Origin: an uncultured Bacteroidales bacterium
GTDB lineage: Bacteria > Bacteroidota > Bacteroidia > Bacteroidales > Bacteroidaceae
DNA length: 43,918 nucleotides
Direction of reading: 5' to 3'
Assembly: GCA_902779875.1 (NCBI GenBank)
Contig: CACZCX010000019.1
Location: forward strand, 1 to 43,918
The translations under genes and the position numbers were made by a program. Shown here one piece after another: positions 1 to 43,918 of this stretch (positions within the stretch are counted from its first letter, which is position 1; each line of letters begins with the position of its first letter). A model generated the notes under the pieces. It worked only from the letters and a program-made list of their open reading frames with translations. It was not told the origin of the DNA and made no database searches.

Positions 1-1089
1 CGCGGACGCGGCAACGCCTCCTGGTATGAGACCGACAAGAAATCATACGCCCTGAGGCTTGACGGAAAAGAGTCCGTCCTGGGTATGCCGCCCCACAAGC
101 GCTGGATCCTGCTGGCCAACTACAAGGACTACACCCTGCTGCGCAACGATGCCGCTTTCTGGCTCTCACGCAACACCGACATGCCCTACACCATACGCGG
201 ACAGCATGTGGAGCTGATATGGAACGGAGAGCACATGGGCAACTATTACCTCTGCGAGCAGGCCAAGATCGATGCCAACCGCGTGGACACCCGCAAGCCC
301 GACCTGGAGAACCCTTCCAACGGCGGCCTGATGGTTGAGATTGATGCATTCATGAATTTCTTCCCTCCCGACCAGAAAAAGCAGGAGCTGGGATTCCACT
401 CCCAAAGGTTCAACCTCCCGTATATATTCAAGAACCCCGACGAGAAGGAGATTGACAGCACATCGGCCACATTCCGTTACTTCAGGGCGCTGGTCGACTC
501 GCTGGAGTCCATACTGCTTGACAGCACGAGGGTAAGGAACCATGAGTATGAGAGGTACCTCAACGTGAATACTGCCATTGACTTTGCGCTCATTCAGGAG
601 ATTACCCTGAACCATGACGCATACAACACCTACCCCGAGGACGGCCCCCACAGCACGTTCCTCTACACCGACTCCACCGGCCTTCTCTGCTTTGGCCCGG
701 TATGGGATTTTGACCTCTACACCTTCATGCCCAACCTCTACGAGAACCACATGGAGATGACCGAGCAGTGGACCGTGCTCAACACACGCGCCAAGAGCCC
801 CGAAAGCCGATACTATTTTGAGTACCTGCTCATCGACCCCAAGTTCAAGGAGTCGCTGGTGGAGCATTGGGACCGATACAAGGTCAAGTGGAGGGAACTG
901 CCCGACTACATTGACATGATGGCCGACAGCATATCGGACTCCGAGAAACTGAACCGCGCACTCTGGTACCTGAAGACCCGTAACGACCAGAATGGTGACA
1001 GAGGCTCGTTTGAGAACGCCATTAAAAAGATGAAGCGCGGATTCAACAAACGCTGGGAGTGGATGGACCGGAATATCCGCGACCTCTGA
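1..1089 (+). CDS. CotH kinase family protein (5' end outside window)
   Basis: The reading frame is open from base 1 to the TGA at 1087-1089 (362 codons), so only the C-terminal part is present; the ATG at 85 is internal, because the residues before it (RGRGNASWY, KKSYALRLDGKESVLGM) fit the family. Visible motifs are GMPPHKRWILLANYKD, the GNYYLCEQ block and GPVWDFDLYTF, which match the CotH kinase fold, including its Asp-containing WDFD segment. Known CotH of Bacillus is a spore-coat protein kinase. Bacteroidota members are usually secreted or lipoprotein relatives of unknown substrate, so protein kinase activity is an inference. No terminator is evident before the trp leader promoter that begins about 60 bases downstream. 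Confidence 0.85.
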   Translation, partial: RGRGNASWYETDKKSYALRLDGKESVLGMPPHKRWILLANYKDYTLLRNDAAFWLSRNTDMPYTIRGQHVELIWNGEHMGNYYLCEQAKIDANRVDTRKPDLENPSNGGLMVEIDAFMNFFPPDQKKQELGFHSQRFNLPYIFKNPDEKEIDSTSATFRYFRALVDSLESILLDSTRVRNHEYERYLNVNTAIDFALIQEITLNHDAYNTYPEDGPHSTFLYTDSTGLLCFGPVWDFDLYTFMPNLYENHMEMTEQWTVLNTRAKSPESRYYFEYLLIDPKFKESLVEHWDRYKVKWRELPDYIDMMADSISDSEKLNRALWYLKTRNDQNGDRGSFENAIKKMKRGFNKRWEWMDRNIRDL

Positions 1090-1149
1090 GAGCTGTAAAC
1101 GGTTTGAAATGAATTAATAGCAGGCTGATTCAAAAAAAGTCCGTGTTTT

Positions 1150-1180
1150 TTTGCAGGATTCGAAAATCACTCTAATTTTG
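1150..1180 (+). promoter_or_regulatory. Bacteroides-type promoter for the trpB2 leader
   Basis: TTTG at 1150-1153 (-33 box) and TAATTTTG at 1173-1180 (-7 box, consensus TAnnTTTG) are separated by 19 nt, the preferred spacing. The start of transcription should fall near 1187, about 15 nt before the leader peptide ATG. Confidence 0.75.
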
Positions 1181-1201
1181 CAATCACAAAACAAAAAGAC
1201 A

Positions 1202-1249
1202 ATGAAGTACAACTCATTTTACTGGTGGTGGCGCCCCGTACAACTCTAA
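1202..1249 (+). CDS. trp leader peptide with three consecutive Trp codons
   Basis: A 15-codon open frame reads MKYNSFYWWWRPVQL and stops with TAA at 1247-1249. The TGG TGG TGG run at 1223-1231 is the sensor expected of a tryptophan attenuator. The frame lies between a strong promoter and a terminator that precedes a tryptophan synthase gene. It is too short for ordinary gene calling. A run of three Trp codons is very unlikely by chance in such a context. It should be translated as a sensor and have no function as a protein. Confidence 0.85.
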   Translation: MKYNSFYWWWRPVQL

Positions 1250-1252
1250 TCG

Positions 1253-1329
1253 GTCGTAGGAGGTTGACGCTTCGTTATGTAAAATGAATCACATATATGA
1301 GCCCTGCCGCAGCTGCGACGGGGCTTTTT
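1253..1329 (+). promoter_or_regulatory. Tryptophan attenuator: antiterminator and terminator
   Basis: The terminator has outer arms AGCCC (1300-1304) and GGGCT (1321-1325), an inner palindrome CGCAGCTGCG (1308-1317) and a T run at 1325-1329. A competing pairing can be drawn between GTCGTAGG (1253-1260) and CCTGCCGC (1303-1310): eight positions with one mismatch and two G-U pairs. It starts just after the leader stop. A ribosome stalled on the Trp codons would leave 1253-1260 free to form the antiterminator. A ribosome that reaches the stop codon would cover it and let the terminator form. This is classical attenuation logic, inferred by hand without folding software. Confidence 0.75.
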
Positions 1330-1335
1330 AAATAC

Positions 1336-1370
1336 CAATTTTGAATTGAGAATTGAGAATTTTGAATTAT
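1336..1370. repeat. AATTGAG heptanucleotide repeat, copy 1
   Basis: A short run of GAATTGAG/AATTTTG units lies between the attenuator terminator and the trpB2 start. It belongs to the same family as runs at 29241-29281, 29333-29388 and three sites inside the TonB receptor gene. Confidence 0.6.
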
Positions 1371-1388
1371 AACCTTAAATAAATTATT

Positions 1389-2753
1389 ATGAGACAGAAA
1401 AAGTACTTGCTCCAGGAATCTGAGATACCTAAGGCCTGGTTCAACATTCAGGCAGTGATGCCTAACAAGCCGCTGCCGTTCCTTCATCCTGCAACACGTC
1501 AGCCCCTCAAGCCCGAGGACCTTTACCCCATCTTCTGCAAAGAGTGCTCTGACCAGGAGCTTAACCAGAAAGACGAGTGGATCGAGATACCTGAGGAGGT
1601 ACGTCAGCAGTACGCTTCATACCGTTGCACCCCGCTGGTAAGAGCCTATGAGCTCGAGGAGGCACTGGGTACTCCCGCACACATCTACTTCAAGAACGAG
1701 AGCGTATCACCTGCCGGCTCACACAAGCTCAACTCAGCTCTGGCCCAGGCTTACTACGCCAAGAAGCAGGGTATCACCAACCTGACCACCGAGACCGGTG
1801 CCGGTCAGTGGGGCGGTGCTCTCTCATATGCCACCAAGAAATTCGGAATCGAGTGCGCTGTATATATGGTAAAGGCCAGCTTCAACCAGAAGCCCTACCG
1901 CCGTTCCATCATGCAGACATTCGGTGCTGCCATAACCCCCTCACCCTCTATGTCAACCCGCGCCGGTAAGGACATCCTCACCGCCAATCCCAATGACATG
2001 GGTTCACTCGGTTGCGCCATCTCCGAGGCTATCGAGTTGGCCGTTTCAACTCCCAACTGCAAGTACGCCCTGGGTTCAGTGCTGAACCACGTTTGCCTGC
2101 ACCAGACTGTCATCGGCCTTGAGGCTGAAAAACAGATGGAGATGACCGGTGAGTATCCCGATATCGTGATCGCCTGCTTTGGCGGCGGTTCAAACTTCTG
2201 CGGTCTGGCTCTGCCGTTCATGCGTCATAAGATTGCCGGCGAGAAGAACACACGTTTCATCGCAGCCGAGCCCGCTTCATGCCCCAAGCTCACACGCGGT
2301 AAGTTCGAGTATGACTTTGGCGACGAGTCAGGTCTCACTCCCCTGCTGCCTATGTACACCCTGGGTCACACCTTCAAGCCCGCCACTATCCACGCCGGCG
2401 GTCTGCGTTACCACGGTGCAGGCGTAGTGCTCTCACAGCTTATGAAGGACGGCTACATGGAGGCTGTCGACATTGAGCAGAACGAGTCATTCAAAGCTGG
2501 TGTGCTGTTCGCCCAGACCGAGGGTATCATCCCCGCTCCCGAGTCATGCCACGCCATCGCCGCTACCGTTCGCGAGGCTCTCAAGTGCAAGGAGACCGGC
2601 GAGCAGAAGACCATCCTCTTTAACCTGTCAGGTCACGGATTCGTAGATATGTCAGCTTACGACCAGTATCTGAGCGGTGAGCTGCAGGACTTCCACGTAA
2701 GCGACGAGGACCTCAAGAAGTACATGGCCAGTGCCGATGCGCTCAACAAATAA
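1389..2753 (+). CDS. trpB: Tryptophan synthase beta chain, TrpB2 type
   Basis: This 454-residue PLP enzyme would condense indole with L-serine to give tryptophan. It is longer than the roughly 400-residue TrpB1 chain and matches the TrpB2 (TIGR01415-like) class. Visible features are the PLP lysine in GSHKLNS (Lys113), the catalytic-Glu region TETGAGQWG, the phosphate-binding GGGSNFCG loop, and the C-terminal NLSGHGFVD. No trpA or other trp gene is adjacent, so the enzyme may use free indole or partner with a distant TrpA; TrpB2 proteins often do not pair with TrpA. The Trp-codon attenuator just upstream strongly supports a true role in tryptophan metabolism. A hairpin terminator follows. Confidence 0.93.
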   Translation: MRQKKYLLQESEIPKAWFNIQAVMPNKPLPFLHPATRQPLKPEDLYPIFCKECSDQELNQKDEWIEIPEEVRQQYASYRCTPLVRAYELEEALGTPAHIYFKNESVSPAGSHKLNSALAQAYYAKKQGITNLTTETGAGQWGGALSYATKKFGIECAVYMVKASFNQKPYRRSIMQTFGAAITPSPSMSTRAGKDILTANPNDMGSLGCAISEAIELAVSTPNCKYALGSVLNHVCLHQTVIGLEAEKQMEMTGEYPDIVIACFGGGSNFCGLALPFMRHKIAGEKNTRFIAAEPASCPKLTRGKFEYDFGDESGLTPLLPMYTLGHTFKPATIHAGGLRYHGAGVVLSQLMKDGYMEAVDIEQNESFKAGVLFAQTEGIIPAPESCHAIAATVREALKCKETGEQKTILFNLSGHGFVDMSAYDQYLSGELQDFHVSDEDLKKYMASADALNK

Positions 2754-2799
2754 GTGACAAATTCGCCACAAGTGTGGTGTGATTAGCCACAAACGGGTA

Positions 2800-2838
2800 A
2801 AATTGGCCCTTCGGTTACCGCCGAAGGGCTAATTTTGT
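2800..2838 (+). terminator. Terminator after trpB2
   Basis: A nine-base stem GCCCTTCGG (2806-2814) / CCGAAGGGC (2821-2829) is extended by AATT-type flanks and followed by TAATTTTGTTTT. The A-rich left flank and T-rich right flank would let it work in both directions. In the following leader, two smaller stems (2851-2863 and 2901-2913, both of the form CGGG-NNG-CCCG) have no assigned role. Confidence 0.8.
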
Positions 2839-2937
2839 TTTCGCTTTGTGCCGGGTTGCCCGGAAGGAAGCATAAACAACTATTATTTACCCTACCTTGA
2901 TCGGGATGCCCGATAGAGGTTTTATTCAAACTATTTT

Positions 2938-4590
2938 ATGTACGACATTTCTTTTATCAAGAGATTCGAAAACACAGTAAAGAAACACTGGAACGACCCT
3001 GCGCTCAATGATTACCGCAGCAGTGTATGGACCTATGGCCAGCTGGCCGCACAGATTGAGCAGGATCATCTGTTCTGGAAGGCAGCAGGCCTGGGCAAGG
3101 GCGATAAGATTGCCCTCAACGCCAAGAGCTGCGCAGGTTGGGCCAAGACATTCATGGCAATCATGACCGGAGGTTACGTAGGTGTTCAGCTCTTTGACGG
3201 CTACACCCCTTCCGATACCATGAGCCTTGTGAACCACTCCGACAGCGTGCTCCTCTACACCGAGAAGCGTCTCATGGACAAGATGGATTTTGAGCAGATG
3301 CCCAACCTCAAGGGTGCCATCGACGTACACACAGGCGAGATCCTGGCCAGCCGCGGCAATTTTGCCGACCTTTACATGCGCCGTGACGAGCTTATGAAAC
3401 AGGCTCACCCCGAAGGATTCGGCATCGAAGGATTCGGCTACGAGGACCGTCCCGCCGACGAGCTCTGCGGTCTCAATTATACATCGGGTTCAACAGGTAA
3501 CCCCAAGGGCGTTATGCTCACCGTACGCAATTTCAGCGTTAACGTATACCTTATACCGCGTCACTTCCCCTACCGCGAGGGTCAGACCTACCTGAGCGTA
3601 CTGCCGTTCGCACACATATTCGGACTGCTTTATGATGCAGTTGAGCCTCTCTGCCTGGGTATGCATCTGACCGTCCTGGGCATGCCTCCCATCCCCGCAT
3701 ACCTTAAGCCGGCCCTTAACGAGGTCAAGCCCAACGTATTCTTTGCCGTTCCCCTCATCCTGGTCAAGATGCTTGACAACACCATCGGTGAGTTCGTGAC
3801 CAGCAAGTCAGGCAAGCAGAAACTGGCCGATGCCAAGAACAACCAGGACTACTGCAGGGCCCTCAACACCATATTCATGTCGGCATTCGGCGATAACATA
3901 GAGCTGCTGGTAACCGGCGGCGCCGCCATGGCGTTCGACCTGGAGGACCTCATGGCCCAGAAGCTTCGCATCCCGTTCGTGACCGGCTACGGCATGACCG
4001 AGGCCTGCCCCACCATATCCATCGGCGAAAAGGGCAAGTACAAGATGAAATCAGTCGGTGAGATTGTAAGTGAAGGTATTGAATGCCGTATTGATTCCGA
4101 TGACCCCGAGCGCATACCTGGTGAGGTTATCATCAAGGGTGACTGCGTGTTCACCGGATACTACAAGAACCCTGAGGCTACAGCCGAGGTTCTTGACAAG
4201 GACGGCTGGTTCCGCACCGGCGATATGGGCATAAAGGACAAGGACAACACCCTGTTCCTCTCGGGCCGATGCAAGAACATGCTGCTCTCATCGAACGGCC
4301 AGAACATATTCCCTGAGGAGATTGAGGTGGTGCTCAACGCGCTGCCCTACGTTGCAGAGTCCATCATCGTGGACCGCAAGGGTCACCTCACCGCGCTGAT
4401 TGTTCCCAACGTGGATCAGGTTACTCAGAGCGGAATGGACAACGATGCGCTGAACGGTGTCATGGCTGGTAACATAACCAAGCTCAACGAGCAGATTCCC
4501 GCCTACTCTCACGTGGACGGATTCGAACTCCGTTTCGAGCCCTTCATCAAGACTCCCAAAGGCAGCATCCGCCGCTTTATGTACAAATGA
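2938..4590 (+). CDS. AMP-forming acyl-CoA/acyl-acid ligase
   Basis: This 550-residue adenylate-forming enzyme would activate a carboxylic acid with ATP and transfer it to CoA, or possibly to an acyl carrier protein. The signature motifs are intact: YTSGSTGNPKG (A3, residues 181-191), TGYGMTE (A5, 349-355), GWFRTGDMG (A7, 423-431) and a C-terminal lysine region ending KTPKGSIRRFMYK. No membrane segment is evident. It is followed after 19 bp by a ketoacyl synthase and then a dehydratase, so it probably primes or recycles acyl chains for that mini-pathway. The substrate cannot be told from sequence. Family resemblance is to long-chain fatty acid CoA ligases. Confidence 0.88.
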   Translation: MYDISFIKRFENTVKKHWNDPALNDYRSSVWTYGQLAAQIEQDHLFWKAAGLGKGDKIALNAKSCAGWAKTFMAIMTGGYVGVQLFDGYTPSDTMSLVNHSDSVLLYTEKRLMDKMDFEQMPNLKGAIDVHTGEILASRGNFADLYMRRDELMKQAHPEGFGIEGFGYEDRPADELCGLNYTSGSTGNPKGVMLTVRNFSVNVYLIPRHFPYREGQTYLSVLPFAHIFGLLYDAVEPLCLGMHLTVLGMPPIPAYLKPALNEVKPNVFFAVPLILVKMLDNTIGEFVTSKSGKQKLADAKNNQDYCRALNTIFMSAFGDNIELLVTGGAAMAFDLEDLMAQKLRIPFVTGYGMTEACPTISIGEKGKYKMKSVGEIVSEGIECRIDSDDPERIPGEVIIKGDCVFTGYYKNPEATAEVLDKDGWFRTGDMGIKDKDNTLFLSGRCKNMLLSSNGQNIFPEEIEVVLNALPYVAESIIVDRKGHLTALIVPNVDQVTQSGMDNDALNGVMAGNITKLNEQIPAYSHVDGFELRFEPFIKTPKGSIRRFMYK

Positions 4591-4609
4591 TATAGTTTAT
4601 ATATTTGAT

Positions 4610-5863
4610 ATGACAAACAAACGAGTTGTAATTACCGGAATGGGCGTGATCACGTCCATCGGCAAAAACATCCAGGAGTTCCAGGACAGCCTTAACAACG
4701 GCCGTTGCGGAATATCCAGGATTGAGGGTATGGATCAGTTCGGCGAGCTCACCGTAAAGGTAGCCGGCCAGGTTAAGGATTTCAAGCCCACCGAGATGGG
4801 TATGGATGCCGGCAGCGTACGCCGCAGCGACAAGTTCAGCCAGTTCGGCATCTGCGCAGCCATCCAGGCTATGAATCAGAGCGGCCTCAAGGCTGGTGAG
4901 AACATCGAGCCCGGACGTCTGGGCTGCTACGTAGGTTCAGGTATCGGCGGCATGCAGACATTCATTGACCAGACCCTGGTCATGGCCAACGACGGTGCCA
5001 AGCGTGTATCGCCCCTGTTCATCCCTATGATGATCGGCAACCTGGGTGCAGGTAACATTGCCATCAAGTTCAACGCTCAGGGCCCCTGCCTGCCGGTTGT
5101 ATCGGCCTGTGCCACATCGACACACGCCGTAGGTGAGGCTTTCCGCGCCATCAAGTACGGTATGGCCGATGCCATCATCACCGGTGGTACCGAGGCTGCT
5201 GTGAACCCGCTGGCTATCGGCGGTTTTGCCAACATGAAGGCTCTGACCACAGCCGAGGATCCTCTCGAGGCCTGCCTGCCGTTCGATAAGCGTCGCGGCG
5301 GATTCGTGATGGCCGAGGGTGCCGGTATCCTGGTTCTTGAGGAGTACGAGCACGCAGTAAACCGCGGTGCCAACATCATAGCCGAGGTTTGCGGTTACGG
5401 CAACACATGCGACGCCTACCACTACACCGCTCCCCGTCCCGACGGCTCTACCACAGCCGCATCGCTCTCATTGGCCCTTGAGGAGGCCGGTTACAAGGCT
5501 GGCGAGCAGCTTTACATCAACGCACACGGCACAGGTACTCATATGAACGATGCCTGCGAGACCGCTGCCATCAAGATCGCCCTCGGTGAGGAGGATGCAC
5601 GCAAGGCTATGATCAGCTCGACCAAATCCATGCACGGACATATGCTCGGCGCTACAGGTGCTGTGGAGCTGATTGCATCGGCCCTGGCTCTGGAGAGCGG
5701 CATCCTGCCCCCGACCATCGGATATAAGGAGCCCGATCCCGAGTGTGACCTTGACTACATTCCCAACACCGCCCGTAAGGTTCAGGCTGAGGTTGCCCTC
5801 TCCTGCTCTCTGGGTTTTGGCGGTCACAATGCAGCTGTTGCGCTGCGCCGTTACAAGAAGTGA
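4610..5863 (+). CDS. Beta-ketoacyl-ACP synthase (KAS II, FabF-like)
   Basis: This 417-residue thiolase-fold condensing enzyme would extend an acyl chain with malonyl-ACP. The catalytic triad is complete: Cys167 in VSACATSTHA, His306 in NAHGTGT and His344 in KSMHGHMLGATGA, with Lys339 also conserved. Length and motifs fit FabF/KAS II. Its place between an acyl ligase and a HotDog dehydratase suggests a dedicated accessory pathway and not the main fab operon; no acyl carrier protein, ketoreductase or malonyl transferase is adjacent. A TATATTTG sequence at 4600-4607 just before the ATG resembles a -7 box but is probably chance in an AT-rich spacer. Confidence 0.92.
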   Translation: MTNKRVVITGMGVITSIGKNIQEFQDSLNNGRCGISRIEGMDQFGELTVKVAGQVKDFKPTEMGMDAGSVRRSDKFSQFGICAAIQAMNQSGLKAGENIEPGRLGCYVGSGIGGMQTFIDQTLVMANDGAKRVSPLFIPMMIGNLGAGNIAIKFNAQGPCLPVVSACATSTHAVGEAFRAIKYGMADAIITGGTEAAVNPLAIGGFANMKALTTAEDPLEACLPFDKRRGGFVMAEGAGILVLEEYEHAVNRGANIIAEVCGYGNTCDAYHYTAPRPDGSTTAASLSLALEEAGYKAGEQLYINAHGTGTHMNDACETAAIKIALGEEDARKAMISSTKSMHGHMLGATGAVELIASALALESGILPPTIGYKEPDPECDLDYIPNTARKVQAEVALSCSLGFGGHNAAVALRRYKK

Positions 5864-5864
5864 T

Positions 5865-6284
5865 ATGGAGATGAACAAGGAACAGCTCATGGAGGTGATG
5901 CCGCACAGGGACCCTATGCTCCTGGTGGATCACTCCGAGCTCACGGATGACGGTGTAATCTCAGAATACACCGTTCCTATGGATCCTTACTACACGAGAG
6001 GACATTTTCCCGGCAACCCCATCGTTCCGGGGGTGATACTGTGTGAGATCATGGCACAGGGAAGCGTCCTCTTGTTCAAGGAGGAGATGATTGGCAAGAT
6101 TGCGCTCTATGCCGGTATGGACAAGGTCCGGTTCAAGCACCTGGTCAGGCCCGGTGACAAGGTCGTGGTCCACTCCCGCATGGCCAGCTGCCGCGGCGCC
6201 TTCATCTCAGTCAAAGCTGAGGCAACGGTCAACGGCGAACTCTGCGCCTCCGGCAGTTTATCCTTCATGCTCATCCAGCAATAA
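5865..6284 (+). CDS. 3-hydroxyacyl-ACP dehydratase, FabZ-like HotDog protein
   Basis: This 139-residue single-HotDog enzyme would dehydrate 3-hydroxyacyl-ACP to the trans-2-enoyl form. The diagnostic block GHFPGNPIVPGVILCEIMAQ is present, with the catalytic pair His47 and Glu61. The frame is open far upstream into the ketoacyl synthase gene, but the start is taken as the ATG at 5865, one base after the upstream stop, giving the usual FabZ length; the ATG at 5871 is an alternative. The tight spacing implies translational coupling. A strong terminator follows, so the operon has three genes. Confidence 0.9.
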   Translation: MEMNKEQLMEVMPHRDPMLLVDHSELTDDGVISEYTVPMDPYYTRGHFPGNPIVPGVILCEIMAQGSVLLFKEEMIGKIALYAGMDKVRFKHLVRPGDKVVVHSRMASCRGAFISVKAEATVNGELCASGSLSFMLIQQ

Positions 6285-6318
6285 AAAAAACGCTTGCAAT
6301 TTTGCAAGCGTTTTTTTT
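6283..6318. terminator. Bidirectional terminator between convergent genes
   Basis: Stem CGCTTGCA (6291-6298) / TGCAAGCG (6303-6310) is flanked by eight A on the left and eight T on the right. The A-T flanks can extend the stem, so it can end both the acyl operon on + and the lipoprotein gene on -. Confidence 0.9.
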
Positions 6319-6334
6319 ATTGCTAGCTGAGCAA

Positions 6335-6865
6335 TCAGTCGCGCATAGTAATATCGATGAACAGATAGTAGTTGTTACCGAACAGGATCTCGTCCTGGTA
6401 ACCCTGATCTGACTTCTTGACCTTTGAGTTGTTCAGCAGAGGCATCTTCTCGTTGAACTCTCTCAGACGCATTCTGTAATCAGCAATCTTGATGCTCTTT
6501 ACGCGGAATACCTCCATCTCATAAGGATTCTCATAGATACCCTGATACAGCCACTCCCTTGAGTTGTGCAGGTAGTAGTAGATGTTGTATGAGTCATACT
6601 GACGGCCATCGGTCGAGATGGGACCGTTTGACTTGAGCAGGTAGCCAAGAATATCGGTATCGTAGAAATCTCTCTGCTCCTGTGTAAGGGTTGCGGGGAA
6701 CTCGATGGTTGTGAATCCGTCGGCCTGAGTTACGGTTGCGGGATCACCCTCCTGAAGGATAATGCCTCTGGGTTTCTTGGGGGCCGATGAGCCGCAGGAT
6801 ACAAACATAGCGGCAGCCATCAGAGCCGATACGATCATCAAAGCTGAAAATCTGATCTTTTTCAT
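6335..6865 (-). CDS. Lipoprotein of unknown function
   Basis: The 176-residue product starts with a basic N-terminus and hydrophobic stretch ending in the lipobox FVSC, so Cys24 should be lipidated. The mature part is mixed alpha/beta with a Tyr-rich centre (SYNIYYYL) and a charged end (FIDITMRD). I do not recognise a named domain. It has its own promoter-like sequence, and a terminator follows. It lies downstream of two tandem phosphatase genes on the same strand with an 87-bp gap, so a functional link is possible but not shown. Confidence 0.8.
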   Translation of the reverse strand: MKKIRFSALMIVSALMAAAMFVSCGSSAPKKPRGIILQEGDPATVTQADGFTTIEFPATLTQEQRDFYDTDILGYLLKSNGPISTDGRQYDSYNIYYYLHNSREWLYQGIYENPYEMEVFRVKSIKIADYRMRLREFNEKMPLLNNSKVKKSDQGYQDEILFGNNYYLFIDITMRD

Positions 6866-6920
6866 TTGTTTATAAGTTAAAGGGTTAAAGTAAATAGTGT
6901 CTTAGGTTGAAAAAGTACTC

Positions 6921-6951
6921 CAAAAATAGGTTATTATAGTTAACAATCCAA
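6921..6951 (-). promoter_or_regulatory. Promoter for the lipoprotein gene
   Basis: On the minus strand, TATTTTTG (6921-6928) fits the TAnnTTTG -7 box, with TTGG (6948-6951), one mismatch from TTTG, 19 nt upstream. It overlaps the 3' end of the neighbouring phosphatase gene only at its edge. Confidence 0.55.
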
Positions 6952-6952
6952 C

Positions 6953-8503
6953 TTATTTGCTCAAGTATTTCTTGCCGTCCAGAATATAGAGGCCATCCTT
7001 GTCGGACTCGTAGCCGGCCAGGTTATACGCCTGCCCCTCCTCTTTTTCAGGACCGATAAGTCCGATGCCGTCGGTTCCGGCCTCAACGGTTACCCTTACG
7101 GTTTTCTGCAAATCATCCACGATTGCCTTGACATAGGTGGAACCGGTGCCGACTGCGGTCACCAGACCGGTCTCGCTCACGGTAGCCACTGAGCTGTCAT
7201 TTGTATCCCATATAACCTGCTGCACGGTGGCATCGGCCGGAGTAAAGCTGGCAGAGAGCTGCTGAGTATCGCCCACCTTGAGGGTAAGGCGGCTTTTGTC
7301 AATATTTACCTTCTTGACAATCCTGTAATCTACCATATAGTCAATGAACCAGTCCAGGTCAGCCTCCGATATCTTGACGCCGTTCACGCCGTTCTTGAGG
7401 AAGGCGTAGATCTTGCGCTGCAGGCTGTTCTGGCCGGTGCCGGGGTTGATCTTGTCAATAAGCGGAGCGAACATGTACTCCTTGGGGTCGCTGTAGTTAT
7501 CGGGAGCGCCTTTCTTGCCCTCGTAGTTGCGCAGACGGGCGAATCCGGGCTCGCCGGTGTAGGGTTCGCAGAATGTGGTCAGCTCGTAGTCCTTGGCCAG
7601 ATCACCGGCCGACATGCCCAGCAGCGCGCCTATCAGGAATCCCAGCGTTCCGGTGCGGTCAGCGCCCATGGAGCAGTGGTAATAAACCGGAATTCCTTTC
7701 TTGAGGCAGTTTATTATGGTCTGGATTTCCTGGATGTTTGACTCATTGGCGTCATAGTGGTACATGCGGGCGTTCACCGAGTTGGGGAAATGGTAGAACT
7801 CCACGTCCCACTGGCCATTCACCTTATCCGCCAGGGCCGATACGGACGATGTGACATCGGAACTGCTGCGCAGGTCAATCTCGCATCGGATTCCTATGTC
7901 GCGCAGGGCCTTCCTGCCCTCTTGGGTTATAAGCACCTCGGATGATTTCTCCTTGATGAGGCGGGCGCCGCGGTATATCTGGCCGTACTTGATGGGATGT
8001 CCGCCCAGGCCGGGCCAGCCGCCCATGTCACGTACGTTATGGGTGCCCTCGGCGTATATCATACGCAGCATTCCGGTGGTCTGGAAGGCTGAGTTCTTGA
8101 TCAGGAACTCGCCGTTCTGGACGCTCTTGGAGAATATGCTGTAATAATAGGTGCGGCCGGGGATGAGGTTGAACACCGTCTTGACCGTGGAGTCCTTGGA
8201 CTGGATGTACTCTATGGAGTCCGTCAGTGCAGGATTCTCGCTGATTACGATTCGGTATTCATCGGCCCCCAGGTCGGTGTCCCAGTTCAGGGTTACAGGC
8301 GCCGGCTGGTCCTTGCGGTAGGTCGTGGCGGTGTTGTAGTAGTCCATGATGTATGACACGTGCAGGTCAGGGATGGTGTCATAGGTGAACTCTGTCAGAT
8401 AACGGTGAGTGAGCTCGTTCTCAAGCGGGAACTGCTCGTAGTTCTGTGCTAACGACGGAGCGGCCATCATGGCCAGGCCCCAAAGGAGATGGATTCTGCG
8501 CAT
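6953..8503 (-). CDS. Secreted tyrosine phosphatase with Ig-like (Big2) domain, copy 2
   Basis: This 516-residue protein has a signal peptide (cleavage near SLA-Q), a fibronectin III-like region (about 65-140), a Y_phosphatase3-type catalytic domain starting at HNVRDMGGWPGLGG, and the P-loop HCSMGADRTG with nucleophile Cys277 and Arg283. A Big2-like domain (about 395-475: LTLKVGDTQQLSASF, ATVSETGLVTAVG) follows, then a short tail ending GLYILDGKKYLSK that resembles tails common in Prevotella-type secreted proteins. It should dephosphorylate phosphotyrosine or phosphoester substrates outside the cytoplasm. It begins 2 bp after the stop of a close paralog with the same domain order, so the pair arose by tandem duplication. 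Confidence 0.85.
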   Translation of the reverse strand: MRRIHLLWGLAMMAAPSLAQNYEQFPLENELTHRYLTEFTYDTIPDLHVSYIMDYYNTATTYRKDQPAPVTLNWDTDLGADEYRIVISENPALTDSIEYIQSKDSTVKTVFNLIPGRTYYYSIFSKSVQNGEFLIKNSAFQTTGMLRMIYAEGTHNVRDMGGWPGLGGHPIKYGQIYRGARLIKEKSSEVLITQEGRKALRDIGIRCEIDLRSSSDVTSSVSALADKVNGQWDVEFYHFPNSVNARMYHYDANESNIQEIQTIINCLKKGIPVYYHCSMGADRTGTLGFLIGALLGMSAGDLAKDYELTTFCEPYTGEPGFARLRNYEGKKGAPDNYSDPKEYMFAPLIDKINPGTGQNSLQRKIYAFLKNGVNGVKISEADLDWFIDYMVDYRIVKKVNIDKSRLTLKVGDTQQLSASFTPADATVQQVIWDTNDSSVATVSETGLVTAVGTGSTYVKAIVDDLQKTVRVTVEAGTDGIGLIGPEKEEGQAYNLAGYESDKDGLYILDGKKYLSK

Positions 8504-8505
8504 GA

Positions 8506-10071
8506 TTATTCTTTGCTGTAATATAACTTGCCGTCACGGATGAACAGGCCTGAGGCATCGGATTTGAGCTGACCTGCGGTGTTGTATATCTTGGCGTAAC
8601 CATCCTGGGCGTCGATGTCTGTGACGTTGGAGGTATCGGCGGCGATATTGAGTTTGATGGTCTTGGTCATGTCATCACAAGTCATTATAAGATAGGTACC
8701 CTTGGACGCTGCGGCAATAGCGGTCACGTTACCCTCCTGGTCAACAGTGGCATACTGCTCATCCTTGATGGAGTATGTTATGCCTCCATTGGTGGCATCG
8801 GCAGGCTCAAATGTGGCTGTCACCTTGATGGTCTCTCCTACCTTCATGTTGATACGGGTCTTGTCACAGGTAATCTTCTTGACCTGCTTGTAACCGGTCA
8901 GGTACTCGATCAGCCAGTCCAGATCGGCCTCCGTTATCTTGGTGCCGTTCACGCCGTTCTTGAGATGGGTGTAGACTTTGCGCTGGAATGTCTGGCCGGC
9001 AAAATCCTTGACCTTATCGATCATAGTGGCGTACTGGTAGCTGGCGGGGTTGTCATTGGGGTCGAATCGGCCCTCATAGGTACGGCGGCGGCGCAGGTCC
9101 TCCTGACGGCCGCTGGTTATGATTGAGTCGCCCGAGAATGATGTGAGCTCGAACTCCTTAGCCAGGTCACTCTCGCTCATGCCGCACAGGGCGCCGATGA
9201 GGAATGCCACGGTTCCGGTGCGGTCAGCGCCTACCGAGCAGTGGAAATAGACGGGCTTGTTCTTCTTGAGTTCATTTATCACGAACTGAACGCCCTTGAT
9301 GCTGGCGGGACTGTTGGCGAATGTGGCTATGCGGCTCTCGTAGGCACGTTCTATGTTGGTGTAGTCAACCGATGCGTCTATGGGCGAGAAGTTGTTGTAG
9401 TTGTTGTCCTTGATGTCGCGCATATCGAGCTCGGCCTTGATGCCCTGGCGGAGCAGCTCCTCCTTGCCCTCATCGGTAATCATTATCCGGCTGGTGCCGT
9501 TCCAGTTCATGCGTGAGCCGCGTATGAGCTGGCCGTATTTGATGGGGTTGCCGCCCAGGCCTGCCCATCCGCCCATGTCGCGAACGTTGAATATGTTATC
9601 GATCTTAAGCATGCGGAGCTGGCCTGTGGTGCGGAACTCTCCGTCATCCAGCAGGGTCTGTTCATCGGCCTTAACGGCGAATACCTTATATGTATAGGTG
9701 CGGCCGGGGATGAGGTTGTAGAGGTCGTATGATGCGGCGGTTGCGCTGAGGGTGTAGCTCAGGGTGTCGGGGGTGTCGATGTCCGACTCATAGACCTTGA
9801 GCAGCAGCGACTCGGCATCGGCGGCGGCCTCCCAGGTCAGGGGTACGGGTTTGGGCTGGTCCTTGCGGTAGCCGTCATACTTGTACCACCTCCAGGGCTC
9901 GGGATCGCAGTAATCGGTGATTTTTGTGAATGTGTAATCGTCATCGGGATAAGTGACCTCTGTCATATACGCATGAGCTGCGTCATTTTCAAGACAGTAC
10001 TCGGGAATTTCTTTGGCGAAAGCGCTTGAAGCGGTCACAGTGAGAAAAAACAGTGTAATAATTCTTTTCAT
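8506..10071 (-). CDS. Secreted tyrosine phosphatase with Ig-like (Big2) domain, copy 1
   Basis: This 521-residue paralog of the downstream gene has a clear signal peptide (cleavage near AFA-K), a Fn3-like region, the phosphatase start motif FNVRDMGGWAGLGG, the P-loop HCSVGADRTG (Cys278, Arg284), a Big2-like domain (INMKVGETIKVTATF) and a C-terminal tail ending GLFIRDGKLYYSKE. All catalytic residues are present in both copies, so both are probably active. The middle sections differ, notably before the P-loop, which suggests divergence in substrate choice. No good TAnnTTTG promoter was found; three REP units occupy the upstream intergenic space. Confidence 0.85.
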   Translation of the reverse strand: MKRIITLFFLTVTASSAFAKEIPEYCLENDAAHAYMTEVTYPDDDYTFTKITDYCDPEPWRWYKYDGYRKDQPKPVPLTWEAAADAESLLLKVYESDIDTPDTLSYTLSATAASYDLYNLIPGRTYTYKVFAVKADEQTLLDDGEFRTTGQLRMLKIDNIFNVRDMGGWAGLGGNPIKYGQLIRGSRMNWNGTSRIMITDEGKEELLRQGIKAELDMRDIKDNNYNNFSPIDASVDYTNIERAYESRIATFANSPASIKGVQFVINELKKNKPVYFHCSVGADRTGTVAFLIGALCGMSESDLAKEFELTSFSGDSIITSGRQEDLRRRRTYEGRFDPNDNPASYQYATMIDKVKDFAGQTFQRKVYTHLKNGVNGTKITEADLDWLIEYLTGYKQVKKITCDKTRINMKVGETIKVTATFEPADATNGGITYSIKDEQYATVDQEGNVTAIAAASKGTYLIMTCDDMTKTIKLNIAADTSNVTDIDAQDGYAKIYNTAGQLKSDASGLFIRDGKLYYSKE

Positions 10072-10112
10072 AATCAGGTTAAATCAATAATGCCGTAAAT
10101 TTAGTAAATTTT

Positions 10113-10227
10113 ACATTAGGGACGGTTCCTAATGTGTTAGTTTTTGCGCAAAACTGCAACATTAGGGACGGTTCCTAATGTGTTAGTTTTTCGGGAAAAC
10201 TGCAACATTAGGGACGGTTCCTAATGT
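10113..10227. repeat. REP-like array, three units at a 46-bp period
   Basis: Three identical 23-bp hairpins at 10113-10135, 10159-10181 and 10205-10227 have the form ACATTAGG-GACGGTT-CCTAATGT. The two 23-bp spacers (10136-10158, 10182-10204) form a second palindrome, GTTAGTTTT...AAAACTGCA. The array lies between divergent genes. Confidence 0.9.
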
Positions 10228-10245
10228 AAAAAATTGGAATTTTAG

Positions 10246-10276
10246 TTTGCAAATTAAAATTTTAGTTTTATGTTTG
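10246..10276 (+). promoter_or_regulatory. blaI promoter with overlapping direct repeats
   Basis: TTTG (10246-10249) and TATGTTTG (10269-10276) are spaced 19 nt apart, a good Bacteroides promoter. The 10-bp direct repeat ATTTTAGTTT at 10239-10248 and 10259-10268, exactly 20 bp apart, overlaps the -33 box and abuts the -7 box. It is a candidate site for autoregulation by the BlaI-type repressor encoded downstream. BlaI operators are usually dyads around TACA/TGTA, which I do not see here. Confidence 0.6.
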
Positions 10277-10297
10277 CATCGTTAATTTGAATTTGCA

Positions 10298-10678
10298 ATG
10301 GAAAAGAACAAGACTAAACTGCAGGAACTGACCAAGGGTGAGCTGGAGACGATGCAGATCGTATGGAAGCTCGACGGCGAGTTCATAGTACGCGACGTGC
10401 ACGACCTGATGCCCGAGCCCAAACCGGCCTACAACACCGTGTCGACCATGGTCCGCATACTCGACACCAAGGGGTTCCTGACCCACCGCACGCTCGGCCA
10501 CACCAATCTGTACAAGGCCGCAGTCACCAAACAGGAATACACCGGCACATTCATGCAGGGTGTCCTGAACTCCTTCTTTGACGGCTCCGTAAGCAGGCTC
10601 GTCACTTTTTTCTCAGACAACAGGAACATATCGGTAAAGGAGGCCGATGAGATCCTGAACATGCTCAGTAAAAAATAA
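10298..10678 (+). CDS. BlaI/MecI/CopY-family transcriptional repressor
   Basis: This 126-residue protein has the family's N-terminal winged helix (LTKGELETMQIVW, then YNTVSTMVRILDTKGFLTHR) and a C-terminal dimerisation helix region. Such repressors bind operator DNA as dimers and are inactivated by cleavage after a BlaR1-type membrane protease senses a signal. The next gene encodes exactly that partner, 18 bp downstream. Nothing beta-lactamase-like is in the operon, so the controlled function is unknown. It probably represses its own operon through repeats overlapping the promoter. Confidence 0.92.
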   Translation: MEKNKTKLQELTKGELETMQIVWKLDGEFIVRDVHDLMPEPKPAYNTVSTMVRILDTKGFLTHRTLGHTNLYKAAVTKQEYTGTFMQGVLNSFFDGSVSRLVTFFSDNRNISVKEADEILNMLSKK

Positions 10679-10696
10679 TCCTTACAACCTATAACT

Positions 10697-12754
10697 ATGA
10701 CCTTTTATATTCTCTCCGTAATAGTATGCAGCGGAATTTTCTATCTGCTCTACAGAACGTTTGTACAGCACAAGGCAAGCTACACATTCTGCCGTCGTTA
10801 CCTGATCCTGACCATGCTGCTCGCAGCCATCATCCCCACCCTGAAAGTGCCTCTCTACCACACCCAGGGCACCCGACAGCCTGAAATGGAAATGATAACG
10901 ACCGATGCCCCCACCCCCATAAACAATCAGCCCGTTGCAACCGGCCAGCCCGCAACAACCTCTCTCTCCACCCCGACAGTATCGGCCGATGCCCCCGCAA
11001 CGACCGCCCAAGTCGCAAAAAATGATTACAAATTACATCTTCCCGGCCGTATAGTATTCAAGCTGGTCCTCTTCATAATCTACGTACTCGGAGTCCTGGT
11101 CTCACTCGGACTGACCGTGCGCAGCCTCATTTATATAATAAGGATGAGGAACCGCTCCGTCCTGACCCGCTCCGAGAGCTACACCATGGCCGAGAACAGT
11201 GACGTGACACAGCCGTTCTCATTCCGCGACACCATATTCCTGGGCCGCAAATACGAGCCCTGGGAGCTGCGCCAGATCATGAGCCACGAGTGCAGCCACA
11301 TACGCCACCGTCACTCGCAGGAGAAACTGTTCATGTCAGTTCTGCGTTCGCTGTTATGGTTCAATCCCTTCATCTGGATGTCTGAGAAGAGCCTTGAGGA
11401 GGTACAGGAATGGCAGGCCGATAACGACGCGCTGCACGACGGCGGATACGACGTGGATGAGTACCGCGACACCGTGATACGCATGCTGTTCGGTCTGAGC
11501 CCGCTGGCCACCACCGGCATGAGCAACTCGTTCACCCGCAAACGACTGCTCCACATGAAGGAGAATGAGTCCAAGGGGCACCTGCTGGCGGTATCGGCCG
11601 TGACGGCAGTGGTTGTATCGGCCCTGTTCTTATGCTTTGGCTGCAGGATGGTGGTCGACACTCCTCCCGCCAACGATGACAGCAGGGCCATTCCGGGCAA
11701 ACGTCCGCAATTCATGGCCACCGAGGGCGCCTACCGCGAATATCTGAGCAGCGACAACAGGATGTATTTCTGCCTCGAGGACCTGGTATACGCCAGCCCG
11801 TCCTATAAGTTCAAGCACAGCTTTTTTCCTGAGAGCATTACGGCCAATGACATACAGCGTGGTCTTGAGTTCATGGAACACCCGGGCCGCGAGCTCCCCA
11901 CCCTTGTTTGCGTGAACGGTTACAGTATGGCCGATTTCCCCACATCGAAAGAGCTTAAATGGGTCAATAACAAGACATTAATCTTTATCGGAAACCACAA
12001 GGCCACACTCGACGAGTTCAACAACCTTAAACCCGAGGACTATCTGGCAATCATCTATTACAGGCCCAAAAAGAACAGAAAATCCATTCCCTCAATGGTT
12101 TACGCAATCACTGTGGAGAGCCTTGACAACACTACCAGCTACAATTTTGCGTGCAGGATCAATTCCGATGATGTCAATGTTCGCGACGTGATATGTCCGG
12201 GTGGTTTCGGTCTCCACGGGAATTATTTCATATGCTCCTCAAATATCAACATTGCCATAACCGAACATTTTGCCGTCAACGGACGCCTGGTGAGTCTGGA
12301 GGAATTCCGCAAGGCATACAACAACCATTTTTACAACCCTCTTGTTCTTAGAGGTGAACAGGCATCAAGAATTTACGGCAGTGATGTCAAGGAGGTGGCC
12401 GAACTCAGGAACTTTGGCGCCTACCATGTAAGATTTATTCGCGATGAGCAGAACCGCGTACTGGCCGAGCTTATGGGCAAACGGTACGAGCCGCAGGAGC
12501 TTAAGGATCTGGCCAAGTACGTGAACGCCCAAGAGCAGCCGCTGGGAGTCGAGCCCCTCACACTGGTGGAGATTAACTTTGACCAGACCTATGAGTGGCT
12601 CACCGATGATATCGTGCAGGAGTTCTGCCGATACATCCCCTGGGACGACCCCGCCCTCATTATCGAGGCATTCCGCGTGGCCAACGTGACCCGCTACGAG
12701 GAGGGATACGGATTAGTAAGGAGCAGAGAGTTGCTTCCGGTTTCAAGAAATTAA
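10697..12754 (+). CDS. BlaR1-like M56 antirepressor with novel C-terminal sensor region
   Basis: This 685-residue membrane protein starts with hydrophobic helices (from residue 1, and around 120-150), then the zinc protease motif HECSH (His197-Glu198, His201) and a downstream EVQEWQAD block. A further membrane helix lies near 296-316 (LLAVSAVTAVVVSALFLC). The region after it (about 325-685) would face the periplasm; it does not look like a penicillin-binding domain. Part of it (about 400-530: LPTLVCVNG, TLIFIGNHKATLDEF, GLHGNYFI, AVNGRLVS) closely resembles the lipoprotein encoded next. By family logic, ligand sensing outside triggers the M56 site to relieve BlaI repression. The ligand is unknown. 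Confidence 0.85.
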   Translation: MTFYILSVIVCSGIFYLLYRTFVQHKASYTFCRRYLILTMLLAAIIPTLKVPLYHTQGTRQPEMEMITTDAPTPINNQPVATGQPATTSLSTPTVSADAPATTAQVAKNDYKLHLPGRIVFKLVLFIIYVLGVLVSLGLTVRSLIYIIRMRNRSVLTRSESYTMAENSDVTQPFSFRDTIFLGRKYEPWELRQIMSHECSHIRHRHSQEKLFMSVLRSLLWFNPFIWMSEKSLEEVQEWQADNDALHDGGYDVDEYRDTVIRMLFGLSPLATTGMSNSFTRKRLLHMKENESKGHLLAVSAVTAVVVSALFLCFGCRMVVDTPPANDDSRAIPGKRPQFMATEGAYREYLSSDNRMYFCLEDLVYASPSYKFKHSFFPESITANDIQRGLEFMEHPGRELPTLVCVNGYSMADFPTSKELKWVNNKTLIFIGNHKATLDEFNNLKPEDYLAIIYYRPKKNRKSIPSMVYAITVESLDNTTSYNFACRINSDDVNVRDVICPGGFGLHGNYFICSSNINIAITEHFAVNGRLVSLEEFRKAYNNHFYNPLVLRGEQASRIYGSDVKEVAELRNFGAYHVRFIRDEQNRVLAELMGKRYEPQELKDLAKYVNAQEQPLGVEPLTLVEINFDQTYEWLTDDIVQEFCRYIPWDDPALIIEAFRVANVTRYEEGYGLVRSRELLPVSRN

Positions 12755-12766
12755 AGACTTAAGCAT

Positions 12767-13567
12767 ATGAAAAAGAGTGTTGCATTAATGGTAATGGCGT
12801 TGTTTGCATCGGCCCTCATGATATGCCTTGCAGGTTGCGGGCAGAGCAGTCTTAAAGGCGAGTACGGCTGGTTCCTCAGGGTTGACGGTTTCATTTATGC
12901 CGATACCGCCGCCCATCGTGGCGAGGTCGTAGTCAACCGATTCTACGACAGCAGGTTCCTGTCAAACAACGAGCGCAAGAGAGGGTTCGAGATTGCCGAG
13001 TACACCGGCCTGGATTCCTACCCCACCATGATCGCAATCAACGCATGCAAGTATGCCGATTCGCCCAAATCGCCGCTTCTGAGCTGGATCGATGAGAACA
13101 CCATAATCGTGATAGGCGACCGCCTGGGCACCGTCGACGAGTTCCGTGCGCTCAAGTCAAGTGATTATATATCAATCATATACTCCAAGTCCCGCAAGGC
13201 TGAGAACAAGCCCTCCATTGTCTATGCGCTGACCGATAAGAGCGTCGACATCCACTCCGGCTACGAGCGGGAGGTATTCCTGGACACTCCCGATGCGGAC
13301 ATCCCGGAGTTTATTGAGCCCGGAGTCATGGGACTTCACGGCACCTACCTGCTGTACAGCTGCAACAATTGCATGTACGGCGCCATCGCCGGCCTGGCTG
13401 TCAACGGCAATCTGGTGGGGAAAGAGCGTTATATGGAGGTTTATGACAGCATCTCCGATGGCGGAACAAAGGTCTACAGTGCCAGGAACTACGTTTACCG
13501 CGGCTCAGAGGCCCGTTCCAGGTTCGGGACCGGGTTCAACACGGTCTATGACTTTTGGCCACTGTAA
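12767..13567 (+). CDS. Lipoprotein paralogous to the BlaR1 sensor domain
   Basis: The 266-residue product has a signal peptide with lipobox LAGC (Cys24). Its body aligns by eye with the preceding BlaR1-like protein: YPTMIAIN/LPTLVCVN (from residue 85), TIIVIGDRLGTVDEF/TLIFIGNHKATLDEF, KPSIVYALT/IPSMVYAIT, GLHGTYLL/GLHGNYFI and LAVNGNLV/FAVNGRLV. It is 12 bp downstream of that gene, so it is in the same operon and presumably the same signalling unit. It could be a co-receptor, a decoy that binds the same ligand, or an immunity-like factor. I know no named family for it. Confidence 0.82.
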   Translation: MKKSVALMVMALFASALMICLAGCGQSSLKGEYGWFLRVDGFIYADTAAHRGEVVVNRFYDSRFLSNNERKRGFEIAEYTGLDSYPTMIAINACKYADSPKSPLLSWIDENTIIVIGDRLGTVDEFRALKSSDYISIIYSKSRKAENKPSIVYALTDKSVDIHSGYEREVFLDTPDADIPEFIEPGVMGLHGTYLLYSCNNCMYGAIAGLAVNGNLVGKERYMEVYDSISDGGTKVYSARNYVYRGSEARSRFGTGFNTVYDFWPL

Positions 13568-13570
13568 GAC

Positions 13571-14098
13571 TCAGCCGGCAGGTTCCTCCCCTTGGGCATC
13601 CCCTTGGGCATCGGTAAACAGCTTGTCAATATCAAAGTTCATACATCTGTAAAGGACCGCCAGATACCTCTGCGGCTCATTTTTGACGAGCTGGGTGATC
13701 ACTATACGGTAACCGCCGTAATTATCGGCTTGGGCATAGACGGTCAGTTCCTGTTCATCGGTACTGATCTCGTAAAGTGTCTCGAGATCTTTCTCCTTGA
13801 TTGTTGACATGACCGACTTCTCTAGCTCGCCGGTCATGTCATCGCCTTTTTCGGGGCGTGTGGCCGATACCATCTCGATCGATGTAAGGTGGCTTACAAG
13901 GTATTCCACGTCAATTCCCTTGATCCTGGGCACTCCCTTTTTCAGGTTGGGATTGTTGCGGTTGACGCCTGCCGTGTAGAAGTATTCAACGCCCTTGGAG
14001 CGCGATATGCTCCCAAAGAATCCCTTTTGGGCGCATGCTCCGCATGCAGTCATAAGCATGAAAAGCAGCATTATGAGTTTATGTGTTATATGTTTCAT
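13571..14098 (-). CDS. DUF4252-like exported protein in the ECF operon
   Basis: This 175-residue protein has a signal peptide ending near ACA-Q. The pattern after it (LTSIEMVSA, KEKDLETLYEIS, LTVYAQ, YRIVITQLV, LAVLYRCMNFDIDKLF) resembles DUF4252 proteins, which in Bacteroidota often sit in operons with an ECF sigma factor and its anti-sigma factor, as here. The C-terminus ends in a short repeat (DAQG DAQG). It is the last gene of the operon and converges, with a 3-bp gap, on the BlaR1 operon. Family assignment is from memory of the pattern and is tentative. Confidence 0.65.
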   Translation of the reverse strand: MKHITHKLIMLLFMLMTACGACAQKGFFGSISRSKGVEYFYTAGVNRNNPNLKKGVPRIKGIDVEYLVSHLTSIEMVSATRPEKGDDMTGELEKSVMSTIKEKDLETLYEISTDEQELTVYAQADNYGGYRIVITQLVKNEPQRYLAVLYRCMNFDIDKLFTDAQGDAQGEEPAG

Positions 14099-14113
14099 TT
14101 CTGTAATCGCTGG

Positions 14114-14416
14114 TTAGAACAAAAAATCAATTGCATTATCCGTATTGCTGGAGCCTAGCTCGAAAGCGTAGAACAGCAGGTCCATGGCCTCATCGGTCTT
14201 GCGGATCTCGTTGTCGTGCTGTCTGATACCCAGAAGGACGGCCACTGCCAGGCATGCGGCGATTCCGGTTGCGGGCAGGATGCGGCGCAGGACGATATTG
14301 CGTCTGCGGGCGGCATTCTCCTGACTCTGCCACATGTCAATCTGCATGGAAAGACGTTCCTCCAGACCCTCGGGTACGGGGATCTTCTCAAGTTCCTTGT
14401 AATCAATCTTATCCAT
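14114..14416 (-). CDS. Small anti-sigma-like membrane protein
   Basis: The 100-residue product has a soluble N-terminal part (about 1-45), one membrane helix (ILPATGIAACLAVAVLLGI, about 46-64) and a short outer tail. It overlaps the 3' end of the ECF sigma gene by 8 bp, which implies translational coupling and roughly equal production. Size, topology and position fit the anti-sigma partners of Bacteroidota ECF sigma factors, although no zinc-binding HxxxCxxC motif is present. It should hold the sigma factor at the membrane until a signal frees it. Confidence 0.72.
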   Translation of the reverse strand: MDKIDYKELEKIPVPEGLEERLSMQIDMWQSQENAARRRNIVLRRILPATGIAACLAVAVLLGIRQHDNEIRKTDEAMDLLFYAFELGSSNTDNAIDFLF

Positions 14417-14912
14417 TGTTATGTCCTTTGAGTTTGTAAATCAGTTTGTTCTTGGCTCTCATCACTATCTGCCTCAGGTTGTTTTGCTTGAGTCCGGTCT
14501 CCTGCTCCAGTTCCGTGTATGACTTGCTCTCTATCACGTGCATGCTCAGGATCCGGCGTTCGCCCGGCGGCAGTTCATCGATGGCCTTCATGACACGCCG
14601 GTTCTCGGTTTCCTGAACGAGCAGATTCTCCGGATTGTCATAATCTATGGGGTGTGCCACCTTGTCTATATCGGCCCTGGCGTCTATCTGCATCCTGCGC
14701 TGACGGTCGTAGAAGAGGTTCTTTATGACGGTGATGAGGTATGCATCGGTCCCGGATTCGGGCGGCAGGATGTCACGTTTCTGCCACAGCCTGAGATAGG
14801 TGTCCTGTACCAGGTCCTCGGCGTCCTGAACATTCTGTGTCAGCGACCAGGCTATCCTGTACAGCAACTTATGCTGTTGCAGATATCGTTTCTTGAACTC
14901 TACGGCATCCAT
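14409..14912 (-). CDS. ECF-type RNA polymerase sigma factor
   Basis: The 167-residue protein has region 2 (YRIAWSLTQNVQDAEDLVQDTYLRLWQ, with the DAEDLVQD core) and region 4 (LPPGERRILSMHVIESKSYTELEQETGL), the two domains of a group 4 sigma factor. It lacks the extra C-terminal domain of SigK-type proteins. It lies between an upstream exported protein gene (11 bp) and the anti-sigma-like gene (8-bp overlap). Its regulon is not visible, though ECF operons normally autoregulate. Confidence 0.93.
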   Translation of the reverse strand: MDAVEFKKRYLQQHKLLYRIAWSLTQNVQDAEDLVQDTYLRLWQKRDILPPESGTDAYLITVIKNLFYDRQRRMQIDARADIDKVAHPIDYDNPENLLVQETENRRVMKAIDELPPGERRILSMHVIESKSYTELEQETGLKQNNLRQIVMRAKNKLIYKLKGHNNG

Positions 14913-14923
14913 CCTGCTGGTTA

Positions 14924-15523
14924 TCAGAAGAATATCCTGAACGGTCTGTTCCTTAAATACAGTATGGACTGCAGCTTGCGGTTCTCGGAGTAGATGATAA
15001 TGGCAATGCCATGGGTTAGCATGAACGATCCATGTGTATAGTAGAATGATACTCCTGCGTTGGGCGGCAGCATATTGGATATGAGTTTTGCCATCTCCTT
15101 ATTCCTGCCGTCCAGCATGATAGTATCTGCCATGCTGTTCAGTTCAAACTGGCAGTACGCATCGTGCGCCTTGTCAAGTTCGGCCGCGAAATCATGAATC
15201 TCAGAATCATAGGCGACCAGCATCATGCCTTTATGCTTGCTTATACGTCTCTTGGTGATGTAGCCGTCCGGCTTGGGAAGAATCTTGTTTATGCTGTCTT
15301 CCGATATGCTGTCACCATATGCCTTAAGCATCTCTTTCTTGGCTTTCCTGACCGCTTTATTATAAGTGTGCCAGGATGTATGACGGTTGGTGATGTTCAC
15401 ATAGAACGCAAACTCTTTGTCCCGATTCTCCCTGATCATTCTGGCGGCTGTATTGGCGGCCATGGTCAGGTTGCCTGGTGCTGTAAGGAGAGCGATGATT
15501 GCAAACAGAATTAATTTTCTCAT
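14924..15523 (-). CDS. Exported protein of unknown function heading the ECF operon
   Basis: This 199-residue protein has an N-terminal signal peptide (cleavage near TMA-A). The mature part is rich in charged helices (about 25-75, with a Lys-rich KAVRKAKKEML segment), followed by more beta-like sequence (GVSFYYTHGSFMLTHGIAIIIYSE) and a basic end. I do not recognise a family. It stops 11 bp before the sigma factor gene, so it is probably the first gene of that operon and may belong to its signal-sensing or output side. Confidence 0.7.
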   Translation of the reverse strand: MRKLILFAIIALLTAPGNLTMAANTAARMIRENRDKEFAFYVNITNRHTSWHTYNKAVRKAKKEMLKAYGDSISEDSINKILPKPDGYITKRRISKHKGMMLVAYDSEIHDFAAELDKAHDAYCQFELNSMADTIMLDGRNKEMAKLISNMLPPNAGVSFYYTHGSFMLTHGIAIIIYSENRKLQSILYLRNRPFRIFF

Positions 15524-15562
15524 AATCGTTTTAGTTGTTAGGGTTCATAAATGAATTCTGAA

Positions 15563-15574
15563 TGAAACGTTTCA
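15563..15574. promoter_or_regulatory. Perfect 12-bp palindrome upstream of the ECF operon
   Basis: TGAAACGTTTCA lies about 40 bp before the first start codon. It has the form of LacI/GalR-family operators such as the Cra consensus. Binding by such a regulator is an inference. Confidence 0.4.
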
Positions 15575-15607
15575 ATCATGTAAACGGGACTACCATTCGT
15601 TTTGTTA

Positions 15608-15650
15608 CAAAAAAAAATTCGCGTGAACCGGATTGGTCCACGCGAATTTA
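15608..15650 (-). terminator. dnaK terminator
   Basis: Outer stem AAATTCGCGTG (15615-15625) / CACGCGAATTT (15639-15649) plus an inner ACC/GGT pairing. On the minus strand it is followed by a run of T (A run at about 15608-15617 on +), as expected for an intrinsic terminator of dnaK. Confidence 0.85.
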
Positions 15651-15672
15651 TTGAATTATTCTGTTTTGAGCT

Positions 15673-17604
15673 TTACTTTACCTCCTCAAAGTCAGCATCC
15701 TGAACGTTGTCGTTGTTGCTGCCTGAGTTGCTGCTCTGGCCTGCGCCGGCGTTCTGTGAGCCGCCCTGAGCGCCTGCACCTGCACCGGGCTGTGCGCCGC
15801 TCTGCTGGTACATCTGGGCGCTGGCTGCCTGGAAGGCGGTGTTGAGCTCTGCCATTGCCTTGTCGATGGCGGCCAGATCCTGAGCCTTGTGAGCGTCCTT
15901 AAGAGCGCTGAGGGCTGATTCTATGGGAGCCTTCTTATCGGCCGGGATCTTGTCGCCAAGCTCCTGCAGCTGCTGCTCGGTCTGGAAGATCATTGAGTCA
16001 GCCTGGTTGAGCTTATCGACTTTCTCGCGCTCCTTCTTATCGGCATCGGCATTGGCCTCGGCCTCAGCCTTCATGCGGTCAATCTCCTCCTTGCTCAGAC
16101 CTGAGCTTGCCTCAATACGGATGGCCTGCTCCTTGCCTGTAGCCTTATCCTTGGCCGATACCTTAAGGATACCGTTGGCATCGATATCGAAAGTAACCTC
16201 AATCTGAGGTACGCCACGACGTGCGGGTGCGATACCCTCCAGGTTGAACTGGCCGATGGACTTGTTCTGTGCGGCCATGGGGCGCTCGCCCTGCAGCACG
16301 TGTATTGTTACGGCTGTCTGGTTATCGGCCGCGGTTGAGAATATCTCGCTCTTCTTGCAGGGGATGGTTGTGTTGGCCTCGATCAGCTTGGTCATTACAC
16401 CACCCATGGTCTCGATACCCATGGTCAGCGGGGTTACATCCAGAAGTACGATGTCACCTACACCACCCTCCTTGTTCAGGATGGCGCCCTGGATCGATGC
16501 ACCTACGGCTACTACCTCATCGGGGTTAACGCCCTTTGAAGGAACCTTGCCGAAGAAGTCCTCAACAAGCTTCTGAACGGCGGGGATACGGCTTGAACCA
16601 CCTACCAGGATTACCTCGTCTATATCGGAATTGCTCAGACCGGCGTCCTGCATAGCCTTGCGGCAGGGCTCCAGGCAAGCCTGGATCAGGCCGTTGGCAA
16701 GCTGCTCGAACTTGGCACGGGTCAGGGTCTTTACGAGGTGACGGGGAACACCGGCTACCGGCATGATGTACGGCAGGTTGATCTCGGTGCTGGTTGATGA
16801 TGACAGCTCGATCTTGGCCTTCTCGGCAGCCTCCTTAAGACGCTGCAGTGCCATCGGGTCTGCTGTCAGGTCTGCGCCCTCGTCCTTCTTGAACTCCTCA
16901 ACCAGCCAGTTGATGATTACCTGGTCAAAGTCATCACCGCCCAGGTGGGTGTCACCGTTGGTTGAGAGCACCTCGAATACGCCGCCGCCGAACTCCAGGA
17001 TGGAGATATCGAATGTACCGCCACCCAGGTCGAATACGGCAATCTTCATATCCTTGCCGGCCTTGTCAACACCGTATGCCAGAGCGGCAGCGGTAGGCTC
17101 GTTCACGATACGCTTTACATCCAGGCCTGCAATCTGGCCGGCCTCCTTGGTGGCCTGACGCTGTGAATCGCTGAAGTATGCCGGAACTGTGATTACAGCC
17201 TCGGTTACCTCCTGACCCAGATAGTCCTCAGCGGTCTTTTTCATCTTCTGCAGGATCATGGCGCTGATCTCCTGAGCGGTGTACAGACGGCCGTCTATGT
17301 CCACACGGGGCATGTTGTTATCGCCCTTGACTACCTTATAAGGTACACGTGCGATCTCCTTCTGGACCTGATCCCAGTTCTCACCCATGAAACGCTTGAT
17401 TGAGTAGACTGTGCGCTGGGGGTTGGTGATGGCCTGACGCTTGGCAGGGTCACCTATCTTACGCTCGCCGCCGTCAACGAATGCAACGATTGAGGGAGTT
17501 GTGCGCTTACCCTCCGAGTTGGCAATTACGACGGGCTCATTTCCTTCAAATACTGAAACGCACGAGTTCGTGGTTCCAAGGTCAATTCCAATAATCTTTC
17601 CCAT
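15673..17604 (-). CDS. dnaK: Chaperone DnaK (Hsp70)
   Basis: This 643-residue protein matches DnaK over its full length: [16 protein letters not shown] at the start, the [11 protein letters not shown] and [14 protein letters not shown]-binding motifs, the linker [15 protein letters not shown], a peptide-binding domain and a helical lid. The tail is Gln/Gly/Asn-rich and ends DADFEEVK, close to the usual EEVK end. It refolds proteins with DnaJ and GrpE; neither gene is adjacent. A terminator follows, and two REP units lie upstream between it and recA. No HrcA-type CIRCE operator was seen upstream. Confidence 0.98.
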
Positions 17605-17699
17605 ATTATTTAGTTTTTTTGTTTGTACTCAAAATTTGACACTGACATAACTGCAAACCCAATGCCACGCCACCCATTCTGCCGTTTTGTCATACTGCA

Positions 17700-17768
17700 A
17701 CATTGGGGACGGTTCCTAATGTGTTAGTTTTGCGGGAAAACTGCAACATTGGGGACGGTTCTTAATGT
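17700..17768. repeat. REP-like pair between recA and dnaK
   Basis: Two hairpins at 17700-17722 and 17746-17768 with a 46-bp period. The left arm reads ACATTGGG instead of ACATTAGG in both, and the second right arm reads CTTAATGT; the changes keep G-U pairing on this strand. The spacer palindrome is GTTAGTTTTGCGGG-AAAACTGCA. Confidence 0.88.
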
Positions 17769-17787
17769 GTTAGTTTTTGCAGCAGCA

Positions 17788-17825
17788 ATAAAAAAGGGAT
17801 GGCGTTGCTGCCATCCCCTGCCCTT
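17788..17825 (-). terminator. recA terminator
   Basis: Stem GGGATGGC (17796-17803) / GCCATCCC (17810-17817), with an A run at 17788-17795 on the plus strand that gives a U tract on the recA transcript. Confidence 0.87.
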
Positions 17826-17844
17826 TTTATGAGTATGTCAAAAA

Positions 17845-18915
17845 TCAATCATTCATCATTTCTGAATCGTCATCGGGCTCCGGTTCCTGGTTGCTGCCCA
17901 GAATCGCCGCGGTGATCTTTTTCTCGAGTTCCTCGGCCAGTTCGGGGTTATCGAGCATAAGCTGCTTGGTGGCATCGCGACCCTGCGCCAGACGTGTGTC
18001 GCCGTAGCTGAACCACGAGCCGCTCTTCTTGATAATGCCGTACTCAACGCCCAGATCCACAATCTCGCCGCTCTTACTGATGCCCTCGCCGAACATGATA
18101 TCGAACTCGGCCTTGCGGAAAGGAGGCGCCACCTTGTTCTTGACGACCTTGACGCGCACCTGATTGCCCACCACGCTGTCGCCGTCCTTGAGCTGGGTCA
18201 CGCGGCGTATATCCAGACGGACCGATGCATAGAACTTGAGTGCGTTACCGCCGGTGGTAGTCTCAGGATTACCGAACATGATGCCGATCTTCTCGCGCAG
18301 CTGGTTGATGAAGATGCAGGTGGTGTTGGTCTTGTTGATGGTCGATGTGAGCTTACGCAGCGCCTGACTCATGAGTCGAGCCTGCAGGCCGACCTTGTTG
18401 TCGCCCATATCGCCCTCAATCTCTGCCTTAGGTGTCAGTGCTGCCACGCTATCTATGACAATTATGTCAATAGCGCTGGAGCGGATGAGCTGCTCTGCAA
18501 TCTCCAGAGCCTGCTCGCCGTTATCGGGCTGTGAAATCCACAGGTTGTCGATATCGACCCCGAGTTTGGCGGCGTAGAATCGGTCAAAAGCATGCTCGGC
18601 GTCAATGAAGGCGGCAATTCCGCCGTTCTTCTGAGCCTCTGCGATGGCATGGATGGCAAGTGTGGTCTTACCCGATGACTCCGGACCGTAAATCTCAATT
18701 ATGCGGCCGCGGGGATATCCGCCCACACCGAGTGCGGCGTTAAGTCCGATGGAGCCGGTCGATATGACATCGACATTCTCAATGCTCTCGTCGCCGAGTT
18801 TCATGATGGAGCCCTTGCCGAAGCTCTTCTCAATCTTGTCAGTCGCAGCCTGCAACGCCTTCAGCTTCTCGCTGAGACCGGCGTTCTGCGGGCCTTCTGT
18901 TTCTTTTTTTGCCAT
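17845..18915 (-). CDS. recA: Recombinase RecA
   Basis: The 356-residue protein is RecA throughout: Walker A GPESSGKT (residues 77-84), the [18 protein letters not shown] Walker B region, the loop L2 region [28 protein letters not shown], and an acidic C-terminal tail ending [11 protein letters not shown]. It forms filaments on single-stranded DNA for strand exchange and drives LexA-type autocleavage where that exists. A minus-strand TATCTTTG box at 19005-19012 is the likely promoter, leaving a leader of about 80 nt that contains a small GTGCC-GGCAC stem. No LexA-like operator was recognised. Confidence 0.98.
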
Positions 18916-19004
18916 ATTATGGTTGTTTTAGTTCTTAAATCCCGAAGAGCGTTCTCCAAGGTATCAGTTTCTCTTCAGCGGGGTGCCGTCCGGCACTCTG
19001 TAGG

Positions 19005-19012
19005 CAAAGATA
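19005..19012 (-). promoter_or_regulatory. -7 box of the recA promoter
   Basis: On the minus strand this reads TATCTTTG, a full match to TAnnTTTG. No TTTG -33 box was found at 19-21 nt, so only the -7 element is supported. Confidence 0.5.
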
Positions 19013-19037
19013 AGAATTCACGGAGTTAATGGAATTA

Positions 19038-19073
19038 TTTGACGGGGGAATTTATCAACAAATGTTATATTTG
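19038..19073 (+). promoter_or_regulatory. tex promoter, close to the start codon
   Basis: TATATTTG at 19066-19073 matches the -7 box and TTTG at 19038-19041 may be the -33 box, though 24 nt apart is long. The ATG at 19082 follows after 8 nt, so the transcript would be leaderless or nearly so. Confidence 0.5.
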
Positions 19074-19081
19074 CGTCTTGT

Positions 19082-21217
19082 ATGAATGCAGAATATATTT
19101 CGATAATAGTTCGTGAAACCGGCCTCAAGGAGCATCAGGTGGAGAATACGCTCAAGCTCCTGGAGAACGGCGCCACGATTCCGTTTATAAGCCGATACCG
19201 CAAGGAGTCGACCGGCGGCATGGATGAGGTACAGGTGACCGAGGTGAGCGACGCGCTGGAACGTCTGGAGGCGCTGGCCAAGCGCAAGGAGACCGTCCTG
19301 GCCACCATCGAGAGCCAGGACAAGCTGACTGACCAGCTGCGCTCCAGGATCGAGCACTGCTGGGACTCGGTGGAGCTCGAGGACATATACGCCCCCTACA
19401 AGCCGCACCGTAAGACAAGGGCCGATGCCGCCCGCGAGAAGGGTCTGGAGCCGCTGGCAGAGTTCGTCATGAAGCAGAACCAGTACGTGCCGCTGGACCG
19501 CGAGGCCACCAAATACGTGAGCAAGGACAAGGGCGTGGAGTCGGTCGATGACGCGCTTCAGGGCGCCATGGACATAATCGCCGAGCAGGTGTCGCTCGAC
19601 GAGAGCGCCCGCAACCTGGTACGCAGCGGCTACCGTCGCGAGGCCCGCATATATTCAAAGGTGGTCAAGAGCAAGGAGGCCGATGCCCAGAAATACCGCG
19701 ACTGGTTCGATTTCTCGGAGTCGCTCAAGCGATGCGCCTCCCACCGTCTGCTGGCCATGCGCCGCGGCGAGGCCGAGGGTTACCTGCGCGTATCGATCGA
19801 GATCGATGACGAGAAGACGGCCGATGCACTCTCGGGCCGATACGTACACGGCAAGTCCGAGGTATCGCAGCTGGTCGATGAGGCTGTGCAGGACTCCTAC
19901 TACCGCCTGCTGCAGCCATCGGTCGAAAACGAGTTCGCGGCATCGTCGAAGAGCGCAGCTGACGCTGAGGCGATACGCATATTCGCACGCAACCTTGAGC
20001 AGCTGCTTATGGCCTCTCCGCTAGGCCAGAAGGCGGTTATGGGCATCGACCCCGGTTTCAGGACAGGCTGCAAGGTGGTTTGCCTGGATGCTCAGGGTGC
20101 GCTCCTGCATAACGAGACGATTTACCCCCACCCGCCCCACAATGAGGCGCGTCAGGCATCGGCCAAGATCCAGGCGCTGGTGGAGCAGTATAAGATTGAG
20201 GCCATTGCGATTGGTAACGGCACGGCGGGACGCGAGACCAAGGAGTTCGTGGAACGGCTCAGACTGCCGGCATCGGTCCAGGTTTATGCCGTGAACGAGG
20301 ACGGTGCATCGATCTATTCCGCATCAAAGACGGCGCGTGACGAGTTTCCGGATTACGACGTGACGGTGCGCGGGGCGGTGTCGATAGGCAGGCGTCTTAT
20401 GGATCCGCTGGCCGAGCTGGTCAAGATTGACCCGTCATCGATCGGCGTGGGGCAGTATCAGAAGGACGTGAACCAGACCGATCTCAAGCATTCGCTCGAC
20501 CAGACGGTGATCAGCTGCGTGAACCGCGTGGGTGTGAACCTGAATACCGCGAGCACGCATCTGCTCACTTATATAAGCGGTCTGGGACCTGTCCTGGCGC
20601 AGAATATTGTCGATTATCGGACCCAGAACGGACCGTTCAAATCACGCAAGGAGTTGCTCAAGGTGCCTCGTCTGGGGGCCAAGGCGTTCGAGCAGGCGGC
20701 GGGATTCCTCAGGGTTCCGGGAAGTACGGAGCCGCTCGACAATTCGGCGGTGCACCCCGAGAGTTACGGCATTGTGGCACGGATGGCAAAGGACCTGGGA
20801 TGCTCGGTGGCAGACCTCATGAAGTCGGCCGAACTGCGCAGCAAGATTGACCTGGAGCGTTACGTCACCGATAAGGTCGGGCTCCCCACCCTGACCGATA
20901 TCATGCACGAGCTTGAAAAGCCCGGCCTGGATCCGCGCGGTCCGCTCAAACAGTTCGAGTTCTCGAGCGAGGTTCATACCATTGACGATGTCAAACCCGG
21001 CATGGAGCTGCCCGGAATCGTGAACAACATCACCAATTTCGGAGCGTTCGTGGATATCGGCGTGCATATCAAGGGCCTGGTGCATATATCGCAGCTCGCC
21101 CCGGGACGCTTTATCAAGGACCCCAGCGAGGTAGTCTCCCTCAACCAGCAAGTCATGGTCAAAGTCCTCGACGTAGACCTACCCCGCCAGCGCATCAGCC
21201 TCCAACTAACACATTAG
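19082..21217 (+). CDS. tex: Tex family RNA-binding transcription accessory protein
   Basis: This 711-residue protein has the Tex layout: an N-terminal helical region (LLENGATIPFISRYRKESTGGMDEVQV), a YqgF-like RNase H fold core (MGIDPGFRTGCKVV, about residue 320 onward), helix-hairpin-helix repeats (ASTHLLTYISGLGPVLAQNIV) and a C-terminal S1 domain (GIVNNITNFGAFVDIGVHIKGLVHIS). Tex binds nucleic acid and affects transcription in several bacteria. The last three codons (Leu-Thr-His) and the TAG stop come from the REP unit that begins just downstream, so the native C-terminus has been replaced or trimmed slightly. It is divergent from recA. Confidence 0.95.
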   Translation: MNAEYISIIVRETGLKEHQVENTLKLLENGATIPFISRYRKESTGGMDEVQVTEVSDALERLEALAKRKETVLATIESQDKLTDQLRSRIEHCWDSVELEDIYAPYKPHRKTRADAAREKGLEPLAEFVMKQNQYVPLDREATKYVSKDKGVESVDDALQGAMDIIAEQVSLDESARNLVRSGYRREARIYSKVVKSKEADAQKYRDWFDFSESLKRCASHRLLAMRRGEAEGYLRVSIEIDDEKTADALSGRYVHGKSEVSQLVDEAVQDSYYRLLQPSVENEFAASSKSAADAEAIRIFARNLEQLLMASPLGQKAVMGIDPGFRTGCKVVCLDAQGALLHNETIYPHPPHNEARQASAKIQALVEQYKIEAIAIGNGTAGRETKEFVERLRLPASVQVYAVNEDGASIYSASKTARDEFPDYDVTVRGAVSIGRRLMDPLAELVKIDPSSIGVGQYQKDVNQTDLKHSLDQTVISCVNRVGVNLNTASTHLLTYISGLGPVLAQNIVDYRTQNGPFKSRKELLKVPRLGAKAFEQAAGFLRVPGSTEPLDNSAVHPESYGIVARMAKDLGCSVADLMKSAELRSKIDLERYVTDKVGLPTLTDIMHELEKPGLDPRGPLKQFEFSSEVHTIDDVKPGMELPGIVNNITNFGAFVDIGVHIKGLVHISQLAPGRFIKDPSEVVSLNQQVMVKVLDVDLPRQRISLQLTH

Positions 21218-21279
21218 GGACGGTTCCTAATGTTGCAGTTTTCCCGCAAAACTAACACATTGGGGACGGTTCTTAATGT
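21211..21279. repeat. REP-like pair after tex
   Basis: Hairpins at 21211-21233 and 21257-21279, 46-bp period. The tex stop codon TAG (21215-21217) is inside the first one. The second shows the ACATTGGG / CTTAATGT variant. The spacer palindrome is in the opposite sense (TGCAGTTTT...AAAACTAAC) to that at 10 kb. Confidence 0.88.
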
Positions 21280-21295
21280 AAAATTTTTGTTTCTT

Positions 21296-21327
21296 TTTGT
21301 ACTTTTATAAAAAATTTGTTAAATTGG
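21296..21327 (+). promoter_or_regulatory. Aquaporin promoter
   Basis: TTTG (21296-21299) and TAAATTGG (21320-21327, one mismatch to TAnnTTTG) are 20 nt apart. The predicted start lies about 30 nt before the ATG at 21365. Confidence 0.5.
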
Positions 21328-21364
21328 CGCCGCTAAATAAAACCAACAACTTAAAAAGGATAGT

Positions 21365-22039
21365 ATGAAAAAGTACTTAGCTGAGATGATCGGAACTATG
21401 GTTCTGGTTCTTATGGGTTGCGGCGCAGCCGTCAGCCTGGGTTGTTCACCTGCCGCTCCCGGCGTTCCCGGTGTAGTCGGTACAGCACTTGCATTCGGTC
21501 TGGCAGTAGTTGCCATGGCATATGCCATCGGCGGTATTTCAGGCTGTCATATCAATCCCGCCATCACTCTTGGCGTGTGGATTTCAGGCCGCATGAGCGG
21601 TAAGGATGCCATCATGTACATGATCTTCCAGATTATCGGCGCAATCATCGGCGCTGCTATCCTGTTCGCCCTCACACCCGGCGGCATGGGCGAGAATGTA
21701 TGTCAGAACGGCATCAGCATCGGACAAGGATTCATAGCTGAGCTGGTATTCACATGCGTATTCGTACTCGTTGTTCTGGGTACGACCGATAACCTCAAGG
21801 GCGCCGGCAATTTTGCTGGTCTGGCCATCGGCCTCTCGCTTGTCCTGGTTCATCTGGTTTGCATCCGATACACAGGCACTTCCGTGAACCCCGCCCGTTC
21901 TATCGGCCCTGCCCTGTTCGCAGGCGGTGCAGCCCTCCAGCAGCTCTGGATATTCATCTTAGCTCCTCTCTGCGGCGGCGCACTCGCAGCTGCAATCTGG
22001 AAGATGATTGGTGCCGAGCCCATCAAAAAGAAGAAATAA
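21365..22039 (+). CDS. Aquaporin, AqpZ-like (MIP family)
   Basis: This 224-residue membrane protein has six hydrophobic helices and both pore motifs: HINPAI in the first half and VNPARSIG in the second. The aromatic/Arg filter Arg in NPAR is present, and the overall pattern (GGISGCHINPAITLG, FVLVVLGTTD) is that of water-specific AqpZ and not glycerol facilitators. It sits in the inner membrane and passes water. The C-terminus ends in a run of lysines. It stands alone, converging on the RAYT gene with REP sequences between them. Confidence 0.93.
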   Translation: MKKYLAEMIGTMVLVLMGCGAAVSLGCSPAAPGVPGVVGTALAFGLAVVAMAYAIGGISGCHINPAITLGVWISGRMSGKDAIMYMIFQIIGAIIGAAILFALTPGGMGENVCQNGISIGQGFIAELVFTCVFVLVVLGTTDNLKGAGNFAGLAIGLSLVLVHLVCIRYTGTSVNPARSIGPALFAGGAALQQLWIFILAPLCGGALAAAIWKMIGAEPIKKKK

Positions 22040-22052
22040 TCTCCTTTTTATA

Positions 22053-22140
22053 ACATTAGGGACGGTTCCTAATGTGTTAGTTTTCCCGCAAAACTGTAAC
22101 ATTAGGAACCGTCCCTAATGTTGCACTAATGTTGCAGTTT
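22053..22140. repeat. REP-like inverted pair plus fragment at the RAYT 3' end
   Basis: A hairpin at 22053-22075 in plus sense and one at 22099-22121 in the inverted sense, still at a 46-bp period. A broken partial copy (GCACTAATGTTGCAGTTT) follows to about 22140. The RAYT stop codon (TAA on minus, 22077-22079) lies in the spacer palindrome, so this array encodes the last 20 or so residues of the RAYT frame. Confidence 0.88.
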
Positions 22141-22937
22141 TTGTGTGTAACTTTGCGGATTATGTAACTGCTCACACCGATTATGCGTGAGAGTTGCCTG
22201 GCGTTGGCACCAAACGCACAAGCACTCCGGATCAGTTCATTCCTGGCTTTTTTGCCAAGCGACTGGACGACCATGGGATTTTCAATTCCGTGCTCGTACA
22301 GTATAAACTCCCGGATTCTCTCATCGTCCATCCTGAGACATCTTGTATTGTCAAAATCAAGAACCTTCTGCATTTTGGGCATCGGATCATTAACAAGACA
22401 TATCAGCTTGTCTTTGGGAACCTTTTCAAACACCGATCCTGTAGCACAGAACGCAATCTCACATGATTTTGGGTTGATGTACTCCTGCCAACTGCTCCAC
22501 CTGTACCCGGCGACGGTATGAGAGAGGCCACCGGCAACCGGATTCTGATGAATGTACCTCAGCAACGTGATGAAATAATTGATGTTATCAACCGGCTCAC
22601 TCTTGAAACGGTCCTGAAAGACATGCCCCGAGTGATCGTATTTGGTATTGTAATGCTGAGCGTAAGATATTGCTATGCATTTAATTACGTCCGATATAGA
22701 CTCACTCTTCTGCCGGATAAGCAGATGAACGTGATTCGGCATGAGGCAATACGCATAAATTACGCAGCACGCGGGCATCGGATTCCCGTCCTGGTCCTCT
22801 GGGAAGCATTTTTTGTAGAGAAGCTGTTGAAACTTGACGAAATCGGAATCGACTTCAAAGATGTGCTGGTGGTTGATTCCACGCAGGATTACGTGATAAA
22901 AGCCCGATGAGCTTTTTAGTCGGATTGTCCTTGGCAT
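22077..22937 (-). CDS. REP-associated tyrosine transposase (RAYT, Y1/HUH family)
   Basis: The 286-residue protein has the IS200-like Y1 transposase fold: FYHVILRGINHQHIF at the start, the metal-binding HUH motif in MPNHVHLLI (His69, His71), and the RAYT-typical ISYAQHYNTKY...GHVFQDRFKSEP stretch, with Tyr92, Tyr96 and Tyr100 as candidates for the nucleophile, then LLRYIHQNPV. A C-terminal helix-turn-helix-like part (about 235-265) resembles the DnaA-type domain found on some RAYTs. RAYTs nick single-stranded REP hairpins and are thought to spread REPs. It is flanked by REP units on both sides (22053-22121 and 23047-23069). The last residues (ATLGTVPNVTVLREN) are read from REP sequence. Confidence 0.92.
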   Translation of the reverse strand: MPRTIRLKSSSGFYHVILRGINHQHIFEVDSDFVKFQQLLYKKCFPEDQDGNPMPACCVIYAYCLMPNHVHLLIRQKSESISDVIKCIAISYAQHYNTKYDHSGHVFQDRFKSEPVDNINYFITLLRYIHQNPVAGGLSHTVAGYRWSSWQEYINPKSCEIAFCATGSVFEKVPKDKLICLVNDPMPKMQKVLDFDNTRCLRMDDERIREFILYEHGIENPMVVQSLGKKARNELIRSACAFGANARQLSRIIGVSSYIIRKVTHKNCNISATLGTVPNVTVLREN

Positions 22938-23046
22938 AGATTTTAAATTTTGTGTTTATCGGCTGCAAGGTATAAAAATTCTCAACAGCAACTGCTATTC
23001 TCGTGAAAATTTTTTCGTTTTGTGCAACCCGGAAAGAAAAACTGCA

Positions 23047-23069
23047 ACATTAGGAACCGTCCCTAATGT
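23047..23069. repeat. Single REP-like hairpin at the 5' side of the RAYT gene
   Basis: One inverted-sense copy flanked by AAAACTGCA on the left and TGCAGTTTT on the right, making a palindrome of about 41 bp. It is the only solitary copy in the window and lies just after the stop of the next minus-strand gene. Confidence 0.88.
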
Positions 23070-23083
23070 TGCAGTTTTGGAGT

Positions 23084-23575
23084 TTACGGCTCCTGGGTGA
23101 AACGGATGTCCAGCGTTTCATGTACGCCGTCATCGCTGATTACCTTTCGGGGTATACGGATATTTCCCGTACGCTCTTCATGGGTCTCATTGGGCTTGAT
23201 TGAGAGCTGAACCTTATGGTCCTTGAGCTCTACGGTGAACCATTCCCATTCAAAATAGTTGAATCCTTCTTCAGGGTCCAGGTTAAGCAGGTCCGGCTCA
23301 ACGACTATGTCGCGTCGTTTGAGGATGGTACCCAGTTGGTCATAATCTTTCTCCTTGAGATAGAAGAAAACCACAGAGTCCTGATTCAGGACATAATGCA
23401 GATAATAGTCGTCAAACGGGATCTGCATTGTTACTTTGCCGCCACGGGCATCGAATTCAAGATTCTCATGTGTCGTGTTGAATTCGTCCTGGTACGGGGT
23501 CTTGATTGCGTCCTCTTTATTGCAAGATATAAGTGCAAACAAACTTGCAGCAATCAATGGATAAAAACGTTTCAT
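23084..23575 (-). CDS. Small lipoprotein with BACON-like beta domain, downstream of the C10 protease
   Basis: The 163-residue product has a signal peptide and lipobox LISC (Cys18). The mature part starts LEFDARGGKVTMQIP and ends with NETHEERTGNIRIP, a layout like a BACON-type Ig domain (GG-KVT near the start, ERT-x-I-x-I near the end). It follows the C10 peptidase gene by 32 bp on the same strand, so the two are likely co-transcribed. In Bacteroides fragilis C10 peptidases are coupled to small inhibitor-like proteins; this gene could have a similar role, but no direct homology to those inhibitors is seen. Confidence 0.75.
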   Translation of the reverse strand: MKRFYPLIAASLFALISCNKEDAIKTPYQDEFNTTHENLEFDARGGKVTMQIPFDDYYLHYVLNQDSVVFFYLKEKDYDQLGTILKRRDIVVEPDLLNLDPEEGFNYFEWEWFTVELKDHKVQLSIKPNETHEERTGNIRIPRKVISDDGVHETLDIRFTQEP

Positions 23576-23607
23576 AAATACTTAATTATAAATTGGTTAA
23601 ACAAATG

Positions 23608-25035
23608 TCACTTATATATGTCCGTGATGCATTCGAGATTGTACTGAAAGTAGTTGTGTTGTCCATGTACTTCGGTATGTCCGGCTCTGGTCACAGGACC
23701 CTGATTTATGTCGAATGTGTCCCAGTTGTAATAACCGTCCATTGACAGTTCGGGCTGACCGTAGTTGCAGTGAACGAGCGTGCTCTTGAGTCGGCCGCCT
23801 GACATCACCCTGTTGCCAAGAACTGTGTAATAATAGGTGTAAACGTTCATGATGCCGTCGAGCAGCCATGCGTGACCCTCGTCATAATAGGTGTGGCTGT
23901 ATTTCTCCCAGAATATGAGATAACGCTTGTAGACATCGTACTTGAGGGCGCTTCCGGCAATCAGCACGGGGCGGCCGTTCAAGAGTGAATTCTCCACCTT
24001 GGTCTTGTCATAACTGCCGTAATTGCCGGTGTTATAACCCAGACTGTTAAGGTAAGTGGGTATGTCAGAGAAATATGTGGAGCTTTTCTTGAGACCGTAT
24101 TTGGTGTTGAGTCCTACGCCGACGTCGCTCATGAGCTGTGAGATGGTGTAGAAGGTGGTCAGGCTCTCATTGCCGCGTTCAGGCATCATCACGTCCCAGT
24201 TGTAGGTGCTGGGGTATCGCCAGAAAGCCATGAGCTGAGCGGTAGCGGTCGCACCACATCCGGTTACAGCATGCTGACCGTTTATGAGAGGAGTATAGAG
24301 GTTGTAGGGATTCTCCTGTCCCCATGCTACGGGAATGAGGGGAGCGACCTCGGCCTCGTATGTGGTATTGCCGTAAATCACCTCGATTCTGGGCTCATCG
24401 CCTGTGTTGACGTTTGCCTTTGGGGCCGATGCGCGGGTAAGCGTCTCGCCGTTCTCAGCGCTGATCTTGGCCAGGGCAGCCTCCACGAGTGAGTCCTTGA
24501 GTTCATCGGCCCTGCGTATCTGCTCCTCATATGCGGCGTAGAGGTTTCCGTAGAACACCATGACGCCTGAATGCAGGATGTCTTCGGACATATCGGCCTC
24601 AAAATCGATGTTACCGTTCGGGACGAGTGCCAGGATGCTGCTTGTCCTGCGGTCGGCTGAGCAGATGGTGTATCCGCTGTCGTCGCTGAAATTGAACGCG
24701 TAGGCCAGGGTATCGGTCGTCTCGGCGCCTCTGGTCTTGGCTTCCTGGCGGGTCAGGGGCTTGACGCTGGCTATCGTACGGCCCGAACCGCTCCTGGTAG
24801 CGCTCTGTGCGTCAAGGAACTGCATGGCAGCCTGAGCGGAGAGTGTGGCCTCCTCCAGCGATATTTTTGTGCCCATGAATTCACATGACAAAGCGATTAA
24901 CTCGTCATTTGTCAGTTCGTTTGATTGTTCCTGTTGATCTTGTTGAAGGGCGTCTAGCTGGTCAGTAATTGTACCGTTGCACGAAATTGTGAGTACAGAT
25001 AATAAGATGATGGTTGGTAAAAAGGTTTTGTTCAT
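23608..25035 (-). CDS. C10 family (streptopain-like) cysteine peptidase precursor, lipoprotein
   Basis: This 475-residue protein has a signal peptide with lipobox TISC (Cys19), a long prodomain (about 30-230, including the Spi-like ADRRTSSILALVPNG region), and a papain-fold catalytic domain with nucleophile Cys260 in AVTGCGATATAQ and catalytic His388 in GHAWLLDG. It would cleave proteins at the cell surface or after release, following removal of the propeptide. The family includes SpeB of Streptococcus and the Bfp enzymes of B. fragilis. Length is in the normal range. The downstream lipoprotein may be its partner. Confidence 0.9.
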   Translation of the reverse strand: MNKTFLPTIILLSVLTISCNGTITDQLDALQQDQQEQSNELTNDELIALSCEFMGTKISLEEATLSAQAAMQFLDAQSATRSGSGRTIASVKPLTRQEAKTRGAETTDTLAYAFNFSDDSGYTICSADRRTSSILALVPNGNIDFEADMSEDILHSGVMVFYGNLYAAYEEQIRRADELKDSLVEAALAKISAENGETLTRASAPKANVNTGDEPRIEVIYGNTTYEAEVAPLIPVAWGQENPYNLYTPLINGQHAVTGCGATATAQLMAFWRYPSTYNWDVMMPERGNESLTTFYTISQLMSDVGVGLNTKYGLKKSSTYFSDIPTYLNSLGYNTGNYGSYDKTKVENSLLNGRPVLIAGSALKYDVYKRYLIFWEKYSHTYYDEGHAWLLDGIMNVYTYYYTVLGNRVMSGGRLKSTLVHCNYGQPELSMDGYYNWDTFDINQGPVTRAGHTEVHGQHNYFQYNLECITDIYK

Positions 25036-25144
25036 AATAATTAGTAATTTTGGTAAGAACTATTTAACACTGCAAAGAAAGCGAGTTCTGCCGAAATGAC
25101 CATTCATTTCAGAATCTTAAGTAGTTTTTGACGCGAACAATACC

Positions 25145-25152
25145 TAATTTTG
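25145..25152 (+). promoter_or_regulatory. -7 box directly before the pgeF start codon
   Basis: TAATTTTG matches TAnnTTTG fully and ends 3 nt before the ATG at 25156. A TTTG at 25127-25130 is only 14 nt upstream. If used, the transcript would be leaderless. Confidence 0.45.
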
Positions 25153-25155
25153 AGT

Positions 25156-25845
25156 ATGAATTCTTTATTCCGATACACAATTGCTGACAATATTGATGCG
25201 TTCAGCACCGAGCGTGGCGCCGAGCTTCCGTATTATGTGGTGCAGCCTCATCAGGTGCACGGGTGCGAAATCCGTGAGGTTACCGATCCTTTGACTACGC
25301 GCGATGAACTCGAGGGGGTCGATGCGCTCGTGACCGATGTCCCCGGCGTGGCAATCTCCGTGCGTACTGCCGACTGCATCCCGGTTCTGCTGTATGACCC
25401 TGTGAATAAGGCGATTGCGGCGGTTCATGCGGGGTGGCGCGGCACGGTTCAGCATATCAGCTGCAAGGTGATTGACCGGATGCAGGAGCTCTACGGCACC
25501 GATCCGGCTGACCTTCTCGCGGTTATCGGCCCCGGTATCGGTCCCGAGAGTTTTCAGGTTGGGCAGGAAGTGGCCGATGCGTTCTCTGAGGCCGGTTTCC
25601 CCATGACCAAGATTCTGGGCGACTGCGGTCCGAAAGCGCCGACTGCCGACAATCCCATGAACGGCGGACTGCATATTGACCTGTGGGAGGCGAACCGCTG
25701 GCTGCTCATGCGGAGCGGGGTGCTGGCGGAGAATATCAGGGTCTCGGGAATCTGCACCTACCTCAACAACGACCGCTTCTACTCCGCCCGCCGCGAAGGC
25801 ACCAAGTGCGGCCGCATCATCAACGTCATAAAACTGCAACATTAG
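25156..25845 (+). CDS. pgeF: Laccase-domain (YfiH/PgeF-type) protein
   Basis: This 229-residue protein has the family signature: HQVHG, RTADCIPVLLYD and AVHAGWRGTV, which carry the His-Cys-His site. Known members are multicopper-oxidase-like or act as peptidoglycan editing factor, removing misplaced L-Ser from muropeptides. The start is taken as ATG 25156; a TTG at 25150 in the same frame overlaps a -7 promoter box and is rejected. The last codons (Leu-Gln-His) and the TAG stop (25843-25845) are supplied by the REP unit beginning about 25836, as in tex. It converges on the SIS gene. Confidence 0.9.
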   Translation: MNSLFRYTIADNIDAFSTERGAELPYYVVQPHQVHGCEIREVTDPLTTRDELEGVDALVTDVPGVAISVRTADCIPVLLYDPVNKAIAAVHAGWRGTVQHISCKVIDRMQELYGTDPADLLAVIGPGIGPESFQVGQEVADAFSEAGFPMTKILGDCGPKAPTADNPMNGGLHIDLWEANRWLLMRSGVLAENIRVSGICTYLNNDRFYSARREGTKCGRIINVIKLQH

Positions 25846-25907
25846 GGACGGTTCCTAATGTTGCAGTTTTCCCGGAAAACTAACACATTAGGAACCGTCC
25901 CTAATGT
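25839..25907. repeat. REP-like inverted pair after pgeF
   Basis: A hairpin at 25839-25861 in plus sense and one at 25885-25907 inverted, 46-bp period, spacer TGCAGTTTTCCCGG-AAAACTAAC. The pgeF stop codon lies inside the first hairpin. Confidence 0.9.
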
Positions 25908-25908
25908 G

Positions 25909-25946
25909 AAAAAATAGGGTCGACTCAGCGTCGGCCCTATTTCATT
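25909..25946. terminator. Terminator of the SIS gene, possibly bidirectional
   Basis: Stem AAATAGGG-T-CGAC (25912-25924) / GTCG-G-CCCTATTT (25930-25942) with loop TCAGC. The A run at 25909-25914 gives a U tract on the minus strand. Confidence 0.85.
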
Positions 25947-25978
25947 AATAACGAATCAAAAACTTCAAAATATACTCG

Positions 25979-26995
25979 TCAGAGCTGTATTTCGTTTCCT
26001 ACCTTGCGGGCACGGTTGGGATGATCCAGATCCATGCCAGTAGCTATACCAATCTCAACAAGCACGTTCCAACCGGCGCACAGATATACGTAGGGGTTGA
26101 AATCGCCGGCTGCGGGAGTCTTGATGGTGGGGAACGGTGTGTCGTGGTCAGCGATAGCGACTACCTTGACACCGGCTCCCTTGATGAGGCAATCCTGAAT
26201 CTTCTGGTACTCATCGGCAATAGGATCAACCCAGAATATGATATCGCCCTCCTTCATAACCTCCTCGATTCCGTGCAGAGCGTAAGTGCCCTCCAGGAAA
26301 TCGCTCTTGCGGCGAGTGATCTCATTGGTCTTGAGGGTGAGCTCCTCGGCAACACCGTCGTTATAACCGGCAAAATAGATGGTCTCGGCCTTCTTGACCC
26401 ACTCCACTACCTCGGCGGGAACCTGCAGCGTGAGAGCCTTCTCAATCTGTGCAGGAAGCGCAGCCAGACCGGCCTTCACATCCTTGCCTGCAATATTCCA
26501 AAGCACTGACTCATAGTACAATGCCTGCTCTACAACGCTCTTGGTGGCAGCAACAGCCTGCTCCCATCCGCAGTTGAGCACGTGGGTATTTGCGCAGAAA
26601 GTTGACAGGATGGTGCCCTCGTTGGCGGTCAGTCCGAAACGGAGAGGATTGCCCTCCTCCATGAGCTTCTTGGCCAGCAGTGTAACCTCCTTGGTGCGGC
26701 CGGAGTTCGATGCCAAGAACACGGCAAACTTACTCAGGTCATATTCTCTTGACTGCCATGAACCGTCAGTCTGTGCGTTAAGGTCCAGTCCCCAGCGCTT
26801 GGTCTTGCGCAGAGCGTTCTTGGCGGGGAAGATACGGCTTGATCCCTCACCGGTAAAATATGCCTTGCCGGCCTTCTTTACCTGCTCTGCAATCTCCTTG
26901 GTGCAAGCGGGGTTAAACTTCTTTACTGTCTCTACAGTGTCCATCATCTCCTGTACGAGTGCGTACTGTGAGTACTTTTTGTCTGTAAGATTCAT
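25979..26995 (-). CDS. SIS domain protein, GlmS-isomerase-like
   Basis: This 338-residue protein has two SIS (sugar isomerase) domains. Clues are AYFTGEGSSRIF, VFLASNSGRTKEV (phosphosugar-binding Ser-Asn-Ser-Gly-Arg-Thr), AVAATKSVVEQ and, in the second half, TIYFAGYNDGVAEELTLKTNEI. It resembles the isomerase half of GlmS without a glutaminase domain, so it may bind, isomerise or deaminate an aminosugar phosphate, or sense one. The frame is open to 27064, but the ATG at 26995 (MNLTDKKYSQY) is chosen, because the extra 23 residues overlap spacer sequence after the DUF4954 stop and look non-native. It probably forms an operon with the DUF4954 gene. Confidence 0.82.
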   Translation of the reverse strand: MNLTDKKYSQYALVQEMMDTVETVKKFNPACTKEIAEQVKKAGKAYFTGEGSSRIFPAKNALRKTKRWGLDLNAQTDGSWQSREYDLSKFAVFLASNSGRTKEVTLLAKKLMEEGNPLRFGLTANEGTILSTFCANTHVLNCGWEQAVAATKSVVEQALYYESVLWNIAGKDVKAGLAALPAQIEKALTLQVPAEVVEWVKKAETIYFAGYNDGVAEELTLKTNEITRRKSDFLEGTYALHGIEEVMKEGDIIFWVDPIADEYQKIQDCLIKGAGVKVVAIADHDTPFPTIKTPAAGDFNPYVYLCAGWNVLVEIGIATGMDLDHPNRARKVGNEIQL

Positions 26996-27064
26996 ATAAA
27001 TATCGTTAATAAATAAATTTTCAAATTTCAATTCAGGGCCGATGTAAGGGCCGATGCACCCCAA

Positions 27065-29129
27065 TCACTTGCTCACCAGGCGTTTGCGAACATTCTGCAC
27101 GCGCTCCGTAAACACCCGGAGCTCCTCCCTCTGGTTCTTGATGAAGCTGTTCTCATCGAGCTTGCCCCATGCGGCCAGCATCTCATCCTCATTAAGGAAC
27201 GTGGCCTTGCGGAACGGATTCTCATAATCCTTCTTACGGGTCTCGTAGACCTGATTGAAGATATATGTCTGAATGTCGATACCCTTGTTGAGCACCTTGT
27301 TCCAGTCATCGGCCGTAAACTTGTCGATGCCCATGATGTGCTTGAGCGACATGTACGCGTGGCGCAGCTTGTCGATAGGATATTTCTTCCAGATCTCGGT
27401 GTAACGGTGGTGTATCTCCTTCCAGGTGTTGAGCTTGCCGTCCTTGATATCGGAACGGAGCTGGTCTACATCCTCCATGGACATGAGCTGTCCGCCCAGG
27501 TTGAACCACACGCGGGCGCGGTCACCGTCAAAACGGGCGCTGATTGTATCGAAAGTCTCATTCTCATTCTCCTCAAGGAAAGCCGCGATGTTCTTGACAG
27601 CGTAATACACGAGCATGTCACCATATGCGTGATATGCCTTGTAGGGGTGCAGAATGACCACTTTGCGGTGTGATTTCTCCATATTCTCGCCCAGCACCTC
27701 CAGCTCACTGACCTTATTCGGGTCACCGTTGAGCAGTTTACGGCCGATTTCCACGAGCGAGTCATCCGAAACGCCCTCAAGGCTCTTGCCCTCCTTGCGG
27801 TACCATGCCTTGGCGGTCCACTTGTCGAGCAGCTTGCGGGCCTGGATGGCCTCCTCCATGGAGTCGGGTGCATATGCATCGAACTCAATATTCTGCACCT
27901 TGAATACGCGCGTATCGCGTGTGGCGTATTTCCAGTTGTTGCGGGCCATAGCGAACATGTTGTACATCCATGAGAATGCCGGCATGACGTGGAGCTCGCC
28001 GTGGACCTCATCGTTGCTGATGAGTGCGAACGGGAACGGGTTGATCATCTCGGCAGGGTATGCGCCCTTGGCCAGCATCGTGAATGAAGCGAACTTGCAG
28101 GAGTGCTTTACGCTCACGCAGAGTCCCGGCCAGAATCCGCGGCCAGCCTCGATCTCGTTGTCATTGGTACGGGAATTATGGTTTGAGCCGATGGTCGCGC
28201 CGGCAGCCAGGTTTGACTGGCCCTTGACCACGCTGGCAATCAGGAACGAGTTGTTGTGATGCTGCTCGTGAGCGGGGAAAATCAGGTTGTGAAGTACCTC
28301 ACAGCATGATATTGTGGAGTTGTCGCCCATGAACGAGTTCATGAGTCGAGCACCGTATTTGAGGTTGGAGTGGCTGCCGAGCACAAAACGGACGGCTATC
28401 ACCGAGTAGAAAATGCGGCATCCGTAGCCTATGATTCCGTTCACCAGCACCACGTTCTCACCAATCTGTGTGGGGTCCACTTCCGATGAGTTGATGGTTA
28501 TGTTCTTGAGCTTGCTGGCACCCTTGATGTAGCAGCTGTTGCCGATCTTTACATCCTTGATGATCCAGCAGTTCTTGATCACGTTGCCGTATCCGATGGT
28601 GCCGTAGAATCCGCGTCGGTTATCGAACGATGCCTGCGTGATGGCCTTGAGACGGTCCTGAAGGCGCTTATCGTCAATAAACTTTGCCCACATGTAGGCA
28701 TCGGCCGCAATCATTCCGTCAAACGGGAGGACCTTGCGGCAGCCGGTCTCGTTCATGAGCTCGAGCCAGATGCGGACATCCTCATCCTCACCCTCCTTGA
28801 CTATGCCGTTACCGAACTTGGCGTGGTCGGTGCAGGACATCTCCTGGATGTTGAAGAGCATGCATCGGTCACCTATGATATAGTGCGAGAGGTAGTGTAC
28901 TGGTGGGGTCAAACTCGTCGGTGACGAGGATGTTGTCCCAGCTCATGGCCGTATTGTCGTTCTTGACGAGAGTCTCGATTTCTGAACTGGTCAGATGCCT
29001 CCAACCGTTCTTGGGGGCGCAAACCTGGGTATTACGGAGGTAATACTTATTCTGGCCAGCGGGGATGTACTTGGGATCCAGGAAACTGTTGTAGAGCCTG
29101 TCCGAAGTCAATACTGTAACTTTTTCCAT
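27065..29129 (-). pseudogene. DUF4954 family protein, split by a frameshift
   Basis: Two overlapping frames together make one DUF4954-type protein of about 688 residues. The N-terminal part starts at ATG 29129 (MEKVTVLTSDRLYNSF) and runs to DEFDPTS near 28905, then meets a stop at 28869. The rest continues in another frame from about 28903 (VHYLSHYIIGDRCMLFN) to the stop at 27065. The second part contains left-handed beta-helix-like repeats (IGYGCRIFYSVIAVRF, SSEVDPTQIGENVVLVNG), suggesting a sugar-nucleotide or acyltransferase-like fold. The shift is one base. Everything else is intact, so it may be a recent mutation, a programmed shift or a sequencing error. Neighbours suggest a link with sugar phosphate metabolism. 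Confidence 0.8.
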
Positions 29130-29240
29130 TCTATGTCCTTTTGGTTTACCAAGGAGTTTCGTTGGCAAAGTTACGTTAAATAATTTAACTGACCAAGAAA
29201 TTGCCCATATAAAATAATATTTTATATGACCAGAGAAATT

Positions 29241-29281
29241 AATTGAGAATTGAGAATTGAGAATTGAGAATTGAGAATTAA
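29241..29281. repeat. AATTGAG heptanucleotide tandem repeat
   Basis: Five near-perfect tandem AATTGAG units at a 7-bp period, between the DUF4954 gene and the operon terminator. Confidence 0.85.
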
Positions 29282-29297
29282 TACGCTGTACCTGCGT

Positions 29298-29331
29298 AAA
29301 AAAAAGAAAACCTTGCGGACGACAAGGTTTT
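29298..29331 (-). terminator. Terminator of the nusB-DUF5606 operon
   Basis: Stem AAAACCTTG (29307-29315) / CAAGGTTTT (29323-29331), with an A run to its left that gives a U tract on the minus strand. Confidence 0.85.
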
Positions 29332-29332
29332 C

Positions 29333-29388
29333 CAATTCTCAATTCTAAATTCTCAATTCTAAATTCTCAATTCTAAATTTTCAATTCC
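29333..29388. repeat. AATTGAG-family repeat in inverted orientation
   Basis: Alternating CAATTCT and AAATTCT units, reverse complement of the run at 29241-29281. The two runs flank the terminator hairpin as a loose inverted repeat. Confidence 0.8.
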
Positions 29389-29391
29389 CCC

Positions 29392-29796
29392 TCACGCTTC
29401 GGGCTCAGAGAAATCGTTCTCGCCGTACTTTACCAGGAGGTCGTACCAGCCGGCAATCTTCTTGATGTGGCTGGGATATACGCGGTCGCGGTCAAAATCG
29501 GGAACGATCTCAGCAAAGAACTGCAGGAGCTCGTCGTTGCTTGCCTTGCGCCAGTTGAAGGCAATCTCCTGCTTGCCGAGTTTCTCCTCGATTGCGGCAA
29601 ACACCTCGCGCAGAGGCATCTCACGCTCCTCTGTAAAAATCGAGATGTCACCGAGTGAGACCACCTTGTCGGTTCCCATGATGGGGAAACGCTTCTTGGT
29701 CTCGTCAATGTTCTCAACGATGAGGGCGCCACGGCCACGTGTAAGGAGTTTATACAGGCTAGGTTTACCTGAAATAGTCAGAATCTCATTCAACAT
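29392..29796 (-). CDS. DUF5606 family protein
   Basis: The 134-residue product has MLNEILTISGKPSLYKLL at the start and KKIAGWYDLLVKYG near the end, which fits DUF5606, a small soluble Bacteroidota family of unknown function usually encoded beside coaE. A beta-rich first half (GALIVENID, FPIMGTDKVVSLGDISIF) is followed by a helical second half. It is last in the operon before a terminator, with about 70 bp between it and coaE. No catalytic motif was noticed. Confidence 0.8.
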   Translation of the reverse strand: MLNEILTISGKPSLYKLLTRGRGALIVENIDETKKRFPIMGTDKVVSLGDISIFTEEREMPLREVFAAIEEKLGKQEIAFNWRKASNDELLQFFAEIVPDFDRDRVYPSHIKKIAGWYDLLVKYGENDFSEPEA

Positions 29797-29866
29797 AATT
29801 TTTATTCGTTTATAATTAAAAGTTTCTTTACAAATTTAGTCCGATGACAAATTAAAGTCCGATGCC

Positions 29867-30481
29867 TCATCCCTGCGTTTTCCCGGCCACAGCCGCCATC
29901 AGCGCATCGATCTGAGGTTCAAGCGCCCTGGAGCCGTCATTCACGATAACGAAATCGGCACGCGAGCATTTCTCCTCCTGAGCCATCTGGCTTGCGATCC
30001 GGGCCTCCACAGCCTGCCGGGTGGTGTCATCACGCATTATGCAACGCTGTATCCTGAGCTCCAGCGGAGCGTCCACGCAGACGGTAAAGTCAGCCAGTGA
30101 ATCAAATCCGGACTCAAAGAGTATGGCCGACTCCAGTATGCAAAAATCCTTACTACCGGAACCTGAAGTCCGCTTAGCCTTCCATTCCTCGAAATCGGCC
30201 TTGACCCGGGGATGTATGATTGCATTCACCTTGGCCATGTTCTCCGGATTGCCGAATATGAACCTGGCCAGCACCTCCTTCTGCATGACCCCGCATCCGC
30301 AGGGGCAATAGAGCGTGGGACCGACCAGGCGGGTCAGTTCCATCTGTATGGCAGGGCTGGTTTGGGTGATCAGCTTGGCACGGTAATCAGAGTCATAAAC
30401 AGGTATGCCGCGCAGTTTCATCTTGCCCGACACGTAGCTCTTACCGCATCCGATCCCGCCTGTCATACCTATCACAACCAT
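29867..30481 (-). CDS. coaE: Dephospho-CoA kinase
   Basis: The 204-residue enzyme phosphorylates the 3'-OH of dephospho-CoA, the last step of CoA synthesis. The P-loop GGIGCGKS (residues 8-15) is at the N-terminus, followed by VYDSDYRAK and IIHPRVKADF. The CPCGCG segment in the middle is an unusual cysteine cluster for CoaE. Length is normal. It follows the ybbR-like gene by 5 bp and is part of the nusB operon. Confidence 0.95.
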   Translation of the reverse strand: MVVIGMTGGIGCGKSYVSGKMKLRGIPVYDSDYRAKLITQTSPAIQMELTRLVGPTLYCPCGCGVMQKEVLARFIFGNPENMAKVNAIIHPRVKADFEEWKAKRTSGSGSKDFCILESAILFESGFDSLADFTVCVDAPLELRIQRCIMRDDTTRQAVEARIASQMAQEEKCSRADFVIVNDGSRALEPQIDALMAAVAGKTQG

Positions 30482-30486
30482 CCCGC

Positions 30487-31485
30487 TCAGAAGTATTTGG
30501 ATTCCATGAGATAATCAACGGTACGGGTCTGCAGACGCACGTTACGCACATTGGCCGGCTGCGAGAACACACGCAGCGGAGCCTTGACGCCGCTTCCGCC
30601 TGCAATATCGTTGTAGTCAACGACCACGCGGAAGTCCTGCGCCCCCACCCTGTCATACTCCGACATCTTGACCCAGAAGGTCAGCACGGCCTTTGACGGG
30701 AAGGACTTGAGGGTTATATCGGCCGGGAAATTCACGCCGCTTACGGGCACTTCGACACTCTTCTCGGTATACTGCTGCGAGATGAACTGTACACGCACCT
30801 CGGATGCATCGAACAGGACATCGGGAGCGGACTCGAGCGGTACTGTAAGGCCGATGGTATCGGATGCGAGCACCACGTTGCCGAGCTGCAGCAAGGCGCG
30901 GTGCGTCACGGTATCGGACATGAGCACATAAGCCCTCACGCTGTCGGGACGCAGCTCCACACGCTCCAGGAAGAACTGATCCTGACTCTCCGTAACCACC
31001 TCATACTCAACAGGTAGCATCACGCTGCGCTGACGGGCGAACAGGAACACGAGCGAATCAGGCTCGATGGAACGGATTGAGACCGATGCATGCACGCGGG
31101 CCATGACGGAGTCCCTCAGACTCTGCGTGGAGAGCGCGGCATGACCGTGTCCGATGGTAAAACTGCGGCTGTTCAGGCGCAGCACGCTATGGCCGCTGCG
31201 GCGTCCGGATTTACGGAGCGCGCTGCCCTTTCCGCTCAGCATGACCGATATATGATCGGTGGCGGGAGTGGTCACACGGACATCATCGGGTATGCCCACA
31301 ATCTCCACAGGCAGTTTCATCTGAGCCTCGAAACTCTGGCTCATGGTCTGCGACCACCATATGAGGAAAGTGATGCCAAGGAACAACAGAAAAACCGGAA
31401 AATCCCCTCCAAACATTCTTAGAAGGGATGATCCGATTTTCTTGAGTCCTGCAAATCGGGATGGTTTGTGTCCTGAGTCCCGCAC
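30487..31485 (-). CDS. YbbR/CdaR-like membrane-anchored protein
   Basis: This 332-residue protein has a short cytoplasmic start, one membrane helix (FPVFLLFLGITFLIWW, about 29-44) and a long beta-rich outer part with YbbR-type repeats (MKLPVEIVGIPDDV, KSVEVPVSGVNFP). In Firmicutes CdaR controls the diadenylate cyclase CdaA; in Bacteroidota the role is less clear. No cyclase gene is present here. It lies between yajC (16 bp) and coaE (5 bp), a conserved gene order in the group. Confidence 0.85.
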   Translation of the reverse strand: MRDSGHKPSRFAGLKKIGSSLLRMFGGDFPVFLLFLGITFLIWWSQTMSQSFEAQMKLPVEIVGIPDDVRVTTPATDHISVMLSGKGSALRKSGRRSGHSVLRLNSRSFTIGHGHAALSTQSLRDSVMARVHASVSIRSIEPDSLVFLFARQRSVMLPVEYEVVTESQDQFFLERVELRPDSVRAYVLMSDTVTHRALLQLGNVVLASDTIGLTVPLESAPDVLFDASEVRVQFISQQYTEKSVEVPVSGVNFPADITLKSFPSKAVLTFWVKMSEYDRVGAQDFRVVVDYNDIAGGSGVKAPLRVFSQPANVRNVRLQTRTVDYLMESKYF

Positions 31486-31501
31486 TGCTGTATATCAATA
31501 A

Positions 31502-31951
31502 TTAAGCTTTCTCGTCCTTGCTGGAATCCTTCTTGCGGCGTGAAGGCTTGGCAGGCTTGGCGGGCTGAGGAGTCGGAACGGGGTTGACGTAACGCTTGTC
31601 GACCTTGATCTTCATGCCCTGGGCAATCTCAAGTGTTACTGAAACCTCGTCAATATCCTTGATCTTGCCAAAGATACCTGAGCTGGTAACAACGTCCTGC
31701 TCCTTCTGGAGTGCGTTGCGGAACTTCTCGCCCTCCTTGTCACGGCCGCGGCCGCCGAACATCATGACGAACAGGAAAGCGATGATGATGAGCGGGAGCA
31801 TGAGACCCATGCCGTTGCCGGCAGCAGCGCCGGTTGAGCTTGATGACTCAGAGCCTACGTCGCTCAGATCCTGTACAAAATTCATAGTGTTCTCAACGAT
31901 GACCTCCTGTGAAGTCATCTGGAAGGGGTCAATCAAAAGCATGTTTGCCAT
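31502..31951 (-). CDS. yajC: Preprotein translocase subunit YajC
   Basis: This 149-residue protein has one membrane helix (GLMLPLIIIAFLFVMMF), then the YajC soluble domain (KEQDVVTSSGIFGKIKDID, VTLEIAQGMKIKVDKRYV) and a Lys/Pro-rich tail. It is an accessory part of the SecDF-YajC complex. The N-terminal 45 or so residues are a Ser/Gly-rich extension longer than in E. coli; the start may instead be the internal Met at 31885 (MNFVQDLSD). It follows nusB by 21 bp. Confidence 0.9.
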   Translation of the reverse strand: MANMLLIDPFQMTSQEVIVENTMNFVQDLSDVGSESSSSTGAAAGNGMGLMLPLIIIAFLFVMMFGGRGRDKEGEKFRNALQKEQDVVTSSGIFGKIKDIDEVSVTLEIAQGMKIKVDKRYVNPVPTPQPAKPAKPSRRKKDSSKDEKA

Positions 31952-31972
31952 AATCTTATCTTTATTTAGTTT

Positions 31973-32893
31973 TTAGTCTTTAGTTATGCGGCCCTGAGCC
32001 TTCAGGTCCTTTGCGATGGTATCAAGCATACCGTTCACGAAACTGCCGCTGGCGGGTGTGCTGAGCTGTTTGGCCAGCTCCACGTACTCGTTGATGGTCA
32101 CCCTGACGGGGATGTTGTCAAAATGGAGCATCTCGGCCATGGCCACCTGGATGATGATCACGTCGAGGAATGCCAGACGGCTCGGATCCCAGCGACGGCA
32201 GTTGGCGGCAACCACCTGCTCGCGCTCCTGGGCCATGTCAAGGCCGCGGTGCAGCAGGTCGATGGCGAACTGACGGTCCTCCTCATCCTTGAACTCGCTC
32301 TTGAGCGGCTGCTCGGCCACATTACCGTCCTCAAAGGCGCGGATGGTCTTGAGCACGAACGAGTCAATCAGCTCCTTATCGCCGTTCCAGTATATATTCT
32401 CCTCCTCAAGCAGGGCGTCGAGCTCGTCGCTGCTCTCCACAAACTCCTTGTAGATCTTGCGCACCAGCTCCTTATCGGCCTCAAAATCAAACTTCTGAGT
32501 CTCCAGATATTCCTCCATGGAGTCCGATGCAAGCACGCGGGCAACCACGTCGGCAAGCCAGTCTGACTGCATGAGCCAGTCCATGTCATTGCTCTGCAGA
32601 TATGCCTGAAGCTCCACATTCTCCTCCAGCTGGGCCACGAAACGGTTATCGGCCAGCAGCTCCTCACGGCGTGAGATGTGCGGCACGTTCATACGTTTCT
32701 GCTTGGCTACGGATTTTCTGACCTGGCGTACCAGGGCAACCGGGATGAACAAAAGTGTTTTGTAAAGGGAATAAGCGCTGTCTAAGCTTTGGGCAAGCTC
32801 ACGGTCGGCTGCGGCAGCCTTCTGCCCGCCGTTCTGGTAGTATGAGTAAATTACCTGAACTACTTTCAGTCTGATGAGAACTCTGTTGATCAT
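31973..32893 (-). CDS. nusB: Transcription antitermination factor NusB, long Bacteroidota form
   Basis: The 306-residue protein carries the NusB domain in its C-terminal half (about 200-306: FAIDLLHRGLD, LDVIIIQVAMAEML, VTINEYVELAKQLSTPASGSFVNGMLD). The N-terminal half (MINRVLIRLKVVQVIYSYYQ) has a divergent helical region, giving about twice the length of E. coli NusB, as is usual in Bacteroidota. With NusE it binds boxA RNA for rRNA antitermination. It is first in the operon. Confidence 0.93.
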   Translation of the reverse strand: MINRVLIRLKVVQVIYSYYQNGGQKAAAADRELAQSLDSAYSLYKTLLFIPVALVRQVRKSVAKQKRMNVPHISRREELLADNRFVAQLEENVELQAYLQSNDMDWLMQSDWLADVVARVLASDSMEEYLETQKFDFEADKELVRKIYKEFVESSDELDALLEEENIYWNGDKELIDSFVLKTIRAFEDGNVAEQPLKSEFKDEEDRQFAIDLLHRGLDMAQEREQVVAANCRRWDPSRLAFLDVIIIQVAMAEMLHFDNIPVRVTINEYVELAKQLSTPASGSFVNGMLDTIAKDLKAQGRITKD

Positions 32894-32914
32894 TGTGTCT
32901 TATAATCCGGTGTG

Positions 32915-32922
32915 CAAAATTA
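32915..32922 (-). promoter_or_regulatory. -7 box for the nusB operon
   Basis: On minus it reads TAATTTTG, a full TAnnTTTG match about 20 nt before the nusB start. A TTTG lies 15 nt upstream, shorter than usual. Confidence 0.5.
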
Positions 32923-33025
32923 CATATTTTTTCCTCACAAAGCCCATTTTAAGCCCCCTATTTCTTGGAGAGTCCGAATCATTTCACCAAATTTGTGGAA
33001 AATTCATTTAAATTGCGTTTTCGAT

Positions 33026-33412
33026 ATGGAGGATCACAGGAAGAAGATGAATGAGGATTTTGAAAAAGATGTAATTTTCTCACATTCGATCAAGGCAGGC
33101 AAACGCATCTATTATCTCGATGTCCGCAAAACCCGTAAGGATGAGATGTACCTGTCAATCACTGAAAGCAAGAAGATAATCGGCGGTGAAGGTGCCGAGC
33201 AGCAGGTGAGCTACGAAAAGCATAAGATTTTCCTATACAGAGAGGATTTCGGCAATTTCATTGACGGCCTTTCCAAGGTCATAAGGTTCGTACAGGAGGC
33301 CGAGAAGGCAGGTGCACCCGCGGCGGATGCATCGGACCAGACACCCATTAAGGAGGCCGATGCAGAGCCGTCCCAGGAGGGTCCGGTCGACGACCTCAAG
33401 ATCGAATTCTGA
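33026..33412 (+). CDS. PUR-alpha-like nucleic-acid-binding protein (DUF3276)
   Basis: The 128-residue product has the PUR repeat pattern: FEKDVIFSHSIKAGKRIYYLDVRKTRKDEMYLSITESKK, then HKIFLYREDFGNFIDGL. Known family members bind single-stranded DNA or RNA as dimers. The C-terminal 30 residues are acidic and Ala/Pro-rich. The start is the ATG at 33026, because residues encoded upstream in the same frame (from 32912) are not part of the family and come from intergenic sequence. It is divergent from nusB. Confidence 0.88.
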   Translation: MEDHRKKMNEDFEKDVIFSHSIKAGKRIYYLDVRKTRKDEMYLSITESKKIIGGEGAEQQVSYEKHKIFLYREDFGNFIDGLSKVIRFVQEAEKAGAPAADASDQTPIKEADAEPSQEGPVDDLKIEF

Positions 33413-33440
33413 CTATATTAATAGATTTATAGCGATTTAA

Positions 33441-33488
33441 CGGCGCAAATGGTTGCAGGAAAGACAAACTTTCCCTACCTTTGCGCCG
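33441..33488. promoter_or_regulatory. rplY promoter embedded in a large inverted repeat
   Basis: The -7 box TACCTTTG (33476-33483) and a GTTG -33-like box (33452-33455) are 20 nt apart. The same stretch is an inverted repeat: CGGCGCAAA (33441-33449) / TTTGCGCCG (33480-33488) outside, and GGAAAG (33458-33463) / CTTTCC (33469-33474) inside. A T-rich CTTTTAC follows, so it could also end transcripts from the upstream gene. Confidence 0.6.
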
Positions 33489-33496
33489 CTTTTACG

Positions 33497-33526
33497 AAGA
33501 TCCGGTCGCTTGCCGGTGCGGATCTT
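33497..33526 (+). promoter_or_regulatory. Hairpin in the rplY leader
   Basis: Eight-base stem AAGATCCG (33497-33504) / CGGATCTT (33519-33526) in the predicted 5' UTR, about 50 nt before the start codon. It is a candidate site for control by L25, which binds 5S rRNA, but I see no clear loop E mimic. Confidence 0.4.
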
Positions 33527-33574
33527 GTGTGATGGTGAATTGAATATTAACAATTTAGAGTAACACATTTAACT

Positions 33575-34213
33575 ATGAAATCAATTGACGTTAAGGGCAC
33601 AGCCCGCAACCAGTTCGGTAAGAAAGAGGCTAACGAGCTCAGAAAGCAGAACCTTATCCCCTGCAACCTCTACGGTGTAGAGAAGGATGAGAAGGGTCTT
33701 CCCGTAGCTAAGGCATTCAGCGTAACTCCCGAGGAGGTTCGTAACCTCGTTTATTCACCCGATATTTTCTCTGTAAACCTGACCATCGACGGCACAACCG
33801 TTCTGGCAGTGATGAAGGAGATCCAGTTCCACCCCGTAAAGGACAACATCCTGCATATCGACTTCTATCAGATCACTGAGAACAAGCCCATCGTTATGGC
33901 TGTTCCCGTTAAGCTCAAGGGTCTGGCTGCCGGTGTAAAGGCTGGTGGTAAGCTCGATCAGGTTATGCGTCGTGTTAAGGCCAAGGCTCTCTACACTGCA
34001 ATTCCTGAGAAAATTGAGATCGATGTAACTCCCCTGACCATCGGTAAGTCATTCAAGGTTGGTGACCTCAAGGTTGAGGGTATCCAGTTCACAAGCCCCA
34101 AGGAGGCTGTGATCTGCACAGTTCTGTCAACTCGTTCTGCTGCCGCTAACGCTGCTGAGGAGGCTCCCGCTGAGGAGGCTGCTCCCGCTGCTGAGGCTCC
34201 CGCTGCAGAGTAA
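33575..34213 (+). CDS. rplY: 50S ribosomal protein L25 (CTC form)
   Basis: This 212-residue protein is the long CTC-type L25: an N-terminal 5S rRNA-binding domain (about 1-90, KGTARNQFGKKEANELRKQNLIPCNLYG) and a C-terminal TL5-like domain (KPIVMAVPVKLKGLAAGVKAGG). The last 25 residues are an Ala/Glu/Pro tail common in Bacteroidota. Codon use is strongly biased (GCT, GTT, AAG, CTC), as expected of a highly expressed gene. It is followed by pth after 6 bp, the usual gene order. Confidence 0.97.
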   Translation: MKSIDVKGTARNQFGKKEANELRKQNLIPCNLYGVEKDEKGLPVAKAFSVTPEEVRNLVYSPDIFSVNLTIDGTTVLAVMKEIQFHPVKDNILHIDFYQITENKPIVMAVPVKLKGLAAGVKAGGKLDQVMRRVKAKALYTAIPEKIEIDVTPLTIGKSFKVGDLKVEGIQFTSPKEAVICTVLSTRSAAANAAEEAPAEEAAPAAEAPAAE

Positions 34214-34219
34214 TAGAAT

Positions 34220-34783
34220 ATGAAATATCTGATTGTGGGGTTGGGTAACCCGGGCGACGAATACCAGAATACCCGCCACAACATAGGATTTATGGTATTG
34301 GATGCCCTTGCTAAGGCATCCGATACTGTTTTTGAGGACAAGCGATACGGTTATGTGGCGCATATGCGCATCAAGAACCGCGAGCTTGTGCTCCTCAAAC
34401 CTACTACCTACATGAACCTGAGCGGCAATGCAGTCCGCTACTGGCTCAAAGAGGAGAAAATCGATCCCGAGAACCTTCTCGTCGTGGCCGATGACCTGGC
34501 ACTGCCTCTTGGCAAGATCCGCATCAAGGCTCAGGGCTCCAACGGCGGTCATAACGGCCTGGGGAATATCATATCGGTCCTCTGCTCCGAGAAATTCGCA
34601 CGCCTGAGGTTCGGAATAGGCAATGATTTCCCTATGGGTGCCCAGATCAAGTTCGTGCTCGATCCCTTCAATGCCGATGAGCAGAAGGTGCTTGACGAGC
34701 GCATCCCCGTAGCCGTCGAGGCTGTCCGCAACTTCTGCCTGGCGGGCATCGGTGACACCATGTGCAAGTTCAATAATAAATAA
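34220..34783 (+). CDS. pth: Peptidyl-tRNA hydrolase
   Basis: The 187-residue enzyme releases peptides from stalled peptidyl-tRNAs. It has VGLGNPG (residues 6-12) with Asn10, TRHNIGF with catalytic His20, the KPTTYMNLSG block, and VADDLALP with the conserved Asp. Length is normal. Its stop codon overlaps the start of the S4 gene by one base. Confidence 0.96.
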   Translation: MKYLIVGLGNPGDEYQNTRHNIGFMVLDALAKASDTVFEDKRYGYVAHMRIKNRELVLLKPTTYMNLSGNAVRYWLKEEKIDPENLLVVADDLALPLGKIRIKAQGSNGGHNGLGNIISVLCSEKFARLRFGIGNDFPMGAQIKFVLDPFNADEQKVLDERIPVAVEAVRNFCLAGIGDTMCKFNNK

Positions 34784-35193
34784 TGGAGGCCAGGATTGAC
34801 AAGTGGCTGTGGTCGGTCCGTATTTTCAAGACCCGTACCATCGCGGCCGATGCCTGCAAGAAGGGCCGCATATCGGTCAACGGCGTTCAGGTAAAGCCGT
34901 CCAAGACCGTCCATGAGGGCGACACCGTCCAGGTCCGCAAGCCGCCCGTGACCTACTCTTTCAAGGTCCTGCAGGCCATCGAGAACCGCGTGGGTGCCAA
35001 ACTCGTGCCGGAGATGATGGAGAACATCACTCCCAAGGATCAGTACGATCTGCTGGAGATGAACCGCATAGGAGGATTCGTAAAACGTGCCGCCGGTCTG
35101 GGACGTCCCACCAAGAAAGACCGCCGCGACATGGAGGATTTCCTGTCCGACTCCCCCTTCGAATTACCAGAGGAATTCGATTTTGCCGAATAA
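34783..35193 (+). CDS. S4-domain RNA-binding protein, Hsp15-like
   Basis: The 136-residue protein starts with an S4 domain (ARIDKWLWSVRIFKTRTIAADACKKGRISVNG), then a basic C-terminal part (KRAAGLGRPTKKDRRDMEDF). This is the Hsp15 layout; Hsp15 in E. coli rescues 50S subunits carrying nascent peptidyl-tRNA. That fits its position next to pth. The A of its ATG is the last base of the pth stop codon, so the two are translationally coupled. A terminator follows. Confidence 0.88.
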   Translation: MEARIDKWLWSVRIFKTRTIAADACKKGRISVNGVQVKPSKTVHEGDTVQVRKPPVTYSFKVLQAIENRVGAKLVPEMMENITPKDQYDLLEMNRIGGFVKRAAGLGRPTKKDRRDMEDFLSDSPFELPEEFDFAE

Positions 35194-35209
35194 GTTTCCA
35201 TCCCGCCGC

Positions 35210-35243
35210 AAAAAAAGGTGACCCAATCGGGCCACCTTTTTTT
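35210..35243 (+). terminator. Terminator of the rplY-pth-S4 operon
   Basis: A-rich arm with GGTG (35210-35220) pairs with CACC and a seven-T run (35233-35243), with an inner CC-CAATC-GG part. A second stem, CCGGCC (35246-35251) / GGCCGG (35257-35262), follows at once. Confidence 0.85.
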
Positions 35244-35372
35244 GACCGGCCTGGAAGGCCGGCAAGCGAAGTGAAACGGAGCGCGTTTCCAGAAGGAAAC
35301 TAAAAAAAGGTTGTTTCAAATACGCAGATAGGATTCCATCCCGAGGCTTTAAGCCGAAGGCGCCAAAAGCCC

Positions 35373-35540
35373 AAAAAAACCGAGCGAAGCGGAGCAGCGA
35401 GCCCCCGCTGTTGCAAAAAACCGAGCTAAGCGAAGCAGCGAGCCCCCGTTGTTAAAAAAACCGAGCGAAGCGAAGCCGCGACCCCCCGCCGTTGCAAAAA
35501 AACGGCCTAAGCGAAGCAGCGAGCCACCGCCGCAGCAATA
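35373..35540. repeat. Four tandem units of about 41 bp at the pepT 3' end
   Basis: Units begin at 35380, 35421, 35461 and 35502 (41, 40 and 41 bp). Each has an A run, then CCGAGC-(G/T)AAGCG-AAGCAGCGAGC, then CCCCCGCTGTTGC-like sequence. CAGCG/CGCTG pairs form a hairpin in most units, and the A run gives a U tract on the minus strand, so they could act as serial terminators for pepT. The last unit codes for the pepT C-terminus (ARCFA and stop). The stretch between the S4 gene and pepT holds only these repeats and the terminator. Confidence 0.8.
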
Positions 35541-36696
35541 TTTACAATCGTCAGCACAGATTTCTCCATGCTCTGAACCGGAATCCATTCAAACCGTCCG
35601 TGGAAATTCATGCCACCTGCAAAAAGGTTGGGACAAGGCAGCCCCTTGAACGAGAGCTGAGCGCCGTCAGTACCGCCGCGTATGGGCACCTTGACCGGTG
35701 TAACGCCCGCCTCCTCCATGGCACGGCACGCGATCTCAACCACATGCGGCACCTTGTCAATCTCCTGCTTCATATTGTAATACTGGTCCGATACCTCCGC
35801 AACGACAGTGCCTGCACCATATTTGGCATTCATGGAATCGGCCACGCCTTGTGCAAACCTCTTGCGCTCCTCAAAACGGTCACGGTCATGGTCACGTATG
35901 ATAAAGGTGACCGCAGCATGGTCAACCTCGCCGCTCAGACCCACGATATGATAGAACCCCTCATACCCGCTTGTGGTTGCAGGAGTCTCGCCCGCCGGGA
36001 ACATGCCTATAAGCTCGGCTGCCAGCAGTGAGGCATTGACCATCTTGCCCTTGGCATAACCGGGATGCACCTCCAGACCCTGAATACGGAACACAGCCTT
36101 GGCCGCATTGAAGTTCTCGTACTCCATCTCTCCCACTTCACCGCCATCGACGGTATAAGCCCAGTCGCAGCCGAACAGCTCCACATTGAAATTATCGGCA
36201 CCCATACCAATCTCCTCATCGGGATTAAAGCCGATACGTACCTTGCCGTGTTTTATCTCAGGATGCTGCTGCAGGTACTCCACAGCGGTGATTATCTCAG
36301 CAATGCCCGCCTTGTCATCGGCCCCGAGAAGGGTCGTGCCGTCGGTCACGATCAGGTCCTCGCCCTTATGCCCTGCTCCGCGTTCAGGATTATGTCACCG
36401 CCGTCATAGTTCTCAACTATACGCGGCTTGACATCCTTGCCGCTCATGGAGGGGCTGGTATCCATATGTGATATAAAACCGATGACAGGAATATCCTCAT
36501 CGGTATTGGCGGGCAGCGTGGCGTACACGTATCCCATGTCGTCCATGACCACGTCCTCAAGCCCCATACCCTCCAGCTCGGCCTTGAGCATACGGGCCAG
36601 GTTTTTCTGTTTCTCAGTACTGGGGACGGTATTTGAATTCTCGTCAGACTGCGTATCGACAGCCGTGTAAGAAAGAAATCTCTTAATCAGGTCCAT
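35507..36696 (-). pseudogene. pepT: Peptidase T, disrupted by an internal deletion and frameshift
   Basis: Two frames together cover PepT, a zinc tripeptidase. The first (36696 to 36352) carries the N-terminus and [10 protein letters not shown]; it ends [16 protein letters not shown]. The second, from about 36370, resumes at [25 protein letters not shown] and runs to the stop at 35507, with [24 protein letters not shown] and [11 protein letters not shown] metal-site residues. PepT proteins normally have about a dozen more residues (a LSP..FPEL-type stretch) between ILN and KGEDLIV. So about 35-40 bases, not a multiple of three, appear to be missing. The C-terminal ARCFA comes from the adjacent tandem repeat. 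Confidence 0.85.
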
Positions 36697-36787
36697 ACTA
36701 AAACATTGTTCAACAATAATGCAAACTTACACAAAAAAGATACTATTTTTATGCCCCGAATCAATTAATTATCCCCCGCAGAACATA

Positions 36788-37984
36788 ATGAAAGGGCTCA
36801 GGACCATCATCACGGCAATCCTCTGCATTCTGGCCGTCTCCAATATCCAGGCACAACCGGGCACCGGACTTTCCGCCAGGGTAAAGACTTTCGGGGAGCG
36901 TCTTGACTCGGCCGCCGTAAAGAAGTTCGATGCCCGATACATCGATGTCCCCGACCGCCCCTGGCGCATAATTCTGCGCTCCAAGTTCGATGAGACCACG
37001 ACCGGGTTCACCAACCGCAAGTTTTTTGATTACGAGGAGGATTCCTACAGCACACTTCTACAGATGGACCTGGACTCCAGACTGAACAAGTCAGTCGGCC
37101 TCTGGGTAGGATACCGCGGACTGGGCATCGGCTATTACTACAAGCTCAATAAGAAACCGGGCATAAACATCTCCATAAGTGCCACCGGAGCCAGATACGG
37201 CATGAACATAAGGCTCAGGAGCCAGAAATATGAGGACCTTCACGCCAGGATGGATTACCTGGACCCCGACACGACCGTCTTTGACTACGACACCCAGTTC
37301 TGGACCCCCATCGACGTGGTCTCGCTCTACTTCAACGCCTATTATGTCTTTAACGGCAGGCGTTACTCGCAGGCCGCGGCCTACAACCAGGCTGTCATAC
37401 AGAAAAAGTCCGCCGGCTCACTGCTCCTGGGGGCGACAGCATATGCATCGGGCATAAATATGGCTTATAAGGACAACGCCAGCCTCATTTACTTCTGTGA
37501 TTCAGTGGGCACCATCACGCTGGGCAAGATCACGCTGGGACTGGGTTACGGCTACAACTGGGTACCGGCCCGCGGATGGACCGTCAACGCCATGGTAATG
37601 CCCAACATAAGCCTGTCCGATAAGGTGACGCGCGTAAAATATGACTGCAACTACAGCATGTTCTCGGGTGAGACGCGTAACGACTACGGCAAATGGGACA
37701 GCGAGAAGCATGTCTGGGAGAACGGCGAGATTCACAAGATAATAGGTAACGACGAGGAGCTCACAGAGATTCCCGATGACATAGACATCTGGGAATGCGG
37801 CACAGAAAGCCGCCGCACATCGCTCTCATTCAACCTGGACCTGCGCATGGGCGTGGCCTACTGCTGGAAGCGTTATTTTGTGAGCGCCAACGTCATATTC
37901 AACCACTTTGAATATGGCGGCAGCAGCAACAAGGTCGACCTCATTGACTGGTACGCGACCGCCTCACTTGGCATCCGCCTTTGA
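36788..37984 (+). CDS. DUF4421 family outer-membrane beta-barrel-like protein
   Basis: This 398-residue protein has a signal peptide (MKGLRTIITAILCILAVS, cleavage near IQA-Q) and beta-rich sequence with alternating strands (VGLWVGYRGLGIGYYYKL, ITLGLGYGYNWVPARGW) and a final strand ending ATASLGIRL, typical of an outer-membrane barrel. Motifs GSLLLGATAY and GLGYGYNWV fit DUF4421. The start is the ATG at 36788; an earlier in-frame ATG at 36719 would put 23 non-signal residues in front. Its last 21 bp overlap the convergent symporter gene. Function unknown. Confidence 0.8.
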   Translation: MKGLRTIITAILCILAVSNIQAQPGTGLSARVKTFGERLDSAAVKKFDARYIDVPDRPWRIILRSKFDETTTGFTNRKFFDYEEDSYSTLLQMDLDSRLNKSVGLWVGYRGLGIGYYYKLNKKPGINISISATGARYGMNIRLRSQKYEDLHARMDYLDPDTTVFDYDTQFWTPIDVVSLYFNAYYVFNGRRYSQAAAYNQAVIQKKSAGSLLLGATAYASGINMAYKDNASLIYFCDSVGTITLGKITLGLGYGYNWVPARGWTVNAMVMPNISLSDKVTRVKYDCNYSMFSGETRNDYGKWDSEKHVWENGEIHKIIGNDEELTEIPDDIDIWECGTESRRTSLSFNLDLRMGVAYCWKRYFVSANVIFNHFEYGGSSNKVDLIDWYATASLGIRL

Positions 37985-39163
37985 CAGGTCCTTGTCTGTC
38001 ATGGCGCATACGCAGGAGTCAGACCACACGTTCTCAGCCGTCTCAACCATATCGATAATGGTATAGATAGGCAGGATTATGCCCAATATCGCCACCGGAG
38101 CCCCTATTCCCGACATCAGCGAGAGAGTCAGGAAGAAACAGCCCATGGGCACGCCCGCATTACCTATGGCCGATACCACCGAAATCAGTATCCAGAGCAG
38201 TATGGTGCCGAGAGTGATGGGAGTACCACCGTTCTGCATCACGAACAGCGATGTAACCAATATGAAAGCGGCGCAACCGTTCATGTTGATGGTGGTGCAG
38301 ATGGGCAGCACGAATCGGGCCACCTCCTTACGCACACCCAGACGGTCCTCGGCCGATTCCATAGTCACCGGCAGCGTGGCGGCACTGCTCTTGGTAAAGA
38401 GAGCCATGAGCACGGCGGGAGTCATGCGTCCCAGCACGTGAATGGGATTGAGCCCACGGGCCAGCAGGAACAGCGGAAGCACGATGAAGAACTGAATGAA
38501 ATTACCTCCCAATACCACCAGTACATATTTTCCAATGGAATCGGCAATCACGCCGGCCGATATCTGGGCTGACAGCTGAGCCGAGAAAGCCACTATACCC
38601 AGAGGCAGGGTCCAGATAAGTCCGCGTATAAGCAGGAACAGCAGGTCCTGCAGTCCCAGCAAGCCTTTCACCACGACGGCCTTGTTCTCAGAATCAGGCA
38701 GTTTGGAGAGTCCTATTCCTACGGCAAAGGCCACCAGAAGCAGTGACAGCACATTGCCCTCCAGGAACGGTCGTACGATATTGTTGGGAACGACGCCGAG
38801 GATATGGTCCAGATAGCTCTCCTCAGTTCCTGACAGCGCACTCTCGCCCAGACTTACGGAGTCCAACGGCAGATTGCCGGGGGCTATGAGCACAAAAAGC
38901 AAGGCACCTATGGCAGCTGCGGCCAGAGTGGTAAGCAGCGTATATGTCAGAGTCCTTCCGAATATCCGGCCGGACCCGTTTGAACCGAATGTGGCAAAGG
39001 TGGTTATTACGGCAAGAACAATCGTGGGTACAGCCAGCAGCTGGAACAGCCTTGTATAAACCGTAGCAATGATATTCATGATCTGGTCCAGCACATGAAT
39101 ACCCAGAACTCCAAGAACAGCACCAACGACCAGTGCTCCTATCCAAACAAAAACCTTTTTCAT
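37964..39163 (-). CDS. Dicarboxylate/amino acid:cation symporter (DAACS family)
   Basis: This 399-residue inner-membrane protein has about eight hydrophobic helices and two re-entrant loops. Family motifs are KSSAATLPVT, INMNGCAAF and GNAGVPMGC, which form the substrate and sodium sites in GltPh-type carriers. It should import a dicarboxylate or acidic/neutral amino acid with Na+ or H+. Its start touches the stop of the TonB receptor gene with no gap, so it is co-transcribed, although a metabolic link is not obvious. Confidence 0.92.
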   Translation of the reverse strand: MKKVFVWIGALVVGAVLGVLGIHVLDQIMNIIATVYTRLFQLLAVPTIVLAVITTFATFGSNGSGRIFGRTLTYTLLTTLAAAAIGALLFVLIAPGNLPLDSVSLGESALSGTEESYLDHILGVVPNNIVRPFLEGNVLSLLLVAFAVGIGLSKLPDSENKAVVVKGLLGLQDLLFLLIRGLIWTLPLGIVAFSAQLSAQISAGVIADSIGKYVLVVLGGNFIQFFIVLPLFLLARGLNPIHVLGRMTPAVLMALFTKSSAATLPVTMESAEDRLGVRKEVARFVLPICTTINMNGCAAFILVTSLFVMQNGGTPITLGTILLWILISVVSAIGNAGVPMGCFFLTLSLMSGIGAPVAILGIILPIYTIIDMVETAENVWSDSCVCAMTDKDLSKADAK

Positions 39164-41140
39164 TTACAGTTCAAAAGTTAGATTCAAATATACGTTACGA
39201 CCCTTCTGGGGTATGTTGTTCCAGTCAGAATATGATGAGTACTTTCTGTCCAGAAGGTTCTCGACTCCCCCACGAATTGAGAAATGAGAATTGAGAATTG
39301 AGAATTGATATGCGGCAGAGAGATTGATTATGTTCCAAGCCTGAGTTTTTGTCTCTCCATACTTGGCCGAATAGTCAGTCTGAACAGCATTGCCCTTAAC
39401 CTCAACTCTAGCCTCAAAATTACGATAATTATACAACAATTCATTACGCCATGCCAAAGGCGATATGAGCGGCAGAGGATCGGACTCGTCATCACGTCCT
39501 AGCGCGTAACTCACATTACCGCTCCAGGCAATCCTGTCAGTAATCTGCCAACCGGCGTCAACTGAGAAGTTGGCGATGGTCGCATGATCCAGGTTACGGT
39601 ATACCTTGACACCCTCAGCCCCTACTGTCATGGCCGACAGGCGGTCATCCAGACGGCCGATGATGTAGTCCCGGAACAGGAAGACGTTGGCATCAAATCC
39701 CAATTGAAAATTGAGAATTGAGAATTGAAAATTAGAATTCAGCTCAAAAGCGGACTCGTTCTTGAGATGCGGGTTGCCCATGTAGTCATACTGGTCAAAG
39801 GTGTTGTTCAGGTAATAGCCGTAGGCCTCGGTCACCGTGGGGGCACGGCTTCCCCAACCTCCACCAATTGACAATTGAGAATTGAAAATTGACAATTGAT
39901 AATTGGCGGCTATGCGGCCTGTGGTCTGGTAGTAAGAGTCTGTCATGAGCGGGAAGAACACCTTCTGGCCATGATAACCCTCCTCATTGTTGAGACGCTG
40001 CTGCTGCCAGGCCAGCTTACCTGAAAGACGCAGTGACTGCCTGTCATCGATACTCACGTTATCCGTCAATGCCAGTCCCGTATTGAGCGTTCCCACATCG
40101 GGCCAGGTGACCATATACATGGGGGCTGCGCCACCGGGATACATGGTCATATCGGCAAAAAGACGGTTGTAATAAAGGTCATAATTTGCAGCCACATCAT
40201 GCTGTGCACCCGTTTCACCACCCAATGAAGTGGTAAGCAGGCTGTACAGACCCGTGGTCCAGCTGTCACCGGGCATATCCATATGGATCTCCACATCGGG
40301 ACGGGTGGTATCGTCCATAATATGGATTATGTGATTGTAATAAGCCTTGGTCTCCAGGCTGGCACCGCTGAACAGATGTCTGTATGAGACCGATGAAATG
40401 AATCCCTGGGCCTTTGAGACATCCATGTTCAGGGCCGGATAGCCCACATCGGTCGCGCGGTCAAATATCAGTGTCGACTCAAGAATGTCACTGTCAGAGA
40501 GGCGCAGTCCCGCGTTGGCAAACACATTCACCTTACTGAACTGCGAGTAGTTGAGAACCTCTCCTCCACCCGTGCGGTAGTTGTCGGCATCACGGTAGAA
40601 CAGACCTGTGTTCAGGTAAGCGCGGCTACCGCTGAATGCGGCATCGGCACCATATACCTGAAGGTGACCGTTCCACTCATGACCGGCCGATACATTAATC
40701 TGTCGCGGATCCGAGTCAAAACCGACCTTACGCAGTTTAAGGTCCAGGCTGCCGCCGATGTTACCGGTAGCCTGAGGATTACCGTCAAGTCCTGAGTTGA
40801 GACTGATACTCTGAAGGTTACCACTCTCAACATAGGACGTGACAGGATCCATCTTGTCAGTACATGCATAGAATATCTTCATTCCGTCAATTGTAGTTGA
40901 CAACCTTTCGGTCTGCATGTTGTTGACAACGGGTTCCCATGCGTAAGAACCCCGACGAACGAGGTTTACCTTACGCAGTTCACCCAAATGTTCGTCGATA
41001 CTGGCGGCCTGCCCCTTTACGGAGCGATTGCGGCCTCTCCTCTCATCCGATACGATAAGCACCTCATCAAGGTTCTGCACCCGGTCAGGTGCCTCCGTAT
41101 CAATCATCAATACTGTTGCAAGTAAAACAGTTTCCAGCAT
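39164..41140 (-). CDS. TonB-dependent outer-membrane receptor, copper-receptor-like
   Basis: The 658-residue receptor has a TonB-box-like NLDEVLIVSDE near residues 24-34, a plug domain (about 35-140) and a beta-barrel ending in Phe-Glu-Leu. The plug holds YACTDKMDPVTSYVE; Cys93 and Met97 form the CxxxM arrangement known from the copper receptor OprC, and an IHMDM loop (His286, Met287, Met289) could supply further ligands. The next gene upstream encodes a Met/His-rich lipoprotein. Copper uptake is thus a reasonable inference. The signal peptide is short and weak. Three segments (near 412-426, 468-480 and 611-622) are encoded by AATTGAG-family repeats. Confidence 0.85.
   Translation of the reverse strand: MLETVLLATVLMIDTEAPDRVQNLDEVLIVSDERRGRNRSVKGQAASIDEHLGELRKVNLVRRGSYAWEPVVNNMQTERLSTTIDGMKIFYACTDKMDPVTSYVESGNLQSISLNSGLDGNPQATGNIGGSLDLKLRKVGFDSDPRQINVSAGHEWNGHLQVYGADAAFSGSRAYLNTGLFYRDADNYRTGGGEVLNYSQFSKVNVFANAGLRLSDSDILESTLIFDRATDVGYPALNMDVSKAQGFISSVSYRHLFSGASLETKAYYNHIIHIMDDTTRPDVEIHMDMPGDSWTTGLYSLLTTSLGGETGAQHDVAANYDLYYNRLFADMTMYPGGAAPMYMVTWPDVGTLNTGLALTDNVSIDDRQSLRLSGKLAWQQQRLNNEEGYHGQKVFFPLMTDSYYQTTGRIAANYQLSIFNSQLSIGGGWGSRAPTVTEAYGYYLNNTFDQYDYMGNPHLKNESAFELNSNFQFSILNFQLGFDANVFLFRDYIIGRLDDRLSAMTVGAEGVKVYRNLDHATIANFSVDAGWQITDRIAWSGNVSYALGRDDESDPLPLISPLAWRNELLYNYRNFEARVEVKGNAVQTDYSAKYGETKTQAWNIINLSAAYQFSILNSHFSIRGGVENLLDRKYSSYSDWNNIPQKGRNVYLNLTFEL
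39275..39308. repeat. AATTGAG repeat inside the TonB receptor gene, site 1
   Basis: Four to five heptamer units read in frame as FSILNSHFSI (about residues 611-622), in the last strands of the barrel. Confidence 0.75.
39702..39739. repeat. AATTGAG repeat inside the TonB receptor gene, site 2
   Basis: AATTGAG/AATTGAA units read in frame as NFQFSILNFQL (about residues 468-480). Confidence 0.72.
39865..39906. repeat. AATTGAG repeat inside the TonB receptor gene, site 3
   Basis: CAATTGA/GAATTGA units read in frame as NYQLSIFNSQLSI (about residues 412-426). Confidence 0.72.
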
Positions 41141-41168
41141 CTTGAAACAAAACCAGAAAAAACAAACA

Positions 41169-42128
41169 TTAAATAGTTACTTCCCAATAGAGCGAGCTGT
41201 ATCCGTCGCTCAGGTCATCGCCGCCGGCGACAACGTTACCCTGTGCATCCTTCACGGTAAGGTGTATGCGCCACCTTCCGGTCATGGTCAGGTTTACAGT
41301 ACCCTGATAACTGCCGTCACTCTGACGTGAAAGGCCTACGTTATCGGGCGATGTATGGTTACCCATGTCAGGCATACGCGGATCGATCTCGATCACGAAC
41401 GGTTCCGATGCAAGGCCGTATGGTGTCGTAGCAGGAGTATTTTTCTTTGACACATATGCCGTGATCGTATTCTTACCGGTGCTCCAGTCCAACGGATTTA
41501 CCAGCGACAGGTAGTAAGTGCCATCACCAACCTTGAATGACTTGATCCACTGCTGGCCTTCAGGCAGAGCATCGACGATTATCTCCTGCTCGGCCGATGT
41601 ACCCTCGCTTCCCAATACTGAATAGTCGTAAGACAGAGTCCATGAACCTGCGTCGCTTGTATTCATTACGAACGATATCCAACCGCGCTTTACTGCCAGA
41701 TAGTTCTTGTTGAAGCTCTCCACGCCTGCGCTTACAGGAGTGCTGTGCTTCATGTTCATCTTGACCATCAGCATGATGGGTTTGAGAGCCGGTATTTCAA
41801 AGTTCTTGATATAGTTACCGTTTTTCTTCTTGGTAGCCACAAAGTATATTTCATTATAACCGCCATGGAACTTACCGGTCTTGGAATACGCAAACACGTT
41901 GTACTTATCGTCAATTACTGTTGAGAGTTCAGGTATGATCTTTACGGTCTGAAGGAACTTGTATACCTGCAGAGCCTCCTCGGCCGAGCAGCAGTCAATA
42001 TCGCCGTCAATAGTAATACCAGGAATCTCAATCTCCTGTTTTCCTAAATCATCATTCGAGTTGCATGAGCTCAATACTGCTCCAAACAAGGCAACTGCTC
42101 CAAATTTCAAATACTTTCCAATATTCAT
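41169..42128 (-). CDS. Lipoprotein with YtkA/FixH-like Met-His-rich domain
   Basis: The 319-residue product has a signal peptide with lipobox LSSC (Cys22 from the chosen start). The ATG at 42128 is preferred over 42149, because it gives a standard signal peptide. A middle part carries MLMVKMNMKHSTP, and the C-terminal domain carries MPDMGNHTSP (Met252, Met255, His258), then YQGTVNLTMTGRWRIHLTV, the pattern of YtkA/FixH-like domains often found with copper handling. It lies 28 bp upstream of the OprC-like receptor gene in the same operon and could pass copper to or from the receptor at the cell surface. Confidence 0.78.
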   Translation of the reverse strand: MNIGKYLKFGAVALFGAVLSSCNSNDDLGKQEIEIPGITIDGDIDCCSAEEALQVYKFLQTVKIIPELSTVIDDKYNVFAYSKTGKFHGGYNEIYFVATKKKNGNYIKNFEIPALKPIMLMVKMNMKHSTPVSAGVESFNKNYLAVKRGWISFVMNTSDAGSWTLSYDYSVLGSEGTSAEQEIIVDALPEGQQWIKSFKVGDGTYYLSLVNPLDWSTGKNTITAYVSKKNTPATTPYGLASEPFVIEIDPRMPDMGNHTSPDNVGLSRQSDGSYQGTVNLTMTGRWRIHLTVKDAQGNVVAGGDDLSDGYSSLYWEVTI

Positions 42129-42178
42129 GATACTCTGTTTTAAATCCACTTAAGCGTGGGGTTATTTTATAGTTCAAA

Positions 42179-42829
42179 TCACTTGCGTACAGGACGGAGA
42201 TTATATCCCATGTAGCCGTATCCTCCTGTTCCGCCTAATCCTGCGGCATTTGCTATAGCTATAATACCTGCACCCTCATATCCGGGATCCTGCGATGCGG
42301 TCCAGATTGTGCCCTGGAATCCTTCCTTGCTCAGAGTGGTACCCGATATCTGACCACCGGCAGGAATGAATATGGAGTTACCGTTGGGGCCTGTAAGTTT
42401 CAATCCTTTTACCCCGTTACTGGTTGTCCACTCATAGGTGGTGTTGTTCATCAGTTCCCTGACCTCACCGTAGGTGGGTGTTCTCCATTCACCACCGATA
42501 TTCTTGGCAACGGGATCAAAATTCACATTACCGGAGTAGTTTGCGGGTATGTTCTTTACATCCACATCCCTACGGTAGTTCTCACTGTCAAATGATGACA
42601 ACGGTTCAAGTGATCCCCAGGCATAATAGCCGCCATATTCCTCAGGGGTGTTGGCTCCAAGGTTCTGGTCCGACCATTTAAGGCCGCTGGGCAAGCCCAG
42701 ATCCACGGCATGTGAATCATATGCGACCTTGATTCCCTCATCCTTAACACTTTCTTTCTCATCCTTATCGCAGGATGATATACTCAAGCTCACAAGAGCC
42801 AGTCCACCAAAAACTAAATACTTATTCAT
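42179..42829 (-). CDS. Lipoprotein with FISUMP-type (DUF1566-like) domain
   Basis: This 216-residue protein has a lipobox ISSC (Cys20). The domain starts AVDLGLPSGLKWSDQNLGANTPE and YGGYYAWG, and ends YGYMGYNLRPVRK, the layout of the Fibrobacter-type major paralogous (FISUMP) domain that is abundant in Bacteroidota surface proteins. Function is unknown; the C-type-lectin-like fold suggests binding. It lies 50 bp from the next gene and may have its own weak promoter, as a terminator-like hairpin separates it from the SusD gene. Confidence 0.82.
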   Translation of the reverse strand: MNKYLVFGGLALVSLSISSCDKDEKESVKDEGIKVAYDSHAVDLGLPSGLKWSDQNLGANTPEEYGGYYAWGSLEPLSSFDSENYRRDVDVKNIPANYSGNVNFDPVAKNIGGEWRTPTYGEVRELMNNTTYEWTTSNGVKGLKLTGPNGNSIFIPAGGQISGTTLSKEGFQGTIWTASQDPGYEGAGIIAIANAAGLGGTGGYGYMGYNLRPVRK

Positions 42830-42863
42830 GATATACCAATTTATTTTCCATTTAACAATTAAG

Positions 42864-42891
42864 AAACGAGGGGGCTAAGCCCCCATCGTTT
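42864..42891 (-). terminator. Hairpin after the SusD gene
   Basis: Stem AAACGA-GGGGGC (42864-42875) / GCCCCC-A-TCGTTT (42879-42891) with loop TAA. On minus it is followed by CTTAATTGTTAAA, only fairly U-rich, so it may end or attenuate the SusD transcript. Confidence 0.7.
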
Positions 42892-42892
42892 A

Positions 42893-43918
42893 TTAATATC
42901 CCGGGTTCTGGGCTATGCCAAGGTCCTCACCGCTTAAGCCGGTGGGAATGGGCTGACGGTAGTGCTTGCCGCGAACGTTGTTGTACTTGGCAACCAGATG
43001 GTTGTGAACCTTTGTAAAGTATGCCTCCTGATCAGGTGTGTACTCGGCAAGTTCCTTCCAGTTATCGGCAAAGTGCTTGTAGTTCGATACCTCCTTTATC
43101 GATGAGATAAGGTCTTTCCAGCGGTATGAGTTAAGTACTGAGAACTGCTCATAGGTGAACTCATAATCCCACTCACGCTTGATCTGTGCAAAAGTAGGAG
43201 CTGCAACAGTCTCGATGCCTGCACGACGGCGCAGCTGATTGAAAGGCTCGGCAGCCTCAGTGTTGCGTCCCAGTTGTACAAGCGCCTCAGCCTTTATGAG
43301 CAGCACCTCGGCGTAACGGATCTCAATGCGGTCAACAGAGTTCTGGGTAATCTCAAGGTTCTCAGCATCCTCATAGCTCTGATCTACGCCCTTACCGTTG
43401 ATAGGAGTATATACAGGTGAGTAATATACGTGCTTATTACCGGTCTCTGGATTGGTGAGTTCTACAAAATAGGTCTTGGCAAGACGCTTGTCATCGGGGT
43501 ACTCAGCCTTCCAGTCGTCATATACGTCATCATCGGCAGCCTCAGTATGGTTCTGGCTGTAGCCCTCACCATGCTCACCGTTCTGATACGGGAAGGTCCA
43601 TGAGCAGTGTGTCTGATGGTTACCCTGGGCATCCTTCTTGTCACCGTCATGGGCGATGGTGAACAGGTGCTCGTTCTGGCCCAGTTTATTGCTCTCATAA
43701 TCACGGCCATACAGCTTGCTGAAATCACTTGCCAGAGCCAGCTTGCCGCTGTTGATTACGCGGTCTGCATACTCGATGGCCTTCTCCAGACGGTTTGCGT
43801 TAAAGGTAAACTCGGGATCGGTCTGGGTATTGGCGATATCTGCTACCTGTGCGGCAGTAAGGGGATTGTCACCCCATACAAGATAGGTACGTGCCAGAAG
43901 TGCCTGGGCGGCCTGCTT
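42893..43918 (-). CDS. SusD/RagB family nutrient-binding lipoprotein (5' end outside window)
   Basis: The frame is open from the window edge to the stop at 42893 (341 codons), so the N-terminus with its lipobox is missing. Visible are the TPR-like AAQALLARTYLVWG and YAEVLLIKAEALVQLGR helices, ENLEITQNSVDRIEIRYAE, and the closing WDYEFTYEQFSVLNSYRWKDL and PIPTGLSGEDLGIAQNPGY, all typical of SusD-type proteins. SusD binds glycans or other ligands on the cell surface with a SusC-type TonB transporter, which would be expected just upstream beyond the window. Confidence 0.9.
   Translation of the reverse strand, partial: KQAAQALLARTYLVWGDNPLTAAQVADIANTQTDPEFTFNANRLEKAIEYADRVINSGKLALASDFSKLYGRDYESNKLGQNEHLFTIAHDGDKKDAQGNHQTHCSWTFPYQNGEHGEGYSQNHTEAADDDVYDDWKAEYPDDKRLAKTYFVELTNPETGNKHVYYSPVYTPINGKGVDQSYEDAENLEITQNSVDRIEIRYAEVLLIKAEALVQLGRNTEAAEPFNQLRRRAGIETVAAPTFAQIKREWDYEFTYEQFSVLNSYRWKDLISSIKEVSNYKHFADNWKELAEYTPDQEAYFTKVHNHLVAKYNNVRGKHYRQPIPTGLSGEDLGIAQNPGY

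Follow-up and report, generated by a model that had tools for sequence, protein, structure and literature searches.

A TIRYT-like RAYT gene and its flanking hairpin repeats: a probable repeat-mobilising system in a Bacteroidales genome

The stretch of DNA analysed here (43,918 nt, the window) contains 12 matches to the pattern ACATTRGG-N7-CYTAATGT by exact count, at six sites that are all located between positions 10113 and 25907. No other copy of this 23-nt hairpin is present in the window, even with up to three mismatches allowed, which confirms the sequence-only reading of 12 hairpins grouped in six clusters within 16 kb. Counted by strand, 24 matches were seen vs a mean of 0.88 and a maximum of 4 in shuffled sequences. 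The 8-bp stems are perfect in nine of the 12 copies and contain G.T wobbles in three. Three plus-strand copies (10113..10135, 10159..10181 and 10205..10227) occupy the divergent gap ahead of a BlaI-like gene. Direct pairs, also on the plus strand, are found in the dnaK-recA intergenic gap (17700..17722 and 17746..17768) and at the 3′ end of tex, where the copy 21211..21233 supplies the stop codon of the tex ORF (TAG, 21215-21217) and its partner (21257..21279) lies in the tex-MIP gap. The next two sites frame the RAYT gene: a plus-strand copy just past its stop codon (22053..22075), with an inverted minus-strand partner at a spacing of 46 bp (22099..22121), and a single minus-strand copy upstream of the gene (23047..23069), at the centre of a 41-nt palindrome (23038-23078). 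The last site, between convergent genes, comprises a plus-strand copy (25839..25861) inside a second 41-nt palindrome (25830-25870), with the stop codon of a laccase-domain ORF (TAG, 25843-25845), and its inverted minus-strand partner (25885..25907). Comparison of positions 9000-27000 with known RNA families gave 21 matches at E <= 1, all under gathering scores and nearly all to microRNA hairpin families; these were taken as chance and no RNA-family identity was retained.

The RAYT gene (22077..22937, minus strand) is predicted to encode a RAYT/TIRYT-like Y1 (HUH) transposase of 286 aa, based on a Y1_Tnp match (E 1.6e-10), alignments, an AF2 model and a fold match to 4er8. The protein contains H69-x-H71, Y128 and the motifs NHVH and YIHQNP, followed by an HTH-like C-terminal region. 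N68, H69, H71, Y128, N132 and P133, the HUH and Y---NP class 2 signature, are invariant in all 67 aligned sequences; the Y motif of the relatives (n = 66) is YIHQNP in 57, YIHLNP in four and different in five. The AF2 model (pLDDT 92.6) displays five C-terminal helices, and its best fold match in the PDB is 4er8, the Escherichia coli TnpA_REP (E 5e-7, TM 0.72 by target). Pfam detects HTH_23 in 19 and HTH_28 in six of the 67 family members (E <= 1), and Bac_DnaA_C is absent among the 25 Pfam families listed for them. Pfam gives no HTH match for the window protein, whose sequence can be aligned with the shared RQxxR motif. By homology, the natural end of the protein is around codon 265 of 286, and the additional C-terminal tail of about 20 aa is encoded in part by the hairpin 22099..22121, a comparable tail being present in only one of 17 aligned relatives (L031, from G243). 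Repeats thus do flank the RAYT as first described, except that this copy is part of the 3′ end of the ORF and not adjacent to it.

The host assembly (2.14 Mb in 74 contigs, 86.5% complete) contains 75 oriented exact copies of the hairpin at 47 sites, 26 of which are pairs, and 27 of 28 copy spacings measure 46 bp. This whole-genome count, proposed with the sequence-only reading, places 63 of the 75 copies outside the window, and a reversed control pattern had no match in the genome. The wider core RGGGACGGTTCY has 224 occurrences, both strands counted, vs none for the control. The densest 16-kb stretch of the genome is that of the window, with six of the 47 sites, which had been read as local spread from the RAYT. 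This was not borne out: stretches of 16 kb with four sites exist on three other contigs (C8, C4 and C22), so that the clustering is no sign of spread from this gene, and the idea of repeats clustered around the RAYT only was dropped. Among 54 copies of this genome, no substitution affects the 10 core positions and 23 fall outside the core. Pairing on the GGGACGG strand is kept by 17 of the 23 stem changes, the retrieval pattern having allowed exactly those two changes, and by all five changes in the window copies alone, which possibly reflect few events. Fold energies reveal no strong strand preference, the two strands being nearly equal (-5.5 vs -5.0 kcal/mol).

The position of the repeats relative to genes raises the alternative that they are 3′ hairpins selected by the host, acting as bidirectional terminators or mRNA stabilisers, with the RAYT incidental or a former mobiliser. 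A survey of 27 of the 47 sites placed three inside naive ORFs, and 19 of the 24 intergenic sites at 15 bp or less from a stop codon according to these naive ORF calls; most examined insertions are directly behind stop codons. The A-tract/stem/T-tract shape of the 41-nt repeat form also fits such a role. This explanation nevertheless accounts neither for the three of 24 intergenic sites in divergent gaps nor for the copy inside the RAYT ORF and, in view of the comparisons below, we regard it as rather unlikely.

We surveyed the flanks of 74 RAYT relatives from Bacteroidota and Bacillota for which both flanks were present. The core GGG[AT]C[AG]G was detected upstream at 65 loci, downstream at 66 and on both sides at 58, being missing from at least one side at 16, and its density is 3.61/kb near these genes vs 0.67/kb far from them. 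Most relatives in the two phyla show a similar arrangement of RAYT and hairpins. Upstream and downstream stems share 0.74 identity within a locus vs 0.38 between loci (n = 60); the locus's own downstream repeat is the best or tied-best match at 37 of these 60 loci, and the upstream repeat is in plus and the downstream one in minus orientation at 43. At 68 loci, 6.21 of nine outer pairs are formed vs 4.08 when the arms are re-dealt, the observed value being raised because the best-pairing match was taken per locus. In a structure test on 17 REPs, 91.4% of cells are paired vs 70.6% in shuffles and covariation reaches 0.60, compared with 0.24 after shuffling and no more than 0.16 after sliding; two of the five measures lie close to the shuffled values (pairs with both sides changed, 7 vs 6.1; further pair types, 16 vs 13.6). 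RAYTs that are about 80-94% identical are accompanied by stems TACCA, TACAA or GCCAA and by one kind of tip. Protein distance correlates only weakly with tip distance (r 0.11; 58 of 2000) and better with stem distance (r 0.29; 0 of 2000), each locus being represented here too by its best-pairing match. The tip is mostly conserved, partly by construction since the core pattern fixes part of its 5′ side, and the stems change with compensatory substitutions. Stems matched around RAYTs in two phyla are left unexplained by terminators or stabilisers.

Within the genus, we compared 37 genomes, of which 16 carry a RAYT of the main clade (E <= 1e-119, a cut chosen after the data were seen) and 15 have no full RAYT. 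The median number of core copies is 58 in the former and 4 in the latter (one-sided Mann-Whitney P = 3e-4, uncorrected for phylogeny), and at least 10 copies are present in 14 of 16 main-clade genomes vs five of the 21 others (P = 2e-4, likewise uncorrected). The expectation that the repeat is rarer in related genomes devoid of the RAYT holds for these medians but fails in five genomes in which no full RAYT was detected: G104 (95 copies), G267 (59), G217 (56), G270 (31; control 3) and G257 (15; control 5). These genomes may have lost the gene, or it may have been missed in the metagenome-assembled genomes. In G104, the core is retained in 27 copies, taken from 20 stretches, whose stems vary; as they were chosen by their core, they do not allow decay to be judged. 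The 235 remaining genomes of the host family have the core at background level (0-5 on both strands). A second tip pattern, GGGACAGGTNCCTG, does not exceed nine copies per genome in 251 genomes of the family, so that, of the two patterns, RGGGACGGTTCY alone is abundant, and in this genus only. No such core was found alongside the RAYT lineage of G000 C11 and its orthologues in G271, G255 and G024; the tip of the repeats of this lineage reads, by eye, GGGGTCGTTT.

The many copies in several genomes without a detected RAYT would suit non-autonomous elements (MITEs) of another transposase, the RAYT merely carrying insertions. We nonetheless consider this very unlikely: inverted copies are located on both sides of diverged RAYTs at most of the 74 loci, and a hairpin suits a Y1 enzyme as substrate, the nearest fold being that of TnpA_REP bound to a REP hairpin.

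Intergenic sites shared between species point to turnover. The dnaK-recA gap harbours core repeats in three of 16 readable relatives, with stems unlike those of the window, and the tex-MIP gap in two of seven; in four species of the genus, the dnaK-recA gap is short and lacks the core of the window. Some intergenic sites thus hold different repeat families, or none, depending on the species, and different families at one site are again not explained by host-selected terminators. These comparisons yielded no exact insertion junction, and the dnaK-recA gap of G253 was too divergent in global alignment to place boundaries.

The closest orthologue of the window RAYT is only 57% identical, whereas members of other RAYT lineages in the genus share about 80-97% identity between species. 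Relatives were detected in 12 of 72,556 plasmid records and in one of 50,697 phages, all below 32% identity. The earlier suggestion of a domesticated transposase is backed only indirectly, by these conserved lineages and by the near-absence from plasmids and phages; for the window RAYT itself, vertical inheritance is unsupported, as it has no close orthologue.

Judged from published descriptions, the window RAYT appears closest to the TIRYTs and to TnpA-Y1 subclass 2.1. TIRYTs, or TIRtrons, are described as RAYT-like genes between inverted repeats with the motif GGGGWSAS, and their repeat families as moderately abundant, some self-complementary and many forming dimers or clusters (Di Nocera et al., 2013; PMC3733652). 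This motif is near the GGGG[AT]C[AG]G of our repeats; taken strictly, it fits the CAG tips and misses the GACGG tip of the window, GGGACGG having a G in place of the A of the motif. Compared with that description, the motif is here at the tip of the hairpin with compensatory stems, core copies reach 224 per genome, and the hosts include Bacteroidales and many Bacillota. Subclass 2.1 corresponds to Bertels RAYT group 1, includes 20 of 26 TIRYTs and, with 493 members in 14.9% of strains, ranks first in size among the RAYT-type subclasses tabulated in the survey (Quentin et al., 2018; PMC6006769). The clade of the window protein shares with it NHVH, Y---NP and a long C-terminal tail with an HTH_23/HTH_28-like domain, but the Y motif of the clade is mostly YIHQNP instead of the tabulated YIELNP or Y[IV]HLNP, and hairpins flank our genes whereas the survey, in its account of this subclass, reports no REP-like sequences nearby. 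Subclass 2.6 (Bertels group 5) resembles our system in its occurrence in Bacteroidetes, its YIH[QN]NP motif and its atypical flanking structures copied elsewhere in the genome; its proteins have a median of 179 aa and a short tail, in contrast to about 265 aa and an HTH-like tail here. Bacteroidetes RAYTs were thus already on record, in subclasses 2.4 and 2.6 of the same survey, which corrects the emphasis of the sequence-only reading on Proteobacteria. Among the matches listed, by title, from the open-licence literature, none dealt with GGGACGGTTC hairpins associated with RAYTs.

The initial REP/RAYT label stands insofar as a RAYT-family enzyme is flanked by an abundant palindrome. A classical GTAG-type system, as in Escherichia and Pseudomonas, could be proposed from the Y---NP motif, from the Y1/HUH core fold and paired, gene-flanking hairpin repeats shared with E. 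coli TnpA_REP, and from the dispersal of the family in the genome (75 copies at 47 sites) in addition to the gene flanks. It is contradicted by the 5′ feet, mostly CTGCA or CTAAC and never GTAG or GTGG among the copies listed, by the constant tip, by the HTH-like helical domain that extends the protein beyond the 165-residue chain of 4er8, and by a score of 53.3 bits against NCBIfam REP_Tyr_transpos (cut-off 80). The GT[AG]G foot being missing, this label was dropped, and we hold it to be extremely improbable. The label of CGTC-tagged REP was dropped as well. Those palindromic repeats are described in five phyla including Bacteroidetes, with an unpaired end tag and no flanking transposase (Di Nocera et al., 2013; PMC3733652); ours are palindromic, occur in Bacteroidetes and read CCGTCC on one strand, but here CGTC is in the tip rather than in an unpaired end tag, and the repeats flank a RAYT.

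We therefore favour, as likely, a chromosomal TIRYT-type RAYT system in which a Y1/HUH enzyme with an HTH moves its cognate hairpins; the repeats are probably mobilised by the RAYT. We infer binding, strand choice, cleavage and transposition as follows. The RAYT encoded at 22077-22937 would bind its hairpin as single-stranded DNA, perhaps the GGGGACGG strand, and would read the conserved GGG-A-C[A/G]G tip together with its pyrimidine-rich 3′ side, the stem sequence being free provided that pairing is kept. Cleavage beside the hairpin, by Y128, would follow, and units of one or two hairpins would be moved in trans to new intergenic sites, the RAYT gene itself remaining at low copy number.

A bolder and rather doubtful extension is that group 1 enzymes invert the logic of E. 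coli, reading a near-constant tip, perhaps by the extra HTH, with a stem that need only pair. If so, a single recognition code would underlie many seemingly unrelated REP families of Bacteroidota and Bacillota, and several families could be mobilised by the same RAYT, which would also account for RAYT-poor genomes with large repeat populations. As Quentin et al. (2018; PMC6006769), in describing subclass 2.1, reported no REP-like sequences close to its genes, the substrate of these enzymes has been an open question, for which the near-constant tip with a free stem is a concrete candidate. A genus in which species differ in the repeat families present at the same sites would be useful for studying how repeat populations live and die.

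The pattern ACATTRGG-N7-CYTAATGT yields the twelve hairpins at six places described in the sequence-only reading, all within 10113-25907; allowing three mismatches adds no copy in the remainder of the 43,918-base window. These 23-mers are oriented, with GACGGTT at the centre on one strand, and follow each other within the window clusters at a start-to-start distance of 46 bp. In many copies, they are flanked on the left by AAAACTGCA or AAAACTAAC and on the right by TGCAGTTTT or GTTAGTTTT; some copies have no arm on one side. The genome, 2.14 Mb in size and 86.5% complete, contains 75 oriented exact copies, with no match to the reversed pattern, and 63 of the copies fall outside the window. Of the 47 sites that the 75 copies occupy, 26 hold a pair, 20 a single copy and one a triple; spacings are 46 bp in 27 of 28 cases and 44 bp in one, with neighbours oriented +- (11), ++ (8), -+ (5) or -- (4).

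The proposed clustering around the RAYT gene holds in that the 16 kb of the window are the densest such stretch of the genome (6 of the 47 sites), a density reached in 0.05% of 2000 simulations that scatter the sites uniformly along a single line as long as the genome. However, three other contigs (C8, C4 and C22) also hold 16-kb stretches with four sites, so that clustering is a trait of the repeat family. The window also encodes two adjoining tyrosine phosphatases with Big_2 domains (6953-10071), a BlaI/BlaR1-like pair, made up of a penicillinase repressor family member and an M56 peptidase (10298-12754), located behind the triple repeat and, near the RAYT gene, a peptidase of the C10 (streptopain) family that carries a Spi inhibitor-like domain (23608-25035).

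The RAYT (22077-22937, minus strand) matches the Y1_Tnp domain (E 1.6e-10) and scores 53 bits against the NCBIfam model REP_Tyr_transpos, under its cut-off of 80. Residues H69, H71, Y128, N132 and P133 are invariant across 67 aligned sequences. The AlphaFold2 model of residues 1-266 (mean pLDDT 92.6, pTM 0.73) has as top Foldseek match the Escherichia coli TnpA_REP with bound REP hairpin (4er8; E 5e-7, TM 0.72 by target and 0.46 by query). Its C-terminal region is helical; HTH_23 and HTH_28 were detected (E <= 1) in 19 and 6 of the 67 family members, with no HTH domain match in the window protein taken alone. Homologues terminate near codon 265, and the final 20 or so residues of the window protein correspond to read-through into the repeat at 22099-22121; a similar tail is present in a relative (L031, genome G243). 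At 22115-22136, CTAATGTTGCA occurs twice on the plus strand, a short tandem duplication bordering the repeat inside the ORF.

Among 251 family genomes, high numbers of the core RGGGACGGTTCY are confined to the genus of the window, probably a gut Bacteroidaceae lineage; the other 235 have 0-5 copies. Sixteen of the 37 genus genomes encode a RAYT of the main clade (E <= 1e-119, a threshold picked after the search) and contain 7-224 core copies (median 58), against 0-7 in the six with only a divergent RAYT and a median of 4 in the 15 without full RAYT. The repeat is mostly less common where no full RAYT was detected, although five such genomes hold 15-95 copies. At least 10 copies are present in 14 of the 16 main-clade genomes versus 5 of the 21 others (Fisher P 2e-4, relatedness not corrected for). 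The 20 genomes harbouring relatives' loci that were scanned (18 Bacillota and 2 Xylanibacter by title) together have 332 matches of GGGGACRGNTYC versus 63 for the reversed control, an excess missing in some of them, e.g., G273 (1 vs 3) and G291 (1 vs 8). A second tip pattern never exceeds 9 copies per genome in the family. Plasmids and phages contain almost no relatives of the RAYT, with 12 in 72,556 plasmid records (all below 32% identity, one with coverage of 80% or more) and one in 50,697 phage records (24% identity).

The best 80 relatives listed from named genomes belong, by title, mainly to Bacteroidales and Bacillota, the latter including Heliorestis, Metabacillus, Pelosinus and Thermoanaerobacter. 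At the 74 of these loci with at least 200 nt on each side, GGG[AT]C[AG]G lies within 400 nt upstream in 65, downstream in 66 and on both sides in 58, with a density of 3.61/kb near the gene versus 0.67/kb more than 800 nt away. The stems vary between loci yet pair, at 6.2 of 9 outer positions versus 4.1 with 3' arms re-dealt (500 shuffles, maximum 4.6), in a test that favours pairing by taking the best-pairing hit per locus. In 17 hand-picked genus repeats, the stated structure is paired in 91% of its cells (71% shuffled) and the covariation score is 0.60 (0.24 shuffled, at most 0.16 for slid versions), with counts of changed pairs and changed pair types close to shuffles. Upstream repeats are closer to their own downstream repeat (identity 0.74) than to the ones at other loci (0.38), the own downstream repeat being the best or tied-best match in 37/60, and 43/60 show an upstream + / downstream - layout. 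With a repeat present for 64 of 67 RAYTs, Mantel tests show a correlation of protein distance with stem distance (r 0.29, 0/2000 permutations) and a weak one with tip distance (r 0.11, 58/2000). One lineage, whose RAYTs share about 80-94% identity, has TACCA, TACAA or GCCAA stems around a constant GGGG[AT]CAG[AG]CCCC tip.

The search pattern itself dictates some of the tip; two analyses are less bound by it. A pattern-free search for perfect 8-bp hairpins revealed GGGAC/GGGTC tips beside 8 of 19 RAYTs (counted by eye), and either none or other hairpins at the remaining loci. When 54 own-genome copies are compared with a reference, no change affects the ten core positions and 23 fall elsewhere. 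With seventeen of these (12 A-to-G, 5 C-to-T), pairing is preserved on the GGGACGG strand alone, a weak signal since the fetch pattern permitted exactly these two changes; three keep it only on the other strand and three on neither. In the window alone, all five stem changes are of the type that favours the GGGACGG strand. Fold energies barely separate the strands.

A second full RAYT of the same genome (contig C11), 49% identical to the first, has orthologues in G271, G255 and G024 (94-95% identity), and the core is absent beside all four. The C11 RAYT is flanked by its own repeat family, TGACGCAAAGGGGTCG (L021:1020-1104, 1998-2064, 2650-2750 and 3190-3260), with, by eye, GACGCAAA stems and a GGGGTCGTTT tip. 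On contig C41, a RAYT fragment at the contig end is followed by a third family with GGGCACA stems (L060:496-572), and contig C27 encodes a 319-aa HYH-type Y1 protein in which a tyrosine lies within YILRNGLHH, and which is flanked by 135-bp direct repeats (L061:926-1885).

The dnaK-recA-tex order is preserved across much of the genus. The dnaK-recA gap, readable in 16 of 20 fetched regions, contains an ACATT pair in the window, a GGGCACA pair in G161 and G266, and a single copy with a different stem in G104. No core was found there in G271, G024, G189 and G147 (gap of 107-116 nt), in G253, G267, G257 and G260, or, as a hairpin of this kind, in five further gaps with long inserts. The tex-MIP gap, readable in seven, harbours a GACAAA pair in G175 and two nested families in G266, and is just 42 nt long in G268; the core is missing in G260 (1.4-kb insert) and in G253, G255 and G267, which have GACGCAAA-like repeats instead. 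Judged from naive ORF calls at 27 of the 47 sites, a stop codon is no more than 15 bp away in 19 of the 24 intergenic ones, and tex and the laccase-domain gene use the repeat's own TAG as stop.

By eye, an element of about 300 bp whose inverted ends resemble GAACTTTTGGGGTATCGGTATC...GATACTGATACCCCAAAAGTTC is present in the dnaK-recA gap of G161 (L184), between two REP halves, and of G104 (L191), with something resembling it in G260 (L195). In five species (G133, G175, G217, G268 and G269), the dnaK-recA interval holds weak Y1 matches of about 320-340 aa, and in G175 also 83-bp repeat arrays. RAYTs occur in or beside the dnaK-recA-tex-MIP-laccase-SIS neighbourhood (window 15673-27064; L184, L186, L187) in G000 (the window's genome), G161, G230 and G266. 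Those of the last three are mutually 89-91% identical at differing positions, which suggests a hot spot or a site of local rearrangement.

The arrangement fits that of TIRtrons (PMC3733652) and subclass 2.1 of the PMC6006769 survey, which reported no REP-like sequences for that subclass. The long HTH tail and the motif in the flanks favour a tentative placement in subclass 2.1 over 2.6, whereas the Y motif, YIHQNP, argues for the latter. The enzyme family and these associations suggest that the enzyme moves the repeats, and the whole is probably a chromosomal TIRYT-type RAYT system mobilising hairpins recognised by their tip, on a stem that needs only to pair. That many REP families of the two phyla share the near-constant tip as one recognition code is a tentative and rather doubtful proposal. 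Our confidence in both readings is slightly reduced by the C11 lineage and the pattern bias of the strand test. What is new here is a hairpin model combining a near-constant tip with a free pairing stem, and the presence of such hairpins in two phyla, at high copy number in one genus and with differences at shared sites.
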